Source of the DNA: Umbilicaria muhlenbergii
Taxonomy: Eukaryota > Ascomycota > Lecanoromycetes > Umbilicariales > Umbilicariaceae
Assembly: GCA_000611775.1 (NCBI GenBank)
Contig: KK106982.1
Coordinates: forward strand, 5,040,391 to 5,104,390
Direction of reading: 5' to 3'
DNA length: 64,000 nucleotides
The notes under the pieces are model-generated. The model searched no databases and was not told the origin of the DNA. It saw only the letters and a list, made by a program, of their open reading frames with translations. Of the stretch, positions 1 to 64,000 are shown one piece after another (within the stretch, counting starts at the first letter, position 1; each line of letters opens with the position of its first letter). The position numbers were made by a program, and so were the translations under genes.

Positions 1-476
1 TGTTCAATAAGGCTTGCATGAGTATGACATCATCATTGTGAAGAACTTGTTCATCAACAATTAAATTAAACTCTGAGGCTACTTTTGTTCAGCACTTCAG
101 CAGTGCAGAGCCTTCACTGAAGCATTTTCATTTTTTGATGCTGAAACAGCTGCAATCAGGGTCTTATTCAGGTTTAAGTTTTTCACAGGCTGTGAACAAT
201 CAGGGAAATAATGTCTCTTCTGATTGCAATTTCAACAAGTCATGTGTGACAAGTCCTTTGTTTCAGGAGCCTTCACTGATTCACTTTCATGTTTATTATC
301 TCACTTGCTCTTCATCTTGTTCTCATCAGACTTATGATCCTTATTCTCTGCAGGCTTTAATGATGACTCAGGTTTGCAGCTGAAGGTAACTGTCATATTA
401 GAATTTGCTTTCAATTTCATGATGCCTCTCAAATGTAGATTATTCTTCAGGTGTGTAGTTAAAGTGATGATTTTTT

Positions 477-719
477 TCAAGTTGTGAGTAAGTCCTGATA
501 ATTCATCAAGGCTGCATGAACCTCAGACTTCAATTTTGTGAAGAAGTGAGTCCTCATGTGCTCTTCACTGTAAGGAGGTAACTGAGCTTTCAAGGTGCTT
601 AAATAACTATTGAAAGCTTGAACTGATTGATGAGGTAATTGAACAGCATCATTATACAGCTGAGCAGTGTAAAGCTGACAATTCACAGGGTCCTCAATAA
701 TGTTGAGCAGGAATTTCAT
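477..719 (-). pseudogene. Gag-like fragment of family A
   Basis: An 80-residue open stretch inside the family A fossil. It contains pieces such as QSVQAFNSYLSTLKAQLPPY and a helix-rich tail, which resemble the retrotransposon gag domain that forms the virus-like particle in Ty3 elements. It is a remnant of a longer gag gene that continues on both sides. I do not think it is a functional host protein. Confidence 0.65.
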
Positions 720-1420
720 AAAATCATCTCAGGTAACAGTGAAATAATCTTTAATCTCATCATCTCACAGTCACGCCTCCTTGAGTTCACTCTTTAAGTA
801 TTGCATGACATAAATCATCTTATCTTCCTCATGAGGGAAATCAGCTGAGTTAAAATGAAAGGTATTTCTTGCATCTCATATTCAATTCAGGTGCTCTTTC
901 ATGTTCTTATCATGATATAACAGCAACTCCTTTGCCTGAATTCTTGATTGTACATTTCATATTGACAGTGTTTCATCAGCGCGGCACTTGCTCATTATGA
1001 ACTCAGTGTTCATAAAGTTAAGGAATCTCTCAGCTGAGGTATCAACATGAGTAGCAGGATCTTTGAGTAAATTGATTTTCAGTGTTAAGACTTCTATTCA
1101 GAGCTGCTGCAGCTCTTGTTGCTTAAGAAGTTCATCTCACTGTCATCTCACTTGCATGATCTTATTATTGATGTTGTGCATCATTTCACCTGAGGATCCT
1201 TCACTCATGAGGTTCACTTCACTGATGTCAGAGGAAATGAGTGATGTTTCATGATCATTTTGCTGATTCTTCATCATCATGTCTCATTCTGCTTCAGAAG
1301 TTTAACATAATTGGTTTTAAATCTGCATCTTATCTCAGGCCATCACTCTTTGAAAGGTAAAGTTATTAAAACTGTAAGATTATAACATCTCTTATTAGAA
1401 AGGAAAGTATAGTTGAGGTG

Positions 1421-1600
1421 TGTGACAGCGTGAGATATAAATGTATAAGGGTTATATGATTCTAACTATATAGAACTAATAACTAAGGAATGAAGGTGAG
1501 ATTGAGCAGTGCAGAGTTTTCATGTGACTCATTAACATTGTCAAGTCACTTGTAAGGCGCATGCCCTACGTGAGTCTCAGATTGTCACTAACCCGTGACA
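1421..1600 (-). repeat. LTR of family A (180 bp)
   Basis: It begins TGTGACAGCG and ends CCGTGACA, so both edges carry the TG...CA ends of an LTR and a short inverted terminus (TGTGACA/CGTGACA). It keeps several CpG sites, unlike the gag region to its left. The gag-like region lies to the left on the minus strand, so this is the 5' LTR. Confidence 0.7.
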
Positions 1601-1975
1601 CAGGTCATCATGATGATGTTTATAATGATGAATTTGAAGTCAATTGGCATCAGGGACGGCGCCATGAGAAGGGAAATGCTGTGTCAGAGCCATCATATAT
1701 AGTAGTATGACAGTATGACAGTACAACAGTATGACAGTATGACAGTACAACAATACATCATTATAACTCACTTATATAATGACTCAGTGAGTAGCACCTT
1801 AGCATCAAGTGAAAACTCTTCACAAGGAGATTCAAAAACCTGCTTCCTCAGTGATCAGTTTTGCCACTGAATAAAAGATGTATAATCATTGCATTGACCT
1901 CATCATGACTATATTGCTTATGACACTTCATTCAAACATCATTATGATGCTCTGTTGTACACTTCACCTCTTACA
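1601..1975 (+). mobile_element. 3' end of a family G element: polypurine tract plus LTR (fossil)
   Basis: Positions 1601-1681 match the reverse complement of about 20930-21010 and end in a purine-rich stretch (GAGAAGGGAAATGCTG) directly before an LTR at 1682-1975. That LTR starts TGTCAGAGCC and ends in TTACA. It matches the G LTRs at 13411-20929 and 60717-61003. It contains a short CAGTATGA/CAGTACAA repeat near its start. The rest of this G copy is missing: family A abuts on the left and family D on the right. Confidence 0.75.
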
Positions 1976-4900
1976 GATAACACCTTAACAGCACAGGTAT
2001 TATAAAGGCTTGAAGAACTTCATTAAAGATGAGATCTCTCACATGAAGCAACTGAGTACCTTAACAGTCATGATCAAAAAATCAGTTATCATCAACAACT
2101 GAGCATATGAGAGGTTCATAAAGAAAAGTCAGAAGAATTATATACTGCAGAAAGTAATAAAGCCTTGAGACACTTAATACAGCTCTCAGTTAATGAAAAT
2201 TAATGTGATGTTCTGAAAGAATCATTTCCAGAGAGGAGTTAAATCATGAGTATAAGAAGATATCAGAGTTAAAAACAACTGCTACAGCTGTGAAAAATCA
2301 GGACATTTTGCTCATGATTGTTAAATCTCAAAGAAAACCTTTTTCACAAAAAAGACATATGCAACTGCATTAAAAGAGTCAGCATCAGAGAAATCAACTC
2401 AGCATGAAGTTATGTCTTGAACAGCTTATTATATTAACAGCTGCTTGATTTATTAAAGTGACAAGAATGACTCTGAATGATTTTCATATCAATTAAAAGA
2501 AATCAGAAATTATGTTATAATCTCTCACTGAGACTCTGTTGCTGAAGCAGAAAAGCAACATGACAGACAGCAGAAGTTCAAAGCAGAAGAAAATTATGTT
2601 AACAGTGATGACATAATACCCTCATTTAATGAGGAAGAAGACTTCATGAAAGTAATAAACTCTGAAGATTCAAGAGAATTTTTAAAAAAGAATGATGATG
2701 ATTGATTATTTACTCATGAAGAAAGGTGAATTTAAACTTATTCTGAAATACTCAACACAGTAAAGACTCACAGAGAGGAGTATGCAGATAAAGTAAAAAA
2801 GTTAAAAAAATAAATTCTTTATATTATATAAGATGCCTTTACTCAAATCAGAAGAAATGAAGAAATTAATTATTAAAACATAATTAAAAAAAGTTCATTA
2901 AAGAGTTTCAAGTTCATCATTAAAGGAGGTTATGTAATCTTTAACAGAGTACATATTTCCTGAGAACTCAGAATGTGAGTTTAAGAACTCTGAAGTGATT
3001 ACTTTAAGAGAAATCTGATCAAGTATTCAGTTAAGAAAGTGAATCTGAAACACTTCAAGTATGTAAAAAAGAACTTGAGTTTCTTCTTCTTTAATTTAAA
3101 AAATTAAAGAGCCCTTCAAGTCAGAGGCTCTTGAAGATGCTTATTTTAAAACCTCTGAGCAGCAGACAATGAGAGTTCACTGCTGCAATACAGAAAGATA
3201 TGAGCAATTTTCATATCTGAGTTAAAGTTAATGATCAGTCAGCTTGACTGCTAATAGACAGCAGCTGTACAGGAAACTTCATGAATTTAAAATTTACTGT
3301 GAAACATGCAATTCAAACTCAAGAAAAGAAAAACCCTTTTCAGCTTCAAGAATTCAATAAAACCTTTATGAAGCATAATGATGAATGAGTAAACTGAGAG
3401 ACAGTTCTCACACTCATGCATTTAAGTCAACATTAAGAGAAGATTCAACTCAACATCATGAAGCAATCAGGAAGTGATATAGTTTTAAGTATATCATGAC
3501 TTCAGGCAGTCAATTCAATGATTGATTAAGCTGAGAATGAGATATACTTCATTAAAAGTGATAATCTTAACAAGTTATATTCAGTCCTGAATTCACTTGA
3601 AGGTGTGAAAATCTTCACTATGTCAATGAAAGAAACACATGAGGAACTTAAAAATCTCAATGCAAAGATATTATGAAGCAGATGAGTCAATGATGATTGA
3701 GACTCTGTTATCAAGTTATTTATCTCTAAAGAATATAAGAACTTTGAAGAGTTGTTTACAACAGTAAAGAATCAAGATGCCTTGTTGAAATATTAAAAAT
3801 AAAATCATAAAATCAAGATCATGAAAGGTTGCAAACTGATGAAGCAACTCATATACTCATTGTCACCTTAAAAGTTAAATGCTTTGTGAGAATACTTAAA
3901 GAAGAACTTATGAAAAAAATTCATACAAGAATCACAATCTTCAGCTGAATATTTAATATTATTCATATCAAAATCTAATGATTCATTCAAGCTGTGTGTT
4001 GACTACTGAGCCTTGAACAACATTACTGTTAAAAATAATTACTCATTGCTGCTGATTTCAGAACTGCAGGACCAGTTTCAGGAGACATAATGATTTATTA
4101 AGTTTAATATTTCAGGAGCTTTCAATCAGATCTGTATCAAAGAAGAAAATGAGTAAAAAACTGTGTTCTGAACAAGATTTAAACTCTATGAGTACTTAAT
4201 GATGCCTTTCAGGTTGACAAACGCGCCAGCAACATTTCAGACTTTCATTAATAATGTATTAAGAGAGTACCTTGATCAGTTCATGATTATATACCTTGAT
4301 GACATACTGATTTACTTCAAGACAAAGGAACAACATGTGCAACATGTTCACTGAGTCTTGCAAGCCTTGCAAGATGCAGGTTTGTGAGTAAAGTCTGAAA
4401 AAAGTCTTTTTCACTTTAAAGAAGTACATTTCCTCAGATTCATTATAACATCAGAGGGGTTATGAATGAACTCTGAGAAGATATGATCTGTGATTGAATG
4501 ATCAGTATTAAAGAACATCAAGGAAGTTCAGTTCTTTCTAAAGTTCACAAACTTCTATAAGAAGTTTATCAAGAAGTATTTCAAAATTGCAACATCATTA
4601 ACAGAGTTGATTAAGAAGAACATTAAATTTGAATGATCTGAGAAATCTCAGAAAGCCTTTGATGAGTTAAAGAAGAGATTCACTTCTTAATCAATTCTCA
4701 TGAGTTTTAACCCTGAGAAACTTATTATGCTCAAGATGAACACATCAGATGAAGTTATAAAAGCATACATTAATCAATCAGATGATAAGAGATGTCTACA
4801 CTCAGTAGCTTTTTACTCATGAAAGTTTTTGAGTGCTGAAATGAGCTACAAGATACATGACAAAGAACTGTTAACAATTGTTGATGCATTTAAACAATGA

Positions 4901-6689
4901 TGAGTGTATTTAAAAGAACTTAAACATGAGGTTTAAGTATATTCAGATCATAAGAATCTACTATATTTTATGACAATGAAAGTACTAAACTGAAGACAAG
5001 TACATTGATCAGAGGAATTGTCACAGTACAATTTCAAGATTCATTATCAAAAAGGATCAGAGAACATCAAAGTGAATGCTTTTAATTAATGAGCTGATTA
5101 TTTGCAAGATAAATCAATCATCAATCATGTTATCCTTCAAGAGGATGAGCAAGGGAAAATGTCATTTAACAGACAATTCAACCTCATTATGTGAATAAAG
5201 GATAACATTTTCAAAAATGAAATTTAAAAAGCATTGAAGAATGATAAGTTAACTCAATAAGTTCTTCAGAATATTCAAGATCATGAAAGTTTTGAAAAAG
5301 AGAAAGATTTATTATTCTTTCAGAGTTTGATCTACATTTCTACTAATCTTCAGTGAAAACTAGTAGAGGAATGTCATTTCAACAAGACACATGATCATCA
5401 GGAAACTGACAAAATGATTAAATGACTTATGAGAATGTACTACTTCTCACACATGAGAAAAAAAGTTGAGGAAATCATTAAAAAGTGCAACATCTGCAGA
5501 AGAAGCAAGGCAGATCAAGATAAATTATATAATCTCCTCAAATCATCATGAACATCAGGAAAGTCATGAGTCAGTATCACATTAAACTTCATAATTAAGT
5601 TATCAAAGTTGAAAGAACTTCTGATGAAAGCAGTTTATGACTCAATATTAATCATAACAGACAGACTGACAAAGTATGAATACTTCATATCATATAAAGA
5701 AGCATCATCAGCAGAGGAACTCACATATATGTTTTTAAGAATTATAACAGTCAATCATGATTTGCTGAAGGAGATAATTTCTGATAAAGATAAACTCTTC
5801 ATCTTTAAGTTCTGAAAGTTGTTAATGAATCAGCTAGAGATTCATCATAAGTTATCAATATTCTATTATCCTCAGATGAATAGTCAAATGAAATGACTTA
5901 ATTAAACTATGAAACAGTACCTGTGATGTTATGTTAATTATCAGCAAATCAATTGAGTAGAACTCTTACTGATAGCTCAGTTAACTTACAACTCAGCAGC
6001 AACAGAAACAACAGGAGTATCATCATTTTACAGTAATTACAGTTTCAACTCAGCTACAAATGAGGCCAGGGGACTAGTAATGATAACATAATGAATTAAT
6101 ATACAAGTGAACTGACTCAAGAACCTTCATGAAACACTGCAGAAGAACATCAAGTTCATTTTAAAAAAATCAACAGTATATTATAATAAAAAGAGAGTCA
6201 AAAAATCTACTCTCAAGAAAAGAGATAAAATATACCTCTTACATCACAATATCAAGACAAAGTGATCAAGCAGTAAATTGAATCATATAAAATTGAGATC
6301 TTTTCAAATTACTAAAATCAAAGGAAGTATCAACTATGAACTTGAGCTTTCAGTCATCATGAAAATACACTCAGTATTTCATGTATCACTACTCAAATCA
6401 GCTGATTTGAAAATGTTAATATATGAAAATTCACCAGAGATTGACCTGAAGAGTTAAGATGCAGAGTTCAAGGTAAAAGAGATCTTAAATCAGCAAGAGA
6501 TAAATGATGAGCCTCATTATTTAATCAAATGAAAAGGATATGACACAACAGGAAACACATGAGAACTTGAAGAAAACTTTACTCATTATTCAATAAAGCT
6601 GCAGAAATTCTGTTGAAGAAATCTGCAAGCAGTTAATCTGCATCATTAAGGCTGAAAGCCTCTGACATGAAGGGATCAGGAGGAAGCTC

Positions 6690-7313
6690 AGTAGAAGAGT
6701 TAATAATTATGATCATCATGCATTCATTCACCTTCAGTTCTTTAATGTTTTAAAACTCAGTGTGAATTAAATTCACCTGCTGCTTTTTCAAGAAAGTGAT
6801 TTGTTTGTGAAGCCTTTTTTTCTTCATCTTGACCTTGAGCGCCTTCACTGTTGCGTCATGCACATGCTTGAGAAATGAACATTTTTATGTTATAACAACT
6901 TTCCTTTTCTTCTGCAGTTGATGAATGTTTTCACTCACTTTATCTATCTCCTCAGGGGAGATGAACAAGTTGCATGATGTGCTCAACTAAATGCAGGCTT
7001 CACATTTATTGCAATCATCAGACATCTTGCACTCTTTGTCATCAATTATGCAGTGACTGCATGCTCACATGATGAGTCTTCTGTGTTCAGTGATGATCTT
7101 CATTAAATGAAAGTGATGAAAAAAGGACGCTTTCTTCTTTCTGACACTGAATGAAGACATGAAGAAGATTGAGTTTCTGAGGATGAAAATCTTGAGAAGA
7201 GAGTTAATGTTACATCTCTCAATTGATGATATCTGAAAGGTACATGTAATCAGTGTACACAGAGTACTGCTCATGATGATCATGTCATATAAAGACATGA
7301 GCACCCTGAGCAC
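6690..7313 (-). pseudogene. Antisense cysteine-rich reading frame in family D
   Basis: Between the end of pol and the 3' LTR of family D a reading frame runs opposite to pol. It starts inside the LTR and has an open part at 7065-7313, followed leftward by a cysteine cluster (CKMSDDCNKCEACI is readable near 7000-7050) and a charged, probably coiled-coil stretch (SPEEIDKVSENIHQLQKKRK). Cysteine spacing of this kind suggests zinc binding. I recall small Cys-rich coiled-coil proteins beside fungal retroelements but cannot name the family. It is broken like the rest of the element. A similar layout is seen in family G at 21430-21960. Confidence 0.45.
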
Positions 7314-7554
7314 CTAAAGTGCTTATGATGCTCAGGGTGCATGAGTAGATGAGCATCTTAATCAGGCAGATTACACATAAGTCTCTTAAAGTTTTATATA
7401 ATCACAGGTAGATTCATAGTTAAAAGCTCATGCTTAACTCATGTATTAAATGCAATTTTATAATTCTACAGAAGCCTTAATTTTATGATAATGTTGTGAC
7501 TTTAATTCATTAAATAATTATATTATCTCTGTCATTATAACATCATCTGTTACA
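7208..7554 (+). repeat. 3' LTR of family D
   Basis: It starts TGTTACATCT after a purine-rich tract (GAGAAGAGAGTTAA) and ends CATCTGTTACA. Its right half matches the reverse complement of the D LTRs at 31027-31415 and 61745-62094. The next base belongs to the leader of a family C element, so D abuts or was inserted into C. Confidence 0.7.
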
Positions 7555-10500
7555 ATGAGGTATCCTGAATGAATTCTGAATCAGATTGAAATCAAACCAG
7601 AATTAAAATTAAAATCAGAACTCAATCATGATGATTACAGAATTCAGTAATGTAATTTACTCATGAATCAGAGAGTCTTTATTAACTTCTGTGAATAATG
7701 AATAATTCTTCACCTTGAATGAAAATCTGATTAATCAGATCTTGACAGCTTCAACTGCAGAGACTCTGATTAACCTTTTACAGAAATATTCCTCTGAAGT
7801 AATGACTGCTCTTCAATAATTAATCACTGATCATGAGCAGTCTTTGAATGAAATTGACACTGTTATAAAGGCACAAGAAGAACTTTAAGTGAATTACAAA
7901 AAAATGAAGAATAAGAACAAGAAACTGAAGAAGAAAGTTATTAAACAAGCTGATGTGATAACATACTTTAAATGAAGAATCATAATTATCTTCATAAACA
8001 TCCTCTGACCTGATTCTTCTTGACTCACAGTTGAAGGATTATTCAACTTCAGATTATTAAAGCTCTTTGATTCACTGATGTTCTTCAATGATCATTCAAA
8101 ATATGATGAATGAGTAATGAAGATCAGAAACTATTTATTAACAATAAATGAATAATATCTCACTGAATAGATGAAAATAACATATGTGAAAATCAGGATT
8201 GAGGGTGACCCTGTTAAGCACATAAAGTCTCAAATGAATTCAGCATCTTGAACAGTTTATTTAAATATTATTAAACTATTAAAACATTTGACCTGAATCT
8301 ACAGAAACTCTGATTAAAAACATATTATCACTGATGAATTCTGTAAACTTTATTAAGAATTTAAAGACTTCTCATCCTTTTAAGCTGATTTTCAGTGATA
8401 TGTTACTGAACTGAATGAGTTCTTTAATTTATACTGAATAGGAGAACTTCTGAACAAGGTGAACAACATCATTCAATAATAATTAAACACTGATGATGAC
8501 AGACTTGAAGATCTTTATGAACTCATCAAGTGCTGTCAGTGAATCAATCAGACCTTATGACTGCTTAATGTAAAGAAAATCATTAAACTGAATCAAACAC
8601 CCCCCTTCACAAGTCAAACTCATACAAGGACTGAATGTTTTATTAAAACCTCAAAATCAATTACCTGAATAATCACTGAGTCAGTTCCCTGAACTGAATG
8701 AATAAATTGAACATCACACTCAGACGCTGCCAAAAAACAACAGATGAAGAAAGGATGTTGTTTTAAATATAATAAACAAAAGCATCTTGCCTTAAACTGT
8801 TTAAACAAAAAGAAAAAGACTTCAGTATTAAAATGCATGCAATGAATCATATCTGAATCTGATTTTAATTTTAAATCAGATTCAGGAAAAGGCGTTCTTC
8901 TATTAAAGTCATGATAAGGAATGATGATAATCCTTTTGTAATATCAGTGTTGATGATCAATGAAGACATGCTGTTCACTTGAACCTCATTCAAAGTGAAT
9001 TGCAAGCTCACACTGAATGAGATTAAGTTATGAGTCAAGGCTCTACTTGACACTGAGTCAATTAAATATGCATTCATTAATGTTAACCTGACAAAGACTC
9101 TGATTGAATGATCTGAAATTAAAGCAGTATCATTGCCAAAGCTCTGAACTTTACATGATTTTCAGAAGAAGACAGTGAGATGAGTTATATACATAATTTA
9201 TTCAATCATGAAGGTCTGCAGTCATTCTCAGTGACTCATCCTCATGATGATTATAAACATGAAAAATCTCAGCATTATATTAAGACTTTTTTGAATGAAT
9301 CACACCTGAATTTTAATCAACCCTGCAAACTGAGTAGTGATTTTCTCACTGAATGAAACAAACTGAATAAACCTGAATGAATGAATTAAACTGAATGAAT
9401 GAATGAAATCAAATGAACAAATGACTCTGAAGAACTAAACACTGAATAAATGAATAAATCAAATGATTAAACTTGAACTGCTGAAAACTTATCAGATCTT
9501 GAAGAAATTCATTTTAAAAGCAGATCCTGAATCAGCAGTTAATATTAAAATAATTAGCACAGCACTGTTCACATTAAATATGAAGAAAGGCAATGAAATC
9601 TTTGTTATCTTTATTTAACAGATGAAGGAAGCATTGAATTTTAAATTAAAGTCAAGTGAACTGAACATTAAGATGATTCTCTCTTTCAAATATCATGACC
9701 TGATTGATGTCTTTTTTAAAAAGACTGCAAATGAACTCTCTTTGCATCAACTTTATGATCATAAGATCATCTTAAAAGATGAATAAAAGCTCAGATACAC
9801 ACTCCTCTACAACATGTCACATGAGGAACTGATAGCAGTGAAGAACTACATAAAAGACAACTTACAAAAAAGTTTTATTGAAGTCAGTCAGTCATCAGTG
9901 ACCTCATCAATTCTGTTTATATAAAAGAAAGATGATTCTTTATGACTGTGCATTAACTATCAAAAGCTGAATTTGATTATAAAGAAAAACTGATACTCAT
10001 TACCTTTAATTGAGGAAACCCTGACTCAGATTTCAAAGACAAAATACTTCATCAAGATCAATATACAACAGGTATTTCATCACATATAAATAAATCCTGA
10101 ATCTGAAGACTTGATAATCTTTTGAATGAGGCATGATTCTTACAAATATAAGGTCTTACCTTTTGAACTCATCAACAGATCAGTCATCTTTCAGCACTTT
10201 ATTAATGATGTATTATTCAACTTATTGAACACATGCTGTACAACATATTTGAATGATATCTTAATCTATTCAGAATTCCTGTCTGAACATTAAACTCATA
10301 TTTGAACTGTTCTAGAATGACTGAGAAAGGTGAATTTGCAGACTGAAATCAAGAAGTGTGAATTTCACAAGATTGAAACTCAATACTTAAAACTGATCAT
10401 AAGATGTCATGACATCTGAGTAAACTTTAAAAAGATCACAGTTATAAAGACTTAAGAAGTGCTCATTAATTTAAAACAGCTGCAGGCATTCTTAAGTTTT

Positions 10501-10557
10501 TGTAACTTTTTCTGATGATTTATAAAGGAATATTTCAAAATTATAAAGTCTTTAATC

Positions 10558-11336
10558 TACGGTGGCTGTTGAGATGAGATGAGATCAGATTTTTAGTCTC
10601 TGTCTCATCTCAGTCTCATCTCATCTCAGTGATGAATTTTCAGTTCAGTCCCGGTCCTGTTGACTGAACAGGACAGGAATAGTCCCGTTGTCTTGACACT
10701 ATTGATATGTCATGATGACAATAACCTAAGCTTAACCTAAAGAGGCTTGATACAGTATCACATTAAGTTAGATGTCATCTAAGGAGTCATCAGTTTACAT
10801 TTCATCATAAATTGTTACATTGAATCATTAGAATTATTAATTTGAATCTCAACATCATGTAACAATCAGTTCACTGACTCTCAGTCACATTTTGGCCGTT
10901 TTGAAAGCCGTTTTTTGAGGCCGTCGTTGAGGCCGTTTTGAAAGCCGTTTTTTGAGGCCGTCGTTGAGGCCGTTTTGAAAGCCGTTTTTTGAGGCCGTCG
11001 TTGAGGCCGTTTTGAAAGCCGTTTTTTGAGGCCGTCGTTGAAGCCGTTTTGGAAGCCGTTTTTTAAGGCCGTCGTTGAAGCCGTTTTGGAAGCTGTTTTT
11101 TGAGGCTGTCATTGAAGCTGTTTTGGAAGCCGTTTTTCCCTTTTCCGTGTCCCAAAACCACTGACAGTCATATAAGAAGTCACGTGACCGGGATCCTGCT
11201 GAGACCACAGGATGGGATGAGACAGGACTTTCATCTCAGTCCTGAGGGACAGGACTACTGCTTGATCTCATATTTCATCCTGTCCCATCCCGTCCCTTCA
11301 TCCTGAACCGGGACTCCCGTCCCGGCGGTCACCCTA
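10558..11336. mobile_element. Non-autonomous hAT transposon (779 bp)
   Basis: The element is bounded by an exact 8-base target duplication, CTTTAATC, at 10550-10557 and 11337-11344. Its ends are imperfect inverted repeats: it starts TACGGTGGCTG and, read from the other side, TAGGGTGACCG. An 8-base duplication with such ends is typical of hAT elements. The last 200 bases align with the right end of the large hAT at 20690-20890, so this is probably a deletion derivative moved by that transposase. It has no transposase gene. Its middle holds a 37-base minisatellite. It sits inside the polymerase region of a family C fossil and is therefore younger. Confidence 0.9.
10894..11140. repeat. 37-bp minisatellite in the small hAT (about 6.5 copies)
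   Basis: A 37-base unit starting GGCCGTTTTGAAAGCCG repeats at 10894, 10931, 10968, 11005, 11042 and 11079, with a partial unit after. The left units are nearly identical and the right ones more diverged. It keeps many CpG sites. Both strands read open through it, but the resulting peptides (repeats of TASKNGFQNG type) are by-products of the repeat. A related repeat occurs at 43550-43700. Confidence 0.9.
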
Positions 11337-12090
11337 CTTTAATCAGACTGACAGGCAAGAACATACTCTTTAATATGTAAATTGAACAGTGTCTTCAAGC
11401 CTTTAGTGAACTAAAGAACTGATTGATTAATGCATTAATATTACAACACTTTGACTGAACTTGAATCTGTTATCTTAAATATGATTCATCTGATCTGATA
11501 TTCACAGGAGTACTATCTCAGAAAGATGATTAAAAATTAATGCATTTAATGACATTTTTCTTTAAGAAACTCATATCAGCTAAATACAATTATGAAATTT
11601 ATGACAAGGAATTGTTAATTATCATTTAAAGTTTAAAAGAATGATGCACTGAACTGATTAAAACAGAGGATCTGATTTAAATCTTAACTGATTATAAAGC
11701 TCTGAAGTACTTTATAATGATCAAGAAACTGACTCACAGATAAGTCAGATGAGCTGAATTTCTCTTATAATTCAACTTTGTGATCACCTACTGAACAGGC
11801 AAGGAAAATGAAAAGGTGAATACACTCATTAAACACTCAAGTAATCAACTAAAGAAGAATGAGGATGATGAGTGATTACAATATTAATCTTAAATCATGC
11901 TACTGAGCTGCTGCTTAAATTTATGTATCATTGCTGAACAAAAGGAAAGAGCTTCTCAGCTTTTAAAATCAACTGAACAGGCTTTAAATGATTTAAATAA
12001 TGATTTAAATAATGTTCTGAACAAATCAACCCTGAACAAATCAACTGAACAGGCTTTAAATGAAACTTTAAATGAGTTGATTATCTGTTA

Positions 12091-13210
12091 CATCTGCAAC
12101 TTGGCAGCCCGCTCAAAAATAAGATTTTAGTTAATAATACTTTATGCGCTCAGAGCACTCTCTGAGCAGTAAATGAGCTCATACAGATTTTACACTTTAA
12201 ATAACTATTATACCTTCATGAATAATAAGAAACTTTTTATTGAAAAGTTTTAAATCTCTTTATTCTGTACACTTTACAAACTAAAGATTTCTTCATAAGT
12301 TTTAATTTGCAATAGTTATGAATTAAAAAACTTTTAACTAATTATAAATATATTAGCATATTGAATAACTATTGCGCTTTTATACTGATGATATAACTTT
12401 CAGTTTATAAGTTATAGAGAAGAAGCTATTAAACAGTTCTATAACTTAAAGTTTTTTTATAACTGTTGTTGTTAAAAAGTTACATTGATTTCAAACTTCC
12501 AGTGATGAAAATCACAACATTAATAAACAGACTTTTAATGACTTTTTGAATAACTCAACAACAACAACACATAAAAAAAAACTTTGTATAAGAAAACTCT
12601 TAAACAGCTTATTCTCTACAACTTATAAACTAAAAGTTATATCATAAGTATAAAAGCGCAATAGTTATTCAAAGTATATGACTTTTTTTGAAAGATTTTT
12701 CGCTATTAAAAACTTGAATTAAATATAACTTAACAACAACAGCAGTTATAAAGAAACTTTTAATTTAACATTAATAAAAAATACTATTCTTTATAACTTA
12801 TGCATTGAAAGTTTCTTCATATCTGTTGAGGTGCAAAAGCTATTAAAGTGTGTAAATTTTTAAGTGATGAAAATCTTGAAGTGCTTTAAATATTCAGAAC
12901 TCAACACTTATACAGTGCTTTCAGACTCAACAAATCATGATTTTTGATTGCAGAAAAGTGAATTTTAGCAAAAGTTTACTTATTATAAATTTTACTGTTA
13001 TTATAACACTGCGTGTGTACTTGTTTAAACAATTGTTTTAATAATTATTTTCTTATCACAAAATTTTGATGTTCCGCTCAAGATTTAAGGTTGAGCTCAA
13101 AGCGCTCAAAGGGTGCTAAGAGCAGCTGTTAGCTGAGACATGAGATCAGAAGCTCAGAGCACTCAAAGTGTTAAAAATTAACTCAAAGTTAACTTACTAA
13201 ATTGCTGATG
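12091..13210 (+). mobile_element. IR-1, inverted-repeat element, copy 1 (1120 bp)
   Basis: One of four copies of a non-coding element with imperfect terminal inverted repeats of about 24 bases (CATCTGCAACTTGGCAGCC at one end, the reverse of CTTACTAAATTGCTGATG at the other). Subterminal blocks are rich in GAGC/GCTC motifs. The AT-rich middle contains long inner inverted repeats: about 12360-12445 pairs with 12600-12680. No coding capacity is visible. The left flank is family C and the right flank is family G, so no clear target duplication can be read. I regard it as a non-autonomous DNA transposon of unknown superfamily. Confidence 0.7.
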
Positions 13211-13410
13211 TGCATTAATATGTTCATCATTGTCATTGACAATGTCAGAAGCAGAGGTGTCAACAGTTAATAATGTAGACTTGTTAATTAAAGGCTCTGA
13301 TTTAATTTAATTGACTGCTTCACTGATCTGATGAGATTGAAGTGTTGATGTCATCATGTCTTATTTACTTCTGACATGACTGTTCACCTGAAGGTACTGA
13401 GCAAGCAGTA
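13211..13410 (-). mobile_element. Family G 5' leader and gag fragment (fossil)
   Basis: This short piece matches the inverted sequence of about 44078-44260 at the start of the plus-strand G copy. On the minus strand it follows directly after the end of the G LTR at 13411, as a leader would. Only the beginning of a G element survives here; IR-1 abuts it on the left. Confidence 0.65.
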
Positions 13411-13667
13411 TGTAAAAAACTGAGTGTATGATAATCATCATATAGGTGTTGAACAGGGTGTTATAAGCAATATAATCATGAAAGGATCAATGTAGTGATT
13501 ATACATCTTTTATTCAGTCACAAAATTGATTATTAAGAAAGCAGGTTTCTGAACTTCCTTGTGAAGAGTTTTACTTGATGTCAAGGCACTAGGCGCTGAG
13601 TCATCATATTTAAGTTATAATGTTGTATCATAGTGTCATACTATAGTGTCATATCATAGTGTCATAC

Positions 13668-14507
13668 NNNNNNNNNNNNNNNNNNNNNNNNNNNNNNNNN
13701 NNNNNNNNNNNNNNNNNNNNNNNNNNNNNNNNNNNNNNNNNNNNNNNNNNNNNNNNNNNNNNNNNNNNNNNNNNNNNNNNNNNNNNNNNNNNNNNNNNNN
13801 NNNNNNNNNNNNNNNNNNNNNNNNNNNNNNNNNNNNNNNNNNNNNNNNNNNNNNNNNNNNNNNNNNNNNNNNNNNNNNNNNNNNNNNNNNNNNNNNNNNN
13901 NNNNNNNNNNNNNNNNNNNNNNNNNNNNNNNNNNNNNNNNNNNNNNNNNNNNNNNNNNNNNNNNNNNNNNNNNNNNNNNNNNNNNNNNNNNNNNNNNNNN
14001 NNNNNNNNNNNNNNNNNNNNNNNNNNNNNNNNNNNNNNNNNNNNNNNNNNNNNNNNNNNNNNNNNNNNNNNNNNNNNNNNNNNNNNNNNNNNNNNNNNNN
14101 NNNNNNNNNNNNNNNNNNNNNNNNNNNNNNNNNNNNNNNNNNNNNNNNNNNNNNNNNNNNNNNNNNNNNNNNNNNNNNNNNNNNNNNNNNNNNNNNNNNN
14201 NNNNNNNNNNNNNNNNNNNNNNNNNNNNNNNNNNNNNNNNNNNNNNNNNNNNNNNNNNNNNNNNNNNNNNNNNNNNNNNNNNNNNNNNNNNNNNNNNNNN
14301 NNNNNNNNNNNNNNNNNNNNNNNNNNNNNNNNNNNNNNNNNNNNNNNNNNNNNNNNNNNNNNNNNNNNNNNNNNNNNNNNNNNNNNNNNNNNNNNNNNNN
14401 NNNNNNNNNNNNNNNNNNNNNNNNNNNNNNNNNNNNNNNNNNNNNNNNNNNNNNNNNNNNNNNNNNNNNNNNNNNNNNNNNNNNNNNNNNNNNNNNNNNN
14501 NNNNNNN
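13668..14507. other. Assembly gap (840 N)
   Basis: A run of undetermined bases. It begins immediately after the left target duplication of the large hAT, so it should contain that transposon's left terminal repeat and possibly the end of a minus-strand gene. Reading frames spanning the gap are artefacts. Confidence 1.
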
Positions 14508-14965
14508 ACTTTTGATATCATTTGATTTCACGCAGCGCTTAAACTGTACAATCATTGAGATAGATCATTAGAATTGATCATTATTATGCTGATATAACTT
14601 ATCATCAGGTCATGCAGCAGGTTTAAGCATTATAAGCTTTTCAGTTAAATGTGAAGTTCCTGCTGCTCTTGCAGCAGCATCAGCTGTTCTTCATGCATGA
14701 ATATCAATATGATACTGTGCCAGGCGCTGTTGATAATTGGTGATGAGGATGATGATGATGATGATGATGACTTGTGCATTGGTTTTCTTCTTTCTAGGAT
14801 TGGCCTTGGCCTTGGCCTTGGCGTGCGCAGCATGAGCTGAACCAGCTTTTGCTTTTGCTTTTGCAGCAGTCTTTTCATCAGTTACTGAGGCTTTTCAGGG
14901 TGCTTTGATTGTTATTTGTTTCATTCATGTCATTCTGAAATGTTAGAAATGATCATTATGTTGAG
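14508..14965 (-). pseudogene. Possible third gene of hAT-T, Ala/Lys-rich (uncertain)
   Basis: On the minus strand, 14965 to 14640 is open in more than one frame. One frame encodes alternating Ala-Lys stretches followed by a basic patch (NPRKKKTNAQ), like a nuclear DNA-binding tail. Another gives MKRLLQKQKQKLVQ and a Ser run produced by an ATC/ATG microsatellite (14747-14770). Further left, a stretch with the TAATGAT motif and TTGTACAG at 14547-14554 looks like an intron of the kind found in the other genes of this transposon, so an exon may continue into the gap. Repeats here can create open frames by chance, so the existence of a gene is not certain. Confidence 0.3.
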
Positions 14966-14999
14966 AATACAGAACCTACATGTTATGAACTGATGATTT

Positions 15000-15090
15000 A
15001 TTGTGATAGTGAATGATGTTGAGATCATAATAAAGTGAGTGAAGGTGATTGTGAATGATGTTGAGATCATAAAGTGAGTGAAGGTCATGA
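15000..15090. repeat. Short direct duplication in hAT-T
   Basis: The phrase GTGAATGATGTTGAGATCAT followed by AAAGTGAGTGAAGGT occurs twice, near 15008 and 15050. It lies in the non-coding stretch between the divergent genes of the transposon, where promoters would be expected. Confidence 0.6.
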
Positions 15091-15379
15091 TGTTATTTCA
15101 GTGTCACATGCTTTTATGTTAAGTTTAAAGTATGCATTAATAAGATCATGTTGACATCATCCTCATCTTAAATTTCTGTCATCCCTCATCTCAATTATTT
15201 ACATTTTTACAAATCATTTATCTCTTGACCTGCAAGCAGTCTTCTCATCAGTCATTGAATGCACATCTTTTACTCATGATATTTCACGTCCTGGCCTTTG
15301 TGGTGAGCCTCATGACTCTCATGATGCACATATTAACTCTTATGATCAGTCAGCTCAGTCTGCTCTATTAAGGATGAGT

Positions 15380-15830
15380 GTTACCCCTGTTGAAGAAGGC
15401 TTCATTAATGAGTTTTAACTTCTTTTATTAAAAAAGATAATATAATGATCTGTTGATTAATTATACATGACAGGCCTTGTAGAACTCTCATCATCATCAG
15501 CTCAAGAGAGTGATTCTTAAGCTACTTCTGTTGCAGAAGCCTTCATTAATGAGTTTTAACATTTTTTATTTTAACAAGATGTTATAATGATCTATTGACT
15601 GATTATACATGATAAGTCTTGTAGAACTCCCCTCATCATCAGCTCATGTGAGTGACTCATATGTCATACCTGTTGCAGAAGTTTTCATTAGTGAGTTTTA
15701 ATATTTTTTATTATAACAAGATGTTATAATGATTTATTGACTGATTATACATGACAGGCCTTGCTGAACACTCTTCATCATTAATACAAGTGAGTGAGTC
15801 CTCTGTGATGACATCATCAACAAAAAAACA
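15380..15830 (+). repeat. 142-bp tandem exon-intron unit (3 copies)
   Basis: The acceptor region ATACATGACAGGCCTTG recurs at about 15466, 15608 and 15750, exactly 142 bases apart. Each unit contains about 80 coding bases (GLVELSSSSA... to ...AFINEF) and an AT-rich intron of about 60 bases with the TATAATGATCTATTGA motif. The second acceptor reads AAG instead of CAG. Whole exon-intron units were duplicated in tandem. Confidence 0.8.
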
Positions 15831-15985
15831 TGCTTATACAGCACAATCTGATGATGAGAATGTGCAAACTGAGTAAATTTTAAACTCTTCAACACCCTCT
15901 GTTCTTACTACCCCTCATAAGCCGCGCACAAAGTGAATAAAGACTGAAGTGAATAGTGATATTAGCAGTTTTTAAACAAAGATCA

Positions 15986-16037
15986 GTAAGTATTCTAATG
16001 ATCTATTGTAATGAAATCACTAATTATGCATTCTTAG
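15986..16037 (+). other. Intron in the accessory gene
   Basis: It starts GTAAGTATTC and ends GCATTCTTAG, with a CACTAAT branch-like motif upstream of the acceptor. Its removal joins the reading frame ...DISSF.TKIS to ALKTLNKY. The 52-base length is typical of fungal introns. Confidence 0.65.
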
Positions 16038-17679
16038 CGCTCAAAACACTTAATAAGTATACAAAACCTTCAATTTATGTTGAAGGTGAAGAAGAAATGT
16101 TCATAGCAGAAAAGGTTCAAGCAAAAGTGACTGTCAAGGCAGTAAACAAGATTGTTGAAGCACTTATGAAAGACCTCACAAATTTCAGCCTAAAAAAGAC
16201 TGCTGACTCATACTTCACAACATCTCAGAAGGTGATTGAGGCGCGTGAACTTCATCATGAGAGAATGCAGAATCTTGATGAAGCAGTGTTACTGAAAGCT
16301 GATGATCATGATCAAGCTGCTGTCTTTCAAGCTAGGAAAAAGCTAAGGCTTACTGATGCATGAAAAGCTGTCAACTCAGCAGATTGAAAGGTTATGAAAG
16401 AAAAGTGTTGACTAAATGTTCTGACAGATCATTTCAATACTGATGAAAGTGATATGTGTTTTTCTTTCTACATTTTAATTCAGGAATCAACTCACAAATG
16501 ATAATTAAATTCTTTCAAGTGCAACATGAGCAACAGCTGCGTCATGCAGCATATTAAGTGCAACAGAAAGAGGAACAGGAGTGTGTAAAAACTTTCAACA
16601 TAATAAGAACATTAAGAGAAGACTTTAAATCTGCATTTAAGTCATTTGTCTTTATGATAATATTATAACAATCTCTTGTAATGATCATGCATGCTTATGA
16701 TTATGCAGGATTCAAAAGATGAATATTAAAGAGTTGTCATCATCAGACTTGTCATCTCTGTGAAGTGTTATGAATGAATCACCTGAATTAATGATCTTTA
16801 AGATTTAATTGATGCTGAAGATCCTGACTCAGCTGACATCATGAGAAAGTTTCATAAGCAGATTATGAACTCAGATCATATTAAAGATTCAGAAAAAAAA
16901 TCAGTGCAGATCTTTTACATTTTAAAATTTTATTATAATGATATTTATTCAAAACTGTTTAACTATTTGTACTCTGCTCTGAGACAACAGGTTCTGAAGG
17001 AGGATGTTATCATGATTGTTAACTCACAAATTAAGACAGTTCATACAGAGTCATCTGAAACATACTTTAATGAGGATGATCAAATGTCTGATTTCATAAT
17101 CAAAGAGTCATTCAAAATTCTTAAAGGAGATGATAATGAAGATGATGTTGATCTTTCCTTAATTATTATGAGCTCTGATGACTTCATTCAACATCTTGAA
17201 GCTGTTTTTGCCTCTGATGACAATAATATCCTCATAGAGAGTGAGGTAGCTACAGGATATGAGGAGGAAAAGTTTAAAGATGAAAATGCAGATGATGCAA
17301 ATGCAGGTGATGCAAATGCAGATGATGCAAATGCAGGTGATGCAGATGATGCAGATGATGAGTAAATGAATGAATCAAAGTCTGAATCTTAATGAAGTAG
17401 ACAAGCATTATCTGACATGATCAGACATTTTCAAGGATGTTGACTGTTTAATAAACATTAAGTGCATCAATCAGAGTGTGTGATTTGTCAGGTGACATTG
17501 ATTGTCATAATCACATGTTAAAATTCCTTTTTCAGAATAGTCTAGTCTTTAATTCAATGCATGTATGTACTTTTTTAATTAAGTGATTAAAATTCAAGCT
17601 CTGCTCAAATAAACTGTTTAATTCAAAGGGCTTTCTGTATTCTCATACCCTTTAACATCATTATTCATCTTAAGACAGC

Positions 17680-20601
17680 ATGATTTCTTCACAATTTACT
17701 TTTACTTCTGAAGACAGTTAAGCTTCAGCTTCACAGTCAACTTCTGTTGACCTCTTATTTATCACTGAATCATCATCAGCATGTCTTTTATGAAACAGAA
17801 AGAATGATTATGTTCTTTGAATCTCTGAGTTTCATGATGAATTTGAAAAGTGGTGAGAGTGAATGAAATAAGGTCAGGATACACTCAAGAAGATGATAAG
17901 ACACAAGCCTGTTCTTTAAGATAATACAAAGTGAAAGGCTCTGCTGTGAGCATCATATCATGAGGTTGTTGAAATTAAAACTGAGAAGCCTGCTGTTATC
18001 TGTAAACTTTGTGAGAAAGTTCTGAAACATTTTAATTTTAATGATGCAGGGAGCAATGATATGACAAAGCATATCAACATCAAAAATTGTGAGGTGAATT
18101 GAACAGGGCAGATGACTTTTTCTCAATTATTACAAAAGGTACTGACTTCTTTAAACCTCTGTTATAACAATTTATTCTAATGATATGACTTCAGTTCATC
18201 AACTCTGTACTCATTAAGCTCACGTTTAGCAGATTTACACAAGAAGCCTTTAAAGATTAACTTGTTTAAATAATTCTTAACCTCAACATGTCTTTCTGCT
18301 CAGTTGAACATTCCTCATTTTTATGCTTGCTTGATTTTCTTCAACTTGATGTTGAGGTTTCTCATCAAATCAAGTTCTCTCACCTTGTCAAGAAGTGAGC
18401 AAAGGAACTTAAAAAAACTGTGTTAATAAAATTAAGATCAAGGATGAAAGTTTCTTTAGCACTTGACTGTTGAACAAGTTCAAATAACCTTGCATTCCTT
18501 GACATCACTGATTACTTCATAGATGATAATTAAGATTATCATGAGGTTCTTCTTGAGTTCTCTCCTCTTCACGGCAAGCATACAGGGAAGAATTTGATAA
18601 AGATGATAATAAATGTACTTAATAATTATGAGCTCCTGAATAAGCTCCTTGCTATCACAGCTGACAATGCCTTGAACAATGAAACACTGTACATAAAGTT
18701 GACATCACTGCTATGAAAATGAAAGATTCATTGAAATGAAGACATGAATACTGTCAACTGCATGACACATGTCTTTTAACTATTCATCAATGCACTACTA
18801 CACTCACTCAAAGTGTCAGCAAACAATGACAATCCTACAAAGAAGTGAGATATCAAAACACTGAGTCAATTAAAAGAGGTGCATGAGAAGGATAAAGACT
18901 TTAATTTTACATTTTGAAAGGTTTTAGTCTTTTTAATGATATATTATAATGATCAATTAACTTTGCGTTCAGGTCCGTGCATTAGTCATTGCAGTCAACT
19001 CATCATCACAATGACTTGAGAGATATAAAGTCACTCAGATTAATACACCCTCTTATTTGCAGAAGGGCTTAATTGAAAATGTTGTGACAAGATGAAACAG
19101 TTTTTTCTTCATGCTTAAATGAGCATATGAGATGCATGAGTTCAGCAGAGAATGAATAAAAGAGAAGAAGTTTATATGATGAGTTTTAATACTCAGTGAC
19201 ACTGAATGAGAGCAGATCAGGTATCTCATCAGTTTATTATAATCATTTTAAAACTTTACAGATGCGCTGAGAGTGACAGATCAATTAAACATTTTTTGCA
19301 TTTAAATCATTTATAATGAACTTTTCAATCATTTAGAGTGACAGCGTCAAGAAGTTTGAAAGTTTAAACTCAAATGATCTTCTAATCTGCAGGAGGTTAT
19401 TGCAGCAGCAAAAAATAAACTTTCAGCATATTATGAATGAACATATGATGAGTGAGGAGTATTGTTTGCAGTAGATGCCTGCCTTGATTCTTCTTTAAAG
19501 CTTGATTTATTCAAGGTAAGCAGTCAACATTTTTAATGATTTATTGTAATGATTTTAAACTTTATATTCTAATCACTACTGCAGGGCGCTGAATGAGACT
19601 CTGAGGATTATGCACAGTATCAACAAGAGTTCCTTGATTATTATGAAGTGAATTATCAAGAACAGGAGATTATTCAGTATCAGTCATGACAGCCTGCATC
19701 TTTTAACATGATGAAGAAATCCCTGAAGAGTGTTCTTCTAACTTCAAGAAGTTTCACACTTCAGAGATCAAGAGAGTGAAGCCTCATGATACTTTAATGA
19801 AATGAAATTAAAGCATGACAACATTCTTCTTTTATGAAAACAGCTGAAGATCAGTAAGCCTGTTTTATCACAAATGACAAAGGACATTCTTGCTATATCA
19901 GTAATTAATGTAGGTGTGAAGCGCCTTTTTTTCATGACATGAGATGTTGTTACTTATTATCAGAGTCACTTCAACTCAGACATTATATCTGACATCATGA
20001 TAATCAAAAAATGTGACACTACTCACATTCATGATATGATGGCACATGAGGAAGATATACAATAATATACTCAAGATGATTAATCTCCTCCTGCAGATGA
20101 ACTCACCCCTAATGATCAAGAATGTGAAACACAGTGAGTGAATATGAATGATGCTGAGAGTCTTACTCACATTTCTTTATCACATGATGAAGGTGATGCA
20201 TCAAATGTCAGACATAAAGATGAAGGAGAATATATGTCAGCACATAAAAGAGGAAAATAATGAGTCATTGAAGTATTCAAGTATGTTACTTAATGTAATA
20301 TATTATTGTCTGTCTAATAAGAAGCAGTGATACTGAGGAGTTAATGAATGAGGATTATGATGTGAATGAGCTGAATGATGATGAGCCTTGAGCATTATCA
20401 TTTAATGTTAATCATATGAGGTCACCTGCAAAGCTACAGAATGTTACTGATGTAACTGAAAACTTAAATGAGCTATCAATTCTATCAGGTCAGCATGATA
20501 AACCATTAAACTTAAGTTTCATACTCATGAAAACATCAATCAGCTCAAGAGCAAGACTAGGATATGTCTTGAGTAACAAGAGACAGCTGCAAAGAAAATG
20601 A
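17680..20601 (+). pseudogene. BED-finger hAT transposase, multi-exon, decayed
   Basis: This gene would cut and reinsert the transposon. Its ATG at 17680 follows a TTAAGACAGC context. A BED zinc finger lies at about 17992-18093, with cysteines in AVICKLCEKVLKHF and partners in TKHINIKNC. An RNase H-fold core follows: LLEFSPLHGKHTGKN near 18550, LLAITADNALNNETL near 18645-18690, and a CMTHVF motif near 18755. The C-terminal dimerisation region is at about 19855-19945 (LSQMTKDILAISVINVGVKR). An acidic tail and a basic end (RARLGYVLSNKRQLQRK) finish at 20601. Introns include about 18140-18193, about 18920-18972, 19217-19260 and 19514-19584. Stops, mostly TGA, interrupt several exons, so it is inactive as read. 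Confidence 0.85.
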
Positions 20602-20689
20602 TCAAGATTAAAGTCATTAAGATAAATTGATAGTCTAGATCATTATAATGAATCATTACAATATATTAATTTCCCTGTGTCTGAATTAA

Positions 20690-20890
20690 CCTTTCCCCGT
20701 GTCTCAAAATCACTGACAGCCATATATAAAAAGTCACGTGATCAGGATTTCACTGAGATTAAAAGACAGAACAGGACAGGACTCCTGTCTTAATCTCAGA
20801 GGACAGAATTATTATTTAATCTTGTATCTCATCTCATTCTGTCTTATTCATTCATCCTGAACTGAGACTCCTGTCTCAGCAGTCACCTTA
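20690..20890. repeat. Right terminal region of hAT-T
   Basis: It aligns through most of its length with 11140-11336 of the small hAT, including CACTGACAG and AGTCACGTGA blocks and the terminus (CAGTCACCTTA against CGGTCACCCTA). Most clear differences are C/T or G/A changes at CpC or CpG. This region probably holds the transposase binding sites. Confidence 0.85.
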
Positions 20891-21429
20891 TGTCATACTG
20901 TCATACTACTATATATGATGACCTTGACACAACATTTCCCTTCTCATGATGCCATCCTTGATGTCAATTGACTTCAAATTCATCATTATAGACATCATCA
21001 TGATGGCTTGATAAGTAATTGATCATGTAGAGTGAGGATGTGAAACTGTATTAAAGTAAGATTGATCACATGTTTTTACTTAATTATGATGATATTACAC
21101 CTGACAGTAAGCTCTTCTTCTTAACATAAACATCAAAATTAAAATGTTTATCATAAATTTAAAACACTCTTTTCTTGTGTTTTTTCTTCATCATCTTTCT
21201 TATGACATGTTGTCATATTTTTCATGATTTTTTCACAGCTCATTGAGTGACCTGATGACTTCATGACATCATCCTCATTGCAGAGGTGTTCACCTCATGA
21301 AGAGAGTGTCATAAAGCTTGCAGCTCACAGTTTAACATTCTTGTGATGTCATACTTTCTGTCATATATCATATGAATGTTAACATAATATATAAGCAATC
21401 AATAATTGAACTCTTGAACTCATGATCAT

Positions 21430-21965
21430 GAACAATGATGAAGACCTGCTTTCATCAGGGAAGCTCATTGATCTCTGAGCTCAATGTGATGAGAAGAGCT
21501 CTGAGTCAGAGTTGATGAGTGAAACTGTGATGATTGACACCTTCAGAAAGAGATGAAGAAACAGAGTGATAAAACTGACTATTCAATGCTTGAAGAGGAT
21601 CAAGCATTTATTTTTAAATGACATCTTCAGCAGTGATTTCTGCTCTGTGTGATGTCATGATGATACCTCACTGCCGGTGTGCATGCAGCAGGGTCATCAT
21701 CATGAGTGTGTGATTTAAGAGAATCTCAGTCACATGCTGTCAGGTACTGCTCACTGTGGCTTTTGCAGAAAAGTTAAAATTGATCAGTGCTTCATATTGC
21801 AGGTCAATTCAGCCTGTGCTTATTGCACATCACTTCACAACTCTCATGATTAATGCATGATGAAGTCTTCAATCATCACTGCCTCAGCCTTTGAGAGCTT
21901 TGATGTTGTTGTTTCATATGCACGTGCTTATGATGACAGAAGGAGTGAAGACACATTGTAAATTT
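21430..21965 (+). pseudogene. Antisense cysteine-rich reading frame in family G
   Basis: It runs opposite to pol, between the small frame at 22169-22378 and the 3' LTR. Cys/His-rich pieces are readable: SLPVCMQQGHHHECVI near 21675, GTAHCGFCRKVKIDQCF near 21743-21800, and NSACAYCTSLHNSH near 21810-21850. The frame ends near DDRRSEDTL and TAA at about 21958. A TATA-like ATAATATATAAGC lies upstream near 21388. The pattern suggests a zinc-binding fold. The same segment lies inverted at 51690-52165. It is broken, and its function is unknown. Confidence 0.45.
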
Positions 21966-22168
21966 ATCTTTTTTAATCCTCTTTCATTTTGTTTCATTTA
22001 ATATGAATATGATGTACTTGTCATACTTATGACATTTTGTTGTATTATTGTACATACAATATTTTGTCATACTGCTGTACTGTTGCACTGTTGTACTATT
22101 AATATGCTAATTGTTGTATAACACCTGACAGTTGATTAATTCCTCATGCTGTCACTTTTTATTAATCA

Positions 22169-22378
22169 TTACTGACACTCTTCACACTCTTTGCAGTCAC
22201 TTCTTAACATGAGTTTCTTGACTTCCTTGAGGTTGAAATGTGTTAATTCAGTAGTTCTGAGAAGCTCATTCAAGCTCTTGCTGTCTTGCTGAAAAGCACT
22301 GCTCACGCTCTTTATGTCCTCAACACTCATTAATCTCATCATCATCAAGAGTACATTGAACTCTGTGAGTGTCAGCAT
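22169..22378 (-). pseudogene. Small frame downstream of pol in family G
   Basis: A 69-codon open frame (MLTLTEFNVLLMMMRLMS... ending CKECEECQ) in the same direction as pol. A diverged version lies at about 51293-51497 in the plus-strand G copy with the same order of features. It has a helical, leucine-rich body and a cysteine-glutamate end. Because both copies share it, it is part of the element rather than a chance frame. I do not recognise its family. Confidence 0.45.
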
Positions 22379-22719
22379 GTTGAGGAGATGAGGTCAGAAG
22401 CTTCATCAAACAGCAGTGAAGAAAAATTTAAGATGACAGAAGATAAATAAATAAATGAAAGTGACTTAATGTGACACTGATGAGGGGTTGAGTGCAAGGC
22501 ATTGATTTTAAATTCATTTTAATCTTTAAACCTGAAATGAAATGCTTCTGCACTTGAGTGTTCTCTGCAATGTGACATGTCTGTGATAATGTAGTTCATG
22601 CAGTAATTTTATTAAAGATCTTGTTATAACATCATAACATCATAACTCCTGTTATATTCTTGTTATAAAGCACAGGCTCTGTCATAAGAAATCAGATTAA
22701 CAAAGCTGACAAAGTTTTT

Positions 22720-22960
22720 AATTCTTAAGATTCATAACTTTTGCAACAGCTTCTCAATTGACCTTGAAGAGTCACATCTTAAGACTCATGACTTTTGTGA
22801 CAGCTTCTTAATTAACCTTGAAGAGTCATCTCTTAAGGCTCATGACTTTTGCAACAGCTTCTCAATCAATCTTGAAGGATCACATTTTAAAGCTCATGAC
22901 TTTTGTGACAGCTTCTCAATCAATCTTGAAGAATCACATCTTAAGACTCATCTGAATTTC
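22720..22960 (-). repeat. 54-bp tandem repeat (about 4.4 copies)
   Basis: A unit like TTAAGACTCATGACTTTTG followed by a GACAGCTTCTCAAT block and CTTGAAGAGTCACAT recurs every 54 bases. The unit is a multiple of three (18 codons). It lies between the chromodomain remnants and the small frame of family G. Differences between units are mostly C/T and G/A. Confidence 0.8.
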
Positions 22961-24691
22961 TGTTTGTCAGGGTTGTCAGCATGAAATTTTCACATTTTTG
23001 TCTTTATATTGCAGATAAAGTGTGTTGATTCTCATGTGTCATCTTACACCTGATCTGTCAGCTTTTATTTAATGAGGTATTGAAGCCTGCTGTCATGAAC
23101 ACAGTTATTCACAATTGCCTCAACTTCTCACTCATCATCTCAGTTGAGTAGTAGGTCTTTTCCTGTCAATGCAGAAGACACATGATGTGTGTCTTGAAAT
23201 GACTTCAATAAAGTGATGTTGAATACATTATAAATGTTTCAATCCTCTGAGAGGTCAAGTTCATACAATGACTGACTTATCACACATCATATCATGAATG
23301 AGTTGAGTTTTTTTCAATGCAGTTTCTTCATCTGCTTGTTCACTGACACATTCTTTTCATTGATCAGTATTAAATCACCTTCTTTGAATGTTATCTCTGT
23401 TCAGCGCTGATTATAGTAGTTTGCATACATCTCATTGACTTGTTGTAATCATTTTCAAGCTGTTGCAATTTGATCTTGAAGCTGCTGTGTGTCTGCATAA
23501 GGTCTTATTTGTTCATGTGAGTGCTGTATAAACAGCTTACTTAAGCTCATCTGAGGGTCTTATTTTAAATTAAGCTGAAAGGGGCTCTTTCTCATAGCAG
23601 CATGTATGAAGTTATTGTATGAGAACTTCATGCAGAGTAAAAGCTTCACTCAGTCCTCTTGCTGCTCATTAATGAATATGTGTAAATATGTCTTCAAGGA
23701 CTGATTCTGCCCCTCTGTTTGATCATCAGTTTGCAGGTGAAAAGCTGTTGACATGTTATAATGACATCACATGTGAAAGCAGAAGTTGATTCACTGCTTC
23801 AACATAAACAGCTTATCTCTGTCTGTGATTAAAACTTTTGACATGTCATGATGCTTGATTATGTCCTGAATAAACACTTCAATAAAGTCAGCAACTGACA
23901 TTGTCTTCTGTACTGAAATATAATGAGTCATTTTGATCAACTTATCAACTATGACAAGGATTGAATCTCATGTTGTACTTTCATACATGCTGCTCAGTGG
24001 CAGATTCATAATGAAGTTCATTATCATTATATGTTATGACTCAGTTGAGATTAACAATGAGTTTAATAATCTGTATGATTTGTGATGAGCTGGCTTCACC
24101 TTTTGGCATTTGACACAGTCATGACAGTAATGTCATACATCTTTGACAGCATCAGGTCAGTCATAAGATCACTGCATTAATTTTATAATTCTTGATTTCC
24201 TGAAATGACCTGCAAAGACATCATCATGAAATCAACTGATCACTGCATTGTGAAGGGCAGGGTTCTGTGAAACATAAATTTTATCATCATAATATATAAC
24301 ATCCTCAATTTCCTCTCAATGTTTCATTATGTCAGGAAGTATTGTCATCATATTTATCATTTTTAACTCAGTCAAGTTGTTTTTATCCTCAAGAGGGGTA
24401 GTTAATCCCTGTCATACTCATCATATCAAATCATCTTTCAACTGTTCAGTATGAATCATATGTTCAAGTTGTTTAATAAATATTCTTATATAAGCTGTTA
24501 TCTCCTCATTTAGGAGTGAGTGAGTAGACATGAGCTGAAACACTTTAATAGTGTCAACAGAAGAAGCACTATCCTTAATTTAAAAATTAATAAAAACATG
24601 ACTTGTATCATCATTCATAATTACAGTGCTTGCTGCATTATTCTTAATTCAGTGCTGCTTAAGTTCTGCATACTCAAGTTCTCTCATTCAG

Positions 24692-25061
24692 TCATGACTT
24701 GCTTCTTGAGCATATAGGTCACGGACTGCTGATGTTTCAGTTATATCATCAACTTCAGTATTCATTGTATTAATATGTTCATCATGGCTTGCTTCTTAAG
24801 CATGTAAGTCATGAACTGCTGATGTTTCAATCATGTCATCAGCTTCAGCATTCATCATATTAATATATTCATCACGGCTTGCTTCTTAAGCATGTAGGTC
24901 ATGAACTGCTGATGTTTTAATCATGCTGTCAACTTCAGTATTCATTGTATTAATATATTCATCATGACTTGCTTCTTGAGCATGTAAGTCATGAACTGCT
25001 GATGTTTCAATCATGTCATCAACTTCAGTATTCATCATACTGATATTATTCATTGTGACAG
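24692..25061 (-). repeat. 90-bp tandem repeat between RNase H and integrase of family G (about 4 copies)
   Basis: Units start at 24692, 24782, 24872 and 24962, each beginning TCATGACTTGCTTCTTGAGC or a close variant. Ninety bases equal 30 codons. On the minus strand each unit reads like AQEASHDEYINT followed by an acidic part and VHDLH. A related but more diverged array lies at about 48570-49230 in the plus-strand G copy. It probably encoded a flexible acidic linker. Confidence 0.85.
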
Positions 25062-26495
25062 GTACAACATTCTTTTGTTGTAATCTCTGTCATACTGAGC
25101 ATCTTGACTGCAGCATCATTGCAGCAAGTGTGTATAATTTCTTCTACACTGATTTATAGTTCTTACTTCTTAAATGGAAGGACTGTTGCATTATTTCAGC
25201 AGCAGTTGAGGTACTGACAGTCTTCAGCAGTTCATAATCAGGTCATCTTGATAAATCATCAGCAGAATTCTTCTTATCCTCTTGATATGTGATCTTAAAA
25301 TCATACTCAGTGAGCTTTTCAGCTCACTTGAGCTGCCTTCATGTGAGGTTTGAGGTAGTCATAAACCAAACAAGGTTTATGTGATCAGTCAATATGATGA
25401 TCAGGTGCCTAGCGCCTCAACAGTAATATTGTTAATGATGCATAACTTTCATGATGACAAGGAGCTCTTGCTCACTTGTATCATATCAAGTCTCAATATT
25501 TAGCAGCTTCTTGCTGTAGTAAGTAACTGATAATCAATGCAATTGATCATTGACCTTGAAGCATTGTGTCAAGATTTCATTAATTGTAAATTCAGAGGCG
25601 TCTGTTTCAACTCTCATGAGTTTGTTTTCATTGAAATAATGTAGTAATGAAGCACTCATGAAGGTCTCCTTCAAAGCATTAAACACTTTCAATGCAGCTC
25701 CTGAGAGTGAAAAAAAGGCAGGTATGATGTTTTCTTGTTGTAACTCTCCTCTGACTTGCAGGTTGCATGCTGAATACTTTATATTAAATCTTCACAATGA
25801 GGTCAGGCTGTTCTGCTTTCTTTTAATAATAATCTGTTGAGACTGAAGAGGAGAGAATGATGTATCTTTAATCTTCTTTTTATTCTTTCTTGTTTTCAGG
25901 AGATTTAACAGTGATGCTGCAATTCATGAATAATCTCTTATAAACCTTCAGAAGAAGTTGATGAAGTTTAAAAAAATCTGCAATTCATGAACATTCTCTG
26001 AGGGTAATCATTCTTCAACAGCGTGAATCCTTTCTGAACTCATATGTATGCCTTCAGTATTGATCTTAAACCTCAGGAAGTTCACTTTCATTGCATTAAA
26101 AAAGCATTTGCTGATCTTAAGATGAAGATCATGACATCATAATGCAGTTAATACTTGTCATACATGCTCCTCATGTTCAGATTCATCTTTACTGAAGATC
26201 AGGATATCATCTAGATAAATCATGTAATTATATCAAGAAACTCATTAAAAGCCTTATCAATGAAGGCCTGAAACATAGCAGGAGCATTTGTGAGACTGAA
26301 AAACATGACAAGATATTTAAACAGGCTGAATTGTGTTCAAAATACTATTTTTCACTCATCTCTGCTCTTGATTCATATTTGATTATATGCATTCTTGCAG
26401 TTCAACTTAGTGAACTTCTTAACTTCTTGAAGACAGTTCAACATATCTGATATGAGTGATAAAGAGTAACAGTTCTTAATGATAATGTCATTCAA

Positions 26496-26924
26496 TTATT
26501 TATAATTAATGATCAGTCGCAGGCTTTCATCTGATTTAGGCATGAACATGACAAGTGAAGCTGCAGGTGATATTAATTTGCAGATTATGTTTACTTTCAT
26601 AACATCATCTAAATATATCTTCAGTACATCAAGCTCAGCTGAAAACATTGAGTATAACTTTCTGAATGAAGATTGCTGCCCTGATTTCAAGTCAATGACA
26701 TGATCATGTGAATTTTTCTTAAGCAGAGACTGCTTCTCAGTCACCTGAAATATGTTCATGTACTCATGATATTCAGGTGATAATGTGTTATACACATCAT
26801 TACTCCTGTTGTACTGTAATGAGTTCATCTGAAGGGTATATTTTTTTATATCAGCCACTAGGTCCACCGGCCCTATAAAGTGGTCAGTAATGATGAGGTT
26901 GTTCATACATAAGATATTTTTCAA
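26496..26924 (-). pseudogene. Reverse transcriptase N-terminal fragment of family G
   Basis: A 142-codon open stretch, the longest in the G element. It contains LSPEYHEYMNIFQVTEKQSL and SLVMFMPKSDESLRLIINYK, which match the usual start of Ty3 reverse transcriptase: a spacer helix, then the first polymerase strand with the conserved Arg-Leu. The catalytic Asp pair lies further left in a separate decayed part. It is a fossil fragment. Confidence 0.75.
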
Positions 26925-27984
26925 CGCGTTCTTTTCATCAGCAGTGAATATACAGCATGCAGTAGTATGTTTTGACTTCTTTCATAAAAATTTACCTGTA
27001 TTGTAGTAGTGATTTGAGTTTGCATGAACTAAAAATGATAACCTGAGGACAAAAGGAGCTGATGTGTTGTCTCATGTGACAAAAAAGTGATTGCTATAGT
27101 GATAAGATTAACTGTCAGTGTCATATGCTGTAATCATCAGTATAACAGACTCTGATAGCTCAATCACATTGCCTCATGCATTACCTTAAGCTCTGTAGAA
27201 TTTCATCAGCAGAGACAACTTATTGATAACATCTTGTGTGATTGTATTGCCCTGACTGCCGTTGTCAATAATATATGAATATCATGAGGATTTTTCTGTC
27301 ATATCACTCATTGTCATTATATGCAGTTCCACCTCTAGTTGCTCTGATATCAAACGTGAGATATCATCAATAATCAGTAGTGAGGCAAACTGAAGATGAT
27401 TCATGAGTCATTTATTCACATTAACTGCAGTGAAGACGGCTGTAGATCATTTAATCATACAATCATTTATTCAGTGACTGATGACTTCACATTTAATGCA
27501 GAGACTTGCTGATCTTCATGCATTCACTTCATTCCTTGAGATGAAGTCTTCTTGTCAGCGTGAGAGGATTATGAATATTCATGTCATCATCATAATTGCT
27601 CCTTCAGTGATTGATATATGATTGAGATTCTGACTCTGATTGCAGCCACTTTCATGATAGAAACCTCATGAGTTGTTTTCTCTTTCACAGCTGAATTGAG
27701 TGAATTGAGTGCAGATTGTTTATTATTCAGTGAGGAATTCTTTTCTGTCATAATATGACATCTGTGTCATACTTTTGTTGTTGTTGTCAGTTTTGCTTTA
27801 ATGATCCTTTTTGGTGTCTGAGTGGCTTCAGAATAGTTCATGATTGATGATGATATCAAGATGTGCTGAAATTTTCTGCACTGACTGTCTTGCAACCTGC
27901 ATCAGATCTCAACATCATAATTTAGTTAAAACATGATGAGGAAGTCTTGATCATCAGTGATTTCAAATGATCATTCAATTACAG

Positions 27985-30900
27985 ATCTGATCTTTTTCAG
28001 GTTCATTCATAAGCTTTTTAATGTGATGATAAATTCAAGGAACTGAACTTCTTTAACATAAAAAAGGCTTTTCTCAGGTTTAATGTGAAGGTCAGCATCT
28101 TTTAATACTTTCAGCATTTTTTAAACATGTTCAACATGTTGTTCCTTTGTCTTCAAGTATATCAGTATGTCATCAAGGTAGATGACTATGAACTGATTTA
28201 AATACTATCATAAAATGTTGTTGATAAAAGCCTGAAAAGTCACTGAGGTGTTGATTAATCTGAACAGCATTATCAAATATTTATATAATCTTGAACATGT
28301 TTAAAACACTGTTTTTCATTCATCACCTTCTTTTATTCATATCTGGTTGAATGCCTCTGAGATATTGAACTTTATGAATTACTGTGTTCTCTGAAATCTG
28401 TCCTGCAGTTCTGATATGAGCAGCAGTGAGTAGCTGTTTTTTATTATTATGTTGTTCAGTGTTTTATAATTAACACACAACCTCAATGATCTGTCTGATT
28501 TTGAGACAAATAATATCAGATATTCAGCTGAAGATTGAGATTCTTGAATGAATTTTTTTTATAAGTTCTCCTTTAAGTATTCTCACAAAGCATTCAACTT
28601 TTAAGGTGACAATGAGTATATGAGTTGCTTCATCAGTTTGTAATCATTCATGATTTTAATTTCATGATTTCATTCTTAATGTTTTAATAAGGCGTCCTGT
28701 TTTTTAACTGCTGTAAATAATTCTTTGAAGTCTTTATATTCTTTAAAGATAAATAACTTAATAATAAAGTCTCAGTTCTCATCAACTCACTTAATTCACA
28801 GTATCTTTGTGTCAGGATTTTTTAATTCCTTGTGTATCTCTTTCACTGTTATAATGAAGACTTTCACTCCTTCAGGTGAGTTCAGGACTGAATATAACTT
28901 TATAAAAGTACTGCTTTTCATGAAGTATATCTCATTTTCAGCTTAATTGATCAAGGGATTGATCATTTGAAGTTAAGATATGCTTAAGATTATGTCACTT
29001 CCTGACTGCTTCATAATATTGAAATTGATTTTCTCTTAGTGTTGATTAATCTGAACAGGTGTCAGGACTGTTTCTTTATTTATATAATCATTGTTGTGTT
29101 TTGTAAGGGTTTCATTAAACTCTTGAAGCAAATAAAGATTTCACTTCATTTAAACTTTTATCTCATTCACTTTGATGAATCATGAATTCAAGAAATTCCC
29201 TGTACAGTCACTGTTAATTAACAGTTAAGCTGAGTGATCTTTCACTTTAATTTAAATATGAAAGTTGCTCATGTTTTCTGTGATGATGATTTTTTTTAGC
29301 AATCACTTCTTCTGAAGACTTTGAAATAAGTGTCTTCAGAAGTCTTTGACTCAGAGAGCCTTTTAATTTTTTAAATTAAACAAAAGAAATCTCAGATTCT
29401 CTCTCACATATTTAAAATTCTTTGAGTCAACTTTCTTATCTGAATATCATATTGAGTTCAGTTTTAAGTATTTGGCTTGAAGTTCTTAAACTTTCATTCA
29501 TAGTTTTCTCAGGATATGAACTTCATTAAGAGTGACATACTCTTCTTTAATAATGAATTTTAAACCCTTCAGTGATGTTTTTCTGAGTATGTCTTAATAA
29601 TTCATGTCTTTAACTTCATCTTTCTGAGTGAATGCATTTTTAATTATTCATAGAATTCATTTCTGTAGCAGGTTTACATGATTTTCATAATTTTCAAGAG
29701 ATTCTTTCATTATTTTAAATACTTCTTCATAAGTTTTCAATCACTGCTCTTCATGAGTGAATGCTCAGATGTTATTATTCTTTTCAATAAACTCTCTTAA
29801 ATTTTTAAAGTTTTTTACTTTTATGAGATCTTCCTCCTCATTAGATGAAGATAATGTGTCATCACTGTTAATATAATTTCCTTTCACTTTGTACTTCTGT
29901 TGTTTAATTAGTTGCTTTTCTGCTTTTGCAACAGAGTCTCAGTGAGAAGTCATGATGTACTTTTTTATCTTTTTTAATTGATGTGAAAATCATTCAGAGC
30001 CGTCTTTGTCACTCTGATGTGTATGACAGTCATTATCATAACATGCTGTTCAAGACTTAACATCATGTTAAGTTCATTTCTTCAGTGCTGACTTTTTTAA
30101 CACAGCTGTGTATGTCTTTCTTGATTGAACAGTCTTTTCAGGGACTCAACAGTCTCAGGTGAAATGTCTCAGTTTTTTATAATTATAATAATTATTTCTG
30201 TGAGGTTTCTCTTTTTTTCTTGAGTCATTTTTTCACTGAAAGTGATTCTTCCTGATTACTGAATCAATTTTCATGAGTTGAGGCTTGTAGTAAGATTTAT
30301 TATTATACTGATGTTCATGATTCTTTTCAGCCTTTCATGATATGAGAATCTTATGACTCTTTTTTAAACTTCATTCATAAACTCAGTTATTAATGATGAT
30401 CAATCATTCAATCATTTCTGAGAGCATGACAGAGTATTCAGTTTTAAAGATTTCATCTTTAATCACATCCTTCAGTCTCTTATAATATTGCGCTGTCAAA
30501 GCAATATCATTTTAATTCATATGTGAGGTGAGTCTCTGAAAGTTTATTACATATGTAACAGCAGCTTCTTTCTGCTGAATATTACAAATTTCTCACTTTA
30601 TCATTTTCTTTTCAACAACTGTTTTAAATATTATCTTTATCTGTTTCTTGAATTCCTTTAAGTCATGAAAGATTTCATTAATCAGATTGTCTCAATCCTT
30701 CTTTTTATTATCAAGGTAATCTCAGAGAATAAATTTAAATCAGTTTAAAGCATCTGACCTCAGATGTGAAGAAGTGAACAACACTTTCTTTACTTTTGAT
30801 GTGAACAGGAAGTTGTTGAATTATAAGTACATATCAAGCTGAGTAAAGAAAGGGTTCAACATTCTTCTCTCATTAAGAAACTTATTCAGTAATGAGATCT

Positions 30901-31415
30901 TAACTTAAATTACTTTGTCAGAGGGTTATCCTATGACTGACTGACCTCATTCAGTGAAAGTAGACATCATGAAACTGATGAGTCAGTTCATTGCATGACT
31001 GATACTCTGTAAATTGATGCTCAAAGTGTAACAGGTGATATCATAATGACTGAAGTAATACTGTTATACTTTAAACTGTTCAAGGTACTGTTCAAACTTA
31101 AATTGAACAATTAACTGAACATGAACTAAATGATTATGAATGAAATTAAAAGATGAAACTAGTAGATTGTCTTTAATACATGAGTTGAGCATGAACTCCT
31201 AATTATAAATCTACCTGTGATTATATAGACTTTAGAAGACTCATGTGATTAAACTGATCATGATGATCAAGCTTTTAATCACTTTGAACAGTTCAATCAC
31301 TTTGATTGAGGTGATTAAGGTGTTCAAGCTCTCACTCACTTTAATCACTTCAATTAGTATCAACTGTTCATTATGAACATGTACTTTTAAATATCATTCT
31401 GAGCAAGCCTTAACA
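27985..31415 (-). mobile_element. Family D element, minus copy, 5' LTR to reverse transcriptase (fossil)
   Basis: Read on the minus strand: the 5' LTR at 31027-31415, gag about 30980-29900 with a zinc-knuckle-like region near 30150, a protease region near 29200-29500, and reverse transcriptase about 28700-28050. The copy is cut at about 27985, where family G begins. It corresponds to the plus-strand copy at 1976-4500 and additionally keeps the gag start missing there. Many breaks are present. Confidence 0.8.
31027..31415 (-). repeat. 5' LTR of family D (389 bp)
   Basis: It begins TGTAACAGGTG and ends AAGCCTTAACA on the plus strand. Similar LTRs lie at 7208-7554 and 61745-62094. Its middle contains repeated AATCACTTTGA/TGATCA-type words. 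Beyond it on the right, family A polymerase sequence starts, so D was probably inserted into A. Confidence 0.75.
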
Positions 31416-32935
31416 GATCAGTTCTGTATGATGTTCACTCATCATGAATTCATCATTATGCTGTCAGTTGTAATAATAAACTTTAGAAATTTCATCTTGA
31501 TAATGAAGAATTCACACTTCTTAAAGTTCATATAAAGTTGAAATCAGCAGAGTCAGTTTAACATCTGTTTAACATGCTTTTAATGTTGCACTGATGATTC
31601 TGAGTATATGAGGATGTCATTTAAATAAATAACACAAAAAACATTCATAAGCTTTGTTAATGCTTAATTGATATAAGCTTGAAATGTAACTGAAGTGTTG
31701 ATCAATCTGAAAGGCATGATCATATACTCAAAGTAATTATAACATGTGTAAAATGCTGTTTTTCACTCATTATTCTTTTTTATGTAAATATGATGATAAG
31801 TGTTTTTTAAATTTAGCTTCATAAATAACTTAACTTCATTAAGCTGATTCAATGTTTCATTTATAAGAAGTAACAGGTGCTTGTTCTTAATGATCATCTT
31901 ATTCAACTCTTAATAATTAATATATAAGCACAGCTTTTCATCTTTTTTTAAAACAAAAAAGATGAGTGCTCCTGCAGAGCTCATGAAATGATGAATTCAA
32001 CTCTTCATTAAGATGTCATTCAAGTATTCTCATAACACCCTTAACTCAGTATTGAAGAAGTTATACAAAAGATCATAAAATAAATTTTTGCTGTTCAAGT
32101 CAATTGCATGATCACTGATCTTATGAAGTGAAAAGAGGTCAGCATTCTCTGTTGAAAATACATTCACATAATCAGTGTACTCCTCAGGTAAAGCTTATGT
32201 TATATTAATGCTTTATATGCACACCTCTGATGCAGCATCATCACTCAGACTGACTTATATCATGATATAAACAGCAGAGTGATCTTGAATCTTTTTTATA
32301 AATTCATCAGGTGACTGTAACTTGATAAATTACTTCTTAATGTTAAAGCATCACACCTTCATTCTGCAGTTAATTCACACATGTTCAGTCTTCAATGTAA
32401 GAAGTTTAAGGATAAGAGGTGATCCTGATTTATTTAAGATGTAAAATACATGTTCACATTCATGAAATTATTCTCAACTGTCAGTAAGTTGATAATGCAC
32501 ATGATAAGCACTGAAGCAGTAAGTCTTCTGATCATTTAAGAATTAAAATTAAGACAATAAGCCCTTCATATGAGTTAATTGATGCTCAATAATGAAATGT
32601 TGTGAAATCACATTGACTTCAGCTCTTATGTTCAATAAGGCTTGCATAAGTATGATATCATCATTGTAAAGAACTTGTTCATCAACAATTAAACTGAACT
32701 CTGAAGTTACTTTTGTTCAGCACTTTAATAACATGAAGTCTTCACTGAAGTGTTTTTATTTTTTAATACTGAAACAGCTGCAACTGAGGTTTTATTCAAG
32801 TTTGAGTTTTTCACAGGCTGTTAAAAGCATGATGTAATTAAACAACTTACATTAACTTCTGATTAAGCTTAACATGTTCAGTTAATTCTGCAACACTCAC
32901 ATATGTAGTTTTACTCATCACTTAATGACTTCTTA
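31416..32935 (-). mobile_element. Family A element, second copy, reverse transcriptase to gag end (fossil)
   Basis: Read on the minus strand, 32630-32822 matches the first 190 bases of the window. A protease-like and linker region follows, then reverse transcriptase at about 32100-31450 with YLNDILIYSES readable near 31580-31610, a variant of the catalytic Asp pair motif. The right end (32823-32935) also occurs inverted at about 43920-44040. Both ends are cut: by the D LTR on the left and IR-1 on the right. Old and broken. Confidence 0.7.
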
Positions 32936-33824
32936 CATCCGCAACTTGGCAGCCCGCTCAAAAATAAGGTTTTAGTTAATAGTACTTTATGCGCTCAGAG
33001 CACTCTCTGAGCAGTAAATAAACTAATACAAAAATTACACTTTAAATAACTATTATACCTTCATGAATAATAAGAAACTTTTTATTGAAAAGTTTTAGAT
33101 CTCTTTATTCTGTACACTTTACAAACTAAAGATTTCTTCATAAGTTTTAATTTGCAATAGTTATGAATTAAAAAACTTTTAACTAATTATAAATATATTA
33201 GCATATTGAATAACTATTGCGCTTTTATACTGATGATATAACTTTCAGTTTATAAGTTGTAGAGAATAAGCTGTTTAAGAGTTTTCTTATACAAAGTTTC
33301 TTTTTATGTGTTGTTGTTGTTGAGTTATTCAAAAAGTCATTAAAAGTCTATTTATTAATTTATGAAGAAACTTTTAGTTTAACATTAATAGAGAATACTG
33401 TTTTTTATAACTTATGCATTGAAAGTTTCTTCATATCTGTTGAGTTGCAAAAGTTATTAAAGTGTGTAAATTTTTAAGTGATGAAAATCTTGAAGTTCTT
33501 TAAATATTCAGAACTCAACACTTATACAGTGCTTTCAGACTCAACAAATCATGATTTTTTATTGCAGAAAAGTGAATTTTAGCAAAAGTTTACTTATTAT
33601 AAGTTTTACTGTTATTATAACACTGTGTGTGTACTTGTTTAAACAATTGTTTTAATAACTGTTTTTTTATCGCAAAATTTTGATGTTCCGCTCAAGATTT
33701 AAGGTTGAGCTCAAAGCGCTCAGAGGATGCTAAGAGCGGCTGTTAGCTGAGACATGAGATCAGAAGCTCAGAGCGCTCAAAGTGCTAAAAACTAACTCAG
33801 AGCTAACTTGCTAAATTGCTGATG
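32936..33824 (+). mobile_element. IR-1, copy 2 (889 bp)
   Basis: Same termini and orientation as copy 1 (CATCCGCAACTTGGCAGCCC ... AAATTGCTGATG). It is about 230 bases shorter, mainly because sequence between the inner inverted repeats is missing. TA flanks both edges, which could be a 2-base target duplication. It keeps GAGCGGCTG and GAGCGCTC motifs. Confidence 0.75.
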
Positions 33825-34431
33825 TAGAATTAATTTTTTAATCATCATATCTGTATGACTTGCTCTGCATAATTTTAATATTAAATTAATTCTCATTCTT
33901 TTAACATTCATGAGACAGTTAAATTGAAATAACTTGTTCAGAAAGACCTTGAGTGATGTGTATTAACAATATTAAAAAACACTTATAACATTACTCTCTG
34001 CAACTACACCTCTTAAGTCATACAGAAGTGTATCAGTTGACTTAAATTATATAAAACAATGCTGAATTGCTTTTATGAAAGAGTTGAATTTAAATAAATT
34101 ACTGAAACAACTTTCAAGTCATACAGACATGTATCAGTTGACTTAAATCATATGAAAACCTGAAAGCTCATGAAGCAGTTGAGTTAAAATAATCTATTAT
34201 AATAAGTGTGCAGTTATCATCATCACTGAACACTCATAAAGCAGTTAAGTTGAATTTAAATAACTTGCATTCACCTTGCTCTTGTGAAAGAGCTGAATCA
34301 AAAGAAATCATCAAACTAAACACTGAACTGTTCAAACAACATTAAACAGAGGTTAAGAAAGACATTAAATGCAGAATGCTGTGAAACAGACATCTTCAAC
34401 ACTGAATCATCAACACATCATCATTAACATG
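33825..34431. other. Unassigned AT-rich segment
   Basis: No gene is visible. A 33-base phrase (AAGTCATACAGAAGTGTATC plus AGTTGACTTAAAT) occurs twice, at about 34016 and 34116. The rest has the same TGA/TCA-rich mutated look as the surrounding transposons. It may be part of an unrecognised element between IR-1 and the C LTR. Confidence 0.5.
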
Positions 34432-36685
34432 TGTCAGGTTTATATTTAAACATTGAACTGAATATTGATCTGAATGATACTGAACTGAATGACTGAACAG
34501 GTTAACATCAAATGACTGAATAAATTAATGATGATTAAATTAATGAGCTTAACATGCACATAAAGATTTTAATCTTCATGCTTTTTCTTTTTTTTGCTTC
34601 TTAGATTAAAATTCTCTTCTGTAGCTAAATGTCAACTTGTTAAAACACATGCATTAATTTATAATCTGTATAATTTTAATATTATTTTAATCTCTTCTTT
34701 TATCCTCTGCTGCAAGGCATCCTGAATGAATTCTGAATCAAATTGAAATTGAATCTCAGAATCAAAACAAATGAATCAGAATTAAAATCAAAATCAGAAT
34801 TAAAATTAAAATCAGAATTAAAATTAAAATCAGAATTAAAATTAAAATCAGAATTAAAATTAAAATCAGAACTTAATCATGATGATTAAAGAAACTGATA
34901 ATGAAGTTTATTCATGAATCAAAGAGTCTTTATTAACTTTTATGAATAATGAATAATCCTTCACCTTGAATGAAAATCTGATCAATCAGATTTTAACAGC
35001 TTCAACTGCAGAGATCTTGATTAATTTTTTACAGAAACATTTCTTCAAAGTAATGATTACTCTCTGATAATTAATCATCAATCATGAGCAGTCTTTGAAT
35101 GAAATCAACACTGTTATAAAGGCTCATGAAGAAATACAAGTGAACTATGAATGAATAAAGGATAAAAATAAGAAACTGAAGAAGAAAGTTATTAAACAAG
35201 CTAATGTAATAACATATCTTGAATAAAAAATCACAGTCATAAGTACTCTCTGACCTGATTTTCCTTAACTCACAGTGAAAGAATTATTTAACTTCAGATT
35301 ATTAAAGCTTCCTGATTCATTAATGTTCTTCAATGATCATTCAAAATATGATGAATGAGTAGCAAAGATCAGAAATTATTTATTAACAATGAATGAATAA
35401 TACCTCACTGAACAGATGAAAATAATGTACATGAAAATAAAAGTTGAGAATGATTCTGCTAAGCACATAAGATCTTGAATGAATTCAGCATCTTGAACAG
35501 CTTGTTTAAATGTTATTAAACTGTTAAAACATCTGACCTGAATTTACAGAGACTCAGATTAAAAATGTACTGTCACTGATGAATTTTATAAACTTTATTA
35601 AGAATTCAAAGACTTCTCATTCTTCTGAGCTGATTTTCAGTGATATGTTACTGAACTGAATGAGTTCTCTGATTTATACTGAATAGGAGAACTTCTGAAC
35701 AAGGTGAATAATATCATTCAATGATAATTAAACACTGATGATGACAGATCTGAAGATGTTTATAAATTCATCAAGTGTTGTCAATGAATTGATCAGACCT
35801 TATAACTGCTTAATGCAAAGAAGATTATTAAATCTTAATTGAATTAAACACTTCTCTTCACAAGTTAAACTTATACAAGGACTGAACATTTTATTAAGAT
35901 CTTAAAATTAATTATCTGAATAATCACTGAGTCAGTCCCCTGAACACTAAACTGAATGTCACACTCAGACGCCGTCAAAGAACAATAAATGAAGAAAGAA
36001 TGTTGTTTTAAATGCAATGAACAGAAGCACCTTGCCTTAAACTGTTTAAACAAGAATAAAAAGAAAGAGACTTCAGCATTAAAATGCATGCAACAAATCA
36101 TATTTAATTCTGATTCTGATTTTAAATTAAATTCAGGAAAAGGCGTTCTTTTATTAAAGCTGCAATAAAAAACTATAATAATTTTCTTGTGATATCAGCA
36201 CTGATGATTAATGAAGATATTCTGTTCACTTAAACATCATTCAAAGCGGATTACAAGCTCACTTTGAATGAGGTTAAATTATAAATCAAGGCTTTACTTG
36301 ATATTGAGTCAACTGAATATGCATTCATTAATGCTAACCTGGCAAAAACTCTGATTGAATGATCTGAAATTAAAGCAGTATCACTGTCAAAGCCCTGAAC
36401 CTTACATGATTTTCAGAAAAAGACAGTGAGATGAGTTATTCATGTGATTTATTCAACATTAAAGGTCTGTGATCATTCTCAGTGACTCACTCTCATGATG
36501 ATTGTAGACATGAAAGATTCTGACATTATATTGAGATTTTCATGAATGAATCACACTCAGATTCTAATCAACCCTGTGAATCAGGTAGTGATTTTCTCAC
36601 TGAATGAATAAATCAACTGAACAAATGAATTGAACTGAATGAATGAATTGAACTGAACAAATGAACTGAACTGAAGAACTGAACA
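34432..36685 (+). mobile_element. Family C element, copy 2, 5' LTR to protease region (fossil)
   Basis: The 5' LTR spans 34432-34681 and starts TGTCAGGTTT. The leader contains an 18-base repeat (ATCAGAATTAAAATTAAA) at about 34783-34868. Gag about 35100-36100 has a zinc-knuckle-like stretch near 36000-36050. A protease-like region and the GAAT/GAACT-rich linker end at 36685, where IR-1 copy 3 begins. It matches 7559-9470 of copy 1. Old and broken. Confidence 0.8.
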
Positions 36686-37805
36686 CATCAGCAATTTAGC
36701 AAGTTAACTCTGAGTTAATTTTTAGCACCTTGAGCGCTCTGAGCTTCTGATCTCATGTCTCAGCTAACAGCTGCTCTTAGCACCCTCTGAGCGCTTTGAG
36801 CTCAACCTTAAATCTTGAGCGGAACATCAAAATTTTGTGATAAAAAAACAATTATTAAAACAATTGTTTAAACAAGTATACACACAGTGTTATAATAACA
36901 GTAAAACTTATAATAAGTAAACTTTTGCTAAAATTCACTTTTCTGCAATAAAAAATCATGATTTGTTGAGTCTGAAAGCACTGTATAAGTGTTGAGTTCT
37001 GAATATTTAAAGAACTTCAAGATTTTCACCACTTAAAAATTTACACACTTTAATAACTTTTGCACCTCAACAGATATGAAGAAACTTTCAATGCATAAAT
37101 TATAAAAAACAGTATTATCTATTAATGTTAAATTAAAAGTTTCTTCATAACTGCTATTGTTGTTAAGTTATATTTAATTCAAGTCTTCAATAGTGAAAAA
37201 TCTTTCAAAAAAAGTCACATACTTTGAATAACTATTGCGCTTTTATACTTATAATATAACTTTCAGTCTATAAGTTGTAGAGAATAAGCTGTTTAAGAGT
37301 TTTCTTATACAAACTTTCTTTTTATGTGTTGTTGTTGTTGAGTTATTCAAAAAGTCATTAAAAGTCTATTTATTAATATTGTGATTTTCATCACTGAAAG
37401 TTTAAAATCAATGTAACTTTTTAACAACAACAGTTATAAAAAAACTTCAAGTTATAAAACTGTTTAATAGCTTCTTCTCTACAACTTATAAACTAAAAGT
37501 TATATCATAAGTATAAAAGCGCAATAGTTATTCAATATGCTAATATATTTATAATTAGTTAAAAGTTTTTTAATTCATAACTATTGCAAATTAAAACTTA
37601 TGAAGAAATCTTTAGTTTGTAAAGTGTACAGAATAAAGATATCTAAAACTTTTCAATAAAAAGTTTCTTATTATTCATGAAGGTATAATAGTTATTTAAA
37701 GTGTAAGATTTATATGAGCTCATTTACTGCTCAGAGAGTGCTCTGAGCGCATAAAGTACTACTAACTAAAACCTTATTTTTGAGCGGGCTGTCAAGTTGC
37801 GGATG
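36686..37805 (-). mobile_element. IR-1, copy 3, inverted (1120 bp)
   Basis: The same element as copy 1 and the same length, in the opposite orientation (starts CATCAGCAATTTAGCAAG, ends AAGTTGCGGATG). It lies exactly between a family C fragment and the Crypton gene. Differences from copy 1 include GG/GA and CCG/CTG alternatives consistent with mutation at CpC and CpG. Confidence 0.75.
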
Positions 37806-40394
37806 TGAAGGACCAGAAGCAGCTTACAGATCAACAGCAGCATGAAAATTATAAAAATCAAAGATTAAAGATGCTCCTCAACAGTTATTCAGACCTGAAG
37901 TTGATCATGATATGTGAGGACTTGCTGAAGCAGCTGTTAAAGTGCTTCATGTATCTTCAGACTCACCTTGACGTCCTCATCAGTCATTACTACTTGATCA
38001 GAAGAGAAATATGCTGTGATGCTGATCTTGCAGACTTTTACCTTATCACATTTAATTAAAGACAAAGTCTCACCTCCTGTCAAGCTGCTGTGCTTATTAT
38101 GTGCAATGACAAGATCAACAAGAACAGCTGAGTTGAGCATATGAAAATCATTCAGCATAAGAATGTTCTCATCTGTTCTGTTGAGACTTTAACTCAATAC
38201 CTCTTCTTCTGTTGACATCAGACTGATGAGGAATTCTTGTCATTTTGAAATCATCAGTGATATGATTTAAAGCTACTTATGAGTCAAGATCCTGTTTATG
38301 TCATGAAGTATCACATGCAGCTGAATCAGATCAATCAGCTGTTTAAGTGCTGTGACATTGCATCATCAAAGAAGATACATGCAATGCGTGTTTTCACACT
38401 GAACATTAAGCATTTGAATGAAACAACTGAGGAGGATGTGAGTTTCACTTCTCTTTTTCATTTTATATGTTTCAGGTTTAACCTCTTGATTGAGATATCT
38501 CTACTGTTTTCATTCTTGCTTTTCAGTTGAGAGGTTAATGTTAAATTTTGATCATGCAGTTTTTTATGATGATGAGTTCCCCTTCTTCTTCTTGACTTCA
38601 TGACTGACAGGCCTTCTAGCATATCATACACATTAATCAGAAGTCACTTTGCATAAAGAACAGAGTCAGACTGAATTTTTGAAAGCCTCAAGTTGAAGAG
38701 ACACATCAGCTCTGAATTTCTGAGATTAAAATCTTGACTTTGTTTTAAAACTGTCAAGGCTGAATCTCTTAAAGAGCTTGAAAGCTTACTGTAAATCACC
38801 TTCAACATTAAAGTTTGAGCTCAATCAGACAAGGTTGAACAGAGGAACAAGGCTAATGAGAAGAGACCTCTGAAATATTAAAGAAGATAAGCACTTCATC
38901 TTCCTCTTTCATGATGAAGTACTTATTTACTGTGTTTTCAGAAAGACTTATTTCTTGTCTCTGAAGTCACTTCACAGCCTGTTCAAACATGATTTAAATT
39001 TTTAAAAGCCTTCACTCCTTTGCTGCTTGTTTTGAACTTTTCATTAAGTACTCATTCATCTCTCCCTGCATGTTAAAAATTCAGACTGAACACTACAGCT
39101 CTTAAACTAACACACATAACAAATTTATATGTGCACAACAAAAGTCACATTGACTGCTGAGTTCAACTACAAAGCTCTTTAAAAGCGTCATCCTTTATGA
39201 ATCTTTTCAGCAGTGAGCAGACTTTTTTCACTTTTCAAAGTTCTGCATGAGTTTCAGTGTGTCATTGTCTGAGTCTTGTTTTTACATTGTCTTTCATATG
39301 TTTCAGGTTCTTTCTAGCTAATTATTGCATAAATTTAATGAGCAGGTGACTGAGACTTTTTCATCATGATTAAAGTATATTTAACAGCCTTGCTCTACAG
39401 TTACATTCATGAGGCAGCTGAATTCTGATTAAAAGATAATTATCATCTTAAAAGAGCACAGGTGACTTCATCAAAAGCTTTGTTATGCTTAATCTGATTA
39501 AAAGTTAATACATGACTGAAGCACTTCCACCTTCATACAGCCTGAAACATCAGCTATCAAAAGAGAGATGTTGATGAAAGTGATTTAACTGCTTAAGATT
39601 TTCTTCACCTGTTGAAGTCTCTGCAACTCATCTTGCAGATTAAATTCCCTGATCATTCTCTCTTCACTGCTGAGATTTTTCAGCATTCAGCATGAAAGAA
39701 CTTTGCTGATGCTGTTGTAACTGCAAAGCAGACTGAAGAGGAGTCTGTGAATGTTTAAATTCAGTGAGTAATATCTTTACTCACTGATCAGATAAGCCTG
39801 CTCAGCCAGACCTTTATGATGAATCAGAATGTTAATTTTAATCAGATGAATGAAGTGATCAAGCAGATATTAAATTATCAGTGAGATTAAATAAAAGAAA
39901 GAGTTACTTTATATATTTATTCATTTCATTAAACTTCTTCTTCTTCTTCTTCTCAAGTTCTGACTTCACTGTCACTGTCTGTGAGTGATGCTTCAGAAAT
40001 TGAGTCAGATTTGATGTCTGCACTCTTTAAGTCATCATCTTCTTTAATAATGAAGATTAATTAAACTCCTCTTCATCATTCTGCTGCTGCAGTGTCTCAG
40101 GCCTCATTCACTCATTAAATGAGTGCTCATATCAACACTGTGAAGGACTTGTGACAGGAGTGAAAGATAAATGTGAACTCTGAATCAATAATTAAGTGAT
40201 TAAAAAAGACATACAGCTTGTTCTGATAACTCATTAATAAAACATGAACCTGATTTAGCTGATGAAAGATTATAATTAATGAAATAATCATCAAGGCACC
40301 TTACAGAACTGATGAAGTAAACAGTGTTATTAAAAACTTAAAGGCTTTTTGAGTTTCATTAAAGTGTAAGTCATTAAATTAACTTTCAAATTAC
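37806..40394 (+). pseudogene. Crypton-type tyrosine recombinase with GCR1_C-like domain, decayed
   Basis: Cryptons are DNA transposons moved by a tyrosine recombinase. The first open stretch (37805-38056) contains HYYLIRREICCDADLADFYL, like the conserved LLRGE...DL block of the fungal Crypton/CBF3-subunit-like family. A second (38279-38437) contains DPVYVMKYHMQLNQINQLFK and SSKKIHAMR, where HAMR (38378-38389) fits the catalytic HxxR. An intron at 38438-38526 separates it from QLRG. Near 40138-40390 pieces such as VKDL, KKTYSLF and APYRTDEVNSVIKNLKAF resemble a GCR1_C DNA-binding domain, the usual C-terminus of fungal Cryptons. Stops, often TGA where Trp or Arg is expected, interrupt it. The true start is unclear because IR-1 abuts upstream, and the catalytic Tyr was not located. 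Confidence 0.75.
38438..38526 (+). other. Intron in the Crypton gene
   Basis: It starts GTGAGTTTCAC, has a pyrimidine-rich body and ends TTGCTTTTCAG (89 bases). Removing it joins ...LNETTEED to QLRG, the expected order in this recombinase family. Confidence 0.7.
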
Positions 40395-41399
40395 CTGAAA
40401 GACTTGAGGAAGTCTTCACAGCACATTTAATTATTATATGCTTCAAGTCTGACTCTGTCTTTCCTTTCATAATTAATGAGGAAGTTAATTTTATGACAGG
40501 TTTTCTTTCACTCCCTCTTAAACATTCACATCAATCTGAATCACTCACAACTTTCAGGTCATTCAAAGGGTTCTAATAATTAAAGCTGAGGCAGGTTTGC
40601 ACTGATGAAGATGTTTTAATCATGAATGACTCAGTGAGTTCTGTTTTAAGTGCACTGTTTTATCATTTCTTGCAATATACTTTTCAGTGTTTTCATGTGT
40701 TCAAGGCTCCTGTCATCAGAGATTATAATTCAATATATACTTCATTTTGCCTGAACATCTCATGTCTTTACTGTGATGTGTATAATTGTACTGATCATGT
40801 TTCTTCATCAGCCAGGAAAAAAATTAACTCACTGTAATTACTTAAAGCATGAGCTTGCTGACTGACTAAGCAGAAAAGAAGTCAGCAGCAACATGATGAA
40901 AATTCATGTATAAACTTCTTTATTACACAAGGCGTCAAGCGCATCATCATGCATGTGCATGCATGAGCATGCAGTTTCAGAATAGTGCTTTTAATATTCA
41001 ATTATAAAATTTCTATATAAATCTTGTACAAACTGCATTGATTGATAGTCATTTATGATTATACATGCTTTTCACATGTGATGTTGCTGTTTCTGAAGGC
41101 GCTGTTGTTACTGATTTTAAAATAAACAGTTTCAGCTGTTTTTATATCAGTGTTTCACTGCCTTTGATCACTTTTATAATTATTATTACTGTTATGATCC
41201 TGTCTTCTTTCTTTCTTTCTTCATTAATTATGTCTTGAGCTCATACACCCTCTGAATGTGCTGCAGAATGTTGATTAAAAGAAGTAAATTTTCACTGAGT
41301 TTGTTGTTTTTTGAATCATTTTGATTCAAAGTCTTTTTCTATTGATGATTATATTTCAATTGTGATTATGTTCTCACTGCACTTTCACTTCCTCATCTC

Positions 41400-42070
41400 T
41401 GATGAGACTCTTCACTTAAACAGTCTTTACTGCTGAACTGCCTTCTTTGCAGTTGACTTGTCTTCACAGTGAAATCTTCTCTTTTTTCACTGCTGTTGTT
41501 GAACTCTTTACATGACTGAACGCCTCTGAACTTTCTACATGACTGAACATCTTCACAGTTGAACTTCTTCACAGTTAAACATCTTCACATTTGATCTGTC
41601 TTCACAGTGAAACTCTCTCCTTCTTCACTGTCACTGCTGAACTTTTTACGTGGCTGAACACCTCTGCAGTTGAACTTTTTATAATTAAACACCTTCATGC
41701 TTGATCTGTTTTCACAGTTGAACTCTCTTCACAGTTGAATCTTCTTCACAGTTGAACTCCTTCACAGCTGATTCTCTTCACAGTTGAATTATTCACTTTC
41801 ATGATTAACTCACCTGCTGACTGACCTGCTTACATGACTGAATGCTTTTGAACTCTCTACATGATTGAACACCTCTGCAGTTAAACTTCTTTACAGTTAA
41901 ACACCTCTGCACTTGATCTGCTTTTACAATGAAACCCTCTCTCTCTCTGCTGTCATCACTGAACTCTTTACATGACTGAACACCTTCACAGTTGATTCTC
42001 TTCAAAGCTGAATTACTCATCTTCATGATTAACTCATCTGCTGATCAGCCTGTTTACTCAGTTGAATCAT
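41400..42070. repeat. Complex minisatellite (TTCACAGTTGAA-type)
   Basis: Short words (CTTCACAGTTGAACT, GAACTCTTTACATGACTGAA, CTCTTCACAGTTGAAT) recur many times. A longer block from the CACTGCTG...TTTACATGACTGAACACCT part to CATGATTAACTCACCTGCTG recurs at about 41627-41820 and 41958-42050. The minus-strand frame at 41805-42026 is a by-product. Confidence 0.7.
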
Positions 42071-42179
42071 TCATTTTTTCATTTACATGCTTTTCACACC
42101 TGCCTTTACTTTATTAAAATAGGTTCTTATGATTTTTTATATTATTGAGGTTTAAAATTTATTATATCTGTAAGTTTCT

Positions 42180-42350
42180 GTTTAATCAATTGTGATTTTA
42201 AATTTTGTAACTTTTTTTTTCTTTCATCACGCCCTCTTCTTCTTTTTTCTTTCATCATGTTTTTTTTTCTCTTCTTTCATCACATTCTCCTCTTCTCTTT
42301 TTTTCATCATGTTTTTTAACCTCTTCTCCCTCTTCCTGTTTTACTTTTCA
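42180..42350. repeat. Pyrimidine-rich tandem tract
   Basis: CTTCTTTCATCAYG followed by T/C runs repeats four to five times with variable spacing of about 30-40 bases. One strand is almost purely C/T. No function is visible. Confidence 0.7.
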
Positions 42351-42524
42351 CAGTCATTTTGAGCTCATTTCTTGTCTGATTAAGCTGATTTTAATGCACA
42401 TGACATAACTTTATACAGTGAATTTATTTCTGAAGTCAGAAGTCAAAATTAACAGAGTTTAAGATTTAATATCAGATGTCATCTGATTAAGTCTGTTTTA
42501 AGCCTTATATCAAAAACATTCCCT

Positions 42525-42800
42525 GTTTCAACCTCAGGCCTTCATCATATCACTGAAGATTTCAACAGCTGACAGGCAATGTTAGTAGTTATAATAAGCA
42601 GATGAGACTTCTCAAATAAGTAATTCTGAGCTCACTTTTGATATGATATACAGTCTTCAACTGTATAATAAATATTATTATTTATAATATCAAAAGTGAG
42701 CTTAAAATTATCTATTTGAGAAGTCTCATCTGTTTATTATAACTACTAACATTGCCTGTCAGCTGTTGAAATCTTCAGTGATGTAATAGAGGCCTGAAAC
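42525..42800. repeat. Near-perfect 276-bp palindrome
   Basis: The left arm (42525-42644, starting GTTTCAACCTCAGGCC) is the inverted copy of the right arm (42687-42800, ending GGCCTGAAAC), with a loop of about 42 bases. Most arm mismatches are C/T or G/A. In RNA it would form a long hairpin. It could be a fold-back type miniature transposon or an inverted duplication. No target duplication is obvious. Confidence 0.85.
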
Positions 42801-43473
42801 AACTTTATATGCTGTTCTTGATGAATCAGCTTGGTTGTCAAAGGAGGAAGTGTGTCAGGTTTATATAAAATATCAGTATGAAACTGACGTCAATCAAGCA
42901 ACTTGACAGAGGCAAGTTATGAGGTGAAATTTCAAGTGACTTAAAGATGAAGAAGAAGAAAATTGAGAGAGAGGATGAAAAAGTGAAAGAAGAAGCAGAA
43001 AGCACTCATGAAAGAAAAATCAAAATGAGAAGTGAAGAGAGAGTGAGAGAGGTGATCATCAAGAGTCTGCAAAAAAGAAGAGGAGGAGCAGGAGGTGTAA
43101 AGAAAGAAGAAGAAAAAGAAGAAGTTTAATCACTTAAAATAATCTGTAGTATATCAACATCAATTATCACCTGATCTTATTCATACTTTGAGGCCTTCAA
43201 TTGATTCATATAAAGCTTTTAAATTCAAATTTTTAAACCTGTAACAGTCATGCTGACATTGCATGACAGTTCACTAGTAAGGCTACAGGACTGCATATAT
43301 ACTTCATGTAAAAAAAAATTCATAACTCAGTCAATTTTGCACCAATTCAAGTGAATCAAAGATGAAGTGTAATGATTATATTGCTATGAAGTTGTTTCAC
43401 GCCTCAGAATTAAATTGTGATGTTGAGGTGATGATGTCAGTGATCACCTACTGCCTCAGCAGCTTATTGTCAG
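42801..43473. other. Unassigned segment with a Lys/Glu-rich frame
   Basis: A 60-codon frame at 42947-43129 encodes only charged residues of KKEEEKEEV type and comes from a purine-rich tract. I do not count it as a gene. The remainder shows no repeat match that I could find in the window. Confidence 0.5.
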
Positions 43474-43482
43474 GCGTAATCA

Positions 43483-43906
43483 CCTTAACAGTGTATTCAT
43501 GTAATAATGCATCAAAATTCACCCCCAGATAAGTCCTTCATAACAGCTTTCAAAGTGACTTTTAAAACAACTTTCAAAATGACTTCAATGACAGCCTCAA
43601 AAAACAGCTTTCAAAGTGACTTTCAAAATGACTTTCAAAATGACTTTCAAAATGACTTCAATGACGGCCTCAAAAAATGACCTTGAAAATGACTTAAGAA
43701 GGCACCTTTTGAACTGACTTTCTTGACTATCATAAAGACTATCATAACTATTTGTATGTACTGAGTTAACTCAGAATTTTCTGAGTTTGAATTAAATGGG
43801 TTGAGTTTTTTCTGAGTTGAGTTTTGACATGTATAACCCACCTCAAAACTCAACTCAAACTCAACTCAAACTCAAACCCACTGGGTAAAACTCAACTCAT
43901 GGTACA
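43483..43906. mobile_element. Possible small hAT-like element with 9-base flanking duplication
   Basis: GCGTAATCA occurs at 43474-43482 and 43907-43915, flanking a 424-base segment. A nine-base match containing CpG is unlikely by chance in this CpG-poor region. Inside, 43550-43700 repeats GACTTTCAAAAT/GCCTCAAAAAA words related to the 37-base minisatellite of the small hAT. The right part is rich in CTCAAACTCAACT and ends CTCATGGTACA. Terminal inverted repeats are not convincing, so this call is tentative. Confidence 0.4.
43550..43700. repeat. Minisatellite related to the small hAT repeat
   Basis: Units of about 12-18 bases (ACTTTCAAAATG) are mixed with TTCAATGACGGCCTCAAAAA phrases. The latter are the inverted form of the 37-base unit at 10894-11140, with CpG and CpC sites changed. 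Confidence 0.7.
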
Positions 43907-43915
43907 GCGTAATCA

Positions 43916-44040
43916 AGAGATTAACTTTAAGAAGTCATTAAGTGATGAGTAAAACTACATATGTGAATGTTGCAGAATTAGTTGAACACGCTAGACTCAA
44001 TCAGAAGTTAATGTAAATTGCTTAATTTTATCATGCTTTT
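43916..44040 (+). mobile_element. Family A-associated fragment (fossil)
   Basis: It matches the inverted sequence of 32823-32935, the right end of the second family A copy. It is cut by the G LTR remnant on the right. Confidence 0.5.
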
Positions 44041-45506
44041 AACAATTATGATAAATGTTGTAGATCAATCTTTTATATACTGATTACTCAGTACCTTCAG
44101 GTGAACAATCATGTCAAAAGCATAAAACATGATGACATTAACACTTTAATTTCATCAGATCAGTAAAACAATTAATAATTAAACTGAGATAAACTCTTTA
44201 ATTAACAGATTTATATTATCAGTTGTTGATACTTCTACTTCTGACATCATTGATGACAATGATAAACATATTGCTGCAGGTAATTTTAATGACATTATTA
44301 ATAATCTTGAGACAATCACTGCTCACAATCAAGAAGTCATTGAGCATCAGTGATTATAATTACAACATATATGATAAGAAATTGAGTTTAAAAATAATGA
44401 AAGAAAGCTTTAAGAGCTTAATTAATATCTGTAAGAAAGTTCTTCAATTACAATAAACTCAAGAAACAACACAGGTTCATTATATAAATTATAATGTTAA
44501 ATTATAACAGACATCACACCTCTCTCTTTTCAACATCTTGTAAAGTCATGAGAGCTTTATCTTTATGCAGGAAGCATCAAAATCATGAGATGAAAACTTT
44601 AAAAATACTTAAATGAAATTAATCAAAATTAGGAGCTGATGTCAGAGCAATTTTCTATTAAATGAAATTTCATCATTTAAGCAGGCACCTACTTAAAGAA
44701 AACAGTCATGAGAAACTGATAAAAGCAGAAGAAGCAACATGATCACATTTAAATCATTTATAATAATTACTTAAAGATGCTGAAGAAGAACTTATCTCTC
44801 AATAAAGATATAAATGAATAAAATATCATTATTTTTAATGCAGTTAAACTTTATAATCATAATATAATCACCTCTTGATATGACAGATTATTAAAACTCT
44901 ACTACTTTCTTTTAACTTCACACAAGGAAATCAGTGAAATACTCATTCAAGATCATTAATGATTAAGACTTTTACATCATGTTTTAACTGAATTATAACA
45001 TTGAGATTTGATGTAGATTGCAAGATAATCAGTGCAGGAAATCTTAACACATCTTGATGTTATTATTGATCATAAACCCTTTTGAAGCTGCTCAGACACT
45101 AAAAAGGATCATTAAAACAAAACTAATAACAACAACAAAAGTATGACACAGACATCATATTATAACAGAAAGAAATTCCTCACTGAATAATAAACAACAC
45201 ATAATTAATTCAATCATGAAAGAGGAAACAATTCATGAAGCTTTTATTAAAAAAGTAACTGCAATTAAAGTCAAAACCTTAATCACTTATTAATCATTAA
45301 AAAATAATTATGATAATGACACAAACATTCACAACTTCCTCATCTTGATATGAAGACTTTGTTTCAAAAAATGAAGTGAATGCATAAAAAGCAGCAAGCC
45401 TCTGTATTAAGTGTGAAGTCATCAATCATTAAACAAATGAATGTATGACAGGATGATTAACAGCAGTCATTATTATAATTAATGCAAATAAACAAATCAC
45501 AGTTAA

Positions 45507-46217
45507 TAAAGCAGTCAAATAAGGAGCTTTAAACTCAGAAAATGCAGTTATTAATGCAGACTCAAGATATATTTCTTTAACTTATATCAAAAAAAATATT
45601 GAGGAAATTGCTAAAAAAGAATGATTAATAAAATAACAAAATGCAAATCAAGGTCAATAATATAAAACATATGCTACAAGACCTGACTTAATTATAAAGT
45701 TAAAAGAATTATACAAATGTGAAAGATTAACCTTTACAACATTTACACAATTAAAATTAAGACACAGCTATTTTAAATCATATTTTTACAAATTATCTAC
45801 ATATGAAAATAATCAATGTTTTCAGTGTAAGATAAAACAGTCATCAGAGCATTTACTGTTAAATTGCAGGCAGTATAAACAAGAGCAGCAGGAGCTGAAA
45901 CAGAAAATATAAAAAGTAAAGTTCACATAATTAACATTACAGTCACTACTTTGTACAAAGGAAAGAATTAAAAATACTTTAATATTTTTAAAACACACAA
46001 AAATAACTACATGAAAGTGACTTTTAAGGGAGGTTGAGGATGAAAATCAGGAAGTAAAGTAAGAAGATATTCAAAAAAAACATTTAAAAATGTGCAATTC
46101 TGACATCAATAACAGTCACAAAAGAAATTGATAAAACAAGTTGACTTAAGATAATAAATACCTCACATATGTAAACTACACAGTGTCATAATCTTAAACT
46201 GCATACACTTAATGAAG
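45507..46217 (+). mobile_element. 5'-truncated LINE tail (Tad-like)
   Basis: The insert is flanked by similar 20-22-base sequences (AAATAAACAAATCACAGTTA at 45486-45505 and AAATAAAAAAACTCACAGTT at about 46218-46237), as expected of LINE target duplications. An open stretch at 45661-45912 reads YKTYATRPDLIIKLKELYKC, then SYFKSYFYKLS, then CFQCKIKQSSEHLLLNC. That Cys/His pattern is typical of the C-terminus of Tad-type fungal LINE reverse transcriptases. The reverse transcriptase domain is missing, a common result of incomplete target-primed insertion. It lies in family G and is therefore younger. Confidence 0.75.
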
Positions 46218-48569
46218 AAATAAAAAAACTCACAGTTAACCTTCAGCTCATCTTTTTACTTATTATTGATGATATCTCACATCTGATATCAGAGTAGTTA
46301 AAGGTGAACTTTTATACAACAAGAGATGATCTGAAGAAAAGATACTCATATATTATTGATAATGACAGTTAAAATAATATTATCACATGATATGTTGTTA
46401 ATGAACTGTTTTTACAAACTGAATCCTATGAAGCTTAAGTTAATGCATAAGGTAATGTGATTAACTTGCTGAAATCTGTCATATTGATTATTATGATGTA
46501 TGACATCAACAGTTAATTTTACTGTTATAACAGTCATTTTTTTGTCACTTTAAATAATGCATCAACATCTTTCATCCTCAGGTTACTCTTTTTAGTCAAT
46601 GCAAACTTGAATCATAAATATGACATGAGAAAATTTCTATGAAAAAAGGTGAAGCATATCATAACATATTAAGTATTTATCATCATGAGAAGAAGGTGTT
46701 GAAGAGCATTTTACATATAAATAACCTTTTTATCACAGATCACTTCATAAGACTGTTAAATTTAATAATTGATATGAAAAAATATACTCTACAGATGAAC
46801 TCATTGTGATATAATAAAAAGTATGATAATGTTTATGACAGTTTACCTCCTGAATATTATGATTTCACAGATATATTTTAAGTGACTGAGAAGTAATCTC
46901 TGCCTGAGAGAGATTCACATGATCATGTCATTAACTTAAAATTGAGGTAGCAATCTTCATTCAGAAAGTTATACTTAATGTTTTCAGCTGAATTTAATGT
47001 ACTGAAGGTATATTTAGATGATGTTATGAAGATAAATATAATTTATAAATTAATATCACCTGCAGCTTCACCTGTTATGTTTGTATTAAAATCAGACAGC
47101 AGCTTATGATTAATCATTAATTATAAACACTTGAATGATATTATTATTAAAAATCACTACTCATTATTATTTATATCAAACATGTTGAATCATCTTCAAG
47201 GAGTTAAGAAGTTCATTAAGTTGAACTGCAAGAATGCATATAATCAAATATGAATCAAGGGTGAAGATAAGTGAAAAACAGTATTCTGAACATGATTCAA
47301 CTTGTTTAAATATTTTGTTATATTTTTCAATCTCATGAATGCTTCTGTTACATTTTAAGTCTTCATTGATAAGATGTTTAATGAGTTTTTAAACATCACA
47401 TGCATGATTTACTTGAATGATATCTTGATCTTTAGCAAAGATGAGTCTAAACACAGTGAGCATGTATAATAAGTACTAACTGCATTATGACATCATGATC
47501 TTCACCTTAAGATCAGTAAGTGTTCATTTAATGCAATGAAAGTAAACTTTTTAGAATTCAAGATTAACATGAAAAGCATATATATAAACTTGAAGAAAGT
47601 TTAAGCTGTTGAAGAATGACTGCCTTTGAAAAATATTCACAAATTATAAGTTTTTTTAAGCTATGCTAACTTCTTCTGAAGGTTTATAAGAGATTATTCA
47701 TGAATTACAGCATCACTGTTAAACCTTCTGAAAACAGGAAGGAATAAAAAGAAGATTAAAATTATATTAACTTTTCTTTCTTCTTAATAAACTGCTCCTC
47801 ATCAAGATATTAAAGAAAAGCAGAGGAGCTTAACCTCATTATAAAGATTTAACACAAGTTATTCAGCACACAGTTCACAAATTAAAGAAGAATTATAATA
47901 AGAAAATGTCATACCTGCTTTTTTTTCACTTTCAAAAGCTGCATTAAAAGCATTTAATGCTTTAAAGAAGACCTTCATGAGTACTTTATTACTACATTAC
48001 TTTAATGAAAACAAATTCATGAGAGTTAAAATGAACACTTCTGAATTCACAATTGATGAAATCTTGATGTAACACTTCAAGGTTGATGATTAATTGCATT
48101 AATTATTAATTACTTACTACAGTAAGAAGTTGCTAAATACTGAGACTTAATATGATACAGGTGAGCAAGAGCTCCTTGTCATCATTAAAGTTATGCATCA
48201 TTGACAGCACTACTGTCAAGGTGTTAAACATTAAATTATCATACTGACTGATTATGCAAACCTCATTTGATTCATGATTACTTCAAACCTCACATGAAGG
48301 CAGCTCAAATAAGCTGAAAAGCTTACTGAATATAACTTCAAAATTACATATTAAGAAGGCAAGAAGAACTCTGCTGATGATTTATTAAAATGACTTAATT
48401 ATAAACTGCTGAAGACTGTCAGTACCTCAACTGTCACTGAAATAATGCAACAGTCCTTTCACTTGAGAAGTCAAGATTATAAGTCAGTACAAGAAGAATT
48501 AATTATAATGACACTGCAGTCAAGACACTCAGTATGATAAAAGTTATAACAAGAGAATGTTATACCTGT

Positions 48570-49230
48570 CATAATGAATATTACTGATATAATAAACACT
48601 GAAGATGATGATCTCATTAAAACATCAATGATGTGAAATCTACCTGCTCAAGAAAAAGCAAGCTGTAATGAAAATGATGAAAGTATCATGTCAGATAAAG
48701 TCAGTGATATTATTAAAACATCAGCAGTGCATCACCTACTCAGGATGATAATTACTGAAAATGATAATCTCATCAAAACATCAGTGATGCAGAATTTATT
48801 TACTTAAGAAGAAGCAAGCTGTAATGAACTGCAGTTAAAACACTTAATACAACAGAAGTTATAACAAAAGAATGTTATATCTGTCATAATAAATACTACT
48901 GATACAATGAATACTGAAGATGATAGTTTCATCAGAACATCAGTGATGTGAAACTTATTTACTTAAAAAGAAGCAAACTGTAATGATGAGAGTATCATGT
49001 CAGAGACTGATGATATGATTAAAATATACACAGTACATTATTTACCTGCTTTAAAAGCAAGTTGTGTCATGTTGAAAAAATCAGTAATCTCATTAAAACA
49101 TCAGCAGTGTGAAATCTACCTGCTCAAGAAGCAAGTCATGTCATGTTAAAAGAAATCAGTGACATCATTAAAGTACACATCATGCAGCACTTATCTGCTC
49201 AAAAAGCAAGTTATTACTCAGTCAGAGAAT
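48570..49230 (+). repeat. Diverged acidic repeat array in family G
   Basis: Phrases such as CATTAAAACATCA, GTGATGTGAAATCTACCTGC and AAGAAGCAAGC recur at irregular spacing. They correspond to the 90-base units at 24692-25061 but with more units and deletions. Copy number therefore varies between the two G copies. Confidence 0.65.
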
Positions 49231-51689
49231 TTAAATATGCAGAGCCTCAGCAGCACTTAATTAAAAATAACTTAACAAACACTGAAGTTATGAACAGTGA
49301 TGTAAATCATGTTCTTATTAATCTTTAAATTGAGAATAATGCTTCTGTTGACACTGTTAAAGCACTTCAACTCATGTTTACTCACTCATCAATAGGTGAG
49401 GAGATAACAGCTTATATAAGAATGTTCATTAAACAACTTGAATATACAATTCATACTGAGCAGTCAAAAGATGATTTGATATGATGAGTACAACAGAGAT
49501 TAACTACCTCTATTGAGGATAAAAACAACTTGACTGAGTCTGAGATAATAAATATGAATATAAACATGAACCCTGAAATGATTATGACATCAGAGATGCT
49601 GTCAAATATAACATTTATACTGTTAAATGTATGAAAATATTGACAAGAAAAAGATGATGTCATACATTATGACAATAAGATTTACATTTCACAGAACTTT
49701 GCTCTTCACAATGTAATGATCAGTTAATATCATGATGATGTCTTCACAAGTCATTTCAGGAAGTCAAGAATGACAAAATTAATATAATAATCTTATGATT
49801 AACTTGATGCTGTCAGAGATGTATAATGTTACTGTTATAATTATGTTGAATGTCAAAAAGTGAAGTCATCTCATTATAAGTCATACAGGTTACTGTACTC
49901 ATTATCAGTCTCAATTAAATCATGACATATAATAACAATGAACTTTATTATGAACCTGTCACTGAGCAGCACATATAAAAGTATGACATAAAATTCAATC
50001 CTCATTGTAGTTGATAAGGTTGATTAAAATGACTCATTATATTTTTGTACAGAAGACAATGTCAGTTGCTGACTTCATTAAAGTGTTTATTTAAGACATT
50101 ATTAAGCATCATGACATGTTAAAAGTTTTAATCACAGACAGAGATAAACTTTTTACATCAGAGTAATGAATCAGCTTCTACTTTCACATGTGATGCTGTT
50201 ATAACATGTTAACAGCTTTTCACCTGCAGACTGATGATTAAACTGAGAGGCAAAATCAGTCCCTGAAGATGTATTTATGCATATTTGTTAATGAGCAGTA
50301 AGAGAATTAAGTGAAGCTCTTATCTTGCATTAAGTTCTCATACAACAACTTCATACATGCTGTCATAAGTATGAGTTCCTTTCAGCTTAACTTAAGATGA
50401 GATTCTCAGATGAGCTTAAGCAGGCTGTTTATACAACACTCACATAAACAAATAAAATCTTATACAGACACACAGCAGCTTCAAGATTAAATTGCAACAA
50501 CTTAAAAGTGATTATGACAAGTTAATGAAATATATGCAAACTATTATAATCAGTGCTGAATGAAGATAACATTCAAAGAAGATGATTTAATACTGATTAA
50601 TGAAAAAAATATGTCAGTGAACAAGCAGATGAAGAAACTGCACTAAAAAAAGCTTAACTCATTCAAGGTATAACATGTGATAAGTTAATCATCATATGAA
50701 CTTGACCTCTCAGAGGATTAAAATATTTATAACATGTTCAACATCACTTTATTGAGTTATTTTAAAACACATGTCATGTGTTCTCTGCTTTAACAGGAAA
50801 AAACCTACTACTTAATCAAGATGATGAGTGAGAAGTTGAAATAAGTATAAATAATTACATTCATGACAGCAGGCTTCAATACCTCATTAAATAAAAGCTG
50901 ACAGATCAGATGTGAGATAACATATAAAAGTTAACACACTTCATTCATAATGTAAAGACAAACATGTGAAAATTTCATGCTGATAACTTTGATAAGCTGA
51001 AATTCAGATGAGTTGTATGATGTGAACATAATTGAAGATCATCTTATCTACATGAAAACTTTATTAACTTTATTCAATCTGATTTTTTATGATGAAAACA
51101 TAACAAAGCCTTATGACAAAAATATGATTAAAATTATAAAAATTATGTTGCTTTTTACAGAGAACACTACAGGTCACATATGCATGATATAAATGTTAAA
51201 ATGAGAAAATAATTTTATTATTAATTATTCATCTGTTGTCTTATTTTCTTCTTCATTATTTAATGAAGTCTTTAATTTCATCTTTTTAATATGATGTTAT
51301 TCACAGAGTTTAATATACTCCTGATGATGATAAAATTAATGAGCATTAAGGACATGAAGAGCATGAGCAATGCTTTTTAATAAGATAATAAAAACTTAAA
51401 TGAGCTTCTCAGAATTATTAAATTAACACATATCAACCTCAAGAAAGTCAAGAGACTCATGTTGAAAAACAGCTGCAAGAAATGTGAAGAATGTTAATAA
51501 TAATTAATAAAAGACAACAGCATGAGGATTAATTAATCAACTGTTAAATGTTATACACAATTAACATATCAATAGTATGACAGTATAACAGTATAACAGT
51601 ATGACAAAATGTTATATGTACAACAAGTACAACATAATTATATTAAATGAAACAAAATAAAAGAAAATTAAGAAAAGTAAATTTACAGT

Positions 51690-52165
51690 GTGTCATCACT
51701 TCTTCTGTCATTATAAATATGCATATGCAGGACAACAACATCAGATCTTTTAAAAATTGAAGCAGTGATGATTAAAAGCTTTATTATGCATTAATCATAA
51801 AAGTTACAAAATGATGTGCAATAAGTGCAGATTGAATTAACTTGTGACATGAAGCACTGATTAACCTCAGCTTTTCTGCAAGAGTCACAGTGAGCAGTAC
51901 TTAACAGCATGTGATTGAAATTCTTTTAAATTACACACTCATGATGATGACCCTGCTGCATGCATGCTGACAGTGAGGTATTATCATAACATCATACAGA
52001 GCAAGAACCTCTGTCAGAGACATCACTTAAAAATAAATATTTAATCCTTTTTAAGTATTAAACAGATCATTATATCATTTTGCTTTCTCATCTCTTTTTG
52101 AAGGTGTCAATCATCATGAGCTCATTTATTAATGATGATGCCTCAAAACTCTCCTCATCACATTA
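51690..52165 (-). pseudogene. Antisense cysteine-rich reading frame, second G copy
   Basis: The inverted counterpart of 21430-21965, again between the small frame and the missing 3' LTR and again opposite to pol. It is more decayed than the first copy. Its presence in both copies shows that the segment belongs to the element. Confidence 0.45.
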
Positions 52166-52240
52166 AGCATGAAGACTGACAGACTTGCTTGTAAATATAT
52201 TATCATGAGATAATATCTTAATTAAGGAATTATGAAGCTA

Positions 52241-52957
52241 TGTGATAATAATGACTTAAACTTATAATTGATAATTCACAATAGTATGATATTGCTAATA
52301 AGTAGAGAATTATTGTTAAAAAAGAAAGTGAGACATGCTTTAACCTCATTATATATCCTTTCTGAAGTTAATCAGTCTGAGGAAGATTTCATGAAGCAGT
52401 CACTTCAATGAAGTTATCTTCATGAAGTGTTCATTACTGAATCACATCTTCATAAAGTGTCATTAATAATATTAACTTCTTTAATCACTTCTGTGAAGTG
52501 CTGAGAATGATATCCCTTGACTGAGTTTTCTTATGAGATTAATTCACATGAAGCAGTCACCTCAGTGAAGCTGTTTTCATAAGATGTCTTTTGTTAAATT
52601 ACATCTTCATGAGATATTGTTGACTCCTCTGATCACTTTCATAAAGTGTCAGGAGTGATGTTCATTGACTGAACTCTTTTATGAAGTTAATTCATGTGAA
52701 GCAGTCACCTCAGTAGGCTCAGTGAAGCTGTCTTCATAAGATATTCATTATTAAATCACATCTTCATGAGATGTTATCAATGATGTTAACTCTTCTGATC
52801 ACTTTCATGAAGTGTTAAAAGTGATGTTTATGACTGAGCTCTCTCATGAGGTTGATTCATTAATGAAAGTTACCTTCACAAGGTTGCATTATTGTTGAGT
52901 ATAATTTTTTTTATTTTAAATTAGCACTTGATGAGTTTTGTACATTAAATGCTCACA
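52241..52957 (-). repeat. 3' LTR of family H (717 bp) with internal repeats
   Basis: It starts TGTGATAATA and ends AATGCTCACA on the plus strand, an LTR-like inverted terminus. A strong polypurine tract lies immediately right of it (52958-52980, read on the minus strand as GAGCCTTTAAAGGGGGGGAG). Inside, a unit of about 150 bases beginning near TGAAGCAGTCACCTCAGTGA recurs at about 52391, 52550 and 52697, with a partial fourth copy. It is longer than the other LTRs here because of these repeats. Confidence 0.7.
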
Positions 52958-54311
52958 TTACTCCCCCCCTTTAAAGGCTCATACCCTCATGAGTATGATG
53001 ACATTCACAGTTACAAGCCTTCACTGAGAAGCACTTCACAATGCATTAATAACAGTTAAAAAAATAACCCTGTAGGTCAGAAAAAAATAAAAAAAATAAA
53101 AAATTATATCATGAAGCTCATTAAATCTTAGTGAGAGAGAAAGTCTTCCTTCACAAAATGTTTATAAAGTTATGATTAATTTATACACTGATTCAGTGTT
53201 CATGATGATTGTTGCTCATTTATGAGCCTGTTCAGCTGTTTATGAAGTTATTCAGATTCACTTTGTCAAGCATCATGAATGACTCATGCAGATCATAAAG
53301 TCAGAGTTTTTAATATTAATAATTTTCATAACTTTAATCACTTCTCATCTCTCATTAAGTAAGTTCATGATAATGATTCTTGTTTATTTCCTCTCTTCAT
53401 GTGAGTTGTTAACAATGCCTCATGTAATTATATCTCTCATGAGGTAACTCTTCATGATGAGGTACAACTCTGTAATTGCATCATTTTGAAGCAGCTTGTC
53501 TTTGTGAAGTGATTTCACTTTTAATTCTTCAGTAGTTTAATGTTTTGATGAGCAGAAGAAATCTTAACCCTTTGTTTAATTTCTTCATGAACATATATCA
53601 GCATTGATTATGACTCATGAAGCTTCAGGAAAGTTCTCATGAAACTTTTTAATTAATTTCTTGAAGTTGCAAATGTTATCTGCAGGCTTTTAAGTGATCT
53701 CTGAAGATTTCTTTCACACAATATGATATTATAAGACAGGTTTATCCTCAGGGTTGATCACAATTTGTGAAGTGATTATAATTTTAATCTTTCACTCTCT
53801 TTCAGTTGAGTTTTCTGTGAAGTGAAGTAATTTAAGCTCTGATGTATCTTCATCTGCCTGCAGTTTATGATCATGAAGCAGGTTAACATGAAACACATCA
53901 TGAATATGAAGTTCTTCTGATAATTTCAGCTGATAAGCAACATTCTTAATCTTTTTTATAATTTGAAAGAGTTTATAACACTGTTAATTCAGCTTTTGTG
54001 AGAGTCACTTCAAGGTTATGTTTTTAACCTTTAATCAGATCAACTGTCTGACTTTATAAATTACATCAAGATGAGATTGATTATAATGCTTAACTTGATA
54101 CTTTTAAAACTTCATAAAAGCTCTGCAGACTTTTATTTAAATCTTATAAAAATGCTTTATAAGCTGCTCAGCTTCAGTGATAATTCTTTTAACTGTAAAG
54201 TACTTTGTGAGTTTCTCTGCAATGAGCATATTTAATCTAGGTATGAAGTCATAAATAATCTTAAATGATACCTTTTCAGTAGAAGAGTGTAAGCTCATGT
54301 TATACATAAAC
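52958..54311 (-). mobile_element. Ty3-type LTR element, family H, 3' part (fossil)
   Basis: On the minus strand the integrase tail is readable near 53960-53850 as AYQLKLSEELHIHDVFHVNL, a hallmark of Ty3/chromovirus integrases. The remaining 3' end of pol and the polypurine tract follow. The upstream part is missing because a family C element begins at 54312. Only one copy of this family is seen in the window. Old and broken. Confidence 0.75.
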
Positions 54312-54566
54312 TGTCAAAATTATGCAGATTATGAATTAATGCATGTGTTTTAACAGGCTGACATTTAGCTACAGAGAAGAATTTTAATTTAAGGAGCAAA
54401 AGGAAAAAGAAGTATGAAGATTAAAGTTTTTATATGCATGTTAAACTCATTAATTTAATCATTATTAATTTATTCAATTTAAGTGCTGCTAACCTGTTCA
54501 GTCATTCAGTTCAGTATATCATTTGAATCATTCAGTTCAGTTCAACATTTAAATATAAACTTGACA
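54312..54566 (-). repeat. 3' LTR of family C
   Basis: It starts TGTCAAAATTATGCAG and ends TAAACTTGACA. It matches 61445-61707 and the solo LTR at 55976-56236 in the same orientation. Confidence 0.8.
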
Positions 54567-54793
54567 TTATCTTCTTCTCTGTTTAATGAGTTCTGTGAGC
54601 TGATCATCTACTTTTCTGCTTTGTTGTTGATGTATTCAGTGACTCAATTAACTTATTTGAGTACCTTTCATGAAACATCTCTTTCAGTTCAGGTGAGTGT
54701 TTGAATTCATCAGTGTTATATTAAGTCTTGTTAAGTGAATATTCTTTTCATGTCACTCTGTATTGTAATTTATTTCTTCATCAACAGCTGTCA

Positions 54794-55617
54794 CATCCGC
54801 AACTTGGCAGCCCGCTCAAAAATAAGGTTTTAGTTAATAGTACTTTATGCGCTCAGAGCACTCTCTGAGCAGTAAATGAGCTCATACAAATCTTACACTT
54901 TAAATAACTATTATACCTTCATGAATAATAAAAAACTTTTTATTGAAAAGTTTTAAATCTCTTTATTCTGTACACTTTACAAACTAAAGATTTCTTCATA
55001 AGTTTAAAAAACAGCTTATTCTCTACACCTTATAAACTGAAAGTTATATTATAAGTATAAAAGCGCAATAGTTATTCAAAGTATGTGACTTTTTTTGAAA
55101 GATTTTTCGCTGTTGAAAACTTGAATTAAATATAACTTAACAGCAACAGCAGTTATGAAGAAACTTTTAGTTTAACATTAATAGAGAATACTGTTCTTTA
55201 TAACTTGTGCATTGAAAGTTTCTTCATATCTGTTGAGTTGCAAAAGTTATTAAAGTGTGTAAATTTTTAAGTGGTGAAAATCTTGAAGTTCTTTAAATAT
55301 TCAGAACTCAACACTTATACAGTGCTTTCAGACTCAACAAATCATGATTTTTTATTGCAGAAAAGTGAATTTTAGCAAAAGTTTACTTATTATAAGTTTT
55401 ACTGTTATTATAACACTGTGTGTGTACTTGTTTAAACAATTGTTTTAATAACTGTTTTTTTATCGCAAAATTTTGATGTTCCGCTCAAGATTTAAGGTTG
55501 AGCTCAAAGCGCTCAGAGGATGCTAAGAGCGGCTGTTAGCTGAGACATGAGATCAGAAGCTCAGAGCGCTCAAAGTGCTAAAAATTAACTCAGAGCTAAC
55601 TTGCTAAATTGCTGATG
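54794..55617 (+). mobile_element. IR-1, copy 4 (824 bp)
   Basis: Same termini as copies 1 and 2 (CATCCGCAACTTGGCAGCCC ... AAATTGCTGATG). Part of the inner inverted-repeat region is missing. Both flanks belong to the same family C element, so this is the cleanest insertion of the four. CA is present on both sides. Confidence 0.8.
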
Positions 55618-55975
55618 CATCAATTTGTTCAACTTATCATTTCAGTTCAGCCTGTTCAGTTATTATCAGTGACGGTAATGACTTAATTTGTTCAGGCAAA
55701 GGATCATTCACAGTGAGTTGTAATAAAAAGATATGAGATACAGAGTGTATTTTCATTAATTCAAGCAGTTCAAGTTCATATGTTTAAGCTGATACTTTCT
55801 TCTTAATTTAAAAAGGTCCTTTATTCTTGTGATTCAGCTTTTTGAATGAGTGAGTTATTTAAATATTTTTTGTCAACAATCATATCAGGCCTCTCACTTT
55901 ATATGTTGAAGTTAATGTTTAAATTCTGTTCATGAAATCTTCTTGTTGAAGTTGTGCTGCTGTCATGTTATCTTG

Positions 55976-56236
55976 TGTCAGGACTATGCAGATTATGAAT
56001 TAATACATGTGTTTAACAAGCTGACATTTAACTACAGAGAAGAATTCTAATCTAAGAAGTAAAAGGAAGAAAGAGCATGAAGATTAAAATCTTTATATGC
56101 ATGTTAAGCTCACTAATCAAATCACTGTTAACTTATTCAGTCATTTGATGCTAACCTGTTCAGTCATTCAGTTCAGTATCATTCAGATTGTTTGATTCAA
56201 TTCAATTCAGTTCAACATTCAGGTGTAAACTTGACA
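55976..56236 (-). repeat. Solo LTR of family C
   Basis: TG...CA ends (TGTCAGGACTATGC ... AAACTTGACA) flanked by TCTTG on the left and TCTTA on the right, a 5-base target duplication with one difference. It lies inside the integrase region of another C element. A C element jumped in and then lost its body by recombination between its LTRs. Confidence 0.8.
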
Positions 56237-57198
56237 TCTTATAACATCATATGTAGAGCCTTCATATGATTTATTATGAAATCAGCTTTTTCCTTTAGAA
56301 TTTGTTCTCTTGTCAGTAATGAAGTGATCAATTATTCAAGATTAAAACTCATTCAAGAGTGATATCCTTTATTTGTAAAAAATAATGAAACTTTAATGAA
56401 GTCAGAATCTGCATTGTTGGCTGTAAACTTAATCATTAATAATCATTTAATTCAGTCATCTTGCTGATAATTCACAAATGCTTTAAGATACTGTTCAATA
56501 TTTGCATTCACATTTTCAGACTGCTCATCTGTCTCAGGATGAAACATGATTGAAGGTTTTAATCTGATTTGAAGTTATTCATATAAGTATTTTCAGAGTA
56601 ATATTACAAATTGTGATCCTCAGTCTGATGTAATTGTCTGTGATAATTTATGAAATCTTCATACATTTCAAAGCAAGAGTTTAATAATGTATTTAGTTAA
56701 TGTTTCCTCATTTTTATCTGTTGAATAAGAAATATAATATCTCTTCTTGATTAATCTGTAAATGATTATTAAGATTATGTTAAACCCTTTGCTTTTAAGT
56801 AACTTGATAATCAAGTCAAGTGAAATATCTTGTCATGAACAACTTAAAATTAAAAGTGATTTCAGGGCTTCTTGATACTGCTTATTCATGTTCTTTGTTC
56901 AGCGGCAGATGTGACAATTTCAAACAAAATGATTAACTGTTCAATTCATTCAAGATTAATAATAAGATCATGTAAGTATTTTTGATGTTTTTTGATGTTT
57001 TATATGTTTTGTGACTGGTTGTTCATGTGCTTCTTGAATCAGTCAGAGTCATAACTTATTTTTATTTAAATCATTATTAACTTCTGAGACTCATACCTGT
57101 TCTTGATACAGTAATTGATCATTTGCATCTTCAGTACAGTCATTGAGAGAGATTTTGATTAAATGTCTTGCTCTGATCTGTAATAAGCTTAGAATTTC

Positions 57199-57459
57199 TT
57201 AACAGAAATTATCTGCTTTTACATAATGAGTAATCAACTCATTTAAAGTTTTATTCAGGGCCTGTTCAGCCTGTTTATTCAAAGTCTGTTTATTCAAAGT
57301 CTGTTTATTCAAAGTCTGTTTATTCAAAGTCTGTTTATTCAAAGTCTGTTTATTCAAAGTCTGTTCATTTAAAGTCTGTTCAACTGATTTTAAAAGATGA
57401 GAAGCTTTTTCTTTTTGTTTAATAATAATATATGAGTTTAAGCAGCAGCTCAGTAGCAT
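57199..57459 (-). pseudogene. Linker fragment of family C pol with NKQTL repeats
   Basis: An 86-codon open stretch starting MLLSCCLNSYIIIKQKEKAS, followed by pentapeptide repeats and ending near LNKTLNELITHY. The plus-strand copy at 11897-12130 begins almost identically (MLLSCCLNLCIIAEQKERAS). It is probably the spacer between RNase H and integrase. No catalytic motif lies inside it. Confidence 0.6.
57270..57380 (-). repeat. 15-bp tandem repeat in family C
   Basis: TTCAAAGTCTGTTTA repeats about seven times. On the minus strand this reads as NKQTL repeats inside an open frame at 57199-57459. The same place in copy 1 (11960-12060) has fewer, more irregular units. It lies between RNase H and integrase. 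Confidence 0.85.
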
Positions 57460-58275
57460 GATTTAAGATTAAAATTATAATCACTCATCATCTTCATTCT
57501 TCTTTAGTTGATCATTTAAGTGTTTAATGAATGCATTCACCTTTTCATTTTCTTTGCCTGTTCAGTAGGTGATTACAAAGTTGAATTATGAGAAAAATTC
57601 AACTCATTTGACTTGTCTATGAGTCAATTTCTTGATTGTTATAAAGTACTTCAAGATTTTATGATTTATTAAGATTTAAATCAGATTCTCTGTTCCTGCT
57701 AATTCAGCACATTATTTCTTTAAACTTTAAATAATGATTAATAATTCTTTGTCATAAATCTCATAATTACATTCAGCTGATATGAGTTTCTTAAAGAAAA
57801 ATGTCATTGAATGCATTAATTTCTGATCATCTTTCTGAAATAATACTCTTGTGGATATCAGATCAGATGAGTCACATTTAAAATAACATGTTCAAGTTCA
57901 GTTGAAGTGTTATAATACTGACATGTTAATCAGTTGATTTTTTAGTTCATTAAACGCTTAAAGACACTGTTCAGTTTACATATTAAAGAGTATATTCTTG
58001 CCTGTCAGTCTGATTAAAGATTTCATGATTTTAGAATATCCCTTTATGAATCATCAGTAAAAGTTACAAAAACTTAAAAATGCCTGCAGTTGTTTTAAGT
58101 TGATCAGTATTTTTCAAGTCTTAATGACTGTGATCTTTTCAGAGTTCACTTAGATGTCATGATGTTTTATGATCAGTTTTAAGTATTGAGTTTCAGTCTT
58201 GTGAAATTCACACTTTTTGATTTCAGTCTGTAAATTTGCCTTCCTCAGTTGTTTTAAAATGGTTTGAATATGAGT

Positions 58276-58479
58276 TTAATGTTTGAACAAGAACTCTGAA
58301 TAAATCAAGATATCATTCAAATATATTGTACAACAGATGTTCAATAAATTAAATAATACATCATTAATAAAGTGCTGAAAAGTGACTGATTCATTAATGA
58401 GTCTGAAAGGCAAGATTTTATATTTGTAGAAATCATGTCTTATTTGAAAGGTTGTCAGATCTTCAGAATCAGGATTCAT
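58276..58479 (-). pseudogene. Reverse transcriptase palm fragment of family C
   Basis: A 67-codon open stretch reading PDSEDLTTFQIRHDFYKYKI and then INDVLFNLLNICCTIYLNDI, followed by LIYSE. This is the Ty3 reverse transcriptase region leading to the catalytic motif, here YLND in place of the usual YLDD. The corresponding region of copy 1 lies near 10100-10280. It is a fossil fragment. Confidence 0.75.
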
Positions 58480-59099
58480 TCATATACAGTGAAATGCCTG
58501 TTGTATATTGATCTTGATGAAGTATTTTATCTTTAAAATCTGAGCCAGGATTTCCTCAATTAAAGACAATGAATATCAGTCTTTCTTCATAATTGAATTC
58601 AGCTTTTGATAATCAATGCACAGTCATAAAGACTCATCTTTCTTTCATATGAACAGAATCAGTGAGGTTATTGATGATTAACTGACTTTAATGAAATCTT
58701 TTTATAAGTTGTCTTTTATGTAGTTCTTCACCACTATCAGTTCCTCATGTGACATATTGTAAAAAGATGTGTATTTAAGCTTTTGCTCACTCTTTAAGAT
58801 AATCTTGTGATTATAAAGTCAATGTGAAGGGAGTTCATTTGCAGCTTTTTTAAAAAAGACATTAATCAGGTCATGATATTCAAAAGAGAGAATCACCTTA
58901 ATATTTAATTCATTTAACTTCAGTTTAAAGTTCAATGCTTTCTTAATCTGTTGAATAAAGATAATAAAGATTTCATTGCCTTTCTTCATATTCAATGTGA
59001 ACAGTGCTGTGTTAATCATTTTAATATTAACTGCTGGTTCAAGATCTGCTTTTATAATGAATTTCTTCAAGATTTGATAAGTTTTCAGTGATTCAAGTT

Positions 59100-59335
59100 C
59101 AATCATTCAGTTCATTCATTCATTTGATGTTCAGTTCTTCAGTTCAGTTTGTTCTTTTGATGTTCAGTCCTTCAGTTCAGTTCATTCATTCAGTTTCATT
59201 CATTCATTTGTTCAGTTCTTCAGTTCAGTTTGTTTGTTCAGTTTCATTCATTCATTCATTCAATTCTTCAGTTCAGTTTATTCATTCATTCAGTTGTTCA
59301 GTTGTTCATTTAGTGAGAAAATCACTATCTGATTT
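59100..59335 (-). repeat. TTCATTCA/TTCAGTTC-rich linker repeat in family C
   Basis: Short words of 4-5 bases alternate in a tract that is longer here than at the same place in the plus copies (9345-9470 and 36590-36685). The plus-strand frame at 59088-59345 is a by-product. Confidence 0.75.
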
Positions 59336-60716
59336 GCAGGATTGATTAAAATCTGAGTGTGATTCATTCAAAAGAGTCTTAATATAATGTTGAAATCTTT
59401 CATGTCTACAATCATCATGAGGGTGAGTCACTGAGAATGACTGCAGACCTTCATAATTAAATAAATTATATATATAACTCATCTCACTGTCTTCTTCTGA
59501 AAATCATGTAAGGTTTAAAGCTTTGACAATGATACTGCTTTAATTTTAAATCATTCAATCAGAGTCTTTGCCAGGTTAGCATTAATGAATGCATATTCAA
59601 TTGACTCAATATCAAGTAAAGCCTTGACTCATAACTTAACCTCATTCAGAGTGAGCTTGCAATTCACTTTAAATGATGTTCAAGTGAACAGAATGTCTTC
59701 ACTGATCATTAATATTAATATCACAAGAGGATTATCATTGATTTTTATCATGACTTTAATAAAAAAACACCTTTTCCTGAATCTGATTCAAAATCAGAAT
59801 CAGAATCAAATATGATTTATTACATGCATTTTAATGTTGAAGTCTTTTTCTTTCTGTTCTTATTTAAACAGTTTAAGGCAAGATGCTTCTGTTCATTGCA
59901 TTTAAAGTAACATTTTTTCTTTATCTGTTGTTCTTTGACAGCATCTGAGTGTGATGTTCAGTTCAGTGTTCAAGGAACTGACTCAGTGATTATTTAAATA
60001 ATTGATTTTAAAGTCTTAATAAAATGTTCAGTCTTTGTATGAGTTTGACTTGCAGAAGAAGATGTCAGTTGAGGTTTAATAATCTTCTTTGCATCAAGCA
60101 GTCATAAAGTCTGATTAATTCACTGACAGCACTTAATGAGTTCATAAAGATCTTCAGGTCTGTCATCATCAGTGTTTAATTATTATTAAATGATGTTGTT
60201 CACCTTGTTCAGAAGTTCTCCTATTCAGTATGAATTAAGAAACTCATTCAATTCAGTAACATATCACTGAAAATCAGCTCAGAAGGATGAGAAGTCTTTA
60301 AATTCTTAATAAAGTTTATGAAATTCATCAATGACAGTACATTTTTGATCTGAGTTTCTGTAGATTCAGGTCAAATGTTTTAGCAGTTTAATAACATTTA
60401 AATAAGCTGTTCAAGATGCTGAATTCATTTAAGGCTTTATGTGTTTAACAGAGTCATCTTTAATCTTCATTTTCACATATGTTATCTTTATCTGTTCAGT
60501 GAGGTATTGTTCATTCATTGTTAATAAGTAATTTCTAATCTTTGTTACTCATTCATCATATTTTAAACAGTTATTGAAGAACATTAATAAATCAGAGAGC
60601 TTTAATAATCTGAATGATTTTTTAACTGTGAGTTGAGGAAAATCAGGTTGAGGAGTGCTCATGATTATGATTCTTTATTCAAGGTATGTTATCACATCAG
60701 CTTGTTCAATGACTTT

Positions 60717-61003
60717 TGTCAAAGTCATCATATATAGTATGACAGTACAACATTATGATATGACATTATAATACAACACTATGATATGACATTATAACTT
60801 AAATATGATGACTCAGCGCTTAGCACTTTGACATCAAGTGAAAACTCTTCACAAGAAGATGCAGAAACCTGCTTCCTCAGTGATCAATTTTGTCATCAAA
60901 TAAAAGATGTATAATCATTGCATTGACTTTATCATAATTATATTGCTTACAACATCCTGTTCAAACATCATTATGATGATTGTTGTACACTCAGTTTTTT
61001 ACA
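60717..61003 (+). repeat. Solo LTR of family G
   Basis: The 5-base duplication ACTTT at 60712-60716 and 61004-61008 frames a 287-base LTR (TGTCAAAGTCATC ... GTTTTTTACA). It lies in the gag region of the family C element. These clean edges define the true ends of the G LTR used elsewhere in this annotation. Confidence 0.9.
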
Positions 61004-61444
61004 ACTTTCTTTTTTAATTTCTTATTTTTATTCTTCATTTTTTCATAGTCTGCTTGTAGTTCTTCATGTGCCTTTATAATGATGTCAATTTCATTCAAAG
61101 ACTGCTCATGATCAGTGATTAATTATTAAAGAGCAGTCATTGCTTCAGAGGAATGTTCTTATAAGAGATTAATTAAGATCTCTGCATTCAGAGTGATCAA
61201 GATCTGATTGATCAGGTTTTCATTTAAAATAAATTGTTTATCATTCACAGAAGTCAATAAAGACTCTTTAATTCATGAGTAAATTACATTATCAGTTTCT
61301 CTGATCATCATGATTAATTTTTGATTTAATTGTAATTCTGATTCTGATTCTGATTCTGATTCTGATTCTGGTTCAATTTCAATCTGATTCAGAATTCATT
61401 CAGGATGCCTCACAGCAAAAGATAAAAAAGAGAGATTAAAATAA

Positions 61445-61707
61445 TGTCAAGATTATGCAAATTATAAATCAATGCATGTGTTTTGACAGCTGACATTTAG
61501 TTACAGAGAAGAATTTTAATCTAAGAAGCAAAAGAAAGAAAAAGCATGAAGATTAAAACTTTTATGTACATGTTAAGCTCATTAGTTTAATCACTGTTAA
61601 TTTATTCAATTTAAGCGCTGCTAACCTGTTCAGTTATTCAGTTCAGTATATCATTCAGATCATTCAGTTCATTCAGTTCAGTTCAACATTCAGGTGTAAA
61701 CCTGACA
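61445..61707 (-). repeat. 5' LTR of family C (263 bp)
   Basis: It starts TGTCAAGATTATGC and ends GTAAACCTGACA. The C leader (TTTTAATCTC... to the AGGATGCCTCA words) lies to its left on the minus strand, so this is the 5' LTR. Confidence 0.8.
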
Positions 61708-62094
61708 ATTGCATGACTGATACCTTGTAAGTTGATGCTTAAAGTGTAACAAGTGATGTTGTAGTGATTGAAGTAGTACTGTCATTCATTGAACTGTTCA
61801 TATTACAAGTAATCATGAATAGAATTAGAAGATAGAATTAGTAAATTGCCTTTGATACATGAATTGAGCATGAGCTCATAACTATGAATCTACCTGTGTT
61901 TATATAAACTATAGAAGACTCATGTGATCAAGGTGATCATAATGATCAAACCCTCAATCACTTCAAACAGCTCAATCACTCTGATTAAGATGATCAAGGT
62001 GTTTAAGTCTTCACTCACCTTGATCACTTCAATCAGTACCAGCTGTTCACTGTGTGTGCATACTTTCAAGTACTAATCTGATTAAGTCATAACA
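61708..62094 (-). mobile_element. Family D 5' LTR and primer-binding region (fossil)
   Basis: Positions 61708-61744 match the sequence next to the D LTR at 30990-31026, and 61745-62094 is the LTR itself (TGTAACAAGTG ... GTCATAACA). The D body should continue to the left but is replaced by family C. The mutated, AT-rich block ends at the outer edge of this LTR. Confidence 0.75.
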
Positions 62095-62585
62095 CAACAC
62101 TAACTGCTAAAACCTTAAGTACGTGTGATGACAGCCTACGTGTACAATGATTATGCTGAAAATGCACTGTTATACAACTCGCATGTATCAGCTGTTTAAC
62201 ATGTTGAACTAAAATAACTGTTGTTTTACTGTAACTCAGACTCAACTCTGAAATTTCATTAACATTATAGTATCTTCACCGCTCGCAGTGCTTCTACAGG
62301 TCAAACTGTACAAGTACACTTTTTTATTGTCTAACCATTTATATACGGTAATCTCAGCACGTAGGACTCCCTTAAGGTAGTTGCGTGGCACGATTAGGGC
62401 ATTTATTTATTTCATTATATGACGTGGCTGTGGATTAAACTTGGTTCTATTCATGGATTTTAACGTTCAAAGACTAGCGCCTCAAAAGACGGTGTGGCTC
62501 AGATGTCGGTCAATTACTCTATAAATAAGTACTTAACTGCTTCACTCATATCCCCTGTTAGAGGTGTATATGCTAAAATTGCAAG
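62095..62585. other. Single-copy intergenic DNA at the edge of the repeat block
   Basis: Base composition changes here: CpG words (ACGTGT, TACGTG, CACGCT, GACGTGG) reappear and TGA/TCA enrichment fades. No frame, repeat or RNA gene is recognised. It may contain the former upstream region of the dehydrogenase remnant. Confidence 0.6.
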
Positions 62586-63345
62586 ATGAGGGATGGTGTT
62601 GGGAGACGGATTGCACCTACACCAGGGTCTACTATGTATGCCGCTGATATGCAGCTTGGCTCCAAGATACATTTCCTAGGCCGCAGCGTCGACGTTTTTC
62701 ATCTCGATGTCGGCTCGCCCGATTCCGTGTTAGCTTTCATGAAACACTTCGGCGGGCAGCCGTTAGATTTACTTAGCAATGACCTATTTTATCAGGTAAT
62801 GGTGTATGTGATCTGAATTGTTACCTGGTCTGGCAGATACTGAGTGGATATATTGCTTCTCAACATTGCCGGTATACACAGGCCGACATGAGCTTGCGCG
62901 GTCTATCTGTGGATATCTAGCATCAGGTGTGATGGCACCGCACGAATCCGACACCTTGACATCCTCAAATCTGGCCATCTTCTCCAAGACCTTCGCATCA
63001 AATACAATCAGTCCCTTTGCGCTGGCCGCAAGCGCTGCTGCCGAATCTGCTTCGCTCGTCAAGTCCGCGCATTGGCAAAAACGTCCTCACGCGTAGGCTC
63101 TATGGCCGACAACAGCTCCGGTAGTTCGTATACCTACCGCTCCTCCAAAGCTGCGTTGAACAGCACCAGCAAGAGCATAGCGGTGGACTTGATGGACAAC
63201 GGAGTGGTAATGGTGAGCATGCATCCTGGCATTGTGAAGATGGGGCTCGATGCAAGCAGCCACACCATGCCATTGGGCCAGAGGAGGCGGCCGGCAAGCT
63301 TTGGAAAATACAGACGAGTAAGACGATTGAGGAAGTAGGGACATT
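62586..63345 (+). pseudogene. Short-chain dehydrogenase/reductase remnant
   Basis: SDR enzymes use NAD(P)H to reduce carbonyls or oxidise alcohols. Readable pieces in order: VDVFHLDVGSPDSVLAFMKH (about 62688-62747) with GGQPLDLL, GVMAPHESDTLTSSNLAIFS and KTFASNTISPFAL (about 62930-63025), QALLPNLLRSSSPRI (about 63029), SSRVGSMADNSS, YRSSKAALN with the catalytic Tyr and Lys (about 63140), VSMHPGIVKMGL, and PEEAAGKLWKIQTSKTIEEV near the end. They fall in at least three frames. The N-terminal GxxxGxG nucleotide-binding motif is absent. About 150 bases between DLL and GVMAP could be an intron or an insertion. It is a host gene that decayed by small indels rather than by the C-to-T process seen to its left. 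Confidence 0.75.
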
Positions 63346-64000
63346 TTTGCATTGAGAGGGGGGATGAAGCTGGAATGGTGATCACGCGTGTGCCCGGGTA
63401 GGTATAGGGAGAGATGCATGATATGTTTAGTGGATATTCTTTTCATTTTGTGATGGGCTATCTCTGTAGTCAAGTCATTCTTTCCTTTGTACCGAGTATA
63501 CACCGACCACGTGGATGTGCCGCAGACGGGAACGTGTCCAACGTGCACCCATTCCTCTTTGACACGTGGAGCCCAAACGCCCATCACAATGCACATGGCC
63601 CAAGGAAGAGGCTGCTAGGACCAAGCACATTCTAGACGCCGACCTTCGCAACACTGCAACGTCGAAATGAGACGAGAGCTGCGCAAAAATGGGCATGGGG
63701 CTTTCTTCGACACGCTATTCGGCATCCATGATGTCGTCCAATTGTGGAGAGGCCCAGCGTCTTCGTTTCCTCAGCTCACTCCGGTGAACGCTTCCTACGG
63801 CGGCCCGGCTGATTTGCGAAGCGTGCAGCCTGCAACTCTTTACGCTGTTGGAGACTGATACGGGACGTGGTAGCCAAATGTGATGATGCGGCGTGAGTAG
63901 GGACATGGCGGTACGCGGGTTTCTCGTCGTATACGATATCATGATAGGTGTTGCCTCCGCAGAATAGGCTTCTCAGAGGACGAGCCCATGAAGCAGGACC
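63346..64000. other. GC-balanced DNA without a recognised gene
   Basis: Several overlapping frames on both strands (for example 63087-63596 minus, 63667-63858 plus, 63715-63942 minus) show no known motif and no consistent choice of strand. The plus stretch MRRELRKNGHGAFFDTLFGI at 63667 could be a gene edge, but nothing supports it. A neighbouring gene may begin beyond the window. Confidence 0.5.

Follow-up and report, generated by a model that had tools for sequence, protein, structure and literature searches.

What process has degraded the AT-rich DNA that makes up positions 1-62094 of the window, the whole stretch of 64,000 nucleotides analysed here? The initial annotation had proposed a RIP-like hypermutation aimed at CpG and CpC rather than at CpA.

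A block of decayed transposons and its host flank

The block consists of decayed transposable-element DNA with a GC content of 0.31 (Table 1). The observed/expected dinucleotide ratios were 0.10 for CpG, 0.46 for CpC, 1.46 for CpA and 1.19 for CpT, versus 0.89, 0.98, 1.09 and 1.06, respectively, in thirteen GC-normal 10-kb host loci; the depletion of CpG and CpC was absent from these thirteen loci. To build the host set, 17 10-kb loci were sampled at round-number positions; L016, L024, L030, L031 and L032 were excluded as AT-rich in part or throughout, and the right flank of the window (L014) was added. L015 reads N at 9941 of 10,000 positions. Block-to-host trinucleotide ratios were 0.01 for CGA and 0.07 for CCA (both GC-corrected), 0.34 for CTA and 2.11 for TCA/TGA, and the pattern agreed in the AT-rich segments of eight other loci, being weaker in L032 (CGA 0.21). 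The annotation's remark that CA and TG stay abundant and that TGA and TCA abound is borne out by these values. CGA and CCA together (CSA, both strands) occurred at 1.6 per kb in the block versus 73.1 per kb in the 13 host loci, figures that are uncorrected for GC, and such targets reappeared at about 62,100-62,700.

Table 1 Features of the window. Strand is given as + or -, or as a dot where it does not apply.
Feature	Position	Strand	Remark
AT-rich block of decayed transposable elements	1..62094	.	CpG/CpC-depleted, nearly without CGA and CCA; from GC and target density
Repeat family X1, copy 1	7579..9442	+	alignment
hA left 8-bp target-site duplication	10550..10557	+	CTTTAATC, identical to 11337-11344
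hA, young non-autonomous hAT element	10558..11336	+	779 bp; far fewer mutations than flanks
hA right 8-bp target-site duplication	11337..11344	+	CTTTAATC, identical to 10550..10557
IR-1 repeat	12072..13237	+	GC 0.26, few CSA targets
Stretch reading N	13668..14507	.	outside the analysis
Weak hAT dimerisation-domain match	19784..20008	+	three TGA stops; just upstream of hB end; G000:C2:5060174-5060398, E 6.9e-4
hB, hAT right end, heavily mutated copy	20077..20890	+	17 copies aligned
Repeat family X2, copy 1	22934..25125	+	alignment
IR-1 copy	32917..33826	+	outside the IR-1 alignment
Repeat family X1, copy 2	34828..36686	+	alignment
IR-1 copy	36660..37806	-	
Repeat family X2, copy 2	48818..51025	-	alignment
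IR-1 copy	54764..55641	+	
Empty site, related host element without hA	58005..58030	-	reverse complement = ...CTTTAATCAGACTGA, insert missing
Repeat family X1, copy 3	59228..60716	-	alignment
Host DNA begins	62095..64000	.	normal dinucleotides regained within ~600 bp

Members of the hAT family carry short terminal inverted repeats and are flanked by a target-site duplication of 8 bp. Both were found in hA, which has the ends TACGGTGGC and TAGGGTGAC and additional copies elsewhere. Its interior holds 19.3 CSA and 42 CG per kb, while its flanks (1 kb on the left, 650 bp on the right) hold 0.0 of both. This young insert has thus kept targets that both flanks have lost, which counts in favour of a mutator. 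For the second hAT family, hB, 6 of 13 dimerisation-domain matches directly adjoin hB right ends.

A skew towards TGA stops was seen genome-wide in reverse-transcriptase relics, by a count obtained without aligning copies to each other. Stops occurred in 149 of the 150 matches scored (out of 877 candidates), with 682 TGA (85%), 106 TAA and 15 TAG, counts that are not independent because the relic copies are related. TGA predominated on all seven contigs.

Sequence context of the C-to-T changes

The annotation had noticed that differences between two hAT right ends were mostly C/T at a C followed by C or G. Its example was found again, as GTCCCGGCGG within 11140-11336 and as GTCTCAGCAG within the copy at 20077-20890, and the bias proved stronger than it had stated, both in composition and in aligned copies. 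Across 29 aligned hAT right ends, the share of C changed to T was 43/404 at CpA, 40/346 at CpT, 474/1724 at CpC and 412/1217 at CpG. This alignment left out 9 of 37 matches (one of them a 29-base piece) and included the window's own copy at 20697; five of the nine were retrieved later, of which four entered the set of 17 hB copies and the fifth is L056. CpG exceeded CpC, and both exceeded CpA and CpT, at all ancestral-C cut-offs from 5% to 50%, though at 50% the contrast was smaller (A 0.14, C 0.18, G 0.23, T 0.16), probably through mis-calling of mutated neighbours at that cut-off.

Tree-based rates, which treat C-to-T as irreversible, gave 84/2882 (CpA), 144/2502 (CpT), 267/1843 (CpC) and 228/1042 (CpG) for 13 hB copies and, in the same order, 37/2306, 87/1979, 227/2628 and 348/2268 for 14 hA copies. 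The hB copy of the window was itself mutated at 11/117 CpA, 16/97 CpT, 33/95 CpC and 28/56 CpG. Unrelated families concurred: the mutated fractions were CpG 86/208, CpC 87/311, CpT 107/877 and CpA 114/1080 in three copies of X1, and CpG 152/360, CpC 81/324, CpT 105/984 and CpA 139/1368 in three copies of X2, the third of which lies in L016. For IR-1, which was said to behave likewise, four copies pointed in the same direction with few targets (CpC 6/68, CpG 13/120, CpT 45/773, CpA 21/655); in the copy at 12072..13237 the remaining CpG is chiefly GCG/CGC. Tree-free pairwise counts agreed as well. An all-against-all comparison yielded 575 HSPs, 540 within five tabulated identity classes and 35 outside; for the 76 HSPs with 85-90% identity the C/T fractions were 0.114 at CpA, 0.172 at CpT, 0.293 at CpC and 0.439 at CpG, with C transversions at about 1%. 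The order was absent from the 95-100% class, which comprises 5 HSPs and few sites (CpA 8/228, CpC 4/74, CpG 6/70, CpT 22/250).

The base at +2 also mattered. We fitted a logistic model with a per-branch term and a block bootstrap of 60 to 17 hB and 14 hA copies (31 in all; L056 was omitted as a duplicate of L055), covering 1669 changes in 19,984 opportunities as counted before branches with fewer than 3 changes were dropped. Relative to CpA, the odds of C-to-T change were 16.0 (13.4-22.4) for CpG, 10.0 (8.4-14.0) for CpC and 3.2 (2.1-5.0) for CpT. Relative to C at +2, they were 7.6 (5.8-10.9) for A, 2.7 for G and 1.7 for T; relative to G at -1, they were 3.1 for C and 2.5 for T. A UV-type dipyrimidine signature was rejected, the main effects lying at +1 and +2 and that at -1 being smaller. 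In the hAT families the effect of A at +2 persisted in every +1 class when only +2 columns constant in the inferred parents were used: CCA 108/405 versus CCC 39/762 and CCT 91/1110, CGA 85/294 versus CGT 210/1347, CTA 100/703 versus CTT 58/1407, and CAA 59/1392 versus CAC 7/706. The preference for CpC and CpG stands at +1 but captures half of the signal, which is better described as the trinucleotide C-[G>C>T>A]-[A>G>T>C], with C-(G/C)-A as the best target. It likewise accounts for why TCA and TGA are so common.

A probable RIP-like mutator and the alternatives to it

We considered the possibility that the result is an artefact of base composition, family or method (an AT-rich origin, saturation or biased ancestral states). 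The rates do move with the ancestral-C cut-off, and IR-1 is TA-rich and CC-poor. Yet 40 context-free C-to-T simulations for each of two families, run through the same pipeline, gave a flat result (mean rates 0.07-0.09), and the agreement of unrelated families on the +1 order, the tree-free counts and the alignment-independent stop skew all speak against an artefact, which we consider highly improbable and largely refuted here. C:G to T:A transitions were concentrated in repeats and spared single-copy DNA (the 13 host loci), as in RIP. CpA was the least or near-least mutated dinucleotide in the DNA-transposon alignments and never reached CpC. Because neither CpA rates equal to or above CpC nor the same bias in host DNA, the two contrary outcomes that the initial annotation had named, were found, its proposal of a different targeting specificity is well supported.

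Classical RIP indices point elsewhere: TpA/ApT was 0.68 and (CpA+TpG)/(ApC+GpT) was 1.62 in 1-62094, against cut-offs of >= 0.89 and <= 1.03 quoted in a passage of PMC3828140. Both standard indices would thus score the block as untouched; they would miss these mutations because the three-letter signal, C-(G/C)-A, differs. RIP-negative calls elsewhere may therefore be wrong, and the index (CGA+CCA)/(TGA+TCA) should detect similar cases.

The genome encodes RID/Masc1-like, DIM-2-like and DNMT5 methyltransferases (three DNMT genes plus one fragment). The first, a PF00145 match in L010 that is open across a predicted GTAAGT...TAG intron, we provisionally assign to RID/Masc1 on its motifs PPCQ and EQT; DNMT5 carries methylase, SNF2 and RING domains. 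A MAT1-1-1 alpha-box gene is present and, as a separate observation, so is a UvdE gene, which would speak against Pseudogymnoascus destructans if that species has lost it. No 5.8S rRNA match turned up among the 39 of 1116 candidates scored, and comparing a helicase with solved structures was uninformative as to species.

Taken together, the transposon DNA of the block was probably degraded by a C-to-T mutator that is RIP-like, driven by a cytosine methyltransferase, and reads a spaced signal; most likely it represents RIP, or a process closely related to it, in which target recognition has changed. Such a mutator would recognise 5'-C-[G>=C>T>>A]-A-3' in place of the classical C-A. Each event would convert CGA to TGA, CCA to TCA or CTA to TTA, so that the products would all read T-N-A on both strands, a dead end like TpA in classical RIP; within reading frames, these conversions would make TGA stops out of Arg CGA and Trp TGG codons. 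A single enzyme, presumably the RID/Masc1 homologue or, next, the DIM-2 homologue, would be responsible and would itself carry the altered recognition, with homology as the trigger before meiosis. As to the label 'RIP', the altered specificity is supported; that the process acts before meiosis and in response to homology is an inference from its products and from the methyltransferase genes present. The full proposal, a homology-directed defence by one cytosine-methyltransferase-like enzyme reading C-S-A (C-N-A), a register-shifted RIP with T-N-A as dead end and TGA as preferred stop, is tentative, and we rate it a little below an even chance.

The main rival is slow deamination of 5-methylcytosine, in which DIM-2 and/or DNMT5 would methylate heterochromatin with a C-S-A preference and the sequence would decay vegetatively without a homology trigger. 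Besides the presence of both genes, it gains from the distribution of changes over the strands: neighbouring changes on a branch fell on the same strand in 682 of 1613 cases, versus 796 expected (z -6), and this alternation above expectation gives no hint of the tracts on one strand that a RIP event should leave. Passages of a fungal survey tie DNMT5/DNMT1 to CG methylation (PMC7862722), and Amselem et al., in the part of PMC4352252 consulted, ascribe CpG signatures to methylation plus deamination. Against it, and against CpG-only decay in particular, CpC was mutated nearly as strongly as CpG; the effect of A at +2, seen at CpA, CpT, CpC and CpG alike in the hAT families, is not predicted by symmetric-CG maintenance; and columns with transitions outnumbered those with transversions 16-21 to 1 within families (244:14, 232:11 and 109:7). 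We regard this rival as rather unlikely. If instead CpG methylation decay were overlaid on a separate CpC-preferring mutator, the unequal strength of the two contexts and the number of DNMT genes would be accommodated, but CpG and CpC loads covaried across copies (Spearman 0.86, 0.93 and 0.95 in three overlapping alignments) and shared their +2 dependence in the hAT families. A single enzyme fits better than two processes because the +2 A effect is seen in every +1 class, and we find the overlay improbable.

Some observations sit less well with the RIP-like mutator. In X1 and X2 the +2 A effect was clear at CpT and CpA, but weak at CpG (CGA 28/58 and 40/88 versus 0.33-0.44 for the others), and CCA (6/15, 11/26) did not exceed CCG (24/56, 28/61); this counts against it. 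One duplicated DNMT5 gene fragment (L011 versus L012, a single pair, 79% identical) had changes at 13/66 CSA, 27/123 other CpS and 30/239 CpW, a mild CpS excess without a +2 A effect, ambiguous as a directional test of RIP. The near-identical 2.1-kb pair L055/L056, considered as a test for a recent event, differed too little to weigh either way: 4 transitions, none of them at CSA, in a span of 31 bp. Finally, hAT copies with readable flanks mostly sit in AT-rich DNA, so homology targeting is inseparable from chromatin targeting in these data.

Comparison with known mutators

As in the RID-dependent RIP of Neurospora crassa, we observed repeat-concentrated C-to-T transitions, AT-rich blocks of relics, genes of the RID/Masc1 and DIM-2 types, and a product without C at the target on either strand. 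The preferences differ: a passage of PMC5496416 quotes CpA>CpT>CpG>CpC for N. crassa, whereas here the order is CpG>CpC>>CpT>CpA and A is preferred at +2, so that the hAT odds run nearly in reverse. Trichoderma reesei, another ascomycete with RID and DIM-2, also has a non-classical dinucleotide preference (reported as CpA and CpG roughly level and CpT ahead of CpC; PMC5496416), but there CpC is the poorest target, and here it is a main one. CpG is likewise the top dinucleotide in the RIP-like mutation of Aspergillus nidulans MATE, Tuber melanosporum and Microbotryum; unlike here, CpA is added to CpG in A. nidulans and Tuber, and Microbotryum targets CpG only, with TpCpG, according to passages of PMC2621366 and PMC4352252, whose accounts of these systems gave neither CpC as a main target nor a +2 A rule in the parts consulted.

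A 2025 survey of 1,239 fungi (PMC12543289) concludes, in the section consulted, that a preference for CpA is common to RIP-like defences; in the present case CpA ranks last as a target. Were the process RIP, the pathway could have its target specificity exchanged wholesale, comparison with CpA-type RIDs would locate the target-reading residues, and one could ask which enzyme picks the mutated base. Uncinocarpus reesii may be a case of the same kind: a passage of PMC7862722, which itself gives no CpC or +2 A analysis, links its gain of CA/TG, the feature on which we compare it, to RID and RIP and describes methylation without CG preference.

Context of the C-to-T changes

Within the 34.79-Mb, seven-contig genome the window occupies C2:5040391-5104390, and its positions 1-62094 have a GC content of 0.31 and are rich in repeated and inverted element relics. 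In this decayed block, CpG and CpC were depleted (observed/expected 0.10 and 0.46, versus 0.89 and 0.98 in 13 GC-normal 10-kb host loci), while CpA and CpT stood at 1.46 and 1.19 (host, 1.09 and 1.06). Densities of CpG, CpC and CSA (CGA + CCA) came back up over about 600 bp at the host boundary. Among 17 10-kb loci at round-number positions, AT-rich DNA was found mainly in L030 and L031 and partly in L016, L024 and L032.

The initial annotation had proposed that C-to-T changes concentrate where C precedes C or G. Across 29 aligned copies of the hAT right end, the changed fraction was 0.106 at CpA, 0.116 at CpT, 0.275 at CpC and 0.339 at CpG. The same order appeared in tree counts for hB (the hAT right-end family) and hA (a young non-autonomous hAT element) and in the repeat families X1 and X2; the IR-1 repeats, with few targets, showed a weak trend. 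Tree counts used FastTree topologies, with C-to-T and G-to-A held irreversible and both changes and opportunities classed by parent context. A regression with a per-branch term (17 hB and 14 hA copies) gave odds, relative to CpA, of 16 for CpG, 10 for CpC and 3.2 for CpT. Tree-free pairwise counts gave CpG>CpC>CpT>CpA in every identity class between 70 and 95% (four classes, 535/575 HSPs), with C transversions at ~1% in the 85-95% classes; the order was absent at 95-100%, a class too small (n = 5 HSPs). When inferred hAT roots were mutated without context and then analysed identically (40 simulations for each family), mean rates were flat, at 0.072-0.088 across every class, and the CpG/CpC pattern is therefore not created by the method. 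Alignment, trees and pairwise counts confirm and extend the proposal: the difference in targeting, towards CpG/CpC and not CpA, is real.

C-to-T changes by following base (tree counts as changes/opportunities)
Context	hB, 13 copies	hB, short branches only	hA, 14 copies	X1 and X2, 3 copies each
CpA	84/2882	5/931	37/2306	0.10-0.11
CpT	144/2502	8/810	87/1979	0.11-0.12
CpC	267/1843	31/710	227/2628	0.25-0.28
CpG	228/1042	33/428	348/2268	0.41-0.42

The base at +2 and its footprint

An effect of the second downstream base (+2) was noticed first in the pairwise data, where pseudoreplication is a concern; it persisted in the regression (odds relative to C: A 7.6, G 2.7, T 1.7) and with unchanging +2 columns alone. 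In the hAT families it was present within each +1 class, so that the simplest reading would be one recognition event with preferences G>C>T>A at +1 and A>G>T>C at +2. In X1 and X2, A at +2 clearly raised the changes at CpT and CpA and did so only weakly at CpG; it was no better than G at CpC.

Composition agrees with this trinucleotide rule. Window/host ratios were 0.01 for CGA, 0.07 for CCA, 0.11 for ACG/CGT, 0.17 for CCG and 0.34 for CTA, and 2.11 for TCA/TGA and 2.23 for CAG/CTG. The plus strand of the block lacks CGA altogether, and its TCG number just ten, of which five lie within the young hA element. The pattern recurs in AT-rich DNA at eight more loci, less strongly in L032, and GC-normal segments show little of it (CGA and CCA 0.77 and 1.27 in L016, 0.64 and 0.96 in L024).

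The rule would turn Arg CGA and Trp TGG into TGA stops. Stops occurred in 149 of 150 scored reverse-transcriptase matches (among 877 candidates) across all seven contigs: 682 TGA, 106 TAA and 15 TAG, in related copies, so that these are not independent events. Base composition alone predicts TAA as the commonest stop; the rarity of TAG fits, since its complement, CTA, makes it a target too.

Age and load of the copies

CpC and CpG loads increased jointly across copies (Spearman 0.86, 0.93 and 0.95). In the five least mutated hB copies, 1-2 of 116-117 CpA, 14-28 of 94-95 CpC and 16-22 of 55-56 CpG were changed. The young hA insertion has a perfect 8-bp target-site duplication, with an empty-site relic elsewhere, and retains 19 CSA/kb, with none in either flank; decay therefore tracks the element and its age. 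In IR-1, CpG survives mostly as GCG/CGC, the block's least depleted CpG context, which may explain the 93-97% identity of many IR-1 stretches.

Features of the window and of other loci
Feature	Position	Remarks
hA unit array	10857-11152	12/13-bp units, 37-bp period
Relative of hA array	43547-43704	inverted, mutated
IR-1 copy	12072-13237
IR-1 copy	32917-33826
IR-1 copy	36660-37806
IR-1 copy	54764-55641
Run of N	13668-14507
Tandem array	15413-15838	142 bp; in decayed block
Tandem array	22723-22938	54 bp; in decayed block
Tandem array	24692-25046	90 bp; in decayed block
161-aa open frame	26496-26981 (-)	no Pfam match; final stretch resembles a Gypsy-type reverse transcriptase, by motif
Host boundary	~62,100
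L015	10 kb upstream of window	nearly all N
L055/L056	C2:3318310/C2:1528626	2.1-kb AT-rich duplicate, 99.8% identity; 4 differences, all transitions, within 31 bp at one end
Reverse-transcriptase match	C3:3998714-3999376	the only stop-free one of 150
DNMT5 gene	L011 + L053 (C5)	methylase, SNF2, RING
DNMT5 paralogue	L012 (C1)	truncated, with stops

Candidate mechanism and known systems

The genome encodes DIM-2-like, RID/Masc1-like and DNMT5 methyltransferases and a MAT1-1-1 alpha-box gene, a set from which a filamentous ascomycete can be inferred. DNMT5 alone is unlikely to be the agent, because it is described in PMC7862722 as a CG maintenance enzyme, which leaves CpC and the +2 rule unexplained. 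A variant of repeat-induced point mutation (RIP) with a C-S-A target is, in our judgement, rather probable; its agent would most likely be a RID/Masc1 homologue acting in RIP style with changed target recognition, and a DIM-2 homologue would be the second candidate. Strand clustering of changes was not found in the hAT copies, which counts against a simple RIP picture.

Part of the CpG/CpC pattern may already be known from relatives, since CpG depletion has reportedly been seen in Coccidioides repeats. Full-text searches listed no paper recognisable as describing mutation that favours both CpG and CpC and also A at +2; the papers covered included PMC2432034, PMC5555474, PMC3017866, PMC7493409, PMC7882544, PMC5872316, PMC6141143 and PMC7296669, and PMC11969663 gave no match to the terms searched. 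The literature on known systems includes RIP in T. reesei and, separately, the dinucleotide order of N. crassa (both PMC5496416), the RIPCAL analysis (PMC2621366), CpA, CpT and CpG signatures set beside DNMT classes (PMC4352252), M. haptotylum without a CpA drop (PMC3828140) and a CpA preference shared in a survey of 1,239 species (PMC12543289).
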